Assembly: GCA_000014925.1 (NCBI GenBank)
Contig: CP000474.1
Coordinates: forward strand, 744,001-808,000
Source: Paenarthrobacter aurescens TC1
GTDB taxonomy: Bacteria > Actinomycetota > Actinomycetes > Actinomycetales > Micrococcaceae
Length of the DNA: 64,000 nucleotides
Reading direction: 5' to 3'
Of this stretch, positions 1 to 64,000 are shown piece after piece. The translations under genes and the position numbers were made by a program. Within the stretch, counting starts at the first letter, position 1. The number at the start of each line of letters is the position of its first letter. A model generated the notes under the pieces. It was given only the letters and a program-made list of their open reading frames with translations, had not been told where the DNA came from and did no database searches.

Positions 1-981
1 GGCCGACGGCTGGGGGCGGAGTTCGCCGTCATGCTCACATTGCTGGGTGTGCTGGCCGGCGTGGTCATCCGCTCCAGTGGCGGCGGTGCATTGGTGATGG
101 CCGGTACGGTGATCATTGGCGTGGCCATCACCATTGGCAACATCGCAGTGCCGCTCATCATCCGGCGGGACTTTGCACCCAGGCGGCAGGCAACCGCAAT
201 GGGCGTGTACACGGCCGCGCTCAACATCGGCTCGTTCCTCACCTCCGTGGCCACCGCGCCACTTGCCGAGCTGGTGGGATGGCGACTTGCCCTTGCTGCA
301 AGCGCCCTGCTGGCCTTGGCTGCCATCCTGTTCTGGGTGCCCACCGTGGGTGCACGCCGGGCGTTCGTGCCAGCCGCTGTGCCGGTTGTTCCTGCTTCCT
401 CGTCCGGGGGCGTTGCGGGTGTTCGCTGGTTGACCGTGGGCCTGACACTTGGCTTCGCGGGCCAGGCGTTCTCCTACTACGGCGTCACCGCGTGGCTGCC
501 CAGCTTCCTGTCCGACGAACTCGCCATGGGAACCGCCCAAGCCGGCGCGGGTTCCTCACTGTTCCAGATTTTCGCGATTGTGGGCGGCTTGGGCGTCCCG
601 CTCCTGGCCCGCTTCGCGAGTACGACGACGGTGGCGGTCACCTTGAGTGCGCTGTGGCTGACGGTTCCCGTGGGCTTGTTGTTGGCGCCTTCGTGGTGGT
701 GGATGTGGTCCTCCCTGGGCGGAGTTGCCCAGGGCGGAGGCATCACGGTGATCTTCATTGCCGTCATCCAATTCGCCCATTCACAGGCCGCCGCCGGCAA
801 GATGTCCGCCGTGGTGCAGGGCGTGGGTTACTGCTTCGCTGCCTTGGCTCCCACGATTGTTGGCTACGTGCACAGTGTTACCGAGGGCTGGACGGTGCCT
901 TTGTTCGTGATCCTCGGCTCGGTGCTCACGTTCTGCGTGTGCACCACCTTGTCCGTGCGCTGGGTGGCCCGGCAGCGCTGA
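1..981 (+). CDS. MFS transporter, CynX/NimT type (5' end outside window)
   Basis: C-terminal ~326 residues of a major facilitator superfamily permease in the cytoplasmic membrane. The frame is open from base 1 and begins GRRLGAE, which reads like the conserved loop between helices 2 and 3, so the true start lies to the left and the ATG at 31 is internal. About ten hydrophobic segments follow, with the usual central hydrophilic linker after helix 6 (near base 370). The stretch GNIAVPLIIRRDF after helix 4 resembles the CynX/NimT branch, whose known members move cyanate or nitroimidazoles; the substrate here cannot be read from sequence. It converges on aceB across hairpin-rich DNA. Confidence 0.8.
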   Translation, partial: GRRLGAEFAVMLTLLGVLAGVVIRSSGGGALVMAGTVIIGVAITIGNIAVPLIIRRDFAPRRQATAMGVYTAALNIGSFLTSVATAPLAELVGWRLALAASALLALAAILFWVPTVGARRAFVPAAVPVVPASSSGGVAGVRWLTVGLTLGFAGQAFSYYGVTAWLPSFLSDELAMGTAQAGAGSSLFQIFAIVGGLGVPLLARFASTTTVAVTLSALWLTVPVGLLLAPSWWWMWSSLGGVAQGGGITVIFIAVIQFAHSQAAAGKMSAVVQGVGYCFAALAPTIVGYVHSVTEGWTVPLFVILGSVLTFCVCTTLSVRWVARQR

Positions 982-1023
982 GCTTTTCTCGCTTGGCCGG
1001 CCCGATTCGGGGGTTCCCTGCTG

Positions 1024-1047
1024 ATCGTGCCGTGCGCACGGCACGAT
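1024..1047. repeat. 24-base perfect palindrome after the MFS gene
   Basis: ATCGTGCCGTGC is followed directly by its exact reverse complement, with no spacer. It starts 42 bases after the MFS stop codon, between converging genes. It could form a cruciform or transcript hairpin, or be a dimeric protein site; no T-run follows. Confidence 0.6.
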
Positions 1048-1100
1048 GTGCAGCGGGGCATCGAAATGGGCCGCTCGGGCATGGACTCGGGCATGGAGAA

Positions 1101-1175
1101 GCCCCGTTGCTGGGCTGCCTCCCCGACGGTCGGGGTCACTTGTTGCGAAGAGTGCAGGCAGCCCAGCGTCGGGGC
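1101..1175. terminator. Nested inverted repeat between MFS gene and aceB
   Basis: Arms at 1101-1120 and 1156-1175 are reverse complements at 18 of 20 positions. Between them sits a smaller perfect hairpin (CCCCGAC, one base, GTCGGGG; 1121-1135). Lying between converging stop codons, it is probably a two-way, T-less terminator, although the arms are long for that role. Confidence 0.5.
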
Positions 1176-1200
1176 TTGATGGTGTCGCTACCCAGTAGAA

Positions 1201-2853
1201 CTAGGCCGCGACGAGTTCCTCCTCCGTGGCCTCTTCACGGGCCTCAGTGAGGAAACGGGCGTACGCGGGGATGGTCAGGAAGGTGGGGAATTCCTCGGCC
1301 AGGGTGACTTCTTCGAAGATGGCGCGGGCATCAGCGAAGCGGTCTCCGTCGAAGCGTTCCAGTCGGGCGTATTCCTCATCCAGCATGTCCTCAACCCATT
1401 CGCGGGTAATGATGTCACCGTGGTCAGTGATGGCGTGGGAGTGGATCCACTGCCACAGCTGGGAGCGGGAGATCTCCGCGGTGGCGGCGTCTTCCATGAG
1501 GTTGTGGATGGCCACAGCTCCGTTGCCCCGCAGCCAGGACTCGATGTAGCGGATGCCCACTTCGATGTTCAGGCGAACCCCGCCCTCGGTGATGGTGCCC
1601 TCGGTGCTGGCGATGTCGATCAGTGCGCGGTCATCGGGAGTGACGTCCTCGCGTGAACGGTCCAGCTGGTTGGGGCGGTCTCCGAGAACTTCGTCAAAGA
1701 CTTCCCGGCACACCGGCACCAGGTCCGGGTGGGCCACCCATGAACCGTCGAAGCCGTCGTTGGCCTCACGGGTCTTGTCCGCACGGACCTTCTCGAACGA
1801 AGCCTGGTTTGCTGCTTCGTCCTTGCGGTTGGGAACAGCAGCAGCCATGCCACCAATAGCCATGGCACCGCGGCGGTGGCAAGCCCGGACCAGCTGCTCC
1901 GTGTAAGCGCGCATGAACGGCTGGGTCATGGTCACCTGGCCGCGGTCCGGGAGGACAAAACGCGGTCCACGGGTGCGGAAGTTCTTGATCAAGGAGAAAA
2001 TGTAGTCCCAACGTCCGGCGTTCAAACCCGAAGCGTGGTCACGCAGTTCGTAGAGGATCTCTTCCATCTCGAACGCAGCCGTGATGGTTTCGATCAGAAC
2101 CGTGGCGCGAATGGTGCCCTGCGGGATGCCGAGCAGGTCCTGGGCCAGGACGAAAATGTCATTCCACAAGCGGGCTTCGAGGTGGTTCTCGATCTTCGGC
2201 AGGTAGAAGTACGGGCCCTTGCCCTGGGCGATCAGGCGGCGGGCGTTGTGGAAGAAGAACAGCCCGAAGTCCACGATGCCTCCGGCGATTGGCTTGCCAT
2301 CGATCAGCATGTGCTTCTCCGGCAGATGCCAGCCACGGGGGCGGACCACGATGGTGGGCAGGTCCTCGGCTGACTTCAGCTTGTATTCCTTGCCCTCAGG
2401 AGAAGTGAAATCGATCCGGCGCTCCAAAGCATCGGTCAGGTTCAGCTGCCCTTGGATCACGTTCCGCCACGTCGGTGTGGACGAGTCTTCCATGTCAGCC
2501 AACCAAACCTTGGCACCGGAGTTCAGGGCGTTGATGGTCATCTTCTTGTCCACCGGGCCCGTGATCTCCACGCGGCGGTCCTCCAAACCAGGTGCCGGGG
2601 GAGCCACTCGCCACGACGGGTCGTTCCGGATGGCTTCGGTCTGCGGCAGGAACCGCGGATCCTGGCCCCCTGAAATTTGGTTGCGGCGGGCGTGCCGTGC
2701 CTGCATCAGCTCCTGACGACGATCCGCCGTCGACCGGTGCAACTTGCCAATGAACTCGAGGGCGTCCGGCGTGAGGACCTCGTTCTGCCGGCAAATGGGC
2801 TGCGCGGTGATGGTGATGCCATTGATAGTGAAGTTGTCAGTGAAGCTGTTCAT
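1201..2853 (-). CDS. aceB: Malate synthase A
   Basis: Second enzyme of the glyoxylate shunt: condenses glyoxylate with acetyl-CoA to malate in the cytoplasm. The 550-residue product has the isoform-A length and hallmark segments: [11 protein letters not shown] (171-181) for glyoxylate/Mg binding, the [20 protein letters not shown] block, and a late region with [19 protein letters not shown]. Start at ATG 2853 is chosen because AGGAGA lies 7 bases upstream; an in-frame start 66 bases earlier would add residues with no family resemblance. It lies 113 bases downstream of aceA on the same strand, so the two are probably co-expressed, with RamB-like control likely. Confidence 0.96.
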
Positions 2854-2966
2854 TTCAATCTCTCCTATGAGAAGCAAATGTTCGACGGCGGCACTTCCGC
2901 GAGATGCGCACCAGGCCAAGGAGCCGGTCCGCAGGCCGGAGGCGACAGCCGCCGTCGGGAATTGGT

Positions 2967-4310
2967 TTAGTGGAACTGGCCCTCTTCGGTCGATCCGACC
3001 AGTGCGAGGGTGGATGCGTTCGGGTTGAGCGCTGTTGCGATGTCGTCGAAGTAGCCTGTGCCGACTTCGCGCTGGTGCTTGGTGGCGGTGTAGCCGCGGG
3101 ACTCGGAGGCGAATTCCTTTTCCTGGAGCTCGACGTAGGCACTCATGCCTTCACGGGCGTAGCCGTGGGCGAGGTCGAACATCGAGTAGTTCAGGGCGTG
3201 GAATCCGGCCAGGGTGATGAACTGGAAGGTGAAGCCCATGGCACCGAGTTCGCGCTGGAACTTGGCGATGGTGGTGTCGTCCAGGTGCTTGCGCCAGTTG
3301 AAGGACGGGGAGCAGTTGTAGGAAAGCATCTGGTCCGGGAACTCGGCCTTGACCGACTCGGCGAACTTCCGGGCCAGCTCCAGGTCCGGGGTGCCGGTCT
3401 CCATCCAGATGAGGTCGGAGTACGGTGCATAGGCCTTGGCGCGGGCGATGCAGGGTTCGATGCCGTTGCGGACCTTGTAGAAGCCCTCGGCCGTGCGAAC
3501 AGGCTGTCCACCTTCGCGGAGTATGAATTCCTGGTCGCGCTCGTCAACGTCGGAGGTGATCAGGGTTGCTGCTTCGGCGTCGGTGCGGGCGATGACCACC
3601 GTGGGGGTGCCGGCGACGTCGGCTGCCAGGCGGGCTGCGTTGAGGGTGCGGATGTGTTGCTGGGTGGGAATCAGGACCTTGCCACCGAGGTGGCCGCACT
3701 TCTTTTCGGACGCGAGCTGGTCTTCCCAGTGAACGCCCGAGGCGCCGGCGGTGATCATGGACTTCATGAGCTCGTAGGCGTTCAGCGGGCCACCGAAGCC
3801 GGCTTCGGCGTCGGCGACGATCGGGACCAGCCAGTCCTCAACGGTCTTGACGCCCTCGGCATATTCGATCTGGTCTGCGCGGAGCAGGGCGTTGTTGATG
3901 CGGCGGACAACCTGGGGTACCGAGTTGGCCGGGTACAGGGACTGGTCCGGGTAGGTCTGGCCCGAAAGGTTGGCGTCAGCTGCAACCTGCCAACCGGAAA
4001 GGTAGATGGCGCGGAGGCCGGCCTTGACCTGCTGCACTGCCTGGTTGCCGGTCAGCGCACCCAAAGCGTTGGTGTAGCCGCCGGTAGGAGCTTCTTCGGT
4101 GAGCTGCTTCCACAGCTTCTCCGAACCGCGGCGGGCCAGGGTGTGCTCTTCGGAGACGCGACCGCGGAGGCGGACGACGTCGGTAGCCGAGTAATCGCGG
4201 GTGACGCCTTCCCAACGCGGGTTGGCGGACCATTCAAGTTCCAGCGCTGCGGCCTGCTCGCCTGCTGTGTCCTGAGCGGACGACTCTGCTGGTTCAAATG
4301 AAGCGGTCAT
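2967..4310 (-). CDS. aceA: Isocitrate lyase
   Basis: First enzyme of the glyoxylate shunt: cleaves isocitrate to succinate and glyoxylate, allowing growth on acetate and fatty acids. The 447-residue length fits the short bacterial class. The catalytic signature KKCGH is at residues 203-207 (active-site Cys206), followed by [11 protein letters not shown]; the substrate region [10 protein letters not shown] is near 103. ATG 4310 is chosen for its upstream AGGAG. Its promoter region is shared with the divergent RamB-like gene, as in other actinobacteria where RamB controls aceA and aceB. Confidence 0.97.
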
Positions 4311-4482
4311 CTTTGATCTCCTATGTGGTGCCCGGGCCGGCCTCCGCTGCGCCTTTGCTGCATCGGCCGGCTTGCCCGGGGTCTGTATTTCTTTTTCGTA
4401 AGACCTACTTTTCTGCACTTCCAAGAGGGTTACTAGGGGAAAACTATGGAAAGAAATGCACTTCTTCGCGTATTCTCAAGAA
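4311..4482. promoter_or_regulatory. aceA / ramB-like divergent control region
   Basis: This 172-base region separates divergent aceA and the RamB-like gene. TGCACTTC occurs twice in the same orientation (4414-4421 and 4457-4464), 43 bases apart, close to four helical turns. TATTCT at 4471-4476 is a possible -10 element placing the transcript start almost on ATG 4483. The published RamB site of Corynebacterium glutamicum also centres on a TTTGCA-like core, but the match here is weak; operator identity is inference. Confidence 0.4.
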
Positions 4483-5970
4483 ATGTCGCCTGTGAGCTGG
4501 AATCGCGAAGTCGCGTCGCCGTCGTTACCCGCTGCGTCCCCTGAACTGGACGTCATCAGCCTTGGCCGCCGCGTGCGCCATCTGCGCAAGCAGGCGGGGC
4601 TGACGCTGGACGACTTGAGTGCCGCCGTCGGGACCGCACCCAGCCAGTTGAGCCTGATCGAAAACGCCAAACGCGAGCCCAAGTTGGGGCTGCTGCAGCA
4701 GCTCGCCGCGTCACTGAATGTGACCATCGATCAGCTGCTCGGAGCCGAGCCGCCAAGCCGTCGGGCGGCCTTGGAAATTGAGCTCGAACGGTACCAGCGC
4801 GGGCCGCTCTACGAGTCTCTCAACCTGCCCAAAATCCGCATCAGCTCGCGGCTTCCGCTCGATGTGCTGGAGTCTCAGGTGGGGCTGCTCCAGGAGCTCG
4901 AACGCAAACTTAATGAGCAAGTCGCGACGCCGGAAGAAGCCCGCCGCGCGAACGGCGAGTTGCGTGCCATGATGCGCGAGCGCGGCAACTATTTCCCCGA
5001 GTACGAGGCGGAGGCGCAGAAGGTCCTCAAAGGAGTGGGTTACACCACCGGTCCGCTGAGCCAGCACGTTATCGCGGACATCGCCGAGAACCTGGGTTTC
5101 ACCCTGCACCATGTGGGTGATCTTCCCCATTCCACGCGGTCCGTGACCGATTTGAAGAACCGCAGAATTTATCTGACGCAGAACCAACGCCAGGATCATG
5201 ACCCCCGTTCGGTCCTCCTGCAGGCGCTGGGCCACTACGTCCTGGGGCACGAAACTCCGCGCAATTACGGGGATTTCCTGGCGCAGCGGGTGGCGACCAA
5301 CTACTTCGCTGCCGCTTTGCTCCTCCCCGAGCAGGCCACGGTGGAGTTCCTGCAAAAAGCCAAGGCCGCCAAGGAAATTGCCGTGGAGGACATTCGCGAC
5401 GCCTTCGCCGTGTCCTACGAAACGGCCGCGCACCGCTTCACCAACCTGGCCACCAAGCATTTGGGCATCACCACGCACTTCCAGAAGACCCACCAGTCCG
5501 GCATCATTTACAAGGCCTACGAGAACGACGGCGTCACCTTCCCGCAGGACCACACCGGGGCAATTGAAGGACAACCGTCCTGCAAGGCGTGGACCTCCCG
5601 TGCAGTGTTCGATGTGCCGGACAAATTCAGCGCCTACAGCCAGTACACGGACACCCCTTCGGGTACGTACTGGTGCACGGCTCGGACCGAACGGTCGGCC
5701 GCCGGTGAATTTTCCCTGAGTATTGGTGTGCCGTACCAGCATGTGAAATGGTTCCGGGGGCGCGAGACTACTGCCCGGGCAACGTCAAACTGCCCGGATC
5801 CCAATTGCTGCAAGCGGCCCCCGGCATCATTGGCGAACGAGTGGGCCGGCAACGCGTGGCCCTCCGCCCGCGCGCACTCGCACCTGCTGGCAGCCATGCC
5901 CCCGGGTGCGTTCCCCGGCGTGGACGAGACAGAGGTATACAGCTTCCTGGCGGCCCACTCCGAGCGCTGA
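4483..5970 (+). CDS. ramB: RamB-type XRE regulator of acetate/propionate metabolism
   Basis: Cytoplasmic DNA-binding regulator of about 495 residues. An XRE helix-turn-helix lies at ~28-85 (LGRRVRHLRKQAGLTLDDLS, then SQLSLIENAKREP). A central IrrE/ImmA-like region follows, with a degenerate metal site (ALGHYVLGHE rather than HExxH). The C-terminal domain is Cys-rich (CPDPNCC) like short-chain acyl-responsive regulators. Family and position beside aceA fit RamB, which represses or tunes glyoxylate-cycle genes. Start is uncertain: ATG 4483 lies 6 bases after a -10-like TATTCT (leaderless start), while ATG 4456 would add nine residues; neither has a strong Shine-Dalgarno. The stop codon directly abuts a 32-base repeat array. 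Confidence 0.85.
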   Translation: MSPVSWNREVASPSLPAASPELDVISLGRRVRHLRKQAGLTLDDLSAAVGTAPSQLSLIENAKREPKLGLLQQLAASLNVTIDQLLGAEPPSRRAALEIELERYQRGPLYESLNLPKIRISSRLPLDVLESQVGLLQELERKLNEQVATPEEARRANGELRAMMRERGNYFPEYEAEAQKVLKGVGYTTGPLSQHVIADIAENLGFTLHHVGDLPHSTRSVTDLKNRRIYLTQNQRQDHDPRSVLLQALGHYVLGHETPRNYGDFLAQRVATNYFAAALLLPEQATVEFLQKAKAAKEIAVEDIRDAFAVSYETAAHRFTNLATKHLGITTHFQKTHQSGIIYKAYENDGVTFPQDHTGAIEGQPSCKAWTSRAVFDVPDKFSAYSQYTDTPSGTYWCTARTERSAAGEFSLSIGVPYQHVKWFRGRETTARATSNCPDPNCCKRPPASLANEWAGNAWPSARAHSHLLAAMPPGAFPGVDETEVYSFLAAHSER

Positions 5971-6045
5971 CCCTCTCTCACATCCCTCGTGCTTGGCCGT
6001 GACCCTCTCTCACATTCCGGCAACATTTGGCCATCCCTCTCTCAG
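5971..6045 (+). repeat. Array A of the 32-base-period GTGAGAGAG family
   Basis: CCCTCTCTCA begins at 5971, 6003 and 6035: three cores spaced exactly 32 bases. The intervening bases are only partly alike. The array starts on the base after the ramB-like stop codon and ends 65 bases before the serpin start, with the CTCTCTCA strand reading toward the serpin gene. Related arrays lie at 15171, 16291, 18009 and 53879. Confidence 0.85.
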
Positions 6046-6110
6046 ATCGCGTGAGTTCCCACCACAAACGGAGCACCATGTGAGGACGACACCAAGCAGG
6101 GGGATGCGTC

Positions 6111-7412
6111 ATGAATCGAGTCCGCAAAGCGACAACGCTGATCGCGGCAGCCGCGCTGGTGAGCGGCTCGGCGACGATCAGTGCTTGCGCGCCCCAACCA
6201 GCCGACGTCGGGCTCTTGACGGCCGACGGCGTGACTCGCGTTTCGGTTCAAACTGCGGACTACTCTGCGCAGCTTGAGGCTTTCAATGCGTCAGCGCGCA
6301 AGCTCGGTGTCACGCTGCTCGCCGATGGCGGCGACTCCGGCAGCGGCAACGTGGTGTCGTCGCCCGCCAGCCTGCTGATTGCGTTGAGCATGCTCCGGTC
6401 CGGGGCGTCGGGGGTCACTGCTGCGGAGATGGACTCGGTTCTGGGTTTGCCGGCCGAAGGGCGAGACGAAGCGATGAACGCGCTGCTCGCCTCCCTTGAA
6501 AAGTTCGACGGCGACCCCGGCTCAGTGGACGAAGAGAACCCGCCGCAGAAGCCGGTCATGCACGCTGCCAACGGGCTGTTCGTGGACAAAGGGGTGCCCA
6601 CTGGCGAGGCTTTTCTGACCACGCTGGGTAAGCATTTTGGCACGGGCGTGTATCCGGTGAACTTCAGGGACGAGGCCGTGACCAAGCCCGCCATTGACCA
6701 GTGGGTCAGCAAAAACACCGGTGGGCGGATCAAGGAAGCCCCTGCACAATACAGTCCGGACAACACCTTCAGCCTGCTCAACGCCCTCTACTTCGCCGCA
6801 GCCTGGCAGGCTCCCTTCGACGCGAACGACACGGCGGACAGCCCCTTCACCAAGGCCGGAGGCGAAGTGATCAACGTACCCAGCATGCACTCATCACTCA
6901 CCATGGCCTACGCGGAAGCTCCGGGTTGGAAGGCAGTGGACCTGCCTTACGCCGAGGGCTTCGTGATGCGGCTGATACTGCCCGACGGCGGTGCGTCTGG
7001 TCCGGACGGTCCGGCTGCGGTTTCTGCGGAGGTGCTTGCCGATGTGGCGAGGGAGCTTTCCGGGGCACAACAGGACATGGTCCACATCAGCATGCCCAAG
7101 TGGGACCACAAAACCACGTTCGAACTGCGGAAAGTGTTCGAAACGCTGGGACTCAAGGACATGCTGGCGACTTCCACCGACTTCGATTCCATCCAGCAGG
7201 GTATGAAGCTGACGCAGGCGGCCCAGGCAGCCAACATCACTGTTGCTGAGAAAGGGACCATCGCTTCAGCGGTGACCCAAATCAATGCAGAGGCGTCCAG
7301 CGCGATGGTCCCGGAACGGAAGATCATCCTTGATCACCCGTTCCATTACCAGATCGTTCACAGTGAGACGGGCATGCCCCTCTTCACGGAGTGGGTGGCG
7401 GACCCGCGCTAG
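6111..7412 (+). CDS. Serpin-family lipoprotein (serine protease inhibitor)
   Basis: Predicted secreted, lipid-anchored serpin of 433 residues. Residues 1-26 form a signal peptide ending in a lipobox-like ISAC (Cys26). The serpin fold is marked by VVSSPASLLIALSMLRSGA (~81-99), NALYFAAAWQAPFD and the C-terminal LDHPFHYQIVHSETGMPLF. The hinge and reactive loop fall in EKGTIASAVTQINAEASSAM (~380-400), alanine/small-residue-rich as in inhibitory serpins. Start ATG 6111 follows a G-rich ribosome site. A role against host, predator or own proteases is inference. Its TAG stop overlaps that of the converging TetR gene within one CTAG. Confidence 0.9.
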   Translation: MNRVRKATTLIAAAALVSGSATISACAPQPADVGLLTADGVTRVSVQTADYSAQLEAFNASARKLGVTLLADGGDSGSGNVVSSPASLLIALSMLRSGASGVTAAEMDSVLGLPAEGRDEAMNALLASLEKFDGDPGSVDEENPPQKPVMHAANGLFVDKGVPTGEAFLTTLGKHFGTGVYPVNFRDEAVTKPAIDQWVSKNTGGRIKEAPAQYSPDNTFSLLNALYFAAAWQAPFDANDTADSPFTKAGGEVINVPSMHSSLTMAYAEAPGWKAVDLPYAEGFVMRLILPDGGASGPDGPAAVSAEVLADVARELSGAQQDMVHISMPKWDHKTTFELRKVFETLGLKDMLATSTDFDSIQQGMKLTQAAQAANITVAEKGTIASAVTQINAEASSAMVPERKIILDHPFHYQIVHSETGMPLFTEWVADPR

Positions 7413-8023
7413 CGGACCAGTCGCTCCACCAGGACTGCAGCTGCTTGAACAACCTCGTCGGCTGCCTGCTTGGATGCACTCAGAGCCACTTCCTGCCCGG
7501 ACACTGTCACGATGTCCGTGATCACCGCGACCGTGAGCCTGCCCAGGGTGTCGTCGCTGGCGCCGAGGAGCACGGTGTTCTGCCGGACCCATTCGCGGCC
7601 GCGTTCCCGCCTGAGTACTTCGAAGCCCGGGGGAGTGTCGCCTTCGATGAACACGCGCTCCAGATCCCGGTGCTTCCAGGTGTAGTCGAAGTAGCTGCGA
7701 CTGCCCACGTTGAACAGCGCTAAGGGATCGTCTTCGCCGGCCTTCCGGGCTTTGGCCACGGCCGCGGCGACCAGCCTTTCGTGCTCGTTTTGGTAGTGGT
7801 CCCAGAGCGCGAGGAAGAGTTCGGTCTTCCCTCCGAAGTGGTGATAGAGGCTGCCGACGCTGGATCCGGCGCGCGCCACGATGTCCGAGATGCTCGCGTC
7901 GGTGAAGCCATGCTGGACGAACACTTCGGTGGCAGCGTCCAGCAGGTTGCGTTGGGTGGCAGCTGTCCGGGTCCATTGCCAGGAGCCCGCGTTGTTGGCT
8001 ACTTCGGATGTCTTGCGGACCAT
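7409..8023 (-). CDS. TetR-family transcriptional regulator
   Basis: DNA-binding repressor of 204 residues. The N-terminal helix-turn-helix spans ~18-60 (RNLLDAATEVFVQHGFTDASISDIVARAGSSVGSLYHHF), and the rest is the variable ligand-binding domain. ATG 8023 is preferred because GAGGAG lies upstream at normal spacing; an earlier in-frame start would add eight residues. Divergent from the cytochrome-b-like gene across 303 bases containing three short palindromes, so it probably controls that gene and itself; the ligand is unknown. Confidence 0.88.
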   Translation of the reverse strand: MVRKTSEVANNAGSWQWTRTAATQRNLLDAATEVFVQHGFTDASISDIVARAGSSVGSLYHHFGGKTELFLALWDHYQNEHERLVAAAVAKARKAGEDDPLALFNVGSRSYFDYTWKHRDLERVFIEGDTPPGFEVLRRERGREWVRQNTVLLGASDDTLGRLTVAVITDIVTVSGQEVALSASKQAADEVVQAAAVLVERLVR

Positions 8024-8326
8024 GCTTTGGGCTCCTCTCACAGGCAAGGCAAAGACCGGAGTGTCGACCGGCCATTTTTTGGAATCCTACCTCCGAAAGA
8101 ATCCACATAGCCATCAACAAGCCTTGACTGCCCCGTGAAACACAGGAAATAATTCTGGAAGTCTGTTCTAGAAATACGTATTGCGGCATGTATCCGAATG
8201 CTGCGATTTTTGACGTCGAACGCCCCGAAACCCGGGTGCCGTTTTCACCGTCGGGCTGCAACTGGTTGAATCGCTATATAGCGCCAACTGGTCGCAGCCA
8301 AACAAGCCAGAGAGGAACGCGGCCTG
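8024..8326. promoter_or_regulatory. Divergent TetR / cytochrome-b-like promoter region
   Basis: Three perfect palindromes lie in this 303-base gap: TTCTAGAA (8166-8173), overlapping by one base AATACGTATT (8173-8182), and CGCTATATAGCG (8272-8283) 43 bases before the membrane-protein start. The last contains an AT-rich core that could also serve as a -10 element. They are plausible TetR operators; no coding frame here looks real. Confidence 0.5.
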
Positions 8327-9259
8327 ATGTCCGTTTCAAGCAAGTCGTCCGGGATCACGTCGAACAGGTGGTTCAAACCCGTCGTCGTCACCGCAGGAGC
8401 TTTGGTGGTGGCCCTCATCCTGGTGCTCGTGGCGCAATGGCTCCGGACCCTTCAGCCGGTCCAGCAGTTCCTGGTGGATTACCCCGGGCACTCGGCCGTT
8501 CCTGAGGGCGCTCCCACCGGCTTCCCCGCCTGGCTGGGGTGGCAACACTTCCTGAACATGTTCTTCATTGTCCTGATCATCCGTTCGGGCTGGCAGGTGC
8601 GGACCACCACACGCCCGGCGGCAAACTGGACCCGGAACAACAAGGGCTTCATCAAGACCAAGAACCCGCCCACCAAGATCAGCCTGGACCTCTGGTTCCA
8701 CCTGACGCTGGACGCGCTCTGGGTCCTGAACGGCATCATCTTCATCGTGCTGCTTTTCGCTACCGGTCAGTGGTTGAGGATCGTTCCCACCAGCTGGGAT
8801 GTCTTCCCCAACGCCGTCTCCGCCGGATTGCAGTACGCCTCGCTGAACTGGCCGGTTGAAAACGGTTGGAACAACTACAACAGCCTCCAGCTCCTGACCT
8901 ACTTCATCACGGTGTTCATCGCGGCACCGCTGGCCATCCTCACGGGCATTCGGATGTCCGGTGCATGGCCCAAGAAGGCTGCGATCAACAAGTTCTACCC
9001 GATCGAACTGGCCCGGAAGGTCCATTTCCCGGTGATGATCTACTTCGTGGCCTTCGTGATCGTCCACGTCACCCTGGTGCTGGCTACCGGCGCCCTGAGG
9101 AACCTCAACCACATGTACGCGTCGAACGACGATAACAACAGCTGGTGGGGCTTCGGCATCTTCGCGGCTTCCATCGTCTTCACTGCGGCCGCCTGGTTCC
9201 TTGCCCGCCCGCTGTTCCTGCGGCCGATCGCCTCGCTCATGGGCAAGGTCTCGCGCTAG
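8327..9259 (+). CDS. Cytochrome b561/b6-like membrane protein
   Basis: Integral membrane protein of 310 residues with about five to six helices. Histidines placed inside helices suggest bis-His heme ligation: WQHFLNMFFIVLIIRSGW (~near 82), LWFHLTLDALWVLN (~near 126), and a pair in KVHFPVMIYFVAFVIVHVTLVL (~228-245). This pattern belongs to the cytochrome b/b6 domain class that carries electrons to or from periplasmic partners such as molybdoenzymes, but no partner gene is adjacent. ATG 8327 follows GAGGA. Likely regulated by the divergent TetR protein. A strong terminator follows. Confidence 0.75.
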   Translation: MSVSSKSSGITSNRWFKPVVVTAGALVVALILVLVAQWLRTLQPVQQFLVDYPGHSAVPEGAPTGFPAWLGWQHFLNMFFIVLIIRSGWQVRTTTRPAANWTRNNKGFIKTKNPPTKISLDLWFHLTLDALWVLNGIIFIVLLFATGQWLRIVPTSWDVFPNAVSAGLQYASLNWPVENGWNNYNSLQLLTYFITVFIAAPLAILTGIRMSGAWPKKAAINKFYPIELARKVHFPVMIYFVAFVIVHVTLVLATGALRNLNHMYASNDDNNSWWGFGIFAASIVFTAAAWFLARPLFLRPIASLMGKVSR

Positions 9260-9290
9260 CGTTCACGCAAAGAAGCCCTCACGCAAAGAA

Positions 9291-9330
9291 AACAGCCGCC
9301 CCGGAAGAGTTTCCGGGGCGGCTGTTCTTG
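9291..9330. terminator. Bidirectional rho-independent terminator
   Basis: A perfect 16-base stem (arms 9291-9306 and 9311-9326) with loop GAGT lies between converging genes. It is flanked by A-rich sequence on the left and TTCTTG on the right, so it can terminate the cytochrome-like gene rightward and thiD leftward. Confidence 0.9.
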
Positions 9331-9344
9331 CATGTGCCGCAGAG

Positions 9345-10190
9345 CTAGCTCAAAGCCCCGCCCTGCCACAGGGCATCGAACGGCGCACCGGAGGACACCC
9401 GGTTCTTGATGCCGGCAGTCACGAAAGCCTTCGCAGTCCGGGCTGCTTCAAGGGGCGTCGCACCCTTGGCGAGCTCGGCGGTCACAGCTGCAGCAAGGGA
9501 GCAACCAGCGCCGGACACAGCCACTTCGCCAACCTTCGGGGCGCGGAGGACTTCCAGCGTCTCGCCGTCGTAGTAAACATCGACGGCGTCCGGGCCTTCC
9601 AGCCGCACGCCACCTTTGGCGAGGACTGCTGCACCGCTGATCTCGTGGATCCTGATAGCAGCAGCCTTGAGCGACTCTTCATCGCTAATGGTCAGCCCTG
9701 ATAGCGACTCCGCTTCGAAGTGGTTCGGCGTGACGAAGGTAGCCAGCGGCAGGATCTGGGCCTTCAGCGCCTGATCAGTGTCCAAGGCGTGGCCCGGCTC
9801 CTGGCCCTTGCAGATCAAAACCGGGTCCAAAACCACATTCGCGAAATCGCCGTCAGTCAGTGCCTTCTCCACGGTGCTGATGGTTGCCGGGCTTCCCAGC
9901 ATGCCAATCTTCACGGTGTCCAGGACCGAAGGTGCGCCGGAAGCGGCACCGTATGCCGCCGTCGTGGCCTCCAACTGGTCCGCGATGACCTGCTGGTCCA
10001 CCGGGACAAAACGGTGGTTCCAGTTGTCCTGCGGGTTGAAGGACACGATGCAGGTGAGGTTCGCTATGCCGAACACTCCGAGTTCCTGGAAGGTCTTGAG
10101 GTCGGCCTGCGCACCGGCGCCGCCGGTCGCTTCGGAACCGGCGATGGTCAGGGCAATGGCAGGGGCAACGGCTGAAGTCATGGTTTCCAT
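9345..10190 (-). CDS. thiD: Hydroxymethylpyrimidine/phosphomethylpyrimidine kinase
   Basis: Thiamine biosynthesis and salvage enzyme that phosphorylates HMP and HMP-phosphate. The 281-residue ribokinase-fold protein has the N-terminal ALTIAGSEATGGAGAQADLKTF (substrate site), VLDPVLICK (~115), TPNHFEAESLSG (~150), and the late glycine loop with catalytic Asp in VAVSGAGCSLAAAVTAELA. Position 10190 is taken as start; ATG 10181, three codons inside, has a slightly better GGAA upstream and is equally possible. No other thiamine gene or TPP riboswitch is visible. It lies 43 bases downstream of the TAXI-lipoprotein gene on the same strand and may be read through from it. Confidence 0.9.
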   Translation of the reverse strand: METMTSAVAPAIALTIAGSEATGGAGAQADLKTFQELGVFGIANLTCIVSFNPQDNWNHRFVPVDQQVIADQLEATTAAYGAASGAPSVLDTVKIGMLGSPATISTVEKALTDGDFANVVLDPVLICKGQEPGHALDTDQALKAQILPLATFVTPNHFEAESLSGLTISDEESLKAAAIRIHEISGAAVLAKGGVRLEGPDAVDVYYDGETLEVLRAPKVGEVAVSGAGCSLAAAVTAELAKGATPLEAARTAKAFVTAGIKNRVSSGAPFDALWQGGALS

Positions 10191-10233
10191 TTTGCCAGTT
10201 GCCCGGCCGTGGACCGATTTTGGCCCGTGAGGG

Positions 10234-11223
10234 CTACCCATGCAGTGCCCGATAGGCGGCCTCCGCCGCCGGATGCAAGGGGACACCGGCCGTGTTGATT
10301 AACGTCTCCGGGCTAAGGAATTGCACGCCGGTGCTGGATTTCGGAACCAGATCCTGGGCTTGTTCCACCAACAGCTCCACAGTTTGCCGAACAACATGGT
10401 CCGCCAGATCGCTGCGGCACAGAAGAAGGTTCGCGACGCCGACGGTCCACACAGCCGGCGCGTCCCCGTAGCTGTTGGCGGGGATCAGGACGCGGTCGTA
10501 GAAGAACCCGGACTGAGCCCGCGTGGCCGGAATGAGGTCGGAGAGGTCAAGCAGCCGGACGCCGAGGTCCCGCGCCGCGGCAGCGATGGGTGCCGTAGGT
10601 ACGCCTCCCGACTGGATCATGACGTCGATGGACCCGTCCTTCAAGGCAGCCAGAGCTTGGTTCAAACCAAGGTTCACCTGCTTCACAGCCCGGTCCGGTT
10701 CAGACAGTCCCGCGGCCGCAATGATCCGTCCGGCCGTGAGCGTTGTCCCCGAGCCCACTTCGCCCACGCCCGCAGCCTTCCCTGCCAAGTCAGTAAAGGT
10801 GCGGATTCCGCTGTCCTCCCGCACCAGGCAGTGGACGTAGTTCTGGTACACCTTCCCAAGCGCCACCAACTTGCTTTCGGGCTGCGCTGCCTTACCGGCG
10901 GGCGCGGCTGCTTGGGCTGCTGCGTCGGCCAGCGCGACGGCGAAGGTCGCCTCGCCGGACAGGACCCGCTGGATGTTCTCCAGACTGCCGCCGGTGGTCA
11001 ATGCGACGGCCCTTCCGGCGACGCGCTCCCGCTGCAGCAGCGCCGCCAGGAGGGTGGCGAACTCCAGATAGAAGCCGCCGGCTTCACCACCGGCGACGGT
11101 GAGCTCCTGCAGGGGTTCCTCCGGAGTGCACGCGGCGGTGGCCGTGAGCAGACTGCCGCCCAGGCTAAGTGCGACGGCGGTTTGAAGAACACTCCGCCGG
11201 GACATGACAGGGAACTCAAGCAT
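10234..11223 (-). CDS. TAXI-family solute-binding lipoprotein, no TRAP permease nearby
   Basis: Periplasmic-type binding protein (329 residues) of the TAXI branch of TRAP receptors. It opens with a twin-arginine-like SRRSVLQ, a hydrophobic stretch and lipobox TAAC (Cys ~31), so it is probably membrane-anchored outside. The ligand fold begins LTVAGGEAGGFYLEFATLLA and continues with GVGEVGSGTTLTAGRII (~145). Its ATG overlaps the end of the sensor kinase gene by 8 bases. No DctQ/DctM membrane subunits are adjacent; pairing with a kinase suggests a sensory co-receptor, as proposed for other binding-protein/kinase pairs. That role is inference. Confidence 0.85.
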   Translation of the reverse strand: MLEFPVMSRRSVLQTAVALSLGGSLLTATAACTPEEPLQELTVAGGEAGGFYLEFATLLAALLQRERVAGRAVALTTGGSLENIQRVLSGEATFAVALADAAAQAAAPAGKAAQPESKLVALGKVYQNYVHCLVREDSGIRTFTDLAGKAAGVGEVGSGTTLTAGRIIAAAGLSEPDRAVKQVNLGLNQALAALKDGSIDVMIQSGGVPTAPIAAAARDLGVRLLDLSDLIPATRAQSGFFYDRVLIPANSYGDAPAVWTVGVANLLLCRSDLADHVVRQTVELLVEQAQDLVPKSSTGVQFLSPETLINTAGVPLHPAAEAAYRALHG

Positions 11224-12631
11224 GACCGTCTTCCCGTGGTCGTGCGAACTCGAGACGGGCAGTGAGCCCGTGCGGCTCGCGCGATTCCAGGACCAACTTC
11301 GCGCCATTTGCTTCTGCCAGCCGCTCCACGATGGTCATGCCCAGCCCGTTGCCAGGGATACTGCTGTGCTGCGGCGCCCGCCAGAACCTGGTGGTGGACG
11401 CGGCGAGCTGTTCGGCCGGGAGGCCGGGACCGTCGTCGGAAATCTCGACGGCGGTGCCTCCTTTCGTAGCTTTGATGGCCACGGTAATGCGGGCACCCGG
11501 GGCGTACTTGATGGCATTGGCGAGGAGTTCGCCCACCATGTGTGCGAGTTCGTCGGGGTCGCACACGATCGGGCTGTCAGACGGTGGGCCCACCAACGTC
11601 AGCTGTGCCCCCGCAAGGTGAGCTGCCGGCGTCGCCCTTTCCACTTCGCCCTGCAGGACCGGGAAAGGATTGGTGATGCCCAAACGCTGGTGCCCTGATT
11701 CCTGTTCCGCACGGGCAGACCCTTCAGAAGCCCGGTGTTCAGCGGTAGCCAGCTTCAGCACGCCTTCGAGCATTTCCTCAACCCGCTCAAGTTCCGCCAC
11801 CACGCCGGCCGCAGCTTCTTTCCCGGGTTCCGATCGCAGGGCGAGCTGCAGCAGATCGATGCGCAGGCGCAGCGCGCCAACAGGGTTCCGGAGCTGATGT
11901 GAAGTATCGGCGATGAGCCGGCGCTGTGACTCCATGCTTTCGGTCACGGTATCTGCCATGGCCGTGAAGGACCGGCTCAGCTCGCGGAGCTCAGGCGGAC
12001 CGGCCTCGGGAAGCTGGCTGGTCTTACCCGTGGCTTCGAGCTCGTGGACTGCCTTGCTCAGTCTGTGGACCGGCCGAAGAACCCAAGCCGTGATGCGGGA
12101 CGCCGCCACCAGGAGCAGCGCACCCAGCGCCGCCGCGGCAAGTCCAACCACGAGCCACCGCTCGCGTAGTTTCTGCCGCGCGGCGTCGAGGTTGACTTCA
12201 ACAACCACTTCGCCGAGGACCTGGCTCGCTGTGCCGAAGGGCCTGGAAATGATGTCGTTGCCGGTCCCGAAGGCGCGAATGGGGTTCAGCGTGGTGTCGC
12301 TGAGGTTGAGACTCGCCCGGTTGAGGGCGTCGCGGACCTCGGGCTGGTCCTCGCTGAGGCCGCCGGAGCGGATTTTCTTTTCTTGAAGCCGGATCAGGAT
12401 CCCTTCACCATAAAGCTCGGAATACCGGTCCATTTCCCGTTGCAGTTGAGTTGTGTTGCCGTCCTCTGCGGAGTCGCTGGCCAGCTGCGCGAAACGGTTA
12501 AGGGCTGCGACACGGTTGATCTGCAGTTCCTGGGTGAGCTCTCGGCTGGCCGATGTGAGGATCACGCTGGAAACCGTCACAACGATGACCACCACAAGCA
12601 GGCTCAGGATGGCCAGAACGCGGACTTTCAC
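11216..12631 (-). CDS. Two-component sensor histidine kinase
   Basis: Membrane sensor kinase of 471 residues. Order: helix ~5-27, extracytoplasmic sensor region ~28-155, second helix ~158-180, HAMP-like linker, dimerisation/phosphoacceptor helix with His in ADTSHQLRNPVGALRLRIDLL (~245), and HATPase domain with LANAIKYAPGARITV and SDDGPGLP. The GTG start sits inside the response-regulator stop (GTGA), and its own end overlaps the TAXI gene, so all three are translationally coupled. The short sensor domain may receive its signal through the TAXI protein (inference). Confidence 0.93.
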   Translation of the reverse strand: MKVRVLAILSLLVVVIVVTVSSVILTSASRELTQELQINRVAALNRFAQLASDSAEDGNTTQLQREMDRYSELYGEGILIRLQEKKIRSGGLSEDQPEVRDALNRASLNLSDTTLNPIRAFGTGNDIISRPFGTASQVLGEVVVEVNLDAARQKLRERWLVVGLAAAALGALLLVAASRITAWVLRPVHRLSKAVHELEATGKTSQLPEAGPPELRELSRSFTAMADTVTESMESQRRLIADTSHQLRNPVGALRLRIDLLQLALRSEPGKEAAAGVVAELERVEEMLEGVLKLATAEHRASEGSARAEQESGHQRLGITNPFPVLQGEVERATPAAHLAGAQLTLVGPPSDSPIVCDPDELAHMVGELLANAIKYAPGARITVAIKATKGGTAVEISDDGPGLPAEQLAASTTRFWRAPQHSSIPGNGLGMTIVERLAEANGAKLVLESREPHGLTARLEFARPREDGHA

Positions 12632-13296
12632 GGTTGCTCTACGCGGTAGCCGACGCCTCGGACGTTGATGATGAATCCGGGAAGCTGGAGCTTGGACCTG
12701 AGGCCTGTGAGGTGCACGTCCAAGGACCTGGAGTGTGCCAGGAACGCGTCACCCCAAAGCGCGTCAAGGATCTGCTCCCGGGTCACCACCGAGCCTGCGT
12801 TCCTGACGAGGAGGCTCAGGAGGTCGAACTCCGTTGCGGTCAGGGCCAGTTGCCTTTGGCCCACGGATGCCAGGCGGCGGTCGAGGTCCACTTCCAGTTC
12901 TCCGAGGACTATGTTGTGGGGTGCTGTGTTGCCCACCCTGTTGGTTCGACGCGTCACGGCTTCGATCCTGGCGAGCAATTCCACGAGCTTCACCGGTTTG
13001 ACGAGGTAGTCATCCGCTCCGGATCGGAGACCCAGCACCACGCTGCGTTCGTCGTCGCGGGCAGTCAGGATCAGGATGGGGATCTGTGTGACCTGGCGAA
13101 GTTTCCGCAGGACGTCCAAGCCATCCAGGTCCGGAAGGCCGAGGTCAAGAAGGATGACCTCGTGCTGGCGGTGAGCGAGCAGCGCATCCTCCCCGCGGGA
13201 AACCCGGGTGTGCTTGTGGCCGGCGGAGGCGACGGCTGCACTCAAGGCCGACGCCATGGCGTCGTCATCCTCGACGATGAGCACGTGCACTGTCAT
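12628..13296 (-). CDS. OmpR-type response regulator
   Basis: DNA-binding response regulator of 222 residues, first gene of the regulator-kinase-TAXI operon. Receiver domain 1-120 has the acidic pair ED-D near 9-11, phosphoacceptor Asp in VILLDLGLPDLDG (~51), and Lys in YLVKPVKLVEL (~101). The C-terminal winged helix follows (~130-220: FDLLSLLVRNAGSVVTREQIL, RGVGYRVE). Likely targets are the upstream KgtP-like permease, separated by a terminator-like hairpin, or the operon itself; this is inference from position. Confidence 0.94.
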   Translation of the reverse strand: MTVHVLIVEDDDAMASALSAAVASAGHKHTRVSRGEDALLAHRQHEVILLDLGLPDLDGLDVLRKLRQVTQIPILILTARDDERSVVLGLRSGADDYLVKPVKLVELLARIEAVTRRTNRVGNTAPHNIVLGELEVDLDRRLASVGQRQLALTATEFDLLSLLVRNAGSVVTREQILDALWGDAFLAHSRSLDVHLTGLRSKLQLPGFIINVRGVGYRVEQP

Positions 13297-13389
13297 GTCC
13301 TTTGGCTTGCCGTGGGCTGGTCCGCGGGTCTGGTCCGTTCGAGCTGGTTGGGCCAGTCCGTAGGGCTTGTCCGCTACTAGAGCCTAACG

Positions 13390-13448
13390 TTGTGAGGCCC
13401 GCTCCGCGCCCTTCGGAGTATCCAAAGAGCGCAGAACGGGCCTCACAA
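13390..13448. terminator. Hairpin element between response regulator and permease genes
   Basis: TTGTGAGGCCCG (13390-13401) pairs perfectly with CGGGCCTCACAA (13437-13448). The 35-base interior holds a small CTCCG/CGGAG hairpin. It follows the permease stop by 27 bases, fitting a terminator. A sequence-related element of nearly the same length sits at 57274-57330, suggesting a small dispersed family. Confidence 0.6.
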
Positions 13449-13475
13449 GGCGCACAGATCAGGCGCAGAAACAGA

Positions 13476-14885
13476 TCAGGCGTTGACCAGGTCCTTCTTG
13501 TCGTCGTCGTCCTTCGCAGCGCCCTTTGCGGTGCCTTTCGCCACGAAGGCGTGGCCCTGCTCCGCATCCAGGTGAGTCGACTTCTTGTTTTTCAGCGCGA
13601 AGATGTAAACCAGCAGCGAGATGAAGATCGCGGCGGTGACGTAGGTGAAGAACAAATCCACCTGGCCCGACTTCTGCAGCGCAGCTCCAATCAGCGGAAC
13701 CGTCCCGCCGAACAGCGAGTTGGCAATCGCATAACCGAGTCCAACGCCGAGTGCGCGGATGGATGCCGGGAACAGTTCGGCCTTCACCAGCGCGTTGATG
13801 GACGTGTAGCCGCCCACCATCAGCAGGCCACCGAACATCAGGAGGAATGCCACGAACGGGTCCTTGGTTCCAGCCAGTGTGGAGAGCAGCGGCCACGTGA
13901 ACAGTACGCCAGTGACGCCGAACCAGATCAACAACGGCTTGCGGCCGATCTTGTCCGAGAGCATGCCATACACGGGCTGCAGCAGCATGAAGATGAACAG
14001 AGCCCAGAAGTTGATGACGGAGGTGTCGGTCTTGGCGATGCCGGACGTATCGTTCATGAACTTGAGGATGAAGTTGGTGTACGTGTAGAACGCCACGGTG
14101 CCACCCAGGGTGATGCCGATGCAGATCAGCAGCGGCTTCCAGTGCTTGGTGAACAGCAGCTTCATGGTGCCAGGCTGCGCTTCACCCTCAACCTTGACGT
14201 GTGCGGCGCGGAGTTGGTCCGCGGAAAGAGTCTCTTCCATCGAACGGCGAAGCCAGAGAACAACCAACGCAGCAACGCCACCCAAGGCGAACGGAATGCG
14301 CCAACCCCACGCCGTCAGGTCTTCCTTGCTCATGGTGTTCTGCAGGATCACCAGCACCAGGAGGGCCAGCATCTGGCCGCCGATCAGCGTCACGTACTGG
14401 AAGCTGGAGAAGAAACCGCGGCGCTTGGCCGTTGCGGCCTCAGACATGTACGTAGCGCTGGTGCCGTACTCGCCACCCACCGAGAAGCCCTGGATCATGC
14501 GGATAAACACCAGCAGGATCAGAGCCCAGAGGCCGATGACGTCCTGCGTTGGCAGGATCGCGATGGCGAAAGATCCCGCCGACATCATGGTCACGCTGAG
14601 TGTCAGCGCAGCTTTGCGGCCCTTACGGTCGGCGTAGCGGCCGAAGAACCAGCTGCCGATCGGGCGCATAAGGAACGACGTCGAGAAGACCGCCATCGCC
14701 TCAAGGCCTGCCTGCAGATCGTCCGAGGAGTTGAAAAAGTGCGACTGGAAATACGCCGCAAAAGCGGTATAGACATAAACGTCGAACCACTCCACGAGGT
14801 TGCCCGCGGAGCCCTTGAGGATGTTGCTCACGGCCTTGCGTGTCTGGGCGGCTTCGCTCAGAGGTGCAGCTTGTTGGGTGCTCAT
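13476..14885 (-). CDS. MHS-family MFS symporter, KgtP-like
   Basis: Twelve-helix proton symporter of 469 residues in the metabolite:H+ symporter branch that includes the 2-oxoglutarate permease KgtP and ProP. Marks are GNLVEWFDVYVYTAF in helix 1, the loop-2 motif GRYADRKGRKAAL, and IRMIQGFSVGGEYGTS in helix 4. ATG 14885 is chosen because AGGAAGG precedes it; earlier in-frame starts lack family sequence. A dicarboxylate or 2-oxo acid is the likely cargo but is not certain. It is upstream of, and co-oriented with, the response regulator operon. Confidence 0.88.
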   Translation of the reverse strand: MSTQQAAPLSEAAQTRKAVSNILKGSAGNLVEWFDVYVYTAFAAYFQSHFFNSSDDLQAGLEAMAVFSTSFLMRPIGSWFFGRYADRKGRKAALTLSVTMMSAGSFAIAILPTQDVIGLWALILLVFIRMIQGFSVGGEYGTSATYMSEAATAKRRGFFSSFQYVTLIGGQMLALLVLVILQNTMSKEDLTAWGWRIPFALGGVAALVVLWLRRSMEETLSADQLRAAHVKVEGEAQPGTMKLLFTKHWKPLLICIGITLGGTVAFYTYTNFILKFMNDTSGIAKTDTSVINFWALFIFMLLQPVYGMLSDKIGRKPLLIWFGVTGVLFTWPLLSTLAGTKDPFVAFLLMFGGLLMVGGYTSINALVKAELFPASIRALGVGLGYAIANSLFGGTVPLIGAALQKSGQVDLFFTYVTAAIFISLLVYIFALKNKKSTHLDAEQGHAFVAKGTAKGAAKDDDDKKDLVNA

Positions 14886-15170
14886 CAATGAACCTTCCTG
14901 GACGGCAGCGTTTTGCAACGGCCGTGTCTTGCATGAGTTCGTTCTGTCCATGAAGCTCGTGCTCATGGCGTCCTTGCGCATGGCTCTTCGTCGACTAAGA
15001 AAGGCCCTCCAGGGTGAAGAGGACATGTTCCAAACTATGGGTGATGCACGGCACAGCCCTAGTCCGCGAGGGATTTCCTAACACTTCCTTAGGTTTCGGC
15101 TTGAGTTTGGTGGGACCCCAACCCGCGAACGCCAAGGCTCGACGGCGGCGGCTCGGCTACGCGGCACGAC
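14886..15170. other. Intergenic region upstream of the KgtP-like gene
   Basis: This 285-base gap separates the leftward permease gene from repeat array B. Apart from the permease ribosome site, the one structure I see is CCTAA/TTAGG around a 7-base spacer (15077-15093), a possible operator. Short open frames across it lack support. Confidence 0.4.
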
Positions 15171-15276
15171 GCTCTCTCACATCACTCGGGTTTGGCTGCG
15201 TCGCTCTCTCAGGTCCCTCGGGTTTGGTTGCGTCGCTCTCTCAGGTCCCTCGGGTTTGGTTGCGTCGCTCTCTCAG
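15171..15276 (+). repeat. Array B of the 32-base-period GTGAGAGAG family
   Basis: GCTCTCTCA begins at 15171, 15203, 15235 and 15267, exactly 32 bases apart. Units two and three are identical over the full 32 bases, unit one differs at a few positions, and unit four is truncated after the core. The most regular of the five arrays; it ends 35 bases before the methyltransferase start, CTCTCTCA strand reading toward that gene. Confidence 0.92.
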
Positions 15277-15311
15277 TAGCTTTCGGGAACGGCCGGAGTT
15301 ATCTTCGTGGC

Positions 15312-15956
15312 ATGGGCGCAGTTCTTCGAACAGCTCGCGTAATGCTGCAGGAGGCAGCGAGGATCCCGCTGCCGCCAGGACAGGTTGTTGGCCTGGTGCT
15401 TGATGAAGTCCTCAATCGCCTGCGCCCCGCTCGCGTCGCAGAGCCCAATGCCCGGCTCAAAGCAGCCGGTGTTGGCTTGGCATTGGTTGGCGCGGGGATC
15501 ACCGGGTGGGCAGTCGCGGAGCGCCGGCGTAAAACGACCGGAAACTTTTCCTTGGGCCACCCCGAGGACCTGGTCACCAGCGGACCCTATGCCCTGAGTC
15601 GCCACCCAATGTACCTGGGGTGGTGGCTCATCCATGCGGGAGTTGCAGTCAACCGAGGTTCTGCTTGGGCTGTGATGACTTTGCCTGCTGGAATGCTGGT
15701 GGAACACCTTGGCGCGCAGTGGGAAGAGTCTGCGCTCCAGGAGCGGTTTGGCCAGTCCTACGCAGACTATGAGAGGGATGTTCCCCGCTACGTCGGATCG
15801 CCGGCGTGGTTGATTCGCACCAGCTTCCAGACAGCGAGGCGGCCAACGCCGGCTGCGAAGGCGATGGATAAAGGGAAGGTCCATGCGGAGGAGCTCCAAA
15901 ATCCTCCGAAGGGGACGCAGATGATCGCCCCGGCCGCGAAGAATGCGGCTACATGA
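15312..15956 (+). CDS. Membrane methyltransferase of the isoprenylcysteine/phospholipid type
   Basis: Small integral membrane protein (214 residues) related to ICMT/phosphatidylethanolamine N-methyltransferase proteins, which use S-adenosylmethionine. Motifs near the SAM site are LVTSGPYALSRHPMYLGWWLIHAG (Arg-His-Pro, ~97-102) and the late ALQERFGQSYADYERDVPRYV (~139-160). ATG 15312 is chosen because upstream codons are only translated repeat array. The last ~56 residues are antisense to the converging membrane-protein gene and look unlike the family, as if an earlier stop had been lost. Substrate unknown. Confidence 0.7.
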   Translation: MGAVLRTARVMLQEAARIPLPPGQVVGLVLDEVLNRLRPARVAEPNARLKAAGVGLALVGAGITGWAVAERRRKTTGNFSLGHPEDLVTSGPYALSRHPMYLGWWLIHAGVAVNRGSAWAVMTLPAGMLVEHLGAQWEESALQERFGQSYADYERDVPRYVGSPAWLIRTSFQTARRPTPAAKAMDKGKVHAEELQNPPKGTQMIAPAAKNAAT

Positions 15957-16273
15957 ACCCACTGGTTGCGGATGCTTCGCAATGCCACCCCCAAAGGCCA
16001 ACCGACAGCTGTCCCCACGACGCCGATCGGGATGATCCCTATGATCATCGCCGTCGCCGTCATGGTCATGGTGTAGCTGGCTTGGCTTGGGTTGAGGTTC
16101 CAGGACGGAATGGCCCAGGAGAGGAAGAACACCGCGTCAGCCACGACGATTCCTACAACTAAGCCTTTCCAACCCAGCACCACCCGGTCCTTCGGGCCGT
16201 AACGCCAGCCTCCGGTTGGGCGTTTTGTTGCCAGCGCGTACTCATCTTCGTCGGTCCATGGTTCCTGGCTCAC
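15788..16273 (-). CDS. Hypothetical four-helix membrane protein
   Basis: 161-residue membrane protein; no family recognised. A charged, acidic N-terminus (EPWTDEDEY) is followed by about four helices (~34-54, 67-88, 98-118, 122-145) with MTMTATAMIIGIIPIGVVGTAVGWPLG in the second. The GTG at 16273 is supported by GGAGG five bases upstream; that Shine-Dalgarno is reached directly from repeat array C, whose first core lies 18 bases from the start. Its 3' third overlaps the converging methyltransferase gene by 169 bases. Confidence 0.7.
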   Translation of the reverse strand: MSQEPWTDEDEYALATKRPTGGWRYGPKDRVVLGWKGLVVGIVVADAVFFLSWAIPSWNLNPSQASYTMTMTATAMIIGIIPIGVVGTAVGWPLGVALRSIRNQWVHVAAFFAAGAIICVPFGGFWSSSAWTFPLSIAFAAGVGRLAVWKLVRINHAGDPT

Positions 16274-16290
16274 GATTACCTCCGAGTGAT

Positions 16291-16365
16291 GTGAGAGAGC
16301 GTTCGGCTGAAGGGGCGGTTAGGTGAGAGATGGTTTGGCTGAAGGGGCGGTTATGTGAGAGAGCG
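16291..16365 (-). repeat. Array C of the 32-base-period GTGAGAGAG family
   Basis: GTGAGAG/GTGAGA cores begin at 16291, 16323 and 16355, spaced 32 bases; the middle core is degenerate (GTGAGAGAT). The linker GGCTGAAGGGGCGGTTA is nearly the same between both pairs. The leftmost flank, read on the minus strand (GCTCTCTCACATCACTCGG), equals the first unit of array B. The array covers the epimerase stop codon and runs to the ribosome site of the membrane-protein gene. Confidence 0.88.
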
Positions 16366-17259
16366 TGTGGGGTTCGCGATCTGGTTGAGGGCGCCGGTAA
16401 GGCAGGGGTAAACAAACGTGAAGCCGGCACCGAGCAGTTTTCGGGGCTCCACCCATCTGCTCTTCAGCACCAACTCCGTTTGCGTACGGATCAGAACGGC
16501 TCCGGCCTCCAGCAGCCACGCTGGCGTCGGGATGCCAAAGGGGACACCCATGCTCCGTCGAACCAGGGCCATCAGCTCCCGGTTGTCCACGGGGTAGGGC
16601 GACGCTGCGTTCACCGGACCCGTCACTCCGGGATCCGCGTGGATAAACACCACCGCCCGGAACAAGTCCTCCACATGGATCCAGCTGAACTTTTGCGTGC
16701 CCGGGCCCATGTGTCCACCCAGGCCAAGCCGGGCCAGGTTACGGAGGGGGCTCATGACCCCGCCGGCCCCCAACACGATCGCAATGCGCAGCGGCACCTT
16801 CCGCGTAGCCGGCACAACAGCAGCCGCTAACTCATCCTCCCAAGCCCGGGCTACGTCCACGGAGAACCCGCTGCCCAATTCGCCCGAGACCTCCGACTGT
16901 GGGTGATCTTCGGCGTGCCGGTAGATGGTTCCAGTACTCGAGTTGATCCACGTCCGGGGCGGTTCGGCGCAGGCAGCCACAGCCCGGCCCAATGCACGTG
17001 TGGTCAGAACGCGGGAGTCCAGAATCTCCCGCCGGTGCTTCTCGTCGTAGCGGCAATTCACAGACCGTCCGGCGAGGTTCACCAGCAGCTCGGCGCCGTC
17101 CAGCACTTTGGTGATGGCGCCGTCGTCGTGCCATTGCGCGTCCGCCGAGGCGTCCCGCCCAACGGTCCGGACCTGCCACCCCTCGGCAATGAACCGCTGC
17201 TTGAAGTAGCCGCCAATGAAGCCGGAAGCACCCGCGATCACCACCGTCCGCGACATCAT
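16351..17259 (-). CDS. NAD-dependent epimerase/dehydratase, TIGR01777/SDR39U1 type
   Basis: Atypical short-chain dehydrogenase of 302 residues, second gene of a TetR-led operon. The dinucleotide-binding start VVIAGASGFIGGYF is at ~5-18, with LLVNLAGRSVNCRY (~60) and NSSTGTIY (~109) typical of this subfamily, and the C-terminal domain (DUF1731-like) containing ELVLKSRWVEPRKLLGAGF. Enzymes of this class are poorly characterised. The ATG overlaps the TetR stop (ATGA). The last codons (RSLT and stop) lie in a 32-base repeat core, so the present 3' end was probably shaped by the repeat. Confidence 0.88.
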   Translation of the reverse strand: MMSRTVVIAGASGFIGGYFKQRFIAEGWQVRTVGRDASADAQWHDDGAITKVLDGAELLVNLAGRSVNCRYDEKHRREILDSRVLTTRALGRAVAACAEPPRTWINSSTGTIYRHAEDHPQSEVSGELGSGFSVDVARAWEDELAAAVVPATRKVPLRIAIVLGAGGVMSPLRNLARLGLGGHMGPGTQKFSWIHVEDLFRAVVFIHADPGVTGPVNAASPYPVDNRELMALVRRSMGVPFGIPTPAWLLEAGAVLIRTQTELVLKSRWVEPRKLLGAGFTFVYPCLTGALNQIANPTRSLT

Positions 17260-17918
17260 GACTCTTCCTTGACACTGCGCACGAGCCCCAGGACGTCGTC
17301 GAACACCTTGCTTACACCGGGAATCTTCGCCAGCGACAGGCCGCGCGCCACCAGCGGGGCAGCGCCGTCGATAAGTTTTCGTGTCCGGCGCTGGTCCTCG
17401 GATTTGTCGTAAACCCAGAACAGCGCGACGCCCATGTACGCCAACCACAGCAGCTCAGGCAGGTCGCCGCGCAGCTTCTTGGCGACGGCGGGAGAGGAAC
17501 CTTCGACGGCGGAACGGAAGATCGCGAGGGAAGCCTCGCGGGCGGCGGTGGACGCCGCGCCGAACGGATTGACGGGCGACGACGGCCGGATCGCCGTCGC
17601 GATGAAATCGGAACCGAACTGGTGGTACGGCGCCATGACGTCGACGCCGGTGTGGAGCACTGCTTTCAGGCGCCCCGCGAGATCCTGAACCCCTTCGAGG
17701 GCCTGCGCCGCAACCACGGCGTGCTCATCCTGGACTTGGATGTACAGCTCCTGGACCAGCTCGTCCTTGGAAGCGAAGTAGTAGTAGGCGTTGCCGACCG
17801 AGACTCCGGCCTCCTGTGCAATGGCGCGCATGGTGGTCTTTTCGAAGCCGACTTCGCGGAACATCTTCAGCGCAACATCGGCCACCAATTGCCGGGTCTG
17901 TTCACTCTTTGCTGCCAC
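17256..17918 (-). CDS. TetR-family regulator of the epimerase operon
   Basis: Repressor of 220 residues. The helix-turn-helix is at ~10-55 (MFREVGFEKTTMRAIAQEAG, then SVGNAYYYFASKDEL), with a TetR C-terminal domain after it. Start GTG 17918 is chosen for AGGAG six bases upstream; longer readings only translate operator and repeat DNA. Two copies of TGAAC-GT-GTTCA lie 22 and 56 bases upstream and are almost certainly its own operators. Overlaps the epimerase start by four bases, so the pair is one operon. Confidence 0.92.
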   Translation of the reverse strand: MAAKSEQTRQLVADVALKMFREVGFEKTTMRAIAQEAGVSVGNAYYYFASKDELVQELYIQVQDEHAVVAAQALEGVQDLAGRLKAVLHTGVDVMAPYHQFGSDFIATAIRPSSPVNPFGAASTAAREASLAIFRSAVEGSSPAVAKKLRGDLPELLWLAYMGVALFWVYDKSEDQRRTRKLIDGAAPLVARGLSLAKIPGVSKVFDDVLGLVRSVKEES

Positions 17919-17939
17919 CAGCTGCTCCTTGCGTGAATT

Positions 17940-17985
17940 TTGAACGTGTTCAAGAACGAGTATGTCACTTTTCTGAACGTGTTCA
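17940..17985. promoter_or_regulatory. Twin TetR operators (TGAAC-GT-GTTCA)
   Basis: TTGAACGTGTTCAA (17940-17953) and TGAACGTGTTCA (17974-17985) are palindromes sharing one 12-base core. Their centres are 33 bases apart, so both face the same side of the helix. They occupy the promoter of the TetR-epimerase operon, indicating cooperative autorepression. Confidence 0.85.
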
Positions 17986-18008
17986 AAACGGCGACAGGAT
18001 GGTGGGAG

Positions 18009-18082
18009 GTGAGAGAGGGCTGCTCGGGAGGGGGTGGGATGTGAGAGAGGGTTGCTCGGAAGGGGGTGGGATGTGAGAGAGG
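18009..18082 (-). repeat. Array D of the 32-base-period GTGAGAGAG family
   Basis: GTGAGAGAGG begins at 18009, 18041 and 18073, spaced exactly 32 bases. The two linkers, GCTGCTCGGGAGGGGGTGGG and GTTGCTCGGAAGGGGGTGGG, differ at two of 20 positions. It lies between the divergent TetR operators and the queuosine-precursor transporter gene, with the CTCTCTCAC strand reading toward the TetR gene. Confidence 0.92.
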
Positions 18083-18200
18083 GTCCGTGGTGGGAGAATG
18101 GAACCGGTGCCGGGCCCGATGCCCCACCAACCACAGTGCTAATACAGCGGGGCAACCTCACTATGGGGGCCTGCGCGAACCACTACGAAATGGATGACCC

Positions 18201-18911
18201 ATGCCCTCGCCCTCCGGCTCCAGTACTTTGAGCAAGCCCGCTCCGCGCTTCGCTTCGATCGGCTCCCCGTATTTCGGCATCATGCTGGCCATCATGGCCG
18301 TGGTGCTGATCCTGTCCAACATCGGCGCGTCCAAGGGCGTCGTGCTTGGCCCGATCATCACTGACGGCGGGTTCTTCCTGTTCCCGCTCGCCTACATCCT
18401 GGGCGACGTCATGAGTGAGGTCTACGGCTTCAAGGTGGCGCGCAAGGCCATCATCACCTCGTTCGCGCTCTCGGTGTTCGCATCCCTTTGCTACTGGATC
18501 ATCATCGTGCTGCCCGGCTTCAATGACGAGTATGGAACCGCCAAGCAGGCTGCCATCGAAGGTGCCTTGGGCCCGGTTCCGCTGATCGTCCTCGGTTCGC
18601 TGCTCGCTTTCCTGGCCGGGCAGACCATCAACTCCTGGATCCTGGTGAAGATGAAGGCCCGCACCGGCGAGAAGTCACTGTGGGCGCGCCTGATGGGCTC
18701 ATCGGTGGTGGGTGAATTCGTGGACACCCTGATCTTCTGCAGCATCGCGGCGTCGGTCATTGGCATCACGGACTTCGGCTCGTTCCTGAACTACGTCCTG
18801 GTGGGCTTCGTCTACAAGACCGCCGTGGAGTTCCTGTTCGTCCCGGTCACAGTGCTGGTTGTTGGCTGGATCAAGAAGCGCGAGCCGAGCTACGGAGTCG
18901 TCGCGGCGTAG
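18201..18911 (+). CDS. yhhQ: Queuosine precursor transporter (YhhQ/VUT family)
   Basis: Integral membrane importer of queuosine precursors (preQ0/preQ1 or queuine), 236 residues with about six helices. Family marks are FFLFPLAYILGDVMSEVYGFKVARKAI (~57-83), LAGQTINSWILVKMK (~133-147) and SSVVGEFVDTLIFCSIAA (~168-185). It converges on tgt, the enzyme that inserts the imported base into tRNA, so the two form a salvage module split over two strands. I looked for a preQ1 riboswitch upstream and found no convincing one. Confidence 0.92.
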   Translation: MPSPSGSSTLSKPAPRFASIGSPYFGIMLAIMAVVLILSNIGASKGVVLGPIITDGGFFLFPLAYILGDVMSEVYGFKVARKAIITSFALSVFASLCYWIIIVLPGFNDEYGTAKQAAIEGALGPVPLIVLGSLLAFLAGQTINSWILVKMKARTGEKSLWARLMGSSVVGEFVDTLIFCSIAASVIGITDFGSFLNYVLVGFVYKTAVEFLFVPVTVLVVGWIKKREPSYGVVAA

Positions 18912-18919
18912 GCTTTCGC

Positions 18920-18988
18920 CGAGTTCGCCGGAAGCGTGTTAGGTCGCCGCAAGATTCCGAACGCTCACGCATGCTTCCGGCGAACTCG
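18920..18988. terminator. Long-stem terminator between yhhQ and tgt
   Basis: CGAGTTCGCCGGAAGC (18920-18935) pairs perfectly with 18973-18988. GCGTG/CACGC pairing just inside can extend the stem past a two-base bulge. Placed between converging stop codons, it probably serves both genes; there is no T-run. Confidence 0.7.
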
Positions 18989-18992
18989 ACGC

Positions 18993-21061
<2,069 letters not shown>

Positions 21062-21121
21062 GGCCCCGAATCTACCGCCGTTGGCGCCCACAGAACAGGG
21101 CTTGATATTCCCGAAATAGCG

Positions 21122-22105
21122 TTACGCGCGCACCGACTCGAGTTCATTGCCGATTCGCCGGGCCAGCTCGTCCTCGTCGATGGTCTTCGATCCGCCGTGG
21201 GCGCGCAGGAACATCAGCGCTTCGAGCCGCAGGAACCGCCATTCGCGCTCGGCTTCGTGGTTGCCGTTATCGATCGCCCGGAAGATTTCTTTGTCGTACA
21301 GGTTGGGTTCGTTCAGCGAGCGCTGCCGGACCCGGGCATTGATCCGGGCTTTGAAGGGGTCTTCTTCCTGGGACTCGGGCGCGCGCAGCAGTTTCTCGTA
21401 GACCGCGGCTCGTTCGCTTTGTCCGGCCTCGCGGCAGATGAAACTGGACAACGCCAGCGCCCGCTCGATGGACGCCCAGCGGTCCAGGTTTCCGTCAAAC
21501 GGCAACACATTCAGCAGGTCGGCGACGGTTAAGGCGTGGTCCGGATCGCGCAGCACGATGCACAGGTCAAAGGCGAGGTCACTGAGGTCCCGGAGGCAGC
21601 TTCCGGACTTCGTGTTGATGCCCTTCGCCAGCCGTTCTGCCAAGACCTGCACCCCGTTCTTGCCTTTGTGGTTGGCGGCGGCGGCACGGACTACGGCTTC
21701 GGGTGTGCCGTCGGGCTCGGGGATGAGCGCGAGCTCTTCGGCGGTGGGGCCGGTGTACGCGGGCGGCGTCTCCGGGCGGGGAGGAACCACGACGGCGGGT
21801 CCGGCGGGAGCCTCGGCGTCGCCTTCCGCGGAGGTGCTGGAGTCCGCGGCGCTTGGGATTGAGCCTTCGGCGTCGGCCGGAACACCGTCACCCACAGGAA
21901 CGGTGGATCCAACAGCGATCCGCACCGTGCCGCCGTCGACCAGTGTCACCAGCAGCAACGCGGCAAAGCCGTAATCGTCGTTTTCCACCTCAACGGCGGC
22001 GATTTCCTCGGCCGGCCCGTCGCCGGGTGGGAACACAAAATCCCCGGGCTGCAGGTCCCCAGCCTGCTTTTCCTTGTATTGCTGTGTGGCTGGGCTGTGA
22101 GTCAT
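21122..22105 (-). CDS. Conserved protein of unknown function, two-domain
   Basis: 327 residues; family not named with confidence. Residues ~10-70 form a small beta-rich domain (GDLQPGDFVFPPGDGPAEEI, then VTLVDGGTVRIAVGSTVPVGDG), like a short KOW/SH3-type fold. A low-complexity Ala/Pro/Ser/Asp linker spans ~75-120. The C-terminal ~190 residues are alpha-helical with repeated charged helices (LDRWASIERALALSSFICREAGQSERAAVYEKLLRAPES) recalling TPR-type folds. ATG 22105 has AGGA six bases upstream. No operon partner is evident. Confidence 0.6.
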   Translation of the reverse strand: MTHSPATQQYKEKQAGDLQPGDFVFPPGDGPAEEIAAVEVENDDYGFAALLLVTLVDGGTVRIAVGSTVPVGDGVPADAEGSIPSAADSSTSAEGDAEAPAGPAVVVPPRPETPPAYTGPTAEELALIPEPDGTPEAVVRAAAANHKGKNGVQVLAERLAKGINTKSGSCLRDLSDLAFDLCIVLRDPDHALTVADLLNVLPFDGNLDRWASIERALALSSFICREAGQSERAAVYEKLLRAPESQEEDPFKARINARVRQRSLNEPNLYDKEIFRAIDNGNHEAEREWRFLRLEALMFLRAHGGSKTIDEDELARRIGNELESVRA

Positions 22106-22178
22106 CGGAAGTCCTTTGGTTCTCGTGGGGTCCGCCGTCCAGTCTACAAAGAGCTGCCGACGCGGGTGTCGGGACCCG

Positions 22179-22718
22179 CTAGAGGACGATGCCCGAGAAA
22201 GCCAGTGCCTGCCGCACGAGGTTCCCGCGGCCGCCGTCGAATTCCTGCTGCACGTTGTCGCTGAGCACCTCTTGGGGCGTCATCCACGTGAGTTCCAAGG
22301 CGTCCTGGCGGGGGTCGCATTCGCCGGTCACAGGAATGATGTAAGCCAGCGAAACGGCGTGCTGGCGGTCGTCCGTGAAACCTGTCTGGGAGGGAGCCGG
22401 GAAATATTCGGCCACCGTGAAGGGAACAGGGCTGATGGGCAACTGCGGGAAAGCCAAGGGGCCGAGGTCCTTCTCCATGTGCCGCAGGAGGGCCGCGCGG
22501 ATGGTCTCGCGGTAGAGGACGCGGCCGGAGACGAGGTAGCGGACCATGTTTCCGTCGGCGTCGCCCTGGAGGAGGGTGCCGACTTCGTTCACATACCCGA
22601 GCGGGTCCAGCCTGACCGGAACAGCCTCCACATAGACCATGGGGAGTCGGCCGCGGGCTTCGAAGAGGTCTTCATCTGAAAGCCAGCCTGGATACGGGTC
22701 GGGTGTACGTACGCTCAT
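22179..22718 (-). CDS. NUDIX-like protein, DUF4916 type
   Basis: 179-residue cytoplasmic protein resembling the actinobacterial NUDIX-fold DUF4916 family: WLSDEDLFEARGRLPMVYVEAVPVRLD at the N-terminus and VSLAYIIPVTGECDPRQDALELTWMTPQEV at the C-terminus, the usual NUDIX ending. The central segment RETIRAALLRHMEKDLGPL occupies the NUDIX-box place but lacks the full GX5EX7REUXEEXGU pattern, so hydrolase activity is doubtful. Stands alone on the minus strand. Confidence 0.7.
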   Translation of the reverse strand: MSVRTPDPYPGWLSDEDLFEARGRLPMVYVEAVPVRLDPLGYVNEVGTLLQGDADGNMVRYLVSGRVLYRETIRAALLRHMEKDLGPLAFPQLPISPVPFTVAEYFPAPSQTGFTDDRQHAVSLAYIIPVTGECDPRQDALELTWMTPQEVLSDNVQQEFDGGRGNLVRQALAFSGIVL

Positions 22719-22795
22719 GGTTAAGTTCTACCGCATCCCCAGCCGAAGTTCCTTGGTGGCGTTCCGCTGGCTGCGTGGTTACGCTCTCGGCGGTA

Positions 22796-23404
22796 TTAGA
22801 GGGCCAGAATGGACTCGAGCGGCTCCCCGGATGTTATGCGGGCAAGGATGGCGGGCTCCGCCGCGTCGGATGCGAGCGCTTTCCCCAGCACGTTGCCTGC
22901 CGCTTCGGGGGAGAGGATGATCAGCCCGTTATCGTCGCCCAGGACCAGGTCTCCGGGGTTGACCTCCACGCCTCCGCAGTGCACCGGGACATTGACGGCG
23001 GAGCCGGTTCCGAACAGGCGCTTGGTGGTCAGGCACGATGTTCCGCGGGCGAACACGGGCAGGCCGGTCTCCCGGAGTTCCAGGACGTCGGTGGCCACGC
23101 CATCAACCACCACGCCGGCTGCTCCTTGGGCGAGCGCTGCGGCTGCCGTGACGGCCCCCACGGGCGCATGCTGGTGGTCGCCGCCCATGTCCACCACCAG
23201 CACATCGCCGGGACGGAGTGCCAAGAGTGCGTGGTTCATGGCAATGGCGTCGTGGTCTGCGATGCGGACTGTGACGGCGGGGCCGGCAATTTTCACGTTT
23301 GCCAGCAACGACTGGATGGCGGGGGAGACGAAGCCATCCTCAAGGAAGTGCCCGACGGTGGGGTAGCTGACATCGCTCAGGTCCTGCAGGAGTGTTGGGC
23401 TCAC
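22796..23404 (-). CDS. RraA-like aldolase
   Basis: 202-residue protein of the RraA/HMG-aldolase fold, which includes 4-hydroxy-4-methyl-2-oxoglutarate and 4-carboxy-4-hydroxy-2-oxoadipate aldolases (retro-aldol release of pyruvate or oxaloacetate). Key pieces are GPAVTVRIADHDAIAMNHAL (~38-57), VLVVDMGGDHQHAPVGAVTA (~65-84), GVVVDGVATDVLELRE (~95-110) and VNPGDLVLGDDNGLIIL (~150-166). The expected GxxxD metal pattern is partly present. GTG 23404 has GGAGG upstream and overlaps the ridA stop, so it is the last gene of the MHS-ridA-rraA operon. Confidence 0.85.
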   Translation of the reverse strand: MSPTLLQDLSDVSYPTVGHFLEDGFVSPAIQSLLANVKIAGPAVTVRIADHDAIAMNHALLALRPGDVLVVDMGGDHQHAPVGAVTAAAALAQGAAGVVVDGVATDVLELRETGLPVFARGTSCLTTKRLFGTGSAVNVPVHCGGVEVNPGDLVLGDDNGLIILSPEAAGNVLGKALASDAAEPAILARITSGEPLESILAL

Positions 23405-23808
23405 GGGGTTACCTCCGGTTTCTGGGCAACGACAGCTACGCATTCGATTTCCAGGGACACGCCCCAAAGGCTCACGCATACGGTGGTCCGGGCCGGTTTG
23501 GCGGTGCCGAAGTACTCCACATACACGCGGTTGTACTCCTCGAGCTGGTCCTGGCTGGTCAGGTAGGTGTTGACCTTGACCACGTGTTCAAGGCTGGATC
23601 CTGCGGCTTCCAACACGCCCGCGAGGTTCTGGATGGTTTGCCGGACTTGCCCTTCAAAGCTGTCCGGCTGATGGTCCAGGCCGGTGATCGCGGGGATCTG
23701 GCCGGAGGTGAAGACAAAACCGTTGGCAATGACCGCCGGGGAAAAGGGCCCGACGGCGGGCGCCTGGCCGGGGATGCCGGCCAGGCGCTCGATGGTGGTG
23801 ACGGTCAC
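23401..23808 (-). CDS. RidA-family enamine/imine deaminase
   Basis: 135-residue YjgF/YER057c/UK114 protein. RidA proteins hydrolyse reactive enamine/imine intermediates, and relatives act in catabolic clusters for aromatic or amino compounds. Seen here: VIANGFVFTSGQIPAI (~26-41), QVRQTIQNLAGVLEAAGSSLEHVVKVNTYLT (~54-85), and the conserved Arg in AKPARTTVCVSL (~105-110). The GTG start overlaps the MHS permease stop and its own stop overlaps the RraA start, both as GTGA, so all three are coupled. Cluster setting suggests a pathway-specific role. Confidence 0.92.
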   Translation of the reverse strand: MTVTTIERLAGIPGQAPAVGPFSPAVIANGFVFTSGQIPAITGLDHQPDSFEGQVRQTIQNLAGVLEAAGSSLEHVVKVNTYLTSQDQLEEYNRVYVEYFGTAKPARTTVCVSLWGVSLEIECVAVVAQKPEVTP

Positions 23809-25172
23809 CGCGCTGCCGCGGCTTCCGTGGAGCCAGCGGACGCCGGTGCCTCATCGACGGCGTCGATGTTGCCGTACCGGGTTTCGGTCAGCAGGAAGAG
23901 AGCCACCAAGGACAGCCCGGCTGCGGCCATGATGTACCAGGCAATCGAGGAGTTCTGGCCCGTCATGCCCAGGAGCCATGTGGTGACGAACGGGGTGGCG
24001 GCGCTGCCCAGGAGGCCGGACAGCATGTAGGCCACGGACAGGCCGGAGTAGCGGACCTTGGATCCGAAGAGCTCGGCAAGGAACGTGGCGATGGGGCCGT
24101 AGTTGGCGCAGAACGCGGTCATCATGGCCAGGTAGGCGACGAACAGCAGTGCCACCGATTTGGTGTCCATGAGCCAGAACATGGGGAACGCGAGGGCGGC
24201 CTCGGCTGCCACGCCGGCGAAGATGATGGGTTTGCGGCCGAACTTATCGGAGAGCTTCCCGAAGAACGGGATGAGGAACAGCCCCAGGATGCAGGAGGCC
24301 AGGACCACCCATAGCATCAGGCTCTCCGAGTGGCCGAGTTCCTTCTTACCGTAGGAGACGCCGGAGGCCACCAGCAGGGTGAACGTGCTGCCCGTGGACA
24401 GGGTAGCGACGCCGCCCAGGACAACCTGCTTCCAGTACTTGGCCATCAGCGCGGCGAACGGCATCTTGGCTTTAGCGCCGGCGGTCTTGACGGCTTGGAA
24501 GGACGGCGTTTCCTCGATGTGCAGCCGGATGTAGATGCCCACGGTGACCAGGAGGACCGAGGCGAGGAACGGAATGCGCCAGCCCCAGGAGTACAGGGCC
24601 TCGGTGCTGACCGTGGAGGCCACAATCAGGAAGGCCACGTTGGCGATCAGGGTGCCTGCGGGAACGCCAACCTGCACCAGTGAACCGTAGAAGCCGCGAC
24701 GTGCGGGAGGAGCATGTTCAACGGTCATCAGCACGGCACCGCCCCATTCGCCGCCTAGTGCCAGTCCTTGGATGACGCGGAGGAAGAGCAACAGAAGTGG
24801 TGCCATGATGCCGATGCTGTTGTAGTCCGGCAGCAGGCCAATGGCGAACGTTGCCGCTCCCATGGTCAGGAGGGAGACCAGCAGCATGGATTTGCGCCCC
24901 AGCCGGTCACCGAAGTGGCCGAAGATGATGGCGCCCACCATGCGGGCAATGTAGGCGGAAGCGAACGTGCCAAACGCCAGCATGGTGCCGACGATCGGAT
25001 CAAAGCTGGGGAAGAAGATCTTGTTGAAGACGAGGGCCGACGCTGTTCCGAACACGAAAAGGTCGTACCACTCGACGGTGGTGCCAATAACGCTGGCAAG
25101 GGCAATCTTGCGCATCTTGGCCAGGTCCAGCCTGGATGTGGATGCGGAGGAAGTATCTACCGTGTGGGCCAT
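23805..25172 (-). CDS. MHS-family MFS permease (left unit of catabolic locus)
   Basis: Twelve-helix metabolite:H+ symporter, 455 residues. GTTVEWYDLFVFGTASALV opens helix 1, FGHFGDRLGRKSML marks loop 2-3, and LRVIQGLALGGEWGGAV lies in helix 4; the tail LTETRYGNIDAVDEAPASAG is hydrophilic. ATG 25172 has GGAGA upstream. First gene of an operon with RidA and RraA. Upstream is an ATGGTGTG/CACACCAT operator-like repeat. The cargo is presumably the substrate of the locus, likely a carboxylate, but unproven. Confidence 0.9.
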   Translation of the reverse strand: MAHTVDTSSASTSRLDLAKMRKIALASVIGTTVEWYDLFVFGTASALVFNKIFFPSFDPIVGTMLAFGTFASAYIARMVGAIIFGHFGDRLGRKSMLLVSLLTMGAATFAIGLLPDYNSIGIMAPLLLLFLRVIQGLALGGEWGGAVLMTVEHAPPARRGFYGSLVQVGVPAGTLIANVAFLIVASTVSTEALYSWGWRIPFLASVLLVTVGIYIRLHIEETPSFQAVKTAGAKAKMPFAALMAKYWKQVVLGGVATLSTGSTFTLLVASGVSYGKKELGHSESLMLWVVLASCILGLFLIPFFGKLSDKFGRKPIIFAGVAAEAALAFPMFWLMDTKSVALLFVAYLAMMTAFCANYGPIATFLAELFGSKVRYSGLSVAYMLSGLLGSAATPFVTTWLLGMTGQNSSIAWYIMAAAGLSLVALFLLTETRYGNIDAVDEAPASAGSTEAAAAR

Positions 25173-25227
25173 CTGATTCTCCGGATGGGGTGCGGGGACG
25201 AATGTCCGGTGCAAGGTAGCTACAACT

Positions 25228-25251
25228 ATGGTGTGTGCCGGATCACACCAT
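25228..25251. promoter_or_regulatory. Operator-like inverted repeat upstream of the MHS-ridA-rraA operon
   Basis: ATGGTGTG (25228-25235) and CACACCAT (25244-25251) are perfect inverted arms with an 8-base spacer, 56 bases before the permease start and after the PucR-type gene. A likely regulator site, PucR-type protein being the nearest candidate. Confidence 0.6.
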
Positions 25252-25327
25252 CAATGGCATAATCTCCAGCAAACCGCGGCCAGGAATGTGAGAACACACA
25301 CCGGTGCGCAGCTTCGCCTGCTGAAGC

Positions 25328-26545
25328 CTAGGCCCACGCCACCACCAGCCGTGCCGTTTTCGCTGGGACGGCGAGGTCGATTCCCGTCAGCTCCTGGAAG
25401 CGGTTGAGTCGGTTGAGGATGGTGTTGCGGTGGCAAAACAGCTGCTCGGACGTGACGGTGACGTTGCCGGTGGACAGGTAGTTCCGGACCGTTTCCAGCA
25501 GTCGCTCGCGCTCGCCGCCCCGGCACTCGGCCAGGGTTTCTTCGAGTTCCGCGGCGAGGTCCAGGCCTGCATCCTGCAGGTTTTGCTGGGCCAGCCGCGC
25601 CCACGCGGAATCAGCTGACAGTGGACCGGAATCCCGTGGCCGCAGCAGAGCAGCGAGGCTCTCCGCGGTGCGGGCGGCCCCTGGAAGGGCCCGCAGTCCA
25701 AGGACCTCGGGCACGTAGCCACATGGGACATCGACGACGCCGGGCGGCAGCTGCTGGCCGTCGGCTTCAGGGCTGCGCGTCTCGCCAAGGGGCTCAGCAC
25801 CCCGCGTCCGAACAGCCGGCAGCGCCCAGAAAACATAGGTGTTGCCGCCGGACTCGTGGAGAAACAAGCGCTGCCGGGTGTGCTGCCCCGATCCGAACTG
25901 GGACGTTGCGGCGCGTAGCCGGGCGCCGGGTTCGCCGCTTGCTGCCACCAAGGCGAAGCGCGATTCGGGGTTGATGCCCAGTGCCGCAGCTACCTGGGAG
26001 GAGGTTTCCAGGGACGGGCTGCTCTGGTTGAACAGGCGTGCGATGAACTCGCGTTGGATGCTGGACTCTTCCTGCGCCATCCTGACGCGCTCGGTCAGGT
26101 AGCTGGTGTGCGTCCGGGTGGCGAATTCGTCCACGACGCTCCACACCTGGTCCACCCTGGTGGCCAGCAAGGCGGCGTCCTCAGTGTGGGCGATCTCCAG
26201 CAGTTCGGCCCAAAGAATGCTGAAGTCCAGCCGCACGGCAGAGGTGAGGGACTCCGGTGGGATGCCGGCTCGGGCGCGCTTGGAGCCGAGGTCTGAGGCG
26301 AAGTCGAGCAGGCCATCGCGGCTGTCCGCCCTGCCATTCCTCAGGCCGCTGATCAGCCGCCGGAAAGTCTCCCGTGCGGTCTCCTGGATTTCCAGGACCG
26401 TCACTTGGCTTTCGCCGTATTCGGGGATTTCCCGGACTCTCGTGGTGAAGGCCTGGGCCAGGGTGTCCAGCCTGCCTTCAAGCTCGTCCACCAACTCGGC
26501 CCAGCGAACAGAATGCCCGAATGTCTCGGAATTGTGCATCCACAC
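25328..26545 (-). CDS. PucR/CdaR-type transcriptional regulator
   Basis: 405-residue regulator of the PucR class. The last ~60 residues hold the diagnostic HTH: LLETVRNYLSTGNVTVTSEQLFCHRNTILNRLNRFQELTGIDL. The N-terminal ~170 residues are helical, like RsbR-type input domains, and the middle (~170-300) is a GGDEF-related fold (RFALVAASGE, TYVFWALPAV) without catalytic residues. Start is ATG 26545 or 26539. It sits between two divergent catabolic units, each with its own upstream inverted repeat, and probably activates both when the substrate is present. Confidence 0.88.
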   Translation of the reverse strand: MWMHNSETFGHSVRWAELVDELEGRLDTLAQAFTTRVREIPEYGESQVTVLEIQETARETFRRLISGLRNGRADSRDGLLDFASDLGSKRARAGIPPESLTSAVRLDFSILWAELLEIAHTEDAALLATRVDQVWSVVDEFATRTHTSYLTERVRMAQEESSIQREFIARLFNQSSPSLETSSQVAAALGINPESRFALVAASGEPGARLRAATSQFGSGQHTRQRLFLHESGGNTYVFWALPAVRTRGAEPLGETRSPEADGQQLPPGVVDVPCGYVPEVLGLRALPGAARTAESLAALLRPRDSGPLSADSAWARLAQQNLQDAGLDLAAELEETLAECRGGERERLLETVRNYLSTGNVTVTSEQLFCHRNTILNRLNRFQELTGIDLAVPAKTARLVVAWA

Positions 26546-26576
26546 ATTCTAGCGCCACGATTCCGGGGTGGATTGC

Positions 26577-26597
26577 TAGTTTTTTTGGGGAAAACTA
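26577..26597. promoter_or_regulatory. Operator-like inverted repeat between PucR-type gene and second MHS gene
   Basis: TAGTTTT (26577-26583) and AAAACTA (26591-26597) are perfect arms around TTTGGGG. It lies 32 bases upstream of the regulator start and ~80 bases before the rightward MHS permease start. It differs in sequence from the repeat at 25228-25251. Confidence 0.6.
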
Positions 26598-26675
26598 CTG
26601 GCACTATGGATTGAGTCACACAAATTTGCCCGGGCACCCCCAGCGTCCGGTCCCGTTCGCACTCATGGAGTAACT

Positions 26676-28007
26676 ATGGCAAGCACGGTCAGCGGAGCCA
26701 CGGACGCCAGTCCCACGGCAGTACGCGTCGTCGATGAAAGCGTTACCAAGAAGGTGGCCCTGGCTGCCCTCGTGGGCACTGCACTGGAATGGTACGACTT
26801 CTTCCTTTTCACCACAGCCGCTGCGCTGGTGTTCAACGCACAGTTCTTCGTTTCCCAGGACCCCTTTGTGGCGGCCATGGGATCCTTCGCCACTCTCGCG
26901 GTGGGCTTCGTTGCCCGCCCGATCGGTGGCTTCGTTTTCGGTGCCCTTGGAGACAAGGTTGGCCGCAAGAAGATCCTCATGGTCACCATCGTGGGCATCG
27001 GTATTGTCACCGGCCTCATCGGTCTCCTGCCGAACTACATGACCATCGGCCTGGCAGCTCCCATCCTGCTGGTTGCCTTGCGCATCGTCCAAGGCCTTGC
27101 CGTGGGTGGTGAGTGGAGCGGCGCGGTGATTATCGCCGTCGAGAATGCTCCGGTGGAGAAGCGCGCACGCTACGCCGCCCTGCCGCAGATCGGTTCCCCG
27201 ATCGGCACCATCCTGTCCTCCGGTGGCTTCTTCGGCATGCTGTTCCTGGTGGGCCAGAGCAACTTTGACGCCTGGGGCTGGCGCATCCCCTTCATCGCAG
27301 CCATCCCGCTGCTTGCCATCTCATTGTGGATCCGCAGCCGGCTCAGCGAATCACCCGAATTTGAAGCCCTCATGGAGTCCGGCGAGACCGAACACGCTCC
27401 CATCCGCGGCGTCCTGAAGAACAGCTGGCGCCAGATCCTGGTGGGCATGTGCTCGGCGTTGCTCGGCATCGGTGGCTTCTACCTCATCACCAGCTTCGTG
27501 GTCTTCTACGGCACCAAGGTCCTCAAGCTGCCCTCTGAACTGCTGCTTTTGGGCACCCTGCTTGCTGCAGCCCTGGAGATCGGCGCCCTCATCTGGGCCG
27601 GACGCATGGGCGAAAAGTTCGGCGCCAGCAAGGTCATCCTGTGGGGCGGCGTGGCCTCGGCCATCATTGCCATCCCGGTCTTCCTCGCCATCGACAGTCG
27701 CAACCCCGTCCTTGTTGTCCTGGGCATGGTGATCGGCGTCGCCGTCCTTTCCATCCCGTACGCCGTCTCCGGCACGGCACTGACAGCGCTGTTCGCCACG
27801 AAGGTCCGCTACACCGGCGTCGCCATCACCTCCAACACCGCCGGCGTCATCTCCGGATTCGTGCCGCTGATCGCCACCGCCTTGGTAGCAGCCAACAACT
27901 CCTTCTGGCCCGGCGCCATCATCCTGCTGGTGGTTTCCGTACTGACGGCACTCTCCGGTCTGTTCCTCCCCGCCCTTTCCATCGAAGAAGAAGGAATGAA
28001 GCATTGA
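26676..28007 (+). CDS. MHS-family MFS permease (right unit of catabolic locus)
   Basis: Twelve-helix metabolite:H+ symporter, 443 residues. GTALEWYDFFLFTTAAALVF in helix 1, FGALGDKVGRKKIL in loop 2-3, LRIVQGLAVGGEWSGAV in helix 4. First gene of a five-gene rightward operon; its TGA overlaps the TTG start of the ThDP enzyme. It is a paralogue of the permease at 23805-25172, and the two may import different substrates feeding one pathway or one substrate under different control. Confidence 0.9.
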   Translation: MASTVSGATDASPTAVRVVDESVTKKVALAALVGTALEWYDFFLFTTAAALVFNAQFFVSQDPFVAAMGSFATLAVGFVARPIGGFVFGALGDKVGRKKILMVTIVGIGIVTGLIGLLPNYMTIGLAAPILLVALRIVQGLAVGGEWSGAVIIAVENAPVEKRARYAALPQIGSPIGTILSSGGFFGMLFLVGQSNFDAWGWRIPFIAAIPLLAISLWIRSRLSESPEFEALMESGETEHAPIRGVLKNSWRQILVGMCSALLGIGGFYLITSFVVFYGTKVLKLPSELLLLGTLLAAALEIGALIWAGRMGEKFGASKVILWGGVASAIIAIPVFLAIDSRNPVLVVLGMVIGVAVLSIPYAVSGTALTALFATKVRYTGVAITSNTAGVISGFVPLIATALVAANNSFWPGAIILLVVSVLTALSGLFLPALSIEEEGMKH

Positions 28008-29623
28008 GCACCACCGCCGGCCACTTGATTGTTGGCCAACTCGAACGCGCAGGCATCAAGCGTGTGTACACCGTTCCCGGCGAGAGCTTCCTCGATGTCC
28101 TTGACGGCCTGCACGGCTCGCCCATCCAGAACGTGGTGGCCCGCCAGGAAGGCGGTGCCGGGTTCATGGCACTCGCCGAAGGTCGTCTGACTGAGCTGCC
28201 CGGCGTTGCCATGGTGACCCGTGGTCCGGGTGCAGCCAACGCCTTCATCGCCGTCCACACCGCCTATCAGGACGCCACTCCGCTCATCCTGTTCGTCGGC
28301 CTGATTCCGGTGGCCGACCGGGGCCGCGAGTCCTTCCAGGAATTCGATATCAACGCCTGGTTCGGCAGCACCGCCAAGAAGGTAGTGACCCTCGACGACG
28401 CCGCTTCCGCCGCCCGCGTGGTGGACGACGCCATCTTCACCGCCCTGAGCGGACGCCCCGGCCCCGTGGTGATCGGCCTCCCGGAAGACGTGTTGGTGCA
28501 CGTCGTGGAGAACGCCACGGTGGAACCCCGCAAGGTTGCCCGTCCGGAGCCTGCCGCGGCGGACCTGTCAGGCCTCACCCAAAAACTGGAGAAGGCACGC
28601 AAGCCGCTCATCGTCGTCGGCGGTGAAGGCTGGACGCAGGACTCCGGCGAGCAGCTGGCCGCCTGGGCCAGCCGTAACAGCATCCCGGTGGTGGCCGACT
28701 TCCGCGCCTACGACGCCGTCCCGCACCGCAGCGACGCCTACGCCGGCTTCCTTGGCTACGGACGCAGCGACGCCAACGCCCAGCGCCTGGACGACGCCGA
28801 TCTGATCGTCTTTGTTGGCTGCGTCCGCGGCGACGTCCTCTCCGACGGCTACAAGCGCGGACTCGACGCCGAAACCGTCGTAGTCAACGCCGATGCCAAC
28901 CTCCTGGGCCACTTCGGCCGCGTGGACCAGCACATCATTGCGGACGTCACCGCATTCGCTGCGGCCCTCCCCGCCACAGCTGTGGAGGTCAACCGCGAGG
29001 AAGGCTGGTTCGCCAGCGCCCGCGCCGATCAGCTCACGTTCTCCACGCCCCAGCCCGACGGCGGCATCGGCGTCGACTTGGGCGTCGCCATGGAGGTCCT
29101 CAAGAAGGAGATGGCCGACGACGCCCTCCTCACCTTCGGCGCCGGGAACCACGCCCTGTGGCCCGCCCGGTACTTGGACCACAACTCGGCCAACTCTCTG
29201 GCCGCTCCGCGCAACGGCGCCATGGGCATGGGTATCCCGGCAGCCGTGGCAGCCTCGCTCGCTTATCCGGGCCGCCAGGTCATCTCCGTGGCAGGCGACG
29301 GTTGCTTCATGATGAACGGCCAGGAGATCGCCACTGCCATGGGCTACGGTGCCACGTTCATCGTCCTGGTGGTGGACAACGGCATCTTTGCCACCATCCG
29401 CGAGCACCAGGAAGCGCACTACCCGGACCGCCCGTCCGGCACCCACATGACCAACCCGGACTTCGCCGCACTCGCCCGTTCCTACGGCGGTTACGGCGAG
29501 CGCGTGGACCGCACGGAAGACTTCGCAGCCGCGTTCCACCGCGCCGTCGACTCCGGCCTCCCGGCCCTGTTGCACCTGCCGCAGGACCCCACCACGCGTT
29601 CCCCCAAGACTTCAACAAACTGA
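28004..29623 (+). CDS. Thiamine-diphosphate-dependent enzyme, acetolactate synthase/decarboxylase-like
   Basis: 539-residue ThDP enzyme of the POX/IlvB family. The Glu that activates ThDP is in ARQEGGAGFM (E49); the ThDP/Mg motif GDGCFMMNGQEIATAM with Asn in VVDNGIFATIREHQ lies at ~430-470. No FAD-typical features stand out, so 2-oxo acid decarboxylation or carboligation are both possible. The start is TTG 28004, overlapping the permease TGA, with AAGGA eight bases upstream. An aldehyde dehydrogenase follows at 14 bases, so 2-oxo acid to aldehyde to acid is the simplest reading. Confidence 0.88.
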   Translation: MSTTAGHLIVGQLERAGIKRVYTVPGESFLDVLDGLHGSPIQNVVARQEGGAGFMALAEGRLTELPGVAMVTRGPGAANAFIAVHTAYQDATPLILFVGLIPVADRGRESFQEFDINAWFGSTAKKVVTLDDAASAARVVDDAIFTALSGRPGPVVIGLPEDVLVHVVENATVEPRKVARPEPAAADLSGLTQKLEKARKPLIVVGGEGWTQDSGEQLAAWASRNSIPVVADFRAYDAVPHRSDAYAGFLGYGRSDANAQRLDDADLIVFVGCVRGDVLSDGYKRGLDAETVVVNADANLLGHFGRVDQHIIADVTAFAAALPATAVEVNREEGWFASARADQLTFSTPQPDGGIGVDLGVAMEVLKKEMADDALLTFGAGNHALWPARYLDHNSANSLAAPRNGAMGMGIPAAVAASLAYPGRQVISVAGDGCFMMNGQEIATAMGYGATFIVLVVDNGIFATIREHQEAHYPDRPSGTHMTNPDFAALARSYGGYGERVDRTEDFAAAFHRAVDSGLPALLHLPQDPTTRSPKTSTN

Positions 29624-29637
29624 CCGGAGCCTTCACC

Positions 29638-31044
29638 GTGATCCAGCTTCAGAACATCATCAACGGCGAGTCCGTGGACGCCGCGGCCAGCCTGCCGTTC
29701 TTCGACCCCGCCACGGGCCAGCAGATCGGCACCGCGCCGGACAGTGATGCTGCCGCCGTCGACGCCGCTTTCCAGGCCGCTGCCGCAGCTTTCAAGAGAT
29801 ACAAGCGCACGACGCCGGGAACGCGCCAGTCGCTGCTGTTGCAGCTGGCCGACCTCATCGAGGCGAACGTTGACCGTCTTCTCGAGGCCGAGGTTGCCTG
29901 CACCGGCAAGCCTTCCGCCCTCACCAAAGAGCTCGAAATCCTGCGCGGCGCGGACCAACTGCGCTTCTTCGCCGGGGCGTGCCGGGTGGTTTCCGGTACG
30001 GCGCAGACCGAGTATGTGGAGGGTTTCTCGTCCACCATCCGGCGTGAACCCATCGGTGTGGTGGCCCAGATTACGCCGTGGAACTACCCGTTCATGATGG
30101 CCATCTGGAAGATCGGTCCGGCCCTCGCTGCGGGCAACACCTTGGTCCTCAAGCCTGCCGACACCACCCCTTGGTCCACACTGGTCCTGGGTGAACTGGC
30201 ACAGCAGGTCTACCCGGCCGGCGTAGTGAACATCGTGTGCGGCGGGCGCGAAGCCGGCGCTGCGATGGTGGATCATGACATCCCGGAGATGGTGTCCATT
30301 ACGGGCTCCACACGGGCCGGTGCACAGGTCATGTCCGCGGCGTCCAAGACGCTCAAGGACGTGCACTTGGAGCTTGGCGGCAAGGCGCCCGCTGTGGTGT
30401 TTGCCGACGTCGATATCCAGCGGACTGCCAGCGAAATCGCCCTGGCTGCCTTCTTCAACGCCGGGCAGGACTGCACTGCGGTGACCCGCGTCCTGGTGCA
30501 CCAGGACATTCATACGGAGTTCGCAGCAGCCCTGGCTGACGCCGCCTCTGCCTTGAAGGTGGGCGGTTCCGATGCGGATCTTGGCCCGCTCAACAGCGCC
30601 GCGCAGTTGGAGCGGGTAGAGGGCTTCATGTCCCGCCTGCCCGCCAACGCCCGCGTCCTCTCCGGCGGCAAGCGCACCGGAACCGGCTTCCACTTCGAGC
30701 CAACGGTGATCGACGGCGTCTTCCAGAGCGACGAGGTGGTGTGCGACGAAATCTTCGGCCCCGTGCTGACCGTCCAGCCGTTCGCCACCGAGGAAGAAGC
30801 GATCGAACTCGCCAACGGCACCAAGTACGCGCTGGCCTCCAGCGTGTGGTCCGAGAACCATGGAGTGGTTACCCGCGTATCCAACGAGCTCGACTTCGGG
30901 GCCGTATGGATCAACTGCCACCAGGTGATCCCGGCCGAAGCACCCCACGGCGGGTTCAAGCATTCGGGCACGGGCAAGGACCTCTCCGTCTATGGACTTG
31001 AGGACTACACGCGCATCAAATCCGTCACCACCTCCCACCGCTAG
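29638..31044 (+). CDS. NAD(P)-dependent aldehyde dehydrogenase
   Basis: 468-residue ALDH superfamily enzyme oxidising an aldehyde to the acid. Catalytic Cys279 is in NAGQDCTAVTRVLV, general base Glu245 in LELGGKAP, and the nucleotide loop is SITGSTRAGAQVM (~219-231). The sequence is closest in look to aminobutyraldehyde/betaine-aldehyde dehydrogenases (TPWNYPFMMAIWKIGPALAAGN). GTG 29638 is taken as start, with GGAG upstream and 14 bases after the ThDP gene. It probably oxidises the aldehyde released by that enzyme. Confidence 0.93.
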   Translation: MIQLQNIINGESVDAAASLPFFDPATGQQIGTAPDSDAAAVDAAFQAAAAAFKRYKRTTPGTRQSLLLQLADLIEANVDRLLEAEVACTGKPSALTKELEILRGADQLRFFAGACRVVSGTAQTEYVEGFSSTIRREPIGVVAQITPWNYPFMMAIWKIGPALAAGNTLVLKPADTTPWSTLVLGELAQQVYPAGVVNIVCGGREAGAAMVDHDIPEMVSITGSTRAGAQVMSAASKTLKDVHLELGGKAPAVVFADVDIQRTASEIALAAFFNAGQDCTAVTRVLVHQDIHTEFAAALADAASALKVGGSDADLGPLNSAAQLERVEGFMSRLPANARVLSGGKRTGTGFHFEPTVIDGVFQSDEVVCDEIFGPVLTVQPFATEEEAIELANGTKYALASSVWSENHGVVTRVSNELDFGAVWINCHQVIPAEAPHGGFKHSGTGKDLSVYGLEDYTRIKSVTTSHR

Positions 31045-31052
31045 AACCGGAC

Positions 31053-32789
31053 ATGAAACTCGACCTCCTCCTGCGAAACGCAGAGATCATCACCATGGAT
31101 CCGGACCGCCCTGTGGCCGGCTCGCTGGGCCTCTGGCAGGGCCGCATCGTGGGCTTGGACGAGGATCTGGATGGCTTGGACGCTGCTCAGGTGCTCGATC
31201 TTGGCGGTGCCACCGTCACTCCAGGCTTCATCGATGCCCACTGCCACACCACGTGGTTCGGGCTGGGCCTGGCGGAACTGGACGTCTCCGGTGCCCGCGG
31301 CTTGGAGGAGCTCTATGAGTTGCTTCGGGGCGCTGTTGCCAACCCCGGGACCGACGGCGAGGGCTGGCTCTTCTCCACTGGTTTCAGCCAGACCCAGCAC
31401 GGCGGGTCCTTCCCGGACATCGCCGAGCTGGACCGCATCACGGGGGAGCGGCCGCTGTTCATGCGGCACAACTCCGGGCACATGGCCGTGGTCAACACAG
31501 CCGCGTTGCGGCTGGCAGGTGCGGAGTCGCCGTCGTTCCCGGATCCCGACGGCGGAGCGATCGTCCGCGACGCAGCGGGACATCCCACGGGACTGGTTCA
31601 GGAGACGGCCCAGGAACTGATCCAGCGGCTGATCCTGCCGTATTCGCTGGAGAACATCGAGGCCGCCCTTGAGAGGGCCACGTTGTATTACGCCTCCGAG
31701 GGCATCACGAGTTTCACCGAGGCCGGGGTGGGCGGCGGGTGGATCGGGCACAGCCCGGCCGAGCTCGCTGCCTACCAGAGCGCTTCGGCCAACGGCCGGT
31801 TGCATGCCCGGGCACAGGTCATGCCCGTGCTCGATGTGCTGCATGGCCTGGGCGGTCATGCTTCTGACAGTGCTGGTGCCGCACCGGCCGGGCTGGACCT
31901 TGGCATCACCAGCGGCTTCGGCAATGACTACCTATCGCTGGGCCCCGCGAAAGTGTTCCTGGATGGCTCGCTCCTGGGCGAAACCGCGGCCGTGAGCCAC
32001 GAGTTCTGCAGCCACGGCCACAAGGACAACCGCGGCAACGTTGGCTATTTCCAAGCGGATCCGGCCCAGCTGCGGGAACGCATCGAGGCCGCCTACGCCG
32101 CCGGGTGGTCCATCGCGGCCCACGCCATCGGGGACCGGGCCGTTGACCTCGCCGTGGATATCATCACCGACTGCCAGGGCGTGTACGGGCAGCGCCGTTT
32201 GCCCAACAGGATCGAACACGCCTCCATGACGCGCCCCGAGCAGCTGGCAAGGCTCGCGGACGCAGGAATCGCCGTGACACCCCAGGCAAGTTTCTTCCGC
32301 GAGGGTGGGGACGGCATGACCGCGTCCCTCGGGCCGGACCGTTTGCCGTGGGCCTACCGGGCAGCCAGTTTCCTGGACGCAGGAGTGATGCTCGCGGGAA
32401 GCTCGGACCGGCCGGTAGCCGACGGAAACGTGCTCCGCGGCATGCAGGCGTTCGTGGACCGCAGGACCGGGTCCGGGGCTGTCTTCGGTAACCCGGCCGA
32501 ACGTCTCACCCCACACCAGGCACTCGCCGCGTACACCTCCGGAGCCGCCGCAGCAACGGGGACCCTGGCCGAGAAAGGCACGCTGACACCCGGCAAACTT
32601 GCCGACTTCGCCGTCCTGTCCGATTCACCGTTGACGGCGCCTGCCATCAGCGAACTGCAGGTCCTGGCCACCGCCGTCGGCGGCCGTTTTACCTACCAAT
32701 CAACCCACTTCCACGCGGAACCTTCCTCGGAAAGTCCGTACGCTGCCCGTGTTTCAGCGAGCCGTGTATCAGCAACCCAAAGCTCATAG
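31053..32789 (+). CDS. YtcJ-like metal-dependent amidohydrolase
   Basis: 578-residue amidohydrolase superfamily protein of the YtcJ/NfdA type, whose known members hydrolyse N-substituted formamides and other amides. Metal-binding HxH is H63/H65 in TPGFIDAHCHTTWFG; a later conserved block is IAAHAIGDRAVDLAVDI (~350) and the metal Asp falls in LAGSSDRPVADGN (~452). The start lies 8 bases after the aldehyde dehydrogenase stop and the next gene begins 8 bases after its stop, so it belongs to the operon. The true amide substrate is unknown. Confidence 0.88.
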   Translation: MKLDLLLRNAEIITMDPDRPVAGSLGLWQGRIVGLDEDLDGLDAAQVLDLGGATVTPGFIDAHCHTTWFGLGLAELDVSGARGLEELYELLRGAVANPGTDGEGWLFSTGFSQTQHGGSFPDIAELDRITGERPLFMRHNSGHMAVVNTAALRLAGAESPSFPDPDGGAIVRDAAGHPTGLVQETAQELIQRLILPYSLENIEAALERATLYYASEGITSFTEAGVGGGWIGHSPAELAAYQSASANGRLHARAQVMPVLDVLHGLGGHASDSAGAAPAGLDLGITSGFGNDYLSLGPAKVFLDGSLLGETAAVSHEFCSHGHKDNRGNVGYFQADPAQLRERIEAAYAAGWSIAAHAIGDRAVDLAVDIITDCQGVYGQRRLPNRIEHASMTRPEQLARLADAGIAVTPQASFFREGGDGMTASLGPDRLPWAYRAASFLDAGVMLAGSSDRPVADGNVLRGMQAFVDRRTGSGAVFGNPAERLTPHQALAAYTSGAAAATGTLAEKGTLTPGKLADFAVLSDSPLTAPAISELQVLATAVGGRFTYQSTHFHAEPSSESPYAARVSASRVSATQSS

Positions 32790-32797
32790 GGGAGACC

Positions 32798-34054
32798 ATG
32801 ACCATCACCACTAGTTTCACCACCCAGGACACCGCCTTCGTGCAGGACTTCCGGACCATGAGCGCCTTCGGTGCCACGGAGAACGGCGGCGTGGACCGCC
32901 AAGCGGCAACCATTCCCGACGGCGAGCAGCGCCGCTGGCTCGCCGGACTCCTGGAGGAGCACGGCTTCACGGTGAAGTTCGATCACGCCGGCAACCAGTG
33001 GGGCCTCTACGAAGCTGTGCCCGGTGCGCCCTACGTGGTGGTCGGCTCGCACATGGATTCACAGCCGACGGCGGGACGTTACGACGGCGCGTATGGCGTC
33101 CTCGCTGCTGCCCACGCCGCGTTCCGCCTGGCCGCCCGCTGGGAAGCCGGCGCCACAGCACCCACGTTCAACCTCGCCGTCGTCAACTGGTTCAACGAGG
33201 AAGGCAGTCGCTTCAAGCCGTCCATGATGGGCTCATCCGTCTACACCGGCAAGCTGGAACTCGAGGACGCACTCAACACCAAGGACGCCGCCGGGGTCAC
33301 CGTGCGCGATGCCTTGGACGCGATCGGGTGCCGCGGAACGTATGAGGGGCCGGAAGCCGCGTACTGCGCCGAGATCCACATCGAACAGGGCCGCAGCATG
33401 GAGCGCGACGGCGTCACCATCGGGCTGGTCAGCTCCAACTGGGCCGCCAACAAGTACGAGTTCGTGGTTCACGGCGAGCAGGCACACACCGGTTCCACGG
33501 TGATCGCGGACCGCAAGGATGCTCTGCTGGGGGCCTCGATGCTGGTGGTTGCCGCACGCGAACTCGCCGACCGCTTCCCGGGTGTCCTGCACACCTCGGT
33601 GGGTCAGCTCAACGTGTACCCCAACTCGCCCGTGGTGGTGCCGTCCCGAGTGAACCTCCTGCTGGACCTGCGCAGCGCCGACGAAGCCGTCCTGGCCGAG
33701 GCCGACGCCCTGCTGCACGCCCGCATCACGGAGATCGAACAGCTGGCCAACGTCACCGTAGAGAAAAACCACTCACACTCCTGGGCCGTCACCCCGTACC
33801 AGCCCGAAGGCGTGGAGCTCGCAGCCAAGGTTGCCGCCGACCTCGGGCTGTCCAACAAGGAAGTGATGACCCTGGCCGGGCACGACTCCACGAACATGAA
33901 GGACATCGTCCCCACCGTGATGCTGTTCGTGCCCAGCGTTGATGGCATCTCCCACAACGAGCACGAATACACCACGGACCAGGACATCGTGGCCGGACTC
34001 ACCATGCTCACCGAGGTGGTTGCCCGTCTGTGTGACGGGGCGCTGGAGAACTAA
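32798..34054 (+). CDS. M20-type hydantoinase/carbamoylase family amidase
   Basis: 418-residue Zn-dependent amidase of the N-carbamoyl-L-amino-acid hydrolase/allantoate amidohydrolase/beta-ureidopropionase group. Two-metal site residues: H85 in VVGSHMDSQPTAGRYDGAYGV, D96, E134/E135 in NWFNEEGSRF, and the later HIEQG (~200) and GHDSTNMKDIVPTVMLFVPS (His near 380). Last gene of the five-gene operon; its TAA overlaps the stop of the converging VOC gene. With the YtcJ-like enzyme it implies a substrate carrying an amide, formyl or carbamoyl group. Confidence 0.92.
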   Translation: MTITTSFTTQDTAFVQDFRTMSAFGATENGGVDRQAATIPDGEQRRWLAGLLEEHGFTVKFDHAGNQWGLYEAVPGAPYVVVGSHMDSQPTAGRYDGAYGVLAAAHAAFRLAARWEAGATAPTFNLAVVNWFNEEGSRFKPSMMGSSVYTGKLELEDALNTKDAAGVTVRDALDAIGCRGTYEGPEAAYCAEIHIEQGRSMERDGVTIGLVSSNWAANKYEFVVHGEQAHTGSTVIADRKDALLGASMLVVAARELADRFPGVLHTSVGQLNVYPNSPVVVPSRVNLLLDLRSADEAVLAEADALLHARITEIEQLANVTVEKNHSHSWAVTPYQPEGVELAAKVAADLGLSNKEVMTLAGHDSTNMKDIVPTVMLFVPSVDGISHNEHEYTTDQDIVAGLTMLTEVVARLCDGALEN

Positions 34055-34749
34055 ACAGCCTCCACCACGATCGAGGCCGGTGCCGCGCCACCCGAGGCAT
34101 CGGGATTGGCGACGTACAGGACACCCTCGCTGATCCTTGCCTCGACTTTTGCTGCCCTGAGGCGGTCCAGCAGAGCTTCCAACCCGCCGTCGTACTCGAA
34201 CGCGAGGTCCCCGTTAGTGGCATCCGCGCCGTGAATGATGCGAAGGATTCCACCGTTCTTGGTGGTGAACGTGGCCGATTCGTCGTCCTCGCTCCGGGGC
34301 CGGGCGCCGATGTTCCGGAGGTCGTTGGCCGCCAAGCCCACAAAGGGACTGACCCAGGTGGCTACCACGGTGAGCGCGGAATCGGCCTCACTTGAAGTGG
34401 TCCACGTGCCATCCATGGCACGACGCGCGGGGAATGCGAAGAACTCGAAACCGTCCTCCGTGGAGATACGCACAGTGGCTCCGTCGGGAGTTTGGTGGAG
34501 CTCTGCCTGCGTGCCGGCTTCCTCGGTGCGGCGTGCGAACTCCTCTAGGTTTCCTGCTTCGACCCCAAAGATCGTGGATCCGTCCAATGGATGGCCATGG
34601 TCCACGGAGCCCACCGCAACGCGACCCGAACCGGCGTCGTATTCGCGCCAGGCGTCGTCGTCAACGGTCTTCACCAAACCCAGAGCCTGAAGGAGCGCGT
34701 CCCACTGCTCGGGGTGGGACGTGTAATGAGTGGGGCGGGCTCGCAACAT
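34051..34749 (-). CDS. VOC-superfamily (glyoxalase-like) protein
   Basis: 232-residue protein with two glyoxalase/bleomycin-resistance type beta-alpha-beta-beta-beta modules: residues ~1-110 (EQWDALLQALGLVKT, WREYDAGSGRVAVGSVD) and ~125-232 (TWVSPFVGLAANDLRNIGARPRSEDDESATF). Metal ligands typical of glyoxalase I are not obvious, so it may bind rather than convert a ligand. ATG 34749 is used. Convergent with the amidase gene and divergent from the YdeI-like gene. Confidence 0.75.
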   Translation of the reverse strand: MLRARPTHYTSHPEQWDALLQALGLVKTVDDDAWREYDAGSGRVAVGSVDHGHPLDGSTIFGVEAGNLEEFARRTEEAGTQAELHQTPDGATVRISTEDGFEFFAFPARRAMDGTWTTSSEADSALTVVATWVSPFVGLAANDLRNIGARPRSEDDESATFTTKNGGILRIIHGADATNGDLAFEYDGGLEALLDRLRAAKVEARISEGVLYVANPDASGGAAPASIVVEAV

Positions 34750-34823
34750 CGGTCCTCCTGGGATTGTCAGGGCTTCTGCGTTTCAGCCTATGCCGTATCT
34801 GCCGTTCCCAGCAGAATGAGTCC

Positions 34824-35417
34824 ATGCCCATTGAGCTTGAAGAACTTCTTGTCCGAGACGGCGCCGCGTGGCGTGCTTGGCTTTCGGAGCATGCCGCAGA
34901 CAGTCCCGGCGTGTGGCTGATCCTGCACAAGAAGGGCGGCAACGTCACGGAGTTGGACTACGACGCCGCGTTGGACGAGGCCCTGTGCTTTGGCTGGATC
35001 GACGGCCAAGCGAAAAGCCGCGACGACCAAAGCTATTTCCAGCGGATGACACCCCGCGGCCGCAAGAGCATCTGGTCAGTGCGGAATGTGGGGCACATTG
35101 CCCGTCTGGAGTCCGAGGGCAGGATGACCGACGCCGGACGTGCCGCCGTCGAGGCCGCCAAAGCTGACGGACGCTGGGAAGCGGCCTACGCCGGGCCAGC
35201 GGACTCCGTGGTCCCGGACGACCTCGCGGCAGCCATCGCCGCAGTCCCGGAAGCTCAGGCAATGTTCGACGTCCTGACATCACAGAACCGGTTCGCCCTT
35301 ATTCACCGCACCAACGGGGTTAAGCGCGCAGACACCCGTGCGCGCAAGATCGCCGGTTTCGTGGAGATGCTTGCCCGCCACGAAACGCCGTACCCGCAGA
35401 AGAAACGGCCGACGTAA
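34824..35417 (+). CDS. YdeI/OmpD-associated family protein
   Basis: 197-residue soluble protein of the YdeI/BOF-like family found across actinobacteria. Marks are LSEHAADSPGVWLILHKKGG (~21-40), LDEALCFGWIDGQAKSRDD (~51-69) with the conserved CFGWIDG, FQRMTPRGRKSIWSVRN (~72-88), and a C-terminal helical tail ending PQKKRPT. ATG 34824 is chosen because longer frames lack similarity. The molecular role is not established; some relatives are linked to peptide or stress resistance. Confidence 0.85.
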   Translation: MPIELEELLVRDGAAWRAWLSEHAADSPGVWLILHKKGGNVTELDYDAALDEALCFGWIDGQAKSRDDQSYFQRMTPRGRKSIWSVRNVGHIARLESEGRMTDAGRAAVEAAKADGRWEAAYAGPADSVVPDDLAAAIAAVPEAQAMFDVLTSQNRFALIHRTNGVKRADTRARKIAGFVEMLARHETPYPQKKRPT

Positions 35418-35430
35418 TGCACCAGGCCGG

Positions 35431-36597
35431 TCAGGTTTCGGACGGAAACGCCACGCCTTCGCCCACCACGCGCAGACACAATTCAGTGCCGGGCTTGGTG
35501 ATCGAAGCGTTCCAGTGCCTGATGGTGATGATCTCCCCGCCGCCAGGGTAGCGGTGACTGTTGCCCGACGCGCCGCCGTCCGGGGCCGTGTACTCACCCA
35601 GCTTGATACGAACAGTGGTTTCCGGCCCGAAGTAATCCGTGTCCACCACCACTCCGCGGATAGGCCCATCGGAGGCAATGCGGATTTGCTCCGGCCGCAG
35701 CATCAGCTGCACCCTTCCCTGCGCCGGCGGGCGGCGGACCGGAATTCCGCCCAGCGAGCACGTGGCCAGGGAGCCTTCCATCCACGCCTCAAGAATCACG
35801 GCGTCGCCAAGGAATTCAGCCGTGGCGCGATCAGCCGGACGGGTGTAAACCACAAAGGGGTTGCCTATCTGGGCCAGCTTGCCGCCGCGCATGATGGCGA
35901 CCTGGTCAGCGAAGGAGAGCGCTTCGGCTTGATCGTGGGTCACGAGGATGGTGGTCACACCGGCAGCACTGAGCACCTTGGCTACGGCCCTGCGGGTGGC
36001 TACCCGAAGTCCGGCGTCGAGCGCTGAAAAAGGTTCGTCAAGGAGCATGAGCTCAGGTTCCCGGGCCAACGCCCGGGCCAAAGCGACCCGCTGCTGCTGA
36101 CCGCCGGACAATTGGTGCGGCCGGCGCTTGGCCATGGACGCATCCAAGGACACCATCTCAAGCAGTTCCTGCACCCGCGACCTCACGGCGCCGCGACCGC
36201 CGTCGAGCTTTCCTGAATCCAAGCCGAACGCGACGTTCTGTCCCACCGTCAAGTGCGGAAACAAGGCGCCGTCTTGGGCAACGTACCCTACCTGCCGTTT
36301 GTGCGCGGGCACCCACTCGCCTTCTCCGGCCACCCGGGAACCGTTCAGGCTGATGGAACCGGTGTCAGGATGCTCAAAGCCCGCGATCAACCTCAACAGC
36401 GTGGTCTTGCCTGAACCGGAAGGGCCCACGATCGCAGTGGTCCCGCCTTTGGCGACGGAGAGGTTCACGCCCTTCAGCACGGCTTGGGAGCCAAAGTTCT
36501 TGGTGACCTCCCGGATATCCAGGTGCGCATTAGTGGTGGGAGCCACCGATGGGGCTACCCGCGGCGCAGGAAGCCTGGAAGGGGATTGTTCGGTCAC
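35431..36597 (-). CDS. Ferric-iron ABC transporter ATP-binding protein (FbpC-like)
   Basis: 388-residue ATPase driving the FbpB-like permease. Walker A is GPSGSGKTT (~57-65), signature [15 protein letters not shown] (~165), Walker B LMLLDEP (~187), H-loop [10 protein letters not shown]. The C-terminal ~120 residues form a TOBE-like domain ([27 protein letters not shown]). GTG 36597 overlaps the permease stop (GTGA); longer frames translate permease DNA. Last gene of the binding protein-permease-ATPase operon, presumably iron-repressed. Confidence 0.92.
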
Positions 36598-38195
36598 TGT
36601 CCGGCTACTTTCTTGGACTGTTGGAAGAGAAGGTATGTCATGGGGGCTGACAGCAGGATCATCAGCAACGCGTAAGGTGCGGCGCCGGCGTAGTCGATCT
36701 CGCTGCTCTTGCTCCAAAATTCAGTGGCCAACGTGCGCGTACCGTTGGGCGAGAGGAGCAAAGTGGCCGTCAACTCGTTGACTATGGCCAGGAACACCAA
36801 CGCAGCACCGCCGGCAGCGGCCGGGGCAGTGAGCCGCAACGTCACCTTGAAGAAGGACTCCAAAGGGGTCTTGCCCAAGGACTGCGCGGCCTCATCGAGT
36901 TCTTTGGGGGCTTGTGCCAAGCCAGCACGGATGTTCACCAAGGCCCTCGGAAGGAACAGCAGGACGTACGCCGCTATCAGGACCCCCGCGGTCTGATAAA
37001 CCCCGGGGACCACCCGGATGCTGACGGTGACGAACGCCAGGCCCACCACGATTCCGGGCAGCGAACTGGTGATGTAATTGGACAGTTCCAACATCTTGCT
37101 GAACCAGCTCGGGTGTCTTACAGCCAGGTAAGCCATGGGGAATGCCACCACCGTGGTGACCAGTGCCCCCGCTGCCCCGTACATGAGGGTTTGCGAGAGC
37201 GCCGGGATTAACTCTTCAGCCGCCCATACGTCCGAACCGCCCGCCATCACCCACTTCAGCACAAACCAGAGCGGCAACCCGAAGGCCAGGACAGTGAGGG
37301 CCAGCAGTGCAAGCTGAGCAGGCAATTGGTAGGCCCCCAGAGGCAGGCGGATAGCCTTCGCCTGCGCGCCGGAGCCGATCCGGGCGTAGCGGGCCGTGCC
37401 CCGGCTTTTGACTTCGGCCAGCAGCAGCAGCAAGCACAGGAGCACCAAGACGCTTGCCAGCATGTTCCCGGCAGTGCCGTTGAAGGTGGACTGGAATTGG
37501 ACCATGATCGCCGTGGTGAACGTATCAAAGCGGATCATCGCGAAAGCACCGTACTCAGCCAACAGATGCAGGGCCACCAGCAGGGCGCCACCGGTCATGG
37601 CAATGCGCAGTTGCGGCAGGACAACGCGGAAAAACACGGCCCAGGAACCCAGGCCCAACGATGCCGCGGACTGCTCGATGGCGGGGTCCAACCGGCCAAG
37701 CGTCGCCGCGGCAGGGATGTACACCAACGGGAAGTAGGACAACGTGGCGATCAGCACACCGGACCAGAGTCCTTCCAAGGAAGGAACGGCGGACACCCAG
37801 GAGTAGCTGTTGACGAACGCTGGGATAGCCAAAGGCGCGGCCAACAGCACCGCCCACCAGCGGTGTCCGCGGAGCCTGGTTCGTTCCACCAGCCAGGCAC
37901 CGCCCACTCCGAGCCCCAGGCATAGCGGCACTGTGAAGACCATCAGCAACACAGTGTTCAGCAGGAGTTCGCCCACACGGGGACGCACAATGAGATCCAC
38001 CACCGTGTCCCAACCCGTCGCCGCCGTCATGTACAGGACATAGCCCAGCGGAATCAGGGAAAACAGCGCTATCAGCACCGCCAGCAAGGACACCGTGGAA
38101 ACGCCGAAAGGCGGGCGGGGGCGCTTGCCCCGGCCCGCCGTCGTCGTGCTTCCCTCAGACTGTGGAACGTTGGGAGCCGATAGATCAGTGGTCAC
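36594..38195 (-). CDS. Ferric-iron ABC transporter permease, fused two-domain (FbpB-like)
   Basis: 533-residue membrane protein with about twelve helices in two homologous halves, each carrying an EAA-type loop: [29 protein letters not shown] and [24 protein letters not shown]. This duplicated layout is typical of FbpB/SfuB iron permeases. GTG 38195 is the start, 4 bases after the binding-protein stop. The residues ADD/iron path lie in the partner proteins. Confidence 0.93.
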
Positions 38196-38199
38196 AGAA

Positions 38200-39249
38200 T
38201 TACAGGAGTCCTGCCTTGGTCATCAGATCGGTGACCTTGGTGGAGTTCAGCTTGGCGGGATCCACCGTGGGTGCCTGCAGGTCCTTGATGGGAACAAGCT
38301 TTTCATTGGCATCAACCTCTGAGGCGATGGCGTACTCAAAGGAGGTTCCGGTCTTGAGGATCTCCTGGCCGGCCTTGCCCGTGATGAACTTCAGGAACGC
38401 CTGGGCGTCGGCTGCCTTCTTGGACGACTTGAGGACGCCGCCACCGGATACGGACACGAACGCGCCCGGGTCCTGGTTCTTGAAGTAGTACGGTGTGACG
38501 TTCTTGGAGTTCTCGCCGGTCTTGGCCTGATCGCCATAGTAGTAGTAGTGGTAGATCAGTGCTGCGTCCACTTCGCCGGCGTTGACGGCTTTCATGGCGG
38601 TGCTGTTGCCCTTGTAAGCCTTGAAGTTGTCCTTCATGCCCTTGAGCCATTCTTCGGTTGCGGCCTCACCTTTGAGCTCAAGCAGGGCCGAGACGATCGC
38701 TTGGAAGTCGGCGCCGGAGGGGGAAGCGGCCCACTTTCCCTTCCACTCGGGCTTTGCCAGATCCAGCATGGACTTGGGCAGCTGGTCATCGCTGATCTTG
38801 TTCTTGTCGTACACCAGGACGGTGGAGCGCGCGGCAATACCAGTCCATTTGCCGGTGGACGGGCGGAACTCGGCAGGAACCTGGTCGACGGTGGCTTTGT
38901 CGACGTCGGCGAACAGGCCCGCATTCTCCACCTGCGCCATTGCAGGGGAGTTCTCGGTGAGGAAGACGTCTGCCGGTGAAGCAGCGCCTTCCTGCACAAT
39001 CTGGTTGGACATCTCGGTGTCCGAGCCCTGGCGCAGGGTGACCTTGATGCCGGTCTCCTTGGTGAAGGCGTCGATCCATTCCTTGGTCAGGCTCTCGTGC
39101 TGAGCGTTGTAGACCGTGATGCCATCGCCGGCAGCCGCGGATTCGGAGGAATCCGGTGCAGTGGTGGTGTTGGAACCGCAGGCGGAAAGGCCAAGAGTGG
39201 CAATGGCGAGGAGTGCGATTCCGGCCAGAGCGTTTTTGGGGAGCTTCAT
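38200..39249 (-). CDS. Ferric-iron binding lipoprotein (FbpA/FutA-like)
   Basis: 349-residue extracytoplasmic binding protein, lipid-anchored at Cys24 (lipobox LSAC). Mature start [20 protein letters not shown] and the Tyr cluster HYYYYGDQ (~224-231) match the iron-ligand region of Fbp proteins; [13 protein letters not shown] and [12 protein letters not shown] are further family marks. A DtxR/IdeR-like box lies 94-112 bases upstream over the likely promoter, so the operon should be induced by iron starvation. Confidence 0.93.
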
Positions 39250-39342
39250 GGGGGGCTACTTTCTGGATACAAGCACGGCAGTCCAAGAACTGTGGCTTGG
39301 GTCCGTGCTGGCGGGTAGGTTGGGGAGCCCGCTGAGGAAAGC

Positions 39343-39361
39343 GTAAGTTAGGCATACCTTT
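39343..39361. promoter_or_regulatory. DtxR/IdeR-type iron box
   Basis: GTAAGTTAGGCATACCTTT agrees at about 14 of 19 positions with the DtxR/IdeR consensus (TTAGGTTAGGCTAACCTAA), including the central TTAGGC and the ACCT of the right half-site. It lies ~95 bases upstream of the iron-binding lipoprotein, where an iron-dependent repressor would act. Confidence 0.75.
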
Positions 39362-39423
39362 GTTTGAAGATGAAACGGCAATAAGTGACGAGGATCACTA
39401 GAGTTACGGAAGTATTGCGTGTC

Positions 39424-40596
39424 TTAATTGCTTGGAATGCTCGCGGCGGCTTCCAGTGCCATCCAGGCTTGAAGCTGCGTGGAAAGCTCGACGGCGGCCC
39501 CCACCGGATACGTTTCGCTCGCCGGTCGCTGGGGGTCGAATGAGAAGACGATGGCAGGAGTTCCGCGGCGGGACGTGGCCTGGTTCTGGTTCTCGCGGCG
39601 GCCGGTCCACAAGGCATCGGCCGTGCTGCGCACCAAGGACGTGGCCGTCTCTCGCGTTGTCGCCGGGAGTCTGGCGTCCCTGGCAGCCAGCGCGAGGTAG
39701 CGGAGCAGGATGCCGGTAAAGAGGCCGCCATCTCCTGTGCCGTCACCGCGGACCACCTGCGTGCCGGGAAGCGTCAGTTCGCGTTCCACGGCGTCCACAA
39801 GCAGGGCGGCTCTGCGCAGATTGTCCTCACCGCCCAGTTCCAGCAGCGCACCCAGGACCGGGCCCTGGTTGTAGGTGTAGATGGCCGCATCCAGCTCTGT
39901 TTTGCCGTTGCTGATTCGCAAACCATCCAAGTACACGCCGCGTTCCGGGTGGAGGAGTTTGTTGTTGAGCCAGGTCACCAGTGATTGCGCGCGCTCTTGG
40001 TGGCCTGTCCGCGCATAATAGAGGGCCACGGGGGCAGTAGCGGGTGTGTTCTTGAAGTCGCGCTTGGTGCTCCAAAAGGTGCCGCCACCAAGGTGGTCGG
40101 TAGAGGCCGAATCGAACTGCAGCGTCAGGCTCTTTTGGACGTACGCGTTGCGCCGGCGACCAGGCTTCTTGGTCTCCTCCGCCAGCTTCTCCAAGCGCAG
40201 CGTGGCGAGGGCCAGCCACGCCATATCGTCGTAGTAGTCGTTCACGAAACGCAGCAGATTCCGCAACCGGATAGTGGTGACCAGCCGTGAAGCGAGCCGG
40301 CCGGCACTAGGGCGGGAGGCGCCGTCGAACTTTGTTTTGCTCGCGAGTTCACGGCGGCCGGCGTCCACCAGGCAATCGACGTAGTGCGCTTGCCACCAAT
40401 AGTGCCAAGGGCCGGAGATGCTCTTGAGGGTGTTGCTGGGCAGACTCACCGCGCCGATGTGGGTACCTGGCAGGAAGAGCAGTCGCCTACCGAAGCTTCG
40501 GGTCACTGAGCGGGCCGCCTGATTGGCGCGCGACGCCCATTCGGTGGCGTCTGTGGAGGGGGCCGGCTTCCCGGTCGGCTCGATCTGGCTGGACAT
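39424..40596 (-). CDS. Glycoside hydrolase family 76-like (alpha-mannan hydrolase), no signal peptide
   Basis: 390-residue (alpha/alpha)6-barrel protein resembling GH76 endo-alpha-1,6-mannanases. The consecutive Asp pair used in catalysis is in VNDYYDDMAWLALA (~109-122), and YTYNQGPVLGALLELGG (~245-261) is another family block. No signal peptide is visible, so the protein should stay in the cytoplasm, unusual for polymer-degrading members. Upstream of the iron operon on the same strand but separated by 174 bases holding the iron box. Confidence 0.82.
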   Translation of the reverse strand: MSSQIEPTGKPAPSTDATEWASRANQAARSVTRSFGRRLLFLPGTHIGAVSLPSNTLKSISGPWHYWWQAHYVDCLVDAGRRELASKTKFDGASRPSAGRLASRLVTTIRLRNLLRFVNDYYDDMAWLALATLRLEKLAEETKKPGRRRNAYVQKSLTLQFDSASTDHLGGGTFWSTKRDFKNTPATAPVALYYARTGHQERAQSLVTWLNNKLLHPERGVYLDGLRISNGKTELDAAIYTYNQGPVLGALLELGGEDNLRRAALLVDAVERELTLPGTQVVRGDGTGDGGLFTGILLRYLALAARDARLPATTRETATSLVRSTADALWTGRRENQNQATSRRGTPAIVFSFDPQRPASETYPVGAAVELSTQLQAWMALEAAASIPSN

Positions 40597-40709
40597 GTCA
40601 TTAGCCTAGCGGGGCCGGGGAATTGGCCTATCGAAGCCGGTAGTGTGCGCTGGACCACAATTCCAGTTAACATGCATTAACGGATTTGGGTCTGCATCAA
40701 GGAGGATGA

Positions 40710-41504
40710 ATGGACATCAAGGGCACAGTCGCGCTGGTTACCGGCGGGGCATCAGGGCTGGGGGCGGCTACCGCCAAGCGCTTGTTCGACGCCGGGGCCT
40801 CGGTGGTGCTGGTGGATCTGCCACAATCTGCCGGGGACGCCTATGCCGCCGAGCTGAATGCGGCAGGTTCCGGTGAGGCACGCGCGGTCTTTGCTCCCGC
40901 GGACGTCACCAACGAGTCCCAGGTCCAGGCCGCCGTCCACGCCGCCATGGCTTTGGGGCCACTGCGCATCGTGGTCAATTGCGCCGGAATCGCGACCCCC
41001 GGGAAAGTTCTGGGCCGCGAAGGCGTACTGCCGCTGGAGACCTTCAACAAGGTCATACAGATCAACCTCGTGGGCACCTTCAACGTCATCCGCTTGGCCG
41101 CAGCAGCCATGGTGGAAACCGAGCCTGTCTCAACGGAACTGGGTGGGCCCGAACGCGGCGTCATCATCAACACCGCGTCCGTGGCTGCCTTCGAAGGCCA
41201 GATCGGCCAGCCTGCCTACGCCGCATCCAAAGGTGCGGTGGCGGCCATGACACTCCCCTTGGCGCGGGAGTTTGCCCGTTCACTGATCCGGGTGGCCACC
41301 ATTGCACCCGGCATCTTTGAAACGCCCATGATGGCCGGACTTCCCCAGTCAGCCCAGGACTCCCTTGGCCAGCAGGTCCCGCATCCAGCACGCCTTGGCC
41401 GCGCCGCGGAATATGCAAACCTGGCGGCCCACATCGTGGAAAACGCCATGCTCAACGGGGAAACCATCCGACTCGATGGCGCCATCCGTATGGGGCTCAA
41501 ATGA
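40710..41504 (+). CDS. Short-chain dehydrogenase, 3-hydroxyacyl-CoA dehydrogenase type
   Basis: 264-residue classical SDR resembling HSD17B10/type-2 3-hydroxyacyl-CoA dehydrogenases: [17 protein letters not shown] (~8-24) for [13 protein letters not shown] (~91-100), Ser in [16 protein letters not shown], and catalytic YAASKGAV (Tyr ~173, Lys ~177). AAGGAGG lies seven bases before ATG 40710. It overlaps the following acyl-CoA dehydrogenase by four bases, so together they probably oxidise a branched or short acyl-CoA. Upstream GTTAA/TTAAC (40667-40682) may be an operator. Confidence 0.9.
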
Positions 41505-42808
41505 TGGGCGACTACAGCGGCTCTCCGGGATTTCCCTCTGGTTCCGTTCCGTCCGGGCCCGTTCCGGCTGGGTCCGTTGGGTCCGTTCCGCCGTCCGTGG
41601 CTGACCTTCCTACGGCTGACTTCTTCGACTTCGAATCGCTGCTCAGCGTTCAGGAACAGCGGAAACTCAACGAACTCCGGGCATTCCTTGCCTCCGAGAT
41701 CGCCCCGCACGCCGGGCACTGGTGGGAGAAGGCAGAGTTCCCGGAACACATTCTCCCCAAGCTTGCTGCCCTCCGGCTCAGTGCGCCGGCACAGCGTGGG
41801 TATACACACCTGTTTGCCGGACTGGTGATCGCAGAGATGACACGCGTTGACACTTCCATCGCAACGTTCTTCATGGTCCACCACGATCTCTTCGTGGAGT
41901 CCCTCTACGACTTCGGCAGCGACGTCCAACAGGACCGCTACCTCGACGACGCCTCCAATCTCCGCACCACCGGAGCCTTCGCGCTCACAGAACCCAACCA
42001 CGGATCGGACGTCGCCGGCGGGATGGAGACCACTGCCCGCCGTGTTGAGCGGGCAGATTCCGACGGCGGCGATTACTGGGTGATCAACGGTGCCAAACGC
42101 TGGATTGGAAACGGGACGTTCTGCGACTACATGTTGGTGTGGGCCAAGGACGAAAAAGACGGCGCAGTGCGTGCCTTCATCGTTGACGCATCCCTGCCGG
42201 GCATCACCCGCAGCCGCATCGAGAACAAGATAGCCCTGCGGACGGTGCAGAACGCCGACATCGTCTTTGCTGACGTCGAGGTAGCTGAGGCAGATCGCTT
42301 CGCCGGCATCAGCAGTTTCGCCGACACCAACCACCTACTCCGTGGATCACGCATCATGGTCGCCTGGCAGGCAGTGGGTCAACAACTGGCAGCCTTCGAC
42401 GTCGCCCGGCAGTACGCCGTCGAGCGCATGCAGTTCGGCAAGCCACTGGCCAAATTCCAGCTCATCCAGCAACACCTGGTGGACATGCTCGGAAACGCGG
42501 TGGCCAGCATGGGGATGATGGTTCGGATAGCGCAACTGCAGGAGGACATTTTCACGGACGCCCAGGGGGTCCGTCACGGAGGCGCCGACATGGCACAGGT
42601 GGCGCTCGCCAAGGCCTACTGCAGCGCAAGGATGCGGGAAACTGTGGCGTTGGGCCGGTCAATCCTGGGCGGGAACGGAATCGTCACCGATTACCGCATC
42701 GCTAAAATCTTCGCCGACGCCGAGGCCATCTATACCTACGAAGGCTCCTACGAAATCAACTCGCTGATCGTTGGCCGCGCCGTAACGGGGGTTTCAGCCA
42801 TCACCTAG
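41501..42808 (+). CDS. Acyl-CoA dehydrogenase with a low-complexity N-terminus
   Basis: FAD flavoenzyme of 435 residues, glutaryl-CoA-dehydrogenase-like. FAD/substrate segments: [15 protein letters not shown] (~165), [30 protein letters not shown]; the catalytic Glu is probably in [21 protein letters not shown] near the C-terminus. Residues ~6-35 are Gly/Ser/Pro/Val-only ([20 protein letters not shown]), encoded by a degenerate GGTTCCGTT tandem repeat, before the real domain begins near [10 protein letters not shown]. Coupled to the SDR gene by an ATGA overlap. Confidence 0.92.
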
Positions 42809-42834
42809 ACCGCCCTGGCTGTACGGTGCGGGTG

Positions 42835-43662
42835 CTAGCCCTGCGGAAGTTTCTCTCCGGCCTCCACCCGCACGTCGACTGAATTGCCCCGAACAGGCAT
42901 GGGGCAGGTGCCATAGGGAGTGAAGGCACTGGGGTAGTTGATGGCACGGTTGAAATCGATCACCACGGACCCGTCGGGGCGAGGCCTGGGGATGAACACC
43001 TTCCGCCATTCATCCGTGGTGTCACCGTTGGTCTCATCGTGGAAAGTGACGTTAAGCGCGCCCAGCTTCTCCTCTTCCGCGTGCAGCCGGATTTCGTGGG
43101 GAACGCCCGGTGCCCGGAACACCACCTCGCCCACGGACCTGTGGACACCGTCCACCAAGGGGTTGGCCGTGCCGATGGGTACGTCCATGGGCTCAGCGTA
43201 AGGTTCGAACCGGCCCTCGATAACCCAAGCAGGGCTGTACGCATAGGTGGGGACACCCTCGAACCCAGTCAACACGGGGGAGCTGTTGTCGCGGGTGCGA
43301 ACCGCGTACTTGTCCGCACGCATGGCAAGTTCCGCCACAACTTGCTTGCCGTCGTCGCCTCCAAACTGCACCCACATCAGCGACTCTTCGTCCTGCAGTG
43401 TCGCCGTAATGGTCCCCTCAACAACCTGTCCTGTCTCCACCAAGGTGAGCCCGTCCGCGGCGCTCGCCGTGAGGAAAGCCGTGGTGCCATCAGTGGACCA
43501 GAGGCCCGGAACAAGTTCAACCTTGGACGGTTGAGCCTCAAGCCACTGGAAGGACGTGAGCGTCAACCAGCCGTGCTCGGTGGCCAGGGCCGCATTTCGA
43601 CCGGCACGGAACCGTTCCCAACGGGCGAGTTGGGGATCGATTGTGGTGGTGGGCGAGCTCAT
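42835..43662 (-). CDS. DUF1684 protein
   Basis: 275-residue soluble protein of the DUF1684 family, known only as a conserved beta-rich fold. Diagnostic segments are WERFRAGRNAALATEHGWLTLTSFQWLE (~15-42), VPTYAYSPAWVIEGRFEPY (~140-158), DFNRAINYPSAFTPYGTCPMP (~243-263) near the C-terminus. No catalytic role is established. Convergent with the acyl-CoA dehydrogenase gene; on its upstream side 260 bases hold a strong hairpin. Confidence 0.85.
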   Translation of the reverse strand: MSSPTTTIDPQLARWERFRAGRNAALATEHGWLTLTSFQWLEAQPSKVELVPGLWSTDGTTAFLTASAADGLTLVETGQVVEGTITATLQDEESLMWVQFGGDDGKQVVAELAMRADKYAVRTRDNSSPVLTGFEGVPTYAYSPAWVIEGRFEPYAEPMDVPIGTANPLVDGVHRSVGEVVFRAPGVPHEIRLHAEEEKLGALNVTFHDETNGDTTDEWRKVFIPRPRPDGSVVIDFNRAINYPSAFTPYGTCPMPVRGNSVDVRVEAGEKLPQG

Positions 43663-43774
43663 GGTTCTCCTCGGCTGTGTTCACGTCAGATCTCGGTGTT
43701 GCACTTGGCTCAACTATGCGCTGGACGCCGTAATTCCCCGAATCCCGGAAACCTCACGGGGTGTTCAGTGGTAC

Positions 43775-43812
43775 GGCTCGCGCTGGCCCTTCAACACATG
43801 CCAGCGCGAGCC
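43775..43812. terminator. Strong hairpin downstream of the GGDEF-like gene
   Basis: GGCTCGCGCTGGC (43775-43787) pairs perfectly with 43800-43812 around a 12-base loop. It lies 111 bases downstream of the leftward GGDEF-like gene and 113 upstream of the DUF1684 start. Probably a T-less terminator; attenuation is possible. Confidence 0.65.
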
Positions 43813-43922
43813 GGGTTTGACGGACGGCACGAGCAGGCAGGCGCTGGGTGCCTTGCCAGCGAATGCCGGTTGGTAGTGAGTGTTCGCGCTGTGCGGTTCG
43901 TGACGCTGTCGCGCAGCTTTGC

Positions 43923-44792
43923 CTATTGCCTTTCGCAGGAAGAATCCCGTGGCGCCGTTGTGGTGGTGGCAGGCGCCGCCGACGGAAGCGGATAGAACTT
44001 GGTGCGAGCGGGGCTGAGGGCGCCATCACCCAGGGCTTCCACAGCGATCTTGCACTCGATGACCCGGGATATGTTGCTCTCGCTGAGGGGGAAAAGGACA
44101 TGGATGGCCGAGTTTTGGTACATAGCCATTGCTCCGGTTCCATCCAGCTGGCCATTGACGGCTTCTCCGATACGTGCCAGCAGCGTCCAGGAGTGGTTCA
44201 AACTGTTGCGGGGGCCGGCCATCGAGATGATGGCCAGAACCACCGTCCCGGGCCGTTCGGATCCAAATGTTGAGATCTCGTGGAGACGACGCCGGAAATG
44301 GGCCTGGGTAGCCAACCCCGTGTAGACATCCGTACACGAAACCGGGGGCGCCGTTTCCATGGCTTCCGCCCACCCTTCTGCCAGGGACTGCAGAGCTTCG
44401 ACGTCCACATTCTTCCCTGCGGCAGCGAAGAGAGCACGGAAGTCAGCCATGGTCTCAGTGATGCCGACACCATTCCTGGCACGGGCAGCGCCAAGCGACT
44501 TGGCTGTGGGCCCTGGGATCACCGCGCTCTTCGCGAGGGAAGCCACCACAGTCCCAACTTCCGGCAGGAACCAATCCGCACGAAACCGCCAACCTGCCTG
44601 ATAGCTGGTGTCCTGCCATTTTCGCAGCAAAGGGTGCCGCGAGAACGTGCAATCTGCGAGTGATTTTCTCCGGAACGATGTCATATCCGAACAGTGCATA
44701 GCAGCGTTGTTTCGTGACGAAGATGCTCCGGGATCGCCTGTCAAAGAAGTCTTTTGGCGTCTTGGTTCAACACATTGTATAAACCGCGTCAC
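43923..44792 (-). CDS. Degenerate GGDEF-like domain protein
   Basis: 289-residue protein. The C-terminal half (~135-265) follows the diguanylate-cyclase fold: TDVYTGLATQAHFRRRLHEI (the usual D.LTGL...F..RL), VVLAIISM, LLARIGEAV, then AMYQNSAIHVLFPL where active cyclases have R-x-GGDEF-A-x-LLP. The GGDEF signature is lost (QNSAI), so it should not make c-di-GMP. The first ~130 residues match nothing I know. GTG 44792 is used; ATG 44699 or 44684 are alternatives without ribosome sites. Divergent from the sigma-fusion operon, it may be a regulator of polysaccharide output (inference). Confidence 0.55.
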   Translation of the reverse strand: MTRFIQCVEPRRQKTSLTGDPGASSSRNNAAMHCSDMTSFRRKSLADCTFSRHPLLRKWQDTSYQAGWRFRADWFLPEVGTVVASLAKSAVIPGPTAKSLGAARARNGVGITETMADFRALFAAAGKNVDVEALQSLAEGWAEAMETAPPVSCTDVYTGLATQAHFRRRLHEISTFGSERPGTVVLAIISMAGPRNSLNHSWTLLARIGEAVNGQLDGTGAMAMYQNSAIHVLFPLSESNISRVIECKIAVEALGDGALSPARTKFYPLPSAAPATTTTAPRDSSCERQ

Positions 44793-44893
44793 GACTTGCT
44801 GTCTGCCCTCACTCCATAAATATGGGCAGGATTACTCACAGTTTCGGGATGCCATAAATGGCGCACGGGGCACATACGGGCCGCAACGTAAAC

Positions 44894-46504
44894 ATGGAGG
44901 GTGAAGTTGACAGCGATCAACACCTCATTGAGCTGGTGAGAGGCGGAGACATATCTGCCTTCGATGGACTCTATAAACGTCACCTGTCCATTGCGTCCTC
45001 CATTGCCAAACGGAATGTCGACAATCCGAGCGACGCCGAGGATGTTGTGGCTGAGGCTTTTCAATCCGTTCTGCAAAGCATCGTAGGGGGAAAGGGACCG
45101 CGTGCCTTCTTCAGGGCGTACCTGCTGTCCATAGTCACCCGGCTATCCCATCAACGCAATCGAAAATCAAACAAAATCCTGCTCAGCGGTGATGATCCTG
45201 TTTTGGACGAAGCACTGGTCGAATCAGACGCCGTCATCAGCGCTTTCGAGTCACGCACAGTGGCCAAGGCGTTCCGCGCCTTGCCGGAACGGTGGCAGGC
45301 TGTTCTCTGGTACATGGACGTCGAACGCATGAAACCCGCAGCCGTGGCACCGATTCTTGGGGTGACCCCCAACGCCGTTTCTGCACTCGCTGTCCGTGCG
45401 CGTGAGGGCCTACGACGCCAATACCTCCAAAGTCATCTCGCGAACCAGACGGGCAGGTGCGCCGAATTCGCGTCCAAGCTTGGCAGCTTCCTCAGGGGTG
45501 GGCTACCCAGCGCTACTGAACGCATGGTTCGCAATCACCTGGATAGCTGTTCCACATGTACGGCCGCGCTTACGGAACTCGAAGACGTTCAGGGAAGCAT
45601 GCGGGCGGTACTGCTGCCCCTGGTGACGGGAATCCCCTTGGCTATGTGGGCGGGTAAAGGCGCTGCGCTCGGTTTTCTTAGCGGGATGGTCCCGGCCAAA
45701 GTAGCCCTCGCAGTCCCTGCTTTGGCGCAGCCAGCCGTTATGGCTCTCTTTGCAGCGGCAGGGGTTGGCCTGATGCTGGGGGCAGGGGGATTAGCTGAGG
45801 GACTGGCTCCGGAGATATTTGCAGAACAGCAGACAGTTGAGACATCCGCAGCGCGAATCGAAAGCGACTTAAGGCTGGCCTCCCCGTCGCCAAGTCAGAC
45901 CGAGGCTCCGGACCCAGCACCGTCGGCACAGACTCAGCCGCTGCCTGCCGCACCCGTGCCGCCCCCCGTTGAGCCTCTTCCCGTGCCGGCCCCGGAGCCG
46001 GTTGAGCCTCTTCCCGCGCCGGCCCCGGCAGAGTCCTTGCCGTCGCCGCCGAAGGCGTTGCCTCAGCCGATAGCTACGACTCCTGCCCCCGTTTCGCCGC
46101 CAGCAAAGCCCCCCGCGCCGGCCGCTCCTACCGGTTCGTCAGCGGCCGTCCCGGCAAAGGTCTCGGGCACCGTACGGGAGATCCGTGAGAGAAGTAGCTC
46201 CAGCGGTACCGCCATGGAAATCGACTTCAATGCCTCCGGCACCGGCCCCTTGGGCAGCGGCAAGGTTGTGTTTTCGGTAGGAAGGCATGCGCGCATTGTG
46301 GAGAGCTCACTGCGTGCGCCCGACGGGTGGGAGTGTTCCATGGAGGGGCAGTCCGTCGTCATGTGCCTCACGGAATCGGTGCAGCGAGGCAGCCTCCACT
46401 TTCATGTGACCGCGGAATCCGTACGCTCCAGGGACGGCGGCGTCTTCAACTATTCCTTGAGTGGGAAAGGTCTTGTCCAAGGCGACTTCGCGTACCGGTA
46501 CTGA
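44894..46504 (+). CDS. ECF-like sigma factor fused to zinc-finger anti-sigma, membrane and outer domains
   Basis: 536-residue fusion. Sigma region 2 spans ~10-90 (ISAFDGLYKRHLSIASSIAK, DAEDVVAEAFQSVL) and region 4 ~125-180 (LPERWQAVLWYMDVERMKPA, VTPNAVSALAVRAREGL). Next a zinc anti-sigma motif: C189-x25-H215-x3-C219-x2-C222. Hydrophobic helices occupy ~238-305; a Pro/Ala linker ~330-420 with an 11-residue repeat; then a beta-rich outer domain ~425-536. Such a protein would be held inactive at the membrane until released, for example by proteolysis. Start ATG 44894 is uncertain (ATG 44858 adds 12 residues). First gene of the polysaccharide-type cluster. Confidence 0.88.
   Translation: MEGEVDSDQHLIELVRGGDISAFDGLYKRHLSIASSIAKRNVDNPSDAEDVVAEAFQSVLQSIVGGKGPRAFFRAYLLSIVTRLSHQRNRKSNKILLSGDDPVLDEALVESDAVISAFESRTVAKAFRALPERWQAVLWYMDVERMKPAAVAPILGVTPNAVSALAVRAREGLRRQYLQSHLANQTGRCAEFASKLGSFLRGGLPSATERMVRNHLDSCSTCTAALTELEDVQGSMRAVLLPLVTGIPLAMWAGKGAALGFLSGMVPAKVALAVPALAQPAVMALFAAAGVGLMLGAGGLAEGLAPEIFAEQQTVETSAARIESDLRLASPSPSQTEAPDPAPSAQTQPLPAAPVPPPVEPLPVPAPEPVEPLPAPAPAESLPSPPKALPQPIATTPAPVSPPAKPPAPAAPTGSSAAVPAKVSGTVREIRERSSSSGTAMEIDFNASGTGPLGSGKVVFSVGRHARIVESSLRAPDGWECSMEGQSVVMCLTESVQRGSLHFHVTAESVRSRDGGVFNYSLSGKGLVQGDFAYRY
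45968..46033 (+). repeat. 33-base coding repeat in the sigma-fusion linker
   Basis: Two adjoining copies (starting 45968 and 46001) of a 33-base unit encode VEPLPVPAPEP and VEPLPAPAPAE in the proline-rich linker. This suggests linker length changes by repeat slippage. Confidence 0.75.
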
Positions 46505-46618
46505 GCCCAATTCGTGGCAGGGTCTGCGTCACGATCCTGCTGCCCCGCCCACTTAGTCAACGGCGGTGCCTGGGAAATCCGGAAGCCGCACACATCTCAA
46601 CTCCATCTTGAAGGAATT

Positions 46619-47533
46619 ATGAACGCAACGTTGTTTGCCGTTGCTGGTTTGCCGGGGCTCCTGGTTATGGTCTGGACAGTGCTCCCGACTGGTCGAAACT
46701 GGTTCGTCCGCAGGTACAGGTGGCCGCATCGCCTGCGGGGTACATTGGCAGCTTTGGGCGGCGTCCTGCTGATGGCCTCAGTGGGCTTCGCAGCTGATCC
46801 AAAGGATCATTCCTGGCTTAGGGTTTTGGTACTGCTCGCCGGGGTAGGCATGATCGGCGCGTGCCTCGTGGCCCCCACGTTCCGCATTCGCCACGGTGTG
46901 GCCACTCAGCCTCGGAAGGTGCTCGCTATTGGTGCACACCCTGATGATCTGGAGCTGGCCTGCGGGGCTACCCTCGCAAAACTGTCGGACGCCGGCCACG
47001 AAGTCCGGACCATGGTGATGAGCGCAGGCAGCAAAGGCGGAAACAGTGCTGTACGGGTGACAGAAGCTACTGCGGGTTCGGACTTCATGGGAGCATCCGC
47101 TGTCCAGATCCACAACTTCCAGGACACCTATTTGTCCGAGCATGGACAGGAAATGGTCACCGCGATCGAGGCCTTCATTGAGGAATTCCGGCCTGATGTG
47201 GTCATAACCCATTCCCGTAACGATTACCACCAGGACCACCAGGCGGTTCATAGTGCCACCATGCGGGCGGCCCGGCGCCACTCCTCCATCCTGTGCTTTG
47301 AGAGTCCCTCGTCCACGCGCCAGTTTGATCCCACTGTCTTCGTGGACATCGCAGGATATCTGGACGTCAAAATTCGGGCTGTCGCCATGCACAGGAACCA
47401 GAAGGGGAAGCCGTACATGAGCGCCGAAAAGGTCCGCAGTCTCGCGGCTTTCCGGGGTGAACAGGTGAAGACTTCCTACGCCGAGGGTTTCGAGCCCGTT
47501 CGGTTACTCGGTTCAGCCGTAGGGGAATTCTGA
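46619..47533 (+). CDS. PIG-L family deacetylase with membrane anchor
   Basis: 304-residue protein: two N-terminal helices (~3-20, 40-80 region) followed by a LmbE/PIG-L N-acetylhexosamine deacetylase domain. The zinc motif is VLAIGAHPDDLELACG (His-Pro-Asp-Asp, ~106-109) with a further His in THSRNDYHQDHQAVHSA (~204). PIG-L enzymes deacetylate GlcNAc-type sugars. ATG 46619 has AAGGA upstream. It follows the sigma fusion after 114 bases and overlaps the ATP-grasp gene by one base, so it probably works on a sugar of the polymer or its lipid carrier. Confidence 0.9.
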   Translation: MNATLFAVAGLPGLLVMVWTVLPTGRNWFVRRYRWPHRLRGTLAALGGVLLMASVGFAADPKDHSWLRVLVLLAGVGMIGACLVAPTFRIRHGVATQPRKVLAIGAHPDDLELACGATLAKLSDAGHEVRTMVMSAGSKGGNSAVRVTEATAGSDFMGASAVQIHNFQDTYLSEHGQEMVTAIEAFIEEFRPDVVITHSRNDYHQDHQAVHSATMRAARRHSSILCFESPSSTRQFDPTVFVDIAGYLDVKIRAVAMHRNQKGKPYMSAEKVRSLAAFRGEQVKTSYAEGFEPVRLLGSAVGEF

Positions 47534-48444
47534 TGGCGCGGATTCTTGTAACCGGGGTTGGGGGACCGGCCGGGCTTTCACTCGCCCGGCAGTTAAGGGG
47601 CTTGGGCCACTGGGTTCTGGGTGTCGATATGCAGGAGGTTCCGGCGTCAGCAGCGGACATTGTGTCGTTGGTGTCCCCCGCAAGTTCTGCCGGCTACCTG
47701 TGGGAGTTGCGCGGGCTTGTGGCCAATCACGGCATCGAACTCCTGGTGCCCACCGTCAGCGATGAGCTTGTTCTCGTAGCTGAGGCACGGGAAGACTTCG
47801 CCCCGGGCGTCGAAGTCCTTATTGCTGATCCGGCTCCAGTGCGTATTGCCAATGACAAATACCTCACCATGCGTTGCCTGGATACTGCAGGCGTCGCCGT
47901 GCCTGGTTTTGGGCTGCCCGGAGATTTCGCTTCGGTTAGTGAGGCCATGGCCCGCTTTGGCGGGGCGCTGGTGGTAAAGCCGAGGGTTTCCAGGGGTGGA
48001 CGCGGGGTCCAAATTCTGGAACGAACCGCTGACGGGGGACGAAACGCTGCACGGATTTGGGCTTCCCTGGATGACTCTTGGATCGTGCAACGCTTCGCGC
48101 CCGGAACAGAGTACGCGCCGGTGGTCTTCCGCGGTGAGCTTGCAACCGGGGACGACGGTCTTGTGGTGGTGCTGGAGAAAACCGAGCTCAAGGAAGGGCG
48201 CGTAGGCAACGCCGTCTCCGTCAGGAAAGTGGAGTTGTCCATGGCCGCCGACGTAGCCCACGTGGCCCGGGCAGCGACGGCAGCCCTCGGATTGACGGGC
48301 CCCATTGACGTGGATGTCCGTCGCATGCCGGACGGAAAGCCCGTGGTGCTGGAGGTCAACGCAAGGTTTGGAGCGAACAGCGCCCATGCACCGGAGCTTC
48401 TGGACCACGCACTCCGCCGCTATGTTCCGGGACGGCTTGTGTGA
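47533..48444 (+). CDS. ATP-grasp ligase, CarB-like
   Basis: 303-residue ATP-grasp protein. N-terminal Rossmann-like part ILVTGVGGPAGLSLARQL (~4-21); ATP-grasp marks: Lys in IANDKYLTMRCLD, ALVVKPRVSRGGRGVQIL (~140-157), WIVQRFAPGTEY, and the Mg site PVVLEVNARFGANSAHAPEL (~275-294, Glu and Asn). ATP-grasp enzymes form amide or ester bonds with acyl-phosphates, so it may add an amino acid or other acyl group to a sugar exposed by the deacetylase (inference). Coupled on both sides by TGATG and GTGA overlaps. Confidence 0.88.
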   Translation: MARILVTGVGGPAGLSLARQLRGLGHWVLGVDMQEVPASAADIVSLVSPASSAGYLWELRGLVANHGIELLVPTVSDELVLVAEAREDFAPGVEVLIADPAPVRIANDKYLTMRCLDTAGVAVPGFGLPGDFASVSEAMARFGGALVVKPRVSRGGRGVQILERTADGGRNAARIWASLDDSWIVQRFAPGTEYAPVVFRGELATGDDGLVVVLEKTELKEGRVGNAVSVRKVELSMAADVAHVARAATAALGLTGPIDVDVRRMPDGKPVVLEVNARFGANSAHAPELLDHALRRYVPGRLV

Positions 48445-49736
48445 CGTTCCCGAGCGTGGCGTTGGTGGTGGTGTACGTTGGCGGTTTGGTGATTCTCGGT
48501 TTTGGCATGGCCAAAATCGTCTATGTTCCCATGGCGTTGTATTTCGACTGGCTTTACCGCTCCATCTGTGCCCGGCATCGGTATTCCGTGTTGAGCGATA
48601 GGCCTTTGGTGTCGGTGATTGTCCCGGGCTACAACGAGGCCGTGGTGATCACCGGCTGTGTTGAGTCCATTTTGGCCAGCCGGTACTTGCGCCTGGAAGT
48701 CATTCTGGTGGATGACGGTTCCACGGATGAGACCGCCTCCATCATGGAAGGCTTGGCGCAGCAGTATGACCGGGTGCGGTTCCTTTCGCAGGCCAACGCG
48801 GGCAAGGGCGCCGCTTTGAATTGTGGGATTGCAGCAGCCCTCGGGGACATTCTGATGTTTGTGGACGCCGATGGAGTCTTTGCTCCAGACACGTTGATAC
48901 ACATGCTGGAGGGTTTTGACGATCCGAAAGTGGGCGCAGTGTGCGGCGATGACCGGCCGGTCAACCTCGATCGCCTGCAGACCATGATGCTTGCGATCCT
49001 GAGCCACGTGGGTACGGGATTGGTCCGTAGGGCTCTATCCCTCATGAATTGCCTGCCCATCGTTTCCGGAAACATTGGCGCCTTTCGCAGCGATTTGGTC
49101 CGGGAGCTGGGAGGGTTCCACGAGGACACGCTCGGGGAAGACCTTGAGCTGACATGGCGGGTCTACAAAGCCGGATACCGGGTTCGATTCCAGCCCAAAG
49201 CACTCGTGTACGCCGAGTCTCCCTCCACCATGGGTGGCTTGTGGCGTCAGCGGGTCCGCTGGTCGCGAGGGCTGCTCCAGACGCTGAGGTTGCACAGCGG
49301 AATGCTCGGGAGCCGCCGCTACGGAATGTTCGGGGCGTTCCTGGTTTTCAACGCCATCACCATGGTGTTGATCCCTATTCTGCAACTCGTCGTCCTGGCT
49401 CTACTACCGTTCCTGTACGTGGCAGGCATGGGACCCGTCCCAGCTGAAGTCCTCGCAATCCTCGGCTGGCTCGGGGTCTTTGTGTCATTGGCGCTGATCG
49501 TCTTCTCCGTTGGCCTGAACCGCTCATGGCGGGATCTGCGATTCCTGTGGACGCTGCCACTGTGGCCCTTTTACTCGGTGTTTGTGGGCTTGGCCCTGGC
49601 CAGCGCAATCGTGAAAGAAATCCGTGGCAGTCCGGCCCGTTGGAACAAGCTGCAGCGGACAGGCATCAAGTCTGTGACTGCCACGCATTCTGTGACCTCC
49701 ACTGATGTGTCACAACGGCAGGAAGCGCACGCGTGA
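48441..49736 (+). CDS. Membrane glycosyltransferase family 2 (PgaC/hyaluronan synthase-like)
   Basis: 431-residue processive-type beta-glycosyltransferase. An N-terminal helix (~5-35), then the GT-A domain: SVIVPGYNEAVVI (~58-70), VDDGSTDET (~90-98), FVDADGVFAPD (~140-150), GEDLELTWRVYKAG with the catalytic Asp, and the QxxRW motif in WRQRVRWSRG. Three to four C-terminal helices form the export channel. The layout matches synthases of poly-N-acetylglucosamine or hyaluronan. GTG 48441 overlaps the ATP-grasp stop. It is the likely polymerase of the cluster. Confidence 0.92.
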   Translation: MTFPSVALVVVYVGGLVILGFGMAKIVYVPMALYFDWLYRSICARHRYSVLSDRPLVSVIVPGYNEAVVITGCVESILASRYLRLEVILVDDGSTDETASIMEGLAQQYDRVRFLSQANAGKGAALNCGIAAALGDILMFVDADGVFAPDTLIHMLEGFDDPKVGAVCGDDRPVNLDRLQTMMLAILSHVGTGLVRRALSLMNCLPIVSGNIGAFRSDLVRELGGFHEDTLGEDLELTWRVYKAGYRVRFQPKALVYAESPSTMGGLWRQRVRWSRGLLQTLRLHSGMLGSRRYGMFGAFLVFNAITMVLIPILQLVVLALLPFLYVAGMGPVPAEVLAILGWLGVFVSLALIVFSVGLNRSWRDLRFLWTLPLWPFYSVFVGLALASAIVKEIRGSPARWNKLQRTGIKSVTATHSVTSTDVSQRQEAHA

Positions 49737-50848
49737 AGGGCGTCCCGGGTACTGCAGCGTCCCTAACGTTGGCCATTGCCGTTGTGATGTCGCTCCTTCT
49801 GACGTCCGCCTGTGCGGTGGAACCGAAGAATCGTCCCGCGGACCGCATGGTCAATCTGGGTTTCGAAGATGTGGTCAACAGCGATCCCTTGTACTTGACC
49901 GGACTCGCCGAACGCTTGGACTCGGTTGATGCAACAGCGGTATCGCTCGCAGTAGGACGCACGGACTGGACGGCTTTCCCTTTGCAGGGCCAAACCGAGA
50001 CGGAATCCAGTGAGGTTGCTCGGACCGGTCGGGACTACGTGGCCGAGTCAATTTCGGCGTTGGAGTTCGCGGAGGATGGAAGGAAACGCGATGTTGTCCT
50101 CACCATAGATGCTCTGCTGGACCGCGCGCTCACCGCGGAACCGGCACTTGCCGGGCGGGACACGTCCGGAGCAGCGTCCTCAACCTTTGCCAGTGTGTCG
50201 TCCTTGCGGCATGGAAAAGCCGGCTCCCGGTTGGCCTCCCTTGCGGCGGTGATCGCCGGTAGATACCGGCCCACGGCGGTCAATCTGACGGAGCTGATGT
50301 TCGATGACTTCACTTTCGGTGAAGAGGATCTCATCGACTTCAAAGCCACCACGGGAGCCAAGGATTGGCCGAGAAAGAACGATGGTTCGATCGATGCGTC
50401 GGACGCGAGTATCAGCGGCTGGCGCAGTGAGGCTATGGCGGACATCGTCCTGAAGGTGCGGACCGCCGTCGAACCTTATGGCGTCAAACTCGATATGGAC
50501 GTGCGCGCACCGCGTGAATCACCCTCACTGGACCGGGCGGACAGCGGACATGACTACGATCTCCTGCTTAAGCAGGCGGATCGGCTTCATGTTTGGGAAT
50601 ATGTGGGACTGAACAGTGAGAGTTCGCCGCAAACCAAGGAATTGGCGGAAGCAATGAACCGCAGGGCAGGCTCGCGCATTTCCTTGTCCGTGGGGCTCTG
50701 GGGCAATGATGGCCGGATATCAGCCGGGGAATTAGCCACCGCACTGCGGGATGCTGTCCTCGGCGGGGCGACGTCAGTGTCCGTAACACCGGCGAGTCTC
50801 ATGGAAGGCCAGCACTGGGACGTCCTCAAAGAGGCCTGGGCCACGTAA
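49733..50848 (+). CDS. Lipoprotein, possible TIM-barrel polysaccharide hydrolase
   Basis: 371-residue exported lipoprotein: signal peptide to ~26, lipobox LTSAC (Cys27). The body suggests a glycoside-hydrolase-like barrel: PTAVNLTELMFDDFTFGEEDLIDF (~183-206) with clustered acidic residues, KLDMDVRAPRES (~248) and ADRLHVWEYVGLN (~281), loosely recalling the hydrolase domain of PgaB. Family not assigned. GTG 49733 overlaps the GT2 stop, so it ends the operon and probably trims or modifies the polymer outside the cell. Confidence 0.6.
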   Translation: MKGVPGTAASLTLAIAVVMSLLLTSACAVEPKNRPADRMVNLGFEDVVNSDPLYLTGLAERLDSVDATAVSLAVGRTDWTAFPLQGQTETESSEVARTGRDYVAESISALEFAEDGRKRDVVLTIDALLDRALTAEPALAGRDTSGAASSTFASVSSLRHGKAGSRLASLAAVIAGRYRPTAVNLTELMFDDFTFGEEDLIDFKATTGAKDWPRKNDGSIDASDASISGWRSEAMADIVLKVRTAVEPYGVKLDMDVRAPRESPSLDRADSGHDYDLLLKQADRLHVWEYVGLNSESSPQTKELAEAMNRRAGSRISLSVGLWGNDGRISAGELATALRDAVLGGATSVSVTPASLMEGQHWDVLKEAWAT

Positions 50849-50966
50849 TGGAGGGGTAGGCGTCGGCTTTTAGCTGGCGTACGCTGACCGCATGGGGCTG
50901 TTGGGCGGAAAGGTTGTCCTTCAAGGTCATTCCCGCCCGGACGGTGACGCCAAAATCTGAGACGCA

Positions 50967-50996
50967 TTCTTTTGTTGAGTTCTGTGCGGGTAAGAT
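50967..50996 (+). promoter_or_regulatory. Probable ppc promoter
   Basis: TAAGAT (50991-50996) is a good -10 element, with TTCTTT (50967-50972) as a weak -35 at 18-base spacing, giving a leader of ~75 bases before ppc. Otherwise the 228-base gap shows no structure. Confidence 0.5.
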
Positions 50997-51076
50997 CCCG
51001 TAGGAAACATTAGTAATCCGGCTCACAGTATCCAGCGCAGTGTACGGGCCACACCAGATCCCAAAGGTAAGTATCA

Positions 51077-53875
51077 ATGGTTCACACTGCCCATCAAGAC
51101 ACCGATCTCGCTGCCGAACTGCGTGCCGACGTACGCCGGGTTTCCACACTTCTCGGCGAGTCCTTGGTACGACAACACGGTCCGGAATTGCTCCAACTCG
51201 TGGAGCAAGTTCGCTTGCTGACCAAGGAGTCCAAGGAAGCCGCACGGGGCGGCGCGGATGCCACCGGCCCGTGGAGCGCGCACGACGTCGTTGCCCAGGT
51301 TCGCGAGTTGCTCGCCTCCCTGCCGCTGGACCAGGCGACTGACCTGGTTCGTGCCTTTGCGTTTTACTTCCACCTCAGCAACGCGGCGGAGCAAGTACAT
51401 CGCGTCCGTGGACTGCGCACCCGCCAGGAAAAAGACGGTTGGCTGGCGAAGGCGGTCTCAGAGATAGCGGGCCAGGCGGGACCCCAGGTTCTGCAGGATG
51501 TGATCAACGGACTCGACGTCCGCCCCATTTTCACGGCGCACCCCACCGAGGCTTCACGTCGTTCTGTGTTGGACAAGGTCCGCAAACTTTCGGACGTCCT
51601 TGCTGAGCCCACGGCTGAGGGGACCTCCGCGCGGCGCCGTCAGGACCAGCAACTCGCTGAAATCATCGACCAAATGTGGCAGACCGACGAGCTCCGCCAA
51701 GTACGCCCCACTCCTGTGGATGAGGCCCGGAATGCCATCTACTACCTGAACAGCATTCTGACTGACGCCATGCCGGAAATGCTGACGGACCTTTCGGAAC
51801 TTCTGGCCGAGCATGGTGTCACACTCCCTGCCGCCGCCGCACCGCTGAAGTTTGGTTCGTGGATCGGTGGCGACCGCGACGGCAACCCGAACGTTACTGC
51901 TGCTGTCACCAAGGAAATCCTGCAGTTGCAGAACCAGAATGCTGTCCGCATCAGCATTGCCCTCATCGACGAACTCATCTCGGTACTTTCCAACTCAACG
52001 GCTCTTTTTGGGGCCGACCAAGAGCTGCTGGATTCGATCACCGCGGACCTCAAGAACCTCCCCGGACTGGACAAACGCATCCTTGAACTGAACGCGCAGG
52101 AGCCCTACAGGCTCAAGCTGACCTGCATCAAGGCCAAGCTCATTAACACCGGTCGCCGCATTTCAGCTTCGACGTATCACGAGCCGGGCCGCGACTACGC
52201 AACCACTCCTGAGTTGCTGGCGGAGTTTGGACTGCTTGAAGCCTCGTTGCGGAACCATTCCGCTGGACTGGTGGCAGACGGCGCCCTGGCCCGCGTCCGC
52301 CGGGCAATCGCTGCCTTTGGTCTGCACCTGGCAACCTTGGACATACGTGAACACGCCGATTACCACCACGATGCTGTGGGGCAACTCGTGGACAGGCTCG
52401 GCACCGAAAAGGCTTACGGCGAATTGACGCGTGAGGAACGCTTCACCTTCCTGGGGGCCGAGCTGGCTTCCCGCCGCCCGCTCTCCGGCCACCCGATCAA
52501 GCTTGAAGGCACTGCGGACGGCACATATGACGTCTTCCGGAGTATCCGCCAGGCCCTGCACACCTATGGCCCGGATGTCGTGGAAACCTACATCATTTCC
52601 ATGACCCGCGGCGCCGATGATGTCCTGGCCGCAGCAGTCCTTGCCCGCGAGGCCGGTCTGATCGACCTCTTCAGCGGCAAGCCCCATGCCAAGATCGGGT
52701 TCGCTCCGCTATTGGAAACGGTGGAGGAACTCCGGGCCTCGGCTGAGATTGTGGACCAGTTGCTGTCCGATCCGTCCTACCGGGAACTTGTCCGCCTCCG
52801 CGGAGACATCCAGGAGGTCATGCTGGGTTACTCCGATTCCAATAAGGAATCCGGCGTGATGACCAGCCAGTGGGAGATCCACAAGACCCAGCGCAAGTTG
52901 CGCGATGTGGCGGCCAAGCACGGCGTCCGCGTTCGTCTCTTCCACGGCCGCGGTGGATCCGTTGGCCGCGGTGGCGGACCCACCTACGATGCCATCATGG
53001 CTCAACCGAACGGCGTGCTGGAAGGTGAGATCAAGTTCACCGAGCAGGGTGAGGTCATCTCGGACAAGTACTCCCTCCCCGAGCTGGCCCGCGAAAACCT
53101 GGAGCTCTCCCTGGCCGCCGTGATGCAGGGCTCGGCGCTGCACCGCACTCCGCGTACATCGGATGATGAACGTGAGCGCTACGCCAATGTCATGGAAACC
53201 ATCTCGGATGCAGCGTTCGCCCGCTACCGCACGCTGATTGACGATCCCCAGCTTCCGGCGTACTTCCTGGCGTCCACACCTGTGGAGCAGCTGGGTTCAT
53301 TGAATATCGGTTCCCGGCCCTCCAAGCGTCCGGATTCCGGTGCGGGACTTGGTGGCCTGCGGGCCATTCCGTGGGTTTTCGGCTGGACTCAGTCACGCCA
53401 GATCGTTCCCGGCTGGTTCGGAGTGGGCTCCGGTTTGAAGGCTGCGCGGGAAGCCGGCGACACGGATCAGTTGCTGGAGATGATGGACCGCTGGCACTTC
53501 TTCCGGTCGGTCATCTCCAACGTGGAGATGACCTTGGCCAAGACGGACATGGAAATTGCCGGTCATTACGTTTCGTCCCTGGTCCCCGAGGAACTGCACC
53601 GCTTGTTCCACATGATTCGTGACGAGTACGAGCTCACCGTTGCCGAGATCGAACGGCTGACGGGTGAGATGGAGTTGCTGGACGCCCAGCCTACGCTGAA
53701 GCGTTCACTCGAAATCCGCGACCAATACCTGGATCCGATCAGCTATCTGCAAGTGGAGCTCCTTCGCCGCGTGCGCGAGGAGCAGCTGTCCGGGGGCGAG
53801 ATCGACGAGCGCCTCCAGCGGGCCATGCTCATCACCGTCAACGGCGTAGCCGCCGGCCTGCGCAATACCGGCTAG
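51077..53875 (+). CDS. ppc: Phosphoenolpyruvate carboxylase
   Basis: Anaplerotic enzyme making oxaloacetate from PEP and bicarbonate; 932 residues, as usual in actinobacteria. Active-site marks are [13 protein letters not shown] (His155), [20 protein letters not shown] (Lys590 region), [19 protein letters not shown] (from 622), and the C-terminal [16 protein letters not shown] with the effector site. ATG 51077 is used. Replenishes the TCA cycle on sugars, whereas aceA/aceB at the other end of the window serve C2 growth. Its stop is three bases from repeat array E. Confidence 0.97.
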
Positions 53876-53878
53876 CAA

Positions 53879-53967
53879 CCCTCTCTCACATCCCTCGGGT
53901 TTCCCCGGATCCCTCTCTCACCCGGTGAGAGAGGGATCCGTCCAAGGGCGTGGGATGTGAGAGAGCG
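53879..53967. repeat. Array E of the GTGAGAGAG family, inverted
   Basis: Two cores in one orientation (CCCTCTCTCA at 53879 and 53911) face two in the other (GTGAGAGAG at 53925 and 53957); within each pair spacing is 32 bases. The inner cores form a 35-base palindrome: 17-base perfect arms (53906-53922, 53924-53940) around one base. Starting three bases after ppc, it can act as terminator as well as protein site. Confidence 0.92.
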
Positions 53968-53980
53968 TTAGGGTAGTGGG

Positions 53981-54286
53981 ATGCCGTCGTTCCAGACCAA
54001 GTTGAAAATCACTGGCCTCAAACCGGGCAACGCACCCGAATCGGTGATGGCCGCAGCGGTGGAAGCGCTGGAAACCCGCCACCACGTCGAATCGAACCAG
54101 CTCGACATCGTGGGCGGCGTCCCGCAGATCAGCCTCCGCTTCACGGTAGGCGACCGCGACTACTCAGGCGAGAACGACGAAGCCCGGACGTCGGCAGCCA
54201 TGATGCGTGACGCCGTCGAGCGCGTAGCGGTGACCGGCAGCCTTTACGTGTTGCGCCGCAGCCGTGGCCGTTGGTCGCCGGTCTAA
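53981..54286 (+). CDS. Small conserved hypothetical protein
   Basis: 101-residue soluble protein, not recognised. It alternates beta-strand-like and helical segments (FQTKLKITGLKPGNAPESVM, AAAVEALETRHHVESNQLDIV, GVPQISLRFTVGDRDY, SAAMMRDAVERVAV, GSLYVLRRSRGRWSPV), suggesting a compact alpha/beta fold. ATG 53981 starts 13 bases after the last core of array E, so its leader would consist of repeat DNA. The coding bias fits a real gene. Confidence 0.6.
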   Translation: MPSFQTKLKITGLKPGNAPESVMAAAVEALETRHHVESNQLDIVGGVPQISLRFTVGDRDYSGENDEARTSAAMMRDAVERVAVTGSLYVLRRSRGRWSPV

Positions 54287-54309
54287 AACGCCGCTCCATG
54301 ACGCCGGCG

Positions 54310-54954
54310 CTACTCGGGCTGCGGAACGTCGTCGGGCTTGTCGGCGTCGTAAGGTTCGTCCACGGGTGACCGGCTTCCGCGGCGGCGCGTGACGATCAGC
54401 CCCACCACCACGCCGATGACCAAGCCGAGCCCCACACCGATCAGGGAACTGGCCCAGAAGGGAAGCTTGGTGGTTGAGCCCGTGAAATAGCCCAGGCCCA
54501 CTTGCCATACGGCCCACAGCACAGCGCCCAGGCCGGCACACAGGCTGAACCCGCGTGCCGAAACATTGGCGATGCCTGCCGCGGATGAGGTGGCGAGCCT
54601 GCCTCCCGGAATGAAGCGGGCGCCGATGATGGCGCCGTACGTTGAGGAGCGGCCGGCTTTGGCAATGGCCTCGTGGATTCCGCGATGGATGCGGCGGCCC
54701 CAGGACCACCGGTCCAAAACGTGGCTAATACGGCGTTTGAACAGCATAAACACGGCCATGTCGCCCAGCCAGGATGCGAACGCAGCCAAGAACAGGACGA
54801 GCCAGAAATTTGCATGGCCGTCGGCTGCAAGTGCCCCGCCGGTGATCACCACCATCTCGGAGGGAATGGGCGGGAAGATGGCATCACCCAGCACGATAGG
54901 GACGATCCACAGGTAAATCGCGGATCCCCACGTTTCGGGGGTGATGAAGTCCAT
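54310..54954 (-). CDS. DedA/SNARE-associated family membrane protein
   Basis: 214-residue integral membrane protein of the DedA family, whose members are linked to phospholipid (undecaprenyl-phosphate or PE) translocation and membrane homeostasis. Family marks: [19 protein letters not shown] (~25-43), [17 protein letters not shown] (~63-79), [21 protein letters not shown] (~112-132, conserved R-x-x-P-x-x-R). The C-terminus is acidic and cytoplasmic. ATG 54954 is used; only 54 bases separate it from the divergent macro-domain gene. Confidence 0.92.
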
Positions 54955-55008
54955 GGGCACAAGGTACCGCACTTGCCGCGCCCGCCGCTCCGGCGCGAGA
55001 CTGACCGC

Positions 55009-55560
55009 ATGCGAATCGACATTCTGCACGGCGACATCACCACGCGTTCCGTGGACGCAATTGTCAACGCCGCCAACTCGTCCTTGCTCGGTGGAGGGGG
55101 AGTGGACGGTGCCATCCACAGGGCGGCTGGATCGGAACTGCTTGAGGCCTGCCGCGAGTTGCGTCGGACGGAACTGCCGGAGGGACTTCCGGTGGGCGCC
55201 GCCGTCGCGACCCCTGCCTTCCGGCTCCCCGCGCACTGGGTGATCCACACCGTGGGTCCCAACCGGCATGCGGGTCAAACCGATCCGGCGCTGCTTGCCT
55301 CGTGCTTCCGGGAAAGCCTGAAGGTGGCGGCCGGGCTTGGTGCCCGATCCCTCGCCTTCCCTGCGATCAGCGCCGGAATTTACGGTTGGGACTCCCGTCA
55401 GGTGGCGGAAGTAGCGTTCGACGCCGTGGGGTCGTTTTCGTCGTCGTCCTCCGTGAGTGCCGCTTCAGAACGTGGGTTTGAGTTGGTGGAGTTCGTGCTG
55501 TTTTCGGAAGAGACGACGGCGGTCTTCCGGGCTGCGTTGGATTCCTCACCGGGGGCCTGA
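55009..55560 (+). CDS. Macro-domain ADP-ribose/O-acetyl-ADP-ribose hydrolase
   Basis: 183-residue MacroD/YmdB-type protein removing acetyl or ADP-ribosyl groups. Binding loops: [29 protein letters not shown] segment (Asn24, Asn27, G-rich loop ~32-37) and [20 protein letters not shown] (~117-136). Middle block [23 protein letters not shown] (~62-84). The length is typical. ATG 55009 lies 54 bases from the divergent dedA start, so the two share promoter DNA. Confidence 0.94.
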
Positions 55561-55580
55561 GGTGTTGCGGCGCGCAGGCG

Positions 55581-56240
55581 TCACGCCGGTTCCGGGCTGG
55601 CACCCCGTGGCGCCTCAGCCGCCCGCTTGTGCCCAAGGAACCTACCTGCTTTGAAGTACCAGTACGGCCACGCTGCCCACGACGACGCCCCGGCAATGAA
55701 ACCCACTCCCATCACCGTGTAACGGAGCCACTCGGGCCCGGGAAGGAGGAAACCGAGGCCGGCAACGGGAAGCCCGATCAAAAGTGCTCCGCCGATGAAC
55801 CGGCCAAGCTTCGCGAGCACTTTCGGGTAGTCCTCAACGTGGAGAAGCTTGTTGTTGGCCATGAGGAACCAGACCCCTTGGATCACGATGGCCGCCACGG
55901 AAACTGCAGTTGATGGCTCAAAGTCCAGGACCTTAAGTACAAGCAATGCCGAGCTCGTGGCCCCGGCCGCGCAAGCTGCCACTGTTACCCATTTCAGCGG
56001 CTCAGTCCACGGTGCTTTGGGGAGCCGTTTGTGGACCTGCATGATCACGGGGATGACCAGCACGTTGAACACGGCTCCGGTGGCGTCGTTGATTGCACCG
56101 AAGACGAAGGGGCCGCCCCTGGGGACTTCCACGGCGTACATGGCCCCGAGCGTCAGGACGCCCGCCACGCCCACGGCGGCTGCAGAGTAGGCGAGGACCG
56201 AAACGGCCCTGTCGCCCGGTACTTCAGTGAATTGTTCCAT
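55581..56240 (-). CDS. Hypothetical membrane protein
   Basis: 219-residue membrane protein, not recognised. Six hydrophobic segments (~14-35, 43-66, 80-100, 103-122, 145-165, 170-190) with short loops; cytoplasmic tail rich in Lys/Arg/Glu (HKRAAEAPRGASPEPA). Start ATG 56240 is supported by GGGAG five bases upstream. Convergent with the macro-domain gene; no partner indicates function. Confidence 0.7.
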   Translation of the reverse strand: MEQFTEVPGDRAVSVLAYSAAAVGVAGVLTLGAMYAVEVPRGGPFVFGAINDATGAVFNVLVIPVIMQVHKRLPKAPWTEPLKWVTVAACAAGATSSALLVLKVLDFEPSTAVSVAAIVIQGVWFLMANNKLLHVEDYPKVLAKLGRFIGGALLIGLPVAGLGFLLPGPEWLRYTVMGVGFIAGASSWAAWPYWYFKAGRFLGHKRAAEAPRGASPEPA

Positions 56241-56316
56241 CGGAACTCCCGCGTTCTGCCCAGCAAACCCATGGTAGTCCTGCGGAGTAGCGGAAGGAAC
56301 GGGCTCCTGCCCTACG

Positions 56317-57246
56317 TCAGGCGTGGGCTTCGCTGAGCTCCAACTGGCTGCGATATTCCACCGGCTGCTTGCTGATGGGGTCCACGAACGTGATGCCGCG
56401 GGCCAGTAACTGCAGGGGTTTCGTGTAGTCGTCCGGAGCCTTGTCCAACAGGTCCGGGTAGAAGGCGTCGTTGACGATTCCCAGCCCGAGGGAGGCCATG
56501 TGCACCCGGAGTTGGTGCGTCTTTCCGGTGTGCGGCTCCAAACGGTACAGTGCGCGTTGGTGAGTGCCGGCGTCGAACGTTTTTGTTTGTTCAATGCGCG
56601 TTTCCGCGTTCGGTTCGCCGTCGATGACTTCGGCCAGCAAGTAGCTGCGCGACTTGGTCATGCGGTTGCGGACCACTGCGGGGAACTCGACGGCGGGAAA
56701 GCCTGCGGCGGGCGTCGCGGCGGACACGCACTCGTATTCCTTCTGGACCTGGCGCTTCTCGAAAAGCACCTGATACTTGCCGCGCGTCTCCGGGTTGGTG
56801 GACAGCAGCAACAGGCCAGCGGTCATGCGGTCCAGGCGGTGCATGGGGATGAGGTCAGGGAGGTTGAGCAGGTTTCGCAACCGAACCAGGGCGGATTCCT
56901 GGATGTAGGTGCCGCCGGGTGTGGTGGGGAGGAAATGCGGTTTATCGACCACCAGGATGTGCTCGTCCTGATGGAGGATGTTGATTTCGACGGGCAGCCG
57001 CGTCTCCGGGGGGAGCGTGCGGTAATACCAGATGAAAGTGTGGTCCTCGAGTTTGGTGCTGCGGTCCAGCGGTACACCGCCTTCGCCCACGATCTCGCCG
57101 GCGTCGAATCGGTCCTCGATGCCCTGGGGGTCGATGTGTCCCCAGCGGTGCATCATGTAGTCCATCGCTGTGGTCCACGGTCCCTCGTCCGGCAGGCGCA
57201 GGCGGGTCGCGTTCACGCCGTCGCGCACGGGGAGGGGGGATTGCAT
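56317..57246 (-). CDS. RluA-family RNA pseudouridine synthase
   Basis: 309-residue pseudouridine synthase modifying rRNA or tRNA. The catalytic motif HRLDRMTAGLLLL (Asp at ~141) is clear; ILVVDKPHFLPTTPGG (~101-116) and PHTGKTHQLRVHMASLG (~238-254) are the other family blocks. No full S4 domain is visible, but ~25-70 contains an S4-like segment. ATG 57246 is used; a GTG just upstream adds one codon. Which RNA position is modified cannot be told. Confidence 0.92.
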   Translation of the reverse strand: MQSPLPVRDGVNATRLRLPDEGPWTTAMDYMMHRWGHIDPQGIEDRFDAGEIVGEGGVPLDRSTKLEDHTFIWYYRTLPPETRLPVEINILHQDEHILVVDKPHFLPTTPGGTYIQESALVRLRNLLNLPDLIPMHRLDRMTAGLLLLSTNPETRGKYQVLFEKRQVQKEYECVSAATPAAGFPAVEFPAVVRNRMTKSRSYLLAEVIDGEPNAETRIEQTKTFDAGTHQRALYRLEPHTGKTHQLRVHMASLGLGIVNDAFYPDLLDKAPDDYTKPLQLLARGITFVDPISKQPVEYRSQLELSEAHA

Positions 57247-57273
57247 CACCGAACAATTCTACCGGGGCTGCGG

Positions 57274-57330
57274 TGCGGGGCCCGCTCTGCACCCCAAATC
57301 GCGCTCAGAGCATGCAGAGTAGGCCTCGCA
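57274..57330. repeat. Hairpin element related to 13390-13448
   Basis: TGCGGGGCCCGCTCTGCA (57274-57291) and TGCAGAGTAGGCCTCGCA (57313-57330) are inverted arms matching at 15 of 18 positions, with G-U pairs possible at mismatches. Order GGCCCGCTC-tgc ... gcagag-GGCCTC, arm content and overall length parallel the element at 13390-13448. It lies between divergent RluA and ArsR genes, so it is not simply a terminator. Confidence 0.55.
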
Positions 57331-57362
57331 ACGGGAGAGTTGATCCGACGATAAAAAAGTTC

Positions 57363-57391
57363 TTGACAAGAAAAGTTGTCGGTAGCAATAC
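57363..57391 (+). promoter_or_regulatory. ArsR-gene promoter with overlapping operator
   Basis: TTGACA (57363-57368) is a perfect -35; CAATAC (57386-57391) is a -10 at 17-base spacing. GACAA/TTGTC (57365-57369, 57376-57380), around a 6-base spacer, overlaps the -35 and is a likely ArsR operator. The transcript should begin at or beside ATG 57399, giving a leaderless message. Confidence 0.75.
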
Positions 57392-57398
57392 TTGAAGC

Positions 57399-58049
57399 AT
57401 GTTGGACATCGAAGTCATCGAGGACCCGGCCGCGGCGGAAGCTTCATTGGACCCGATCCGCACCCGCATCCTCCAGGAGCTCTCCGAGCCGGCGTCCGCC
57501 ACGCAACTGGCGGCGAAGGTTGGACTGCCCCGCCAGAAGGTCAACTATCACCTCAAGTCCTTGGAGCGCCACGGCCTGGTGGAGTTGGTGGAGGAACGCC
57601 GCAAGGGCAACGTCACCGAGCGAGTACTTCGTGCGACGGCGGCCTCGTACCTCATCTCACCGGTGGCACTGGCCTCCGTGGCCCCGGATCCCCGGCGCTT
57701 CTCGGACCGGTTCTCCGCTTTCTGGCTCCTATCGCTCGCCTCCCGCACGGTGCAGGAGATGGGCAAGCTCATCGCCGGCGCCGCCGTGGCCAACAAAAAG
57801 CTGGCCAGCTTCGCGATCGACGGCGAGATCACCTTCCGCTCTGCCGCGGAACGCGCGGCGTTCGCGGAAGAGCTCGGCGTAGCGGTGACGAAGCTCGTGG
57901 ATAAGTACCACGACGGCGGTGCTACCGCGGTGGCGGGCGGCGCACGCAAGCACCGGCTCGTCGTCGTGCTTCACCCTGCCCTTAAGACCCCTCCAATCGA
58001 ACATGCCTCCTCGGAGAAATCAGCAGAAAAGGACCACAGCAATGACTGA
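57399..58049 (+). CDS. ArsR-family regulator
   Basis: 216-residue winged-helix repressor. DNA-binding domain ~15-85: DPIRTRILQELSEPASATQLAAKVGLPRQKVNYHLKSLERHGLVEL. The ~130 residues after it are helical and of unknown ligand; no metal-sensing Cys cluster (CxC) is present, so it is not a classical arsenic/cadmium sensor. Probably leaderless at ATG 57399. Its end overlaps the SRPBCC gene by eight bases; ArsR-SRPBCC pairs are common, and the regulator likely controls both. Confidence 0.92.
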   Translation: MLDIEVIEDPAAAEASLDPIRTRILQELSEPASATQLAAKVGLPRQKVNYHLKSLERHGLVELVEERRKGNVTERVLRATAASYLISPVALASVAPDPRRFSDRFSAFWLLSLASRTVQEMGKLIAGAAVANKKLASFAIDGEITFRSAAERAAFAEELGVAVTKLVDKYHDGGATAVAGGARKHRLVVVLHPALKTPPIEHASSEKSAEKDHSND

Positions 58050-58734
58050 CAACCGTAAATTCGAAATCGTGGCGGACACCGAACTGCCCGGCACCCCGGA
58101 GCGTGTGTGGCAGGCGGTCACCAAGGACACGCCGGCTTGGATGTTCCCCACGGATCAGTGGCCGGACGTCAAGACCACTGAGGAGTACCCCAGCCACCTG
58201 GTGTCCCGGATGGATGGTCCGGACGGATGGTTCAACCAGCTGGAGCACGTCCTTGAGCCCCTTGAAGGTGGCCGTGCCAAGCTGCACTACGTCCACAGCG
58301 GGATCTTCGCCGACAACTGGGATGAGCAGTACGACGGTGCCAGCAAGCACACAGAGTTCTACCTCCACACCCTTGGCCAATACCTGCAGCACTTCGACGG
58401 CAAGCCGGTGGTGTTCACGGATATTCAGGCGCCCCCTTCATCACAGGCGCCTGACGGTTTCGTGCAGCTGAAGCAAGCGTTGGGTGTGGACGGGCTGCCC
58501 ACCGGTACTTCCGTGGACGTAGATATCGACGGCGTCGGACGGCTTAGCGCCGAGGTGGACTTCTCCAACGAGAACTTCCTGGGCCTCCGAACCGCGGACA
58601 CCATGTACCGGTTCTTCGGCCGCAACGTGTTCGGTGCTCCGGTTGGCATGACGGTGCACGAGTTCAGTGGCTCGGGCGATTCGGAACTCACGGCCAAGGC
58701 TTGGGGCGCGTTCTTGGAGAAGGTGTACGCGTAG
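58042..58734 (+). CDS. SRPBCC-domain protein paired with ArsR
   Basis: 230-residue hydrophobic-cavity protein (AHSA1/START-like). Opening strand-helix IVADTELPGTPERVWQAVTKDTPAWMFPTDQWP (~9-41) and closing block NVFGAPVGMTVHEFSGSGDSELTAKAWGAFLEKVYA. A middle domain TDIQAPPSSQAPDGFVQLKQALG lengthens it beyond the usual ~150 residues. Translationally coupled to the ArsR gene. Possibly a ligand carrier or stress protein; not assignable further. Confidence 0.85.
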   Translation: MTDNRKFEIVADTELPGTPERVWQAVTKDTPAWMFPTDQWPDVKTTEEYPSHLVSRMDGPDGWFNQLEHVLEPLEGGRAKLHYVHSGIFADNWDEQYDGASKHTEFYLHTLGQYLQHFDGKPVVFTDIQAPPSSQAPDGFVQLKQALGVDGLPTGTSVDVDIDGVGRLSAEVDFSNENFLGLRTADTMYRFFGRNVFGAPVGMTVHEFSGSGDSELTAKAWGAFLEKVYA

Positions 58735-58758
58735 GAGGTTCTCCGCCAGTTTCCCCCT

Positions 58759-59334
58759 TTAAGGGGCCCAAGCCCGTGTCACGGATTCCAAGGCGGCTTC
58801 GTAGATCCCCGGCCAGTCCGTCGCGGCGTCGTTCATCTGCGCCAGCTCCAAGCTGACGAGCCCGTGGACCTGCCCCCAGATGGCCATGGCTATCACCGTG
58901 GGGTCGTCTTTGCGCAGGGCGTCGGCTGACTGGGCGGCGACTACCGCCTCCACCAAGGGGAGCATCGAGTCGGAGGCGACCTCCGGCGTCGGACTGCAAT
59001 CAACAAAGGCGGCCAGGGCGCCGCCGAACATGAGGCGGTAAAGGGCTGGATGCTCAAGTGCCCAGACGCGGTACGCCCGGCCGAGCCCGGGAAGCCCGTC
59101 TGCGGAGGCGTCCCGTTGGGACTCGCCAAAGGATCGGAAACCGTCGTCGACGGCGGCCGTCAACAGTTGCGATTTCCCGCCGAACAGCGAGTAGATCGCA
59201 GTGGTGGACGTTCCCGCCGCTGCTGCTACGTCCCGAAGGGTGACGCGGGCGGGCCCATCGCGGTCCACGAGCTCGGCGGTCACCTCCAAGAGTCTCTGCT
59301 GGACGTGCTGGTCATGAATTATGGGTCTTGCCAT
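58759..59334 (-). CDS. TetR-family regulator (DUF4188 neighbour)
   Basis: 191-residue TetR repressor. Helix-turn-helix ~10-55: VTAELVDRDGPARVTLRDVAAAAGTSTTAIYSLFGGKSQL. The C-terminal WHG-like domain includes LEHPALYRLMFGGALAAF. ATG 59334 is chosen because earlier starts run into the neighbour's promoter. Direct repeats GTTTCATAACA just upstream are probable operators controlling both this gene and the divergent DUF4188 gene. Confidence 0.9.
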   Translation of the reverse strand: MARPIIHDQHVQQRLLEVTAELVDRDGPARVTLRDVAAAAGTSTTAIYSLFGGKSQLLTAAVDDGFRSFGESQRDASADGLPGLGRAYRVWALEHPALYRLMFGGALAAFVDCSPTPEVASDSMLPLVEAVVAAQSADALRKDDPTVIAMAIWGQVHGLVSLELAQMNDAATDWPGIYEAALESVTRAWAP

Positions 59335-59344
59335 GCCTTCAAGT

Positions 59345-59368
59345 GTTTCATAACATTGTTTCATAACA
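59345..59368. promoter_or_regulatory. Direct-repeat operator between TetR and DUF4188 genes
   Basis: GTTTCATAACA occurs at 59345-59355 and 59358-59368, 13 bases apart. The overlap contains AACATTGTT, a palindrome centred between them. This is the only striking structure in the 87-base divergent gap and is likely the TetR site. Confidence 0.7.
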
Positions 59369-59421
59369 ACGTTACGGAACCCGGATTCGGAACCGAGCTG
59401 TTCTTCAACCGAAGGAATCAC

Positions 59422-59931
59422 ATGGCACAGGAGATTTTTCCCGGCCGCTTCACCGCGGATATCGGGCGCGATACAGTGACCGTCTTCCTCATCGGAATGC
59501 GGGCCAACAGATGGTGGAAAATGGGCCGCGTCGCGAAGGTAGCCTCGGCCATGCCCACCATGATGCAGCACCTAGCTACTCATCCTGAGGCCGGGCTCCT
59601 GGGCAGCGAACAGTGGTTCGGGCGTACCACCATTCTGCTCAGCTACTGGGAGAGTCCGGAGCATCTGCGTCGATTTGCCGCGGACAGGGATTCGCCGCAC
59701 CTGGGCCCGTGGCGGAAATTCATGAAGGAGGTTGCGGGGAGCGGCGACATCGGCGTGTGGCACGAGACGTACCAGGTGCCGGCGTCGGGCATTGAAGTGG
59801 TGCACAACGGCATGCCGCTGTTTGGTTTGGCCAAGGCGACGCAGCACGTACCTGTGGGACCCGGCAGCAACACGGCGAAGCAGCGGATGGGCTCGGTGGG
59901 GCGAGTGGCTCCCAGTCAGTGGGGTGGCTAG
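59422..59931 (+). CDS. DUF4188 protein (monooxygenase-like fold)
   Basis: 169-residue protein of the DUF4188 family, with a dimeric alpha-beta-barrel like small monooxygenases and phenylacetaldoxime-type proteins. Segments: GRFTADIGRDTVTVFLIGMRANRWWK (~8-33), SEQWFGRTTILLSYWESPEHLRRFAAD (~62-88), IGVWHETYQVPASGIEVVHNGMPLFGL (~109-135). Function unknown. GAAGGA precedes ATG 59422. Divergent from its probable TetR repressor. The TAG stop shares CTAG with the converging MocR gene. Confidence 0.85.
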   Translation: MAQEIFPGRFTADIGRDTVTVFLIGMRANRWWKMGRVAKVASAMPTMMQHLATHPEAGLLGSEQWFGRTTILLSYWESPEHLRRFAADRDSPHLGPWRKFMKEVAGSGDIGVWHETYQVPASGIEVVHNGMPLFGLAKATQHVPVGPGSNTAKQRMGSVGRVAPSQWGG

Positions 59932-61391
59932 GCAACCGCGACGGCGGGTGGCCGTGCGGACTTGAGCGTCCGGCGGAGGTGGGGTGAGGCGTCCAACTTG
60001 TTCTGCGCGGCGCGGAGCGCACCGACGGCGAACTCCAACTGTGCAGCCGGCAAGGTGTAGGGAACGCGTAGGTAATGCTCGAAAGCGCCACCCACCCCAA
60101 ACCTAGGTCCGGCCGCCAAGCGTACGCCGAAGTCGGGCGCGAGCATGGTCAGGGCAGTGCTGCACGGCGTGGGAAGGCGACACCACACTGTGAGTCCGCC
60201 GCGGGGTCGCTCCACGTCCCACTCCGGCAGGTGCTCCGAAAGCAACCCCAGCAGCGTTTCCCGGTTGTTCCGAAGCTCCTCAAGCCGGGCATCAAGCGGC
60301 TCTGCGAAGGACCGCACCAGGCGTGCCGCCGCCAGTTGCTCCACCACGGGCCCACCCAGATCCATGACGGTCCGGGTAGAGACAAAGCGGGCAATCAGGG
60401 CCTCGTCTGCCCGGACCCACCCGGTCCTCAGCCCGGCCCAGTGCGACTTGCTGAGCGAGCCGATGGAAACAACCGCCGGACTGTAAGCCGACATCGGCGC
60501 GGTGCGGACGCCGTCGAGGTTCAGCCCCCGCAGCGTTTCATCCACCACCAGTATGGTCCCGGAAGCGGTGGCTGCCCGTGTGAGTCGTCGGCGTTGAAGA
60601 TCGGACATGATGCGCCCGGTGGGGTTGTGGAAGTCCGGCACCAAGTAGGCCACGGCGGGACGTTGATGATTCATGGTCGCCACCATGGCATCTATGTCCC
60701 ACGCCGGTGACGTACTCGACTGTATTAGAGGTAGTGCTACGGGCAGCGGCTTGCACCCTGCAGCACGGATGGCGTCCAAGGCATTGGGGTAGCTGGGGTG
60801 TTCCACCATCACCCGGTCCTGCTTTCCAGCCAGCGTGCGCAGCACGATGTTGAGTGCATGCTGCGCACCCGAGGTGACCAGGATTTGGCCGGGCGTCGTT
60901 GGCACCCCTTCCGCCGTGTATTTGTCTGCGATGGCTTCCCGGAGGGCCTGCACTCCCACGGCCTCGTACCCGAATCCGGGCAGGAGGGCAGGTAACTCGG
61001 TCAGGGCGTCGGCGAAGGCCCGATGCACTACCTCGCCGGCGGCCGGCAGCGACGCATACGCCAGGTCCAAGAGACCCTCAGGAACGGCAAGTCCGGGCGC
61101 ACTCACTGGCGCGGTTCGGTGGGGGATGCACGTCCGCCCGCGGCTGCCCTGGCCCGCCGTCAGGAATCCCTGTTCGCGCAGGCTCGCATACGCGGCAGTG
61201 ACCGTGGTGCGGCTGAGGCCGAGTGTCTGGGCGAGCGCCCGCTCGCTGGGCAGTGCGACGTCCAGCGGTATGCGCCCGTCCATCACCAGCAAACGCACGA
61301 CGTCGGCCAGCTCGCGGTAGGCGGGCAGGGCGCCGGAGTTCCAGGAGCCGAGGAGGCGGACGAGTGCGGTGGGATTCAGGGAGCCGGACAT
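59928..61391 (-). CDS. MocR-type GntR/aminotransferase regulator (YczR-like)
   Basis: 487-residue chimera: N-terminal GntR winged helix (~22-90; LPSERALAQTLGLSRTTVTAAYASLREQGF) and a fold-type-I aminotransferase domain (~110-470) with PLP Lys in GSLSKSHWAGLRTGWVRA (Lys ~325) and AYLVPDFHNPTGRIM. It is divergent from a YczE-type membrane gene, a pairing that defines the YczR/YczE subset of MocR regulators; it probably activates or represses that gene in response to a vitamer or amino acid. The start follows a probable leaderless promoter (TTGTAT-16-AATACT, minus strand). Confidence 0.92.
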   Translation of the reverse strand: MSGSLNPTALVRLLGSWNSGALPAYRELADVVRLLVMDGRIPLDVALPSERALAQTLGLSRTTVTAAYASLREQGFLTAGQGSRGRTCIPHRTAPVSAPGLAVPEGLLDLAYASLPAAGEVVHRAFADALTELPALLPGFGYEAVGVQALREAIADKYTAEGVPTTPGQILVTSGAQHALNIVLRTLAGKQDRVMVEHPSYPNALDAIRAAGCKPLPVALPLIQSSTSPAWDIDAMVATMNHQRPAVAYLVPDFHNPTGRIMSDLQRRRLTRAATASGTILVVDETLRGLNLDGVRTAPMSAYSPAVVSIGSLSKSHWAGLRTGWVRADEALIARFVSTRTVMDLGGPVVEQLAAARLVRSFAEPLDARLEELRNNRETLLGLLSEHLPEWDVERPRGGLTVWCRLPTPCSTALTMLAPDFGVRLAAGPRFGVGGAFEHYLRVPYTLPAAQLEFAVGALRAAQNKLDASPHLRRTLKSARPPAVAVA

Positions 61392-61395
61392 AAGA

Positions 61396-61432
61396 CCAGT
61401 ATTCCAAACTGGCTATGGAATACAAGGCCAGT
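61396..61432. promoter_or_regulatory. MocR/YczE divergent operator
   Basis: CCAGT (61396-61400) pairs with ACTGG (61408-61412) and recurs as CCAGT at 61428-61432, 32 bases from the first. TATTCC (61400-61405) pairs with GGAATA (61417-61422). Mixed direct and inverted half-sites about three turns apart are the usual MocR operator layout. Confidence 0.7.
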
Positions 61433-61451
61433 TTTCAGCGACCATAGATTC

Positions 61452-62081
61452 ATGATGACCCGAAGAATCACACAACTCCTGATCGGCCTCGCAATGTACG
61501 GCATCTCCTTGGCCATGTTCATCCGGGCCGGCCTCGGCTTGGACCCTTGGGATGTTTTCCACCAAGGTGTGTCCGAAAAGACCGGATTCAGCATTGGCGT
61601 TGTGGTCATCGCGGTCAGCTTCCTGGTTCTCCTCCTCTGGATCCCGCTCCGGCAGATGCCAGGGATCGGAACCATCGCCAACGCGGTCCTCGTGGGGCTC
61701 TTCGCCGATCTTGGGCTCTGGCTCATCCCGGAGTTCTCACACCTTGGCGGACAGATCGCCATGCTCGCCGGCGCTGTGATCCTCAACGGCATCGCCTCCG
61801 CTTGCTACATCGGTGCCCGCCTTGGGCCCGGCGCCCGTGATGGCCTGATGACCGGACTGGTCCGACGCACCGGTTGGTCCGTGCGGCTGGTCCGCACGGG
61901 CATCGAAGTAGTTGTCCTTGCTGTGGGTTTCCTGCTGGGCGGATCCGTGGGCGTGGGCACCGTGGTGTACGCCCTGGCCATCGGCCCGATTGTGCAAGTG
62001 CTGCTGCCGAAGTTCATGGTTCCGGAGCGGGCAAAGGCAACGGCCCCCACGGAAGCCGTGGAGGCCGCGCCTGCAGCGTAG
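61452..62081 (+). CDS. YczE/YitT-type membrane protein
   Basis: 209-residue membrane protein with five to six helices. GLAMYGISLAMFIRAGLGLDPWDVFHQG (~12-39, the conserved GLGxxPWDV) and ACYIGARLGPGARDGLMTGLVRRTGWSVRLVRTGIE (~113-148, conserved GPRDGLM) are the YczE signatures. Role in transport is suspected but unproven. The start is ATG 61452 or the adjacent ATG 61455. Under control of the divergent MocR regulator. Confidence 0.9.
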   Translation: MMTRRITQLLIGLAMYGISLAMFIRAGLGLDPWDVFHQGVSEKTGFSIGVVVIAVSFLVLLLWIPLRQMPGIGTIANAVLVGLFADLGLWLIPEFSHLGGQIAMLAGAVILNGIASACYIGARLGPGARDGLMTGLVRRTGWSVRLVRTGIEVVVLAVGFLLGGSVGVGTVVYALAIGPIVQVLLPKFMVPERAKATAPTEAVEAAPAA

Positions 62082-62098
62082 GGCTTAGCGCGCAAGCA

Positions 62099-63319
62099 CT
62101 AACGGCACGCCTCCAGGTCCTCGCCGTACCGCAACCAGTCCGGCAGGTCCTGGGCCAGCGCATCGCGGATAGCGGGCGATCCAGCGCTACGCCAGTCGAC
62201 GTCGTCGTTAATCTCGATCTCGTATTTCTTCCACTCGAACCAGTTGATCATTTTCAGCTGCGGGTACTTCTGGTGGGTTTCGGCGGAGAAGACCTGCCTC
62301 CACCAGGCCTGCTTGACGTCCAGCTCGGAGGCCCCGCCCCGCGCGGGCGTGTAGATGGCCGCGGTCTCCGGAATGCCCACCGGCTTGCCGTGGTCCACCC
62401 CGTACACCTGGTAAAAATCGGGGACGGAACTGTCATCACCCGCGGTGCCGCTGTAGCTGCCGGTGAGCATGGCCAGGAATTTGCCCGGTTCCGAAACGTC
62501 GTTGTTGCCCCATGGCCGCTGGTTGCCCCAGTGATACAAGGAAACCCCCACCCAGTCCACGGCGTCGTCCCCCGGATAGTAGGGCGCGTAGGTGTCGTCG
62601 GCCATGGTGAGGGTGCCGTCGTGATCGGTATCCAGGGCAGCGAAGTCCGGGGTGCCTGGCCGCGCAGCGAACTGGCCACCCGTGAACGGATAGCCGCCGC
62701 CATAGTTTGGCGCCCACATCATGGACGTCCCCGGAGCCTGCGAGTGCACCGCCGCCGCCACCTTGCGGAAAACGTCCACGTAGCGGATCGGCTGCTGTCC
62801 CCACGAGTACCAGGAGCCGTTCATCTCATGCGCAAAACGCACGACGACGGTGGTCCCCTGATCGTTGATGGCCCGTAAGTCGGTGGCCAGTTTGGCGATC
62901 ACTTCGTCGCTCATGGTCTCTAAACCGCCGTGGGGCTCGAGGGTCAGGAGCAGCGCGCCGCCCGTTTCCCGAACTTGCGTGACGGCGTTGGTGGTGTGCG
63001 ACCACGTTTCGTCGTCGTAGGGGATATCCGAGAACTGCACCACCACCGCGGGATCGTGGCCGAGGTTTGCTCGGTGTTCGGCCAAGGTCTCCGAGTCCCA
63101 ATCCAGGTTGACGCCCAAGAGCACGCCATCCCGGGGGATCAGGGTGGAGGCATCACCGGCCCGGCAAAGGGACAAGGCCTGGACCACGGGCACCACCTCC
63201 TTGGAAGCAAAACCCAAACACGTGGCAGCCAAGGCCGTCACCACCAAGGGGATGAGCAGGCTGGCCCGCCGTCGTTTTCGGTTCGGATGCCCGATGAAAG
63301 CTGGAGGAGTCTGCGCCAT
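62099..63319 (-). CDS. Glycoside hydrolase family 26-like, exported
   Basis: 406-residue protein with an N-terminal Arg-rich region and one helix (~20-40), then a beta-barrel hydrolase. Acid/base Glu in VVRFAHEMNGSWYSWG (~160) and nucleophile Glu in GIPETAAIY (~325) follow the GH26 layout, a family acting on beta-mannan or beta-1,3/1,4 glucans. DTDHDGTLTMADD (~235) resembles a calcium EF-hand loop. ATG 63319 lies two bases from the STAS stop. With the STAS and glycosyltransferase genes it forms a likely polysaccharide operon. Confidence 0.85.
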   Translation of the reverse strand: MAQTPPAFIGHPNRKRRRASLLIPLVVTALAATCLGFASKEVVPVVQALSLCRAGDASTLIPRDGVLLGVNLDWDSETLAEHRANLGHDPAVVVQFSDIPYDDETWSHTTNAVTQVRETGGALLLTLEPHGGLETMSDEVIAKLATDLRAINDQGTTVVVRFAHEMNGSWYSWGQQPIRYVDVFRKVAAAVHSQAPGTSMMWAPNYGGGYPFTGGQFAARPGTPDFAALDTDHDGTLTMADDTYAPYYPGDDAVDWVGVSLYHWGNQRPWGNNDVSEPGKFLAMLTGSYSGTAGDDSSVPDFYQVYGVDHGKPVGIPETAAIYTPARGGASELDVKQAWWRQVFSAETHQKYPQLKMINWFEWKKYEIEINDDVDWRSAGSPAIRDALAQDLPDWLRYGEDLEACR

Positions 63320-63321
63320 GG

Positions 63322-63759
63322 TCAGCCCCATCCGAGGGAGCGGCGTCGGCGCCCGAAGAGGGTGCGCCAACTGAACCGCGGCGCAAGCCCGCGCGGCCGT
63401 ACGAGTGCTGCGCCGCCGTCGATCGCTTCCTGGCGGTTTGCGTAGATCCGGGCCACGTGACCCAGATGGGCCTGGAGACGGGTTTCCGCCAGGGCGCTGG
63501 AGTCCCCGAAGAGGCGCAGATCGCCGCCTCGTGAGCGCAGCAGGTGCAGCACCTCAAGCAGCCCTACGACGCCGGACGCTCCCACGGAAGTCACCGCCGC
63601 GATATCGAGCAGGACCAGAACGGGACCGTCTGTGGCGGCCTTGGCGGACGTTTGGCGAATAGCGAGAACGGACGCAGCGTCCAAGGTGCCGGTAATGGTC
63701 AGGTCCACCGATTTCAAGGTGGTTGAGATGGTGTTCGGGGCATGGGAAAGAGTGGACAT
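63322..63759 (-). CDS. STAS-domain protein (anti-anti-sigma-like)
   Basis: 145-residue protein with a STAS domain at ~15-110: VDLTITGTLDAASVLAIR, VLVLLDIAAVTSVGASGVVGLLEVL, LRLFGDS. The position of the phosphorylated Asp-Ser-Ser-Gly of SpoIIAA-type proteins reads Gly-Ala-Ser-Gly, so the usual phosphosite is in doubt. The C-terminus is basic (FGRRRRSLGWG). AAGGAG precedes ATG 63759. It lies two bases upstream of the GH26 gene. Confidence 0.82.
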   Translation of the reverse strand: MSTLSHAPNTISTTLKSVDLTITGTLDAASVLAIRQTSAKAATDGPVLVLLDIAAVTSVGASGVVGLLEVLHLLRSRGGDLRLFGDSSALAETRLQAHLGHVARIYANRQEAIDGGAALVRPRGLAPRFSWRTLFGRRRRSLGWG

Positions 63760-63810
63760 GGGGGGTCGCTCCTTGCTGGGGGATGGAACGGCGTCTGTTG
63801 ACGGTTGCTG

Positions 63811-64000
63811 TCAGTGCAGGGGTTTGCTTGGCGAACCTTTCGGCGAAGCAAGGACGCTGGTGAGCTCCTTAGGTGGGGGCATCGGTTCCACGAGGTCCTC
63901 TCCCGGCCCCCGGTACCTTGCGGCACCAATCACCACGCTGAGCAGGGCCAGGTCCAAGGCGACCCAGGCCAGCGTGATCAGGGTTGGATAGAGCGGCGCT
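63811..64000 (-). CDS. C-terminal end of a membrane protein, probably a glycosyltransferase (5' end outside window)
   Basis: An open frame enters from the right edge on the minus strand and stops with TGA at 63811-63813. Its last ~62 residues include a hydrophobic helix (LYPTLITLAWVALDLALLS) followed by IGAARYRGPGEDLVEPMPPP and a hydrophilic tail. A final helix followed by R-Y-R and a proline-rich tail is typical of cellulose-synthase-like GT2 proteins. It is 51 bases upstream of the STAS gene, same strand. Assignment is tentative. Confidence 0.55.
   Translation of the reverse strand, partial: APLYPTLITLAWVALDLALLSVVIGAARYRGPGEDLVEPMPPPKELTSVLASPKGSPSKPLH

Follow-up and report, generated by a model that had tools for sequence, protein, structure and literature searches.

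A stretch of 64,000 nucleotides from the genome of Paenarthrobacter aurescens TC1, here called the window, contains short sequence cores that recur at a constant step at the edges of genes, and this raises the question of what these arrays are and what they might do there. A published description of this repeat was not found among the top-ranked matches in the open-licence PMC literature.

All 17 cores reported in a preliminary description of the window are present, 16 as exact TGAGAGAG and one, in the middle of the array at 16291, as GTGAGAGAT. The five loci given there are real, but the cores are grouped into six arrays because the locus at 53879 consists of two arrays facing apart (Table 1). 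The core-to-core step is 32 in every same-strand array of the window, exactly as had been stated; in the array at 16291 a step of 64 separates the exact cores, and GTGAGAGAT is at the midpoint. Exact GTGAGAGAG occurs 12 times in the window, compared with a shuffle mean of 0.52 and a shuffle maximum of 3.

Table 1 Positions of the repeat arrays within the window
Array	Coordinates	Strand	Number of cores	Core positions
A	5968..6048	-	three	5973, 6005, 6037
B	15170..15276	-	four	15172, 15204, 15236, 15268
C	16288..16366	+	three	16291, 16323 (GTGAGAGAT), 16355
D	18001..18084	+	three	18009, 18041, 18073
E, left arm	53878..53921	-	two	
E, right arm	53925..53968	+	two	

Array A begins within the TGA stop codon (5968-5970) of a plus-strand HTH/IrrE-domain gene (4456-5970), with a stop-to-core distance of 3. 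Array B is located upstream of a phospholipid-methyltransferase-like gene (15312-15956), and array D is flanked by divergent genes, TetR on the minus strand and a Vut_1 transporter on the plus strand. The claim that no array lies inside a gene was not strictly right, since the last unit of array C overlaps about 12 3'-terminal bases of a minus-strand epimerase gene (16351-17259), whose TAA stop (16351-16353) is contained in the unit. The left arm of array E lies 6 bases past the TAG stop (53873-53875) of the PEP carboxylase gene (ppc, 51077-53875), 5 bases separate the inner TGAGAGAG cores of the two arms, and the right arm ends 16 bases ahead of the next gene (53981-54286). No Rfam RNA family matched the window at gathering score, and a known RNA family was thus ruled out as the identity of the arrays.

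The arrays had been regarded as a dispersed family; counts above chance, periodicity beyond the five loci and conservation in relatives, for which such a family calls, were all observed. The genome with the window (5.23 Mb, three contigs) contains 193 copies of GTGAGAGAG versus 13 in the reversed control, at least two of the 193 being inside 23S rRNA genes, and 126 pairs at exactly 32 (TGAGAGAG-N24-TGAGAGAG) versus 0 in the control. Only 1 of 41 array groups, a lone core, falls in a called gene. Exact 32-base pairs were detected in 38 of 119 genomes (our own, 72 of the genus and 46 from other genera of the order); all 38 belong to the genus (38 of 73, own genome included), 30 with five or more pairs and 8 with one or two. 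A family-level scan of 395 genomes in 32 sampled genera gave matches in 43 genomes from 2 genera. Relaxing the pattern to two copies of GTGANNGAGNGT at 32 gave 28 of 325 genomes, 17 from one and 11 from the other of these genera, with a control of 0 in every genome. Among the 80 rows listed in a scan of named genomes, 69 were Arthrobacter, Pseudarthrobacter, Paenarthrobacter or unnamed Micrococcaceae, and 11 were other bacteria, ten with a single match.

An origin from phages or plasmids was rejected. One array used as query matched none of 50,697 phage records; among plasmid records, the array of locus L104 matched one (Arthrobacter sp. StoSoilB13) and a hairpin of genome G058 none; and 19 viral contigs held 20 matches, which was judged, rather than calculated, to be at chance level. 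These negatives are soft, because BLAST is weak for arrays this short.

The unit was aligned using one linker per array from 35 arrays of this genome (G000), 22 of G058 and 18 of G066. In G000 it consists of TGAGAGAG, S-G-W-Y, an S-rich stretch, a W-tract at about positions 18-21, a second S-rich stretch and GGGATG, followed by the next core; G058 has CATTAAG where G000 has GGGATG. The linkers had been called tolerant, which is partly right, as the unit also holds the W-tract and, ahead of the next core, a conserved block. The unit logo of these arrays is non-palindromic, and units are more alike within an array than between arrays. Loci of the three genomes were chosen for their arrays, mostly via 32-base pairs, and steps were afterwards measured freely: 153 of 164 adjacent same-strand cores are 32 apart, and the other steps are 64 (5), 23 (2), 21, 25, 33 and 96 (one each).

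Divergent cores are separated by whole helical turns. Of 21 blocks with both orientations, 19 are divergent. In the loci of the three genomes, one convergent core pair occurs; the divergent gaps from CTCTCTCA to TGAGAGAG are 15 (11), 5 (2), 37 (2), 26, 47, 79 and 127, the last being a misfit to the helical lattice. This lattice was then tested on 28 other genomes using a pattern that permits any gap of 0-30, which gave 223 forward matches. Among the 75 matches listed (11 genomes), gaps were 4-6 (17), 15 (45), 25-27 (12) and 11 (1), so that 74 of 75 were on the lattice (4-6, 15, 25-27); with the 15 class removed, 29 of the 30 listed matches were still on it, versus 21% for an even spread. Members of the 15-base class share a recurrent centre, and inheritance may explain them. 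For gaps of 31-61, 67 of the 75 matches listed (6 of 29 genomes) were within 1 of 37, 47 or 58, and the off-lattice values were 34, 39 (twice), 42, 43, 51, 52 and 60; many of these rows are sites of the 0-30 set plus one 32-base unit, and all gap rows are partly dependent because of orthologous sites. Single hairpins of another dialect have gaps of 37 (16) and 36 (3).

Such spacing in helical turns speaks for a protein that sits on double-stranded DNA, and on this reading the two array types, the step and the lattice have one common explanation. The earlier suggestion of a protein sitting repeatedly on one helix face fits and is independently supported by the whole-turn divergent gaps; the binding protein is a putative one. 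Stop-codon polarity, the divergent layout, the dialects of the core and the hairpin forms seen in relatives had escaped the preliminary description.

The arrays are strongly oriented relative to the genes that they follow. Gene ends were taken from a home-made gene caller, and at 125 of them a core lies within the span from 15 nt inside to 150 nt past the stop. At 103 of these the core closest to the stop is sense (CTCTCTCA in mRNA sense), and at 22 it is antisense; for cores 0-20 nt behind the stop, the C-rich strand is in mRNA sense in 59 of 62 cases and antisense in 3. In divergent arrays the arrangement alone puts a sense core first, and single-orientation arrays were therefore counted apart: 22 sense and 3 antisense within 20 nt of the stop (overlaps included), 34 and 14 within 150 nt, and 17 and 9 at gene starts. 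In G000 alone, 35 gene ends are sense and 11 antisense. At 13 of the 35 sense ends the core lies exactly 3 bases past the stop, so that the stop falls inside the unit and is read within its S-G-T-Y part. These 13 stops are TAA (8) or TGA (5) and never TAG, the stop of 25 of the 58 called genes of the window. Polarity and stop-codon fit suggest a link with transcription that leaves genes.

The 74 array blocks are located between convergent (35), tandem (29) and divergent (10) genes, versus 3, 20 and 11 of the 34 window gaps over 50 bp, a small background that includes the window's own arrays. Positive supercoils meet at convergent gene ends and E. coli BIMEs are bound by gyrase, and a preference for convergent ends at phased DNA sites would suit an array that binds a protein of chromosome organisation or topology (gyrase or a nucleoid protein) without stopping transcription; we consider this very improbable, as strict stop-codon polarity and core dialects are unexpected for gyrase or general nucleoid proteins. 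Small ORFs lie between inverted arrays at loci L101, L144, L154, L118 and L131. The idea of gene cassettes, which may still hold, was dropped because arrays at many other loci simply come after the outer genes, at their 3' ends. Two regions with few genes, past L098 and L106, are rRNA operons.

The same intergenic sites hold arrays in relatives while the core dialect shifts. The ppc gene end was matched in all 71 genomes searched, and 30 loci were fetched, of which 3 were unreadable across (two insertions, one contig end); the other 27 show, as judged by eye, an inverted repeat whose core is of the GTGA type or related to it, with variants that include GTGAGAGAG, GTGATRGMGC, GTGAGCGAG and GTGAGCGCG. 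Flanks of sites A, B, C and D were anchored in 3, 4, 7 and 8 of 11 relatives, and every case except site B of G068 had an array. Relatives' cores at these sites include TGAGCGAG, TGAGGGAG, TGAGTGAG, TGAAAGAG and TGCGAGAG; their steps are mostly 32, and 29, 30 and 33 were also seen. Dialects are mixed within single genomes in G039 and G067. A relaxed dialect search matched 12 of 12 genomes, with just 7 matches in G006 and control counts of 21 in G008 and 10 in G048. Genomes poor in GTGAGAGAG carry GTGATRGMGC-type hairpins, mostly at gene ends, with both arms changed (20 loci, four genomes). An attempt to trace a partner gene through presence and absence across the genus was abandoned, because these genomes proved to have other dialects.

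Two further explanations were weighed. A REP/BIME-like dispersed repeat, formerly mobile, enlarged in tandem by unequal crossing-over and tolerated at gene ends with no dedicated function, would explain elements that are dispersed, extragenic, arranged as tandem and inverted dimers and confined to two genera, as well as the convergent preference and the closer resemblance of units within arrays. It does not account for sites that stay in place between species as their core shifts, predicts neither the lattice nor the stop-codon fit, and is unlikely in our judgement. One of 101 genus genomes, and not G000, carries the REP-associated tyrosine transposase (PF01797, Y1_Tnp), and RAYT/REP transposition was rejected on this near absence. 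The second explanation, a DNA uptake sequence (DUS) for natural transformation, draws on the variation of cores between relatives, as neisserial DUS are described with dialects and inverted pairs at terminators in the available part of PMC3630211. It is the most improbable reading of all: DUS genomes hold thousands of copies according to the same part of that source, versus 193 in 5.2 Mb here, intragenic DUS are common whereas a single lone core among our array groups is in a called gene, and uptake requires neither a 32-base step nor stop polarity.

An RNA-level 3'-end element is a further rival. Here the C-rich transcript would load Rho at single arrays, or a long hairpin would end or protect the mRNA at divergent ones. 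The C strand of 52 arrays has 46% C and 16% G, which is Rho-site-like, and the position behind stops with sense polarity as well as the change of relatives' hairpins on both arms would be expected. At ppc, sense RNA gives a more stable fold than its antisense counterpart in 22 of 27 genomes (3 of 30 loci omitted; rows related). In contrast, tandem-gene hairpins of the other dialect are more stable on the sense strand in 4 of 10 cases, and the ppc intergenic sequence of G000, the one site inspected, has no U-tract. Single-orientation arrays show little folding (array A, for example, gives -0.17 per base), and these non-hairpin arrays have the core, step and polarity in common with the divergent ones. 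The C-rich core would be paired in hairpins but free in single arrays, so no single RNA signal could serve both, and helical-turn gaps are given no reason. We regard a Rho or hairpin element as rather unlikely. Some array copies do form hairpins directly behind stop codons.

The double-stranded-DNA reading of step and lattice, taken with polarity and stop-codon fit, favours a polar protein boundary. We propose, with somewhat less than even confidence, that the arrays are a polar transcription-boundary element of DNA that would work like phage stoperators via a putative protein. This sequence-specific protein would bind the asymmetric core (TGAGAGAG-S-G-W-Y here) in double-stranded DNA once per 32-base unit, and three helical turns per unit would place all bound copies on one face. 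Where it follows a stop and its C-rich strand reads in mRNA sense, the nucleoprotein array would stop or insulate transcription exiting the gene, and two arrays facing apart in helical register would guard the intergenic region from both sides. The arrays, period, lattice, polarity, stop-codon fit, site conservation and dialects were computed; from them we infer the protein, its effect on transcription and its co-evolution with the dialects.

Several observations stand against a boundary of this kind. Ten of the 74 array blocks sit between divergent genes, with no gene end, and an antisense core is nearest at 22 of 125 gene ends and, for single-orientation arrays, in 14 of 48 cases within 150 nt. 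The C-rich strand would suit Rho, and the better folding of ppc sense RNA favours an RNA role there. Off-lattice gaps occur (127, 11, and 8 of 75 among the matches listed for 31-61), as do relatives' steps of 29, 30 and 33.

More doubtful than the boundary itself is its extension to the whole chromosome, in which a dedicated putative protein on phased arrays behind stops would fence transcription units and the dialects would co-evolve across the Arthrobacter group. If true, this would be a protein- and orientation-dependent gene-end element operating chromosome-wide; to our knowledge, such protein-dependent ending or fencing of transcription is known from phages only. Definition of the motif, unit, helix face and orientation makes it feasible to isolate the putative protein and to test the effect in one reporter series. 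The arrays also provide a natural case of genome-wide motif shift at stationary sites.

Compared with known systems, the arrays resemble intrinsic terminators in that some copies are hairpins right behind stops, and differ in that single-orientation arrays do not fold and the one ppc site of G000 lacks a U-tract. They share dialects between related species and inverted pairs at gene ends with Neisseriaceae DUS, as far as the available text of PMC3630211 describes them, but are low-copy (193), tandem, polar and hardly ever intragenic (1 of 41 groups). REP/BIME elements of the GTAG and CGTC families are likewise dispersed, extragenic, downstream or convergent and able to form foldable inverted dimers in the accessible portion of PMC3733652, which also describes CGTC REPs as having no RAYT transposase; the array unit, unlike REP, is not a 20-40 bp palindromic stem-loop and has a fixed 32-base tandem step. 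GTAG-type REP has a RAYT transposase, the family almost missing here. The closest likeness is to the stoperators of cluster A mycobacteriophages (L5 type), which the available excerpts of PMC6550527 and PMC9283540 describe as 13-14 bp asymmetric sites, transcription-oriented and mostly away from promoters, that block elongation and are inactive when reversed, bound by a repressor reported to act without cooperativity. As in these excerpts, the arrays are asymmetric, intergenic, present in many copies and oriented with transcription, with motifs similar yet non-identical between related genomes; the orientation is seen at 59 of 62 gene ends with a core 0-20 nt behind the stop and, for single-orientation arrays, in 22 of 25 cases. 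Stoperators span temperate phage genomes, whereas the arrays are found on host chromosomes, with zero matches to one array query in the 50,697 phage records, and form helically phased 32-base tandems and divergent pairs behind stops. The arrays are thus not classed as stoperators, and may work like them.

Inverted arrays of the 32-base repeat enclose small genes at loci L101, L144, L154, L118 and L131; by eye, two of the enclosed genes look like members of the VOC family and one looks like a GNAT acetyltransferase. In the 2+2 hairpins of the relative G058 (L117-L132), the A/T runs (W-tracts) of the unit were compared by eye across 9 hairpins, and those of opposite arms were mostly non-complementary, with A facing A or T facing T, thereby breaking up the long palindrome. 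Minus-oriented arrays also lie between the 16S gene and the gene upstream at two rRNA operons.

Within the window, this bacterium carries a gene for a serpin (PF00079, E 5e-73) immediately downstream of array A. A second tandem repeat, of period 33 and unrelated in sequence to the 32-base arrays, is located within a called gene.

Positions of arrays, loci and other features
Feature	Locus	Position
Serpin gene		window 6111-7412
Period-33 repeat		window 45953-46026
Minus-oriented array before 16S gene	L398	2359-2430
Minus-oriented array before 16S gene	L106	2255-2358
Site of array B in G068	L346	ortholog of window 15172
Array locus with inserted DNA	L337	ortholog of window 18010
ppc loci with inserted DNA	L168, L167

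At the array B site of the relative G068, the array is replaced by another short tandem repeat, built around GACGGCGG and CACGTTAGCGTC. Inserted DNA splits the arrays of the relative G060 at two sites, where the same segment was recognised by eye in opposite orientations, and the array at the end of the PEP carboxylase gene (ppc) in G023 is likewise split. The inserts in both genomes look like insertion sequences.
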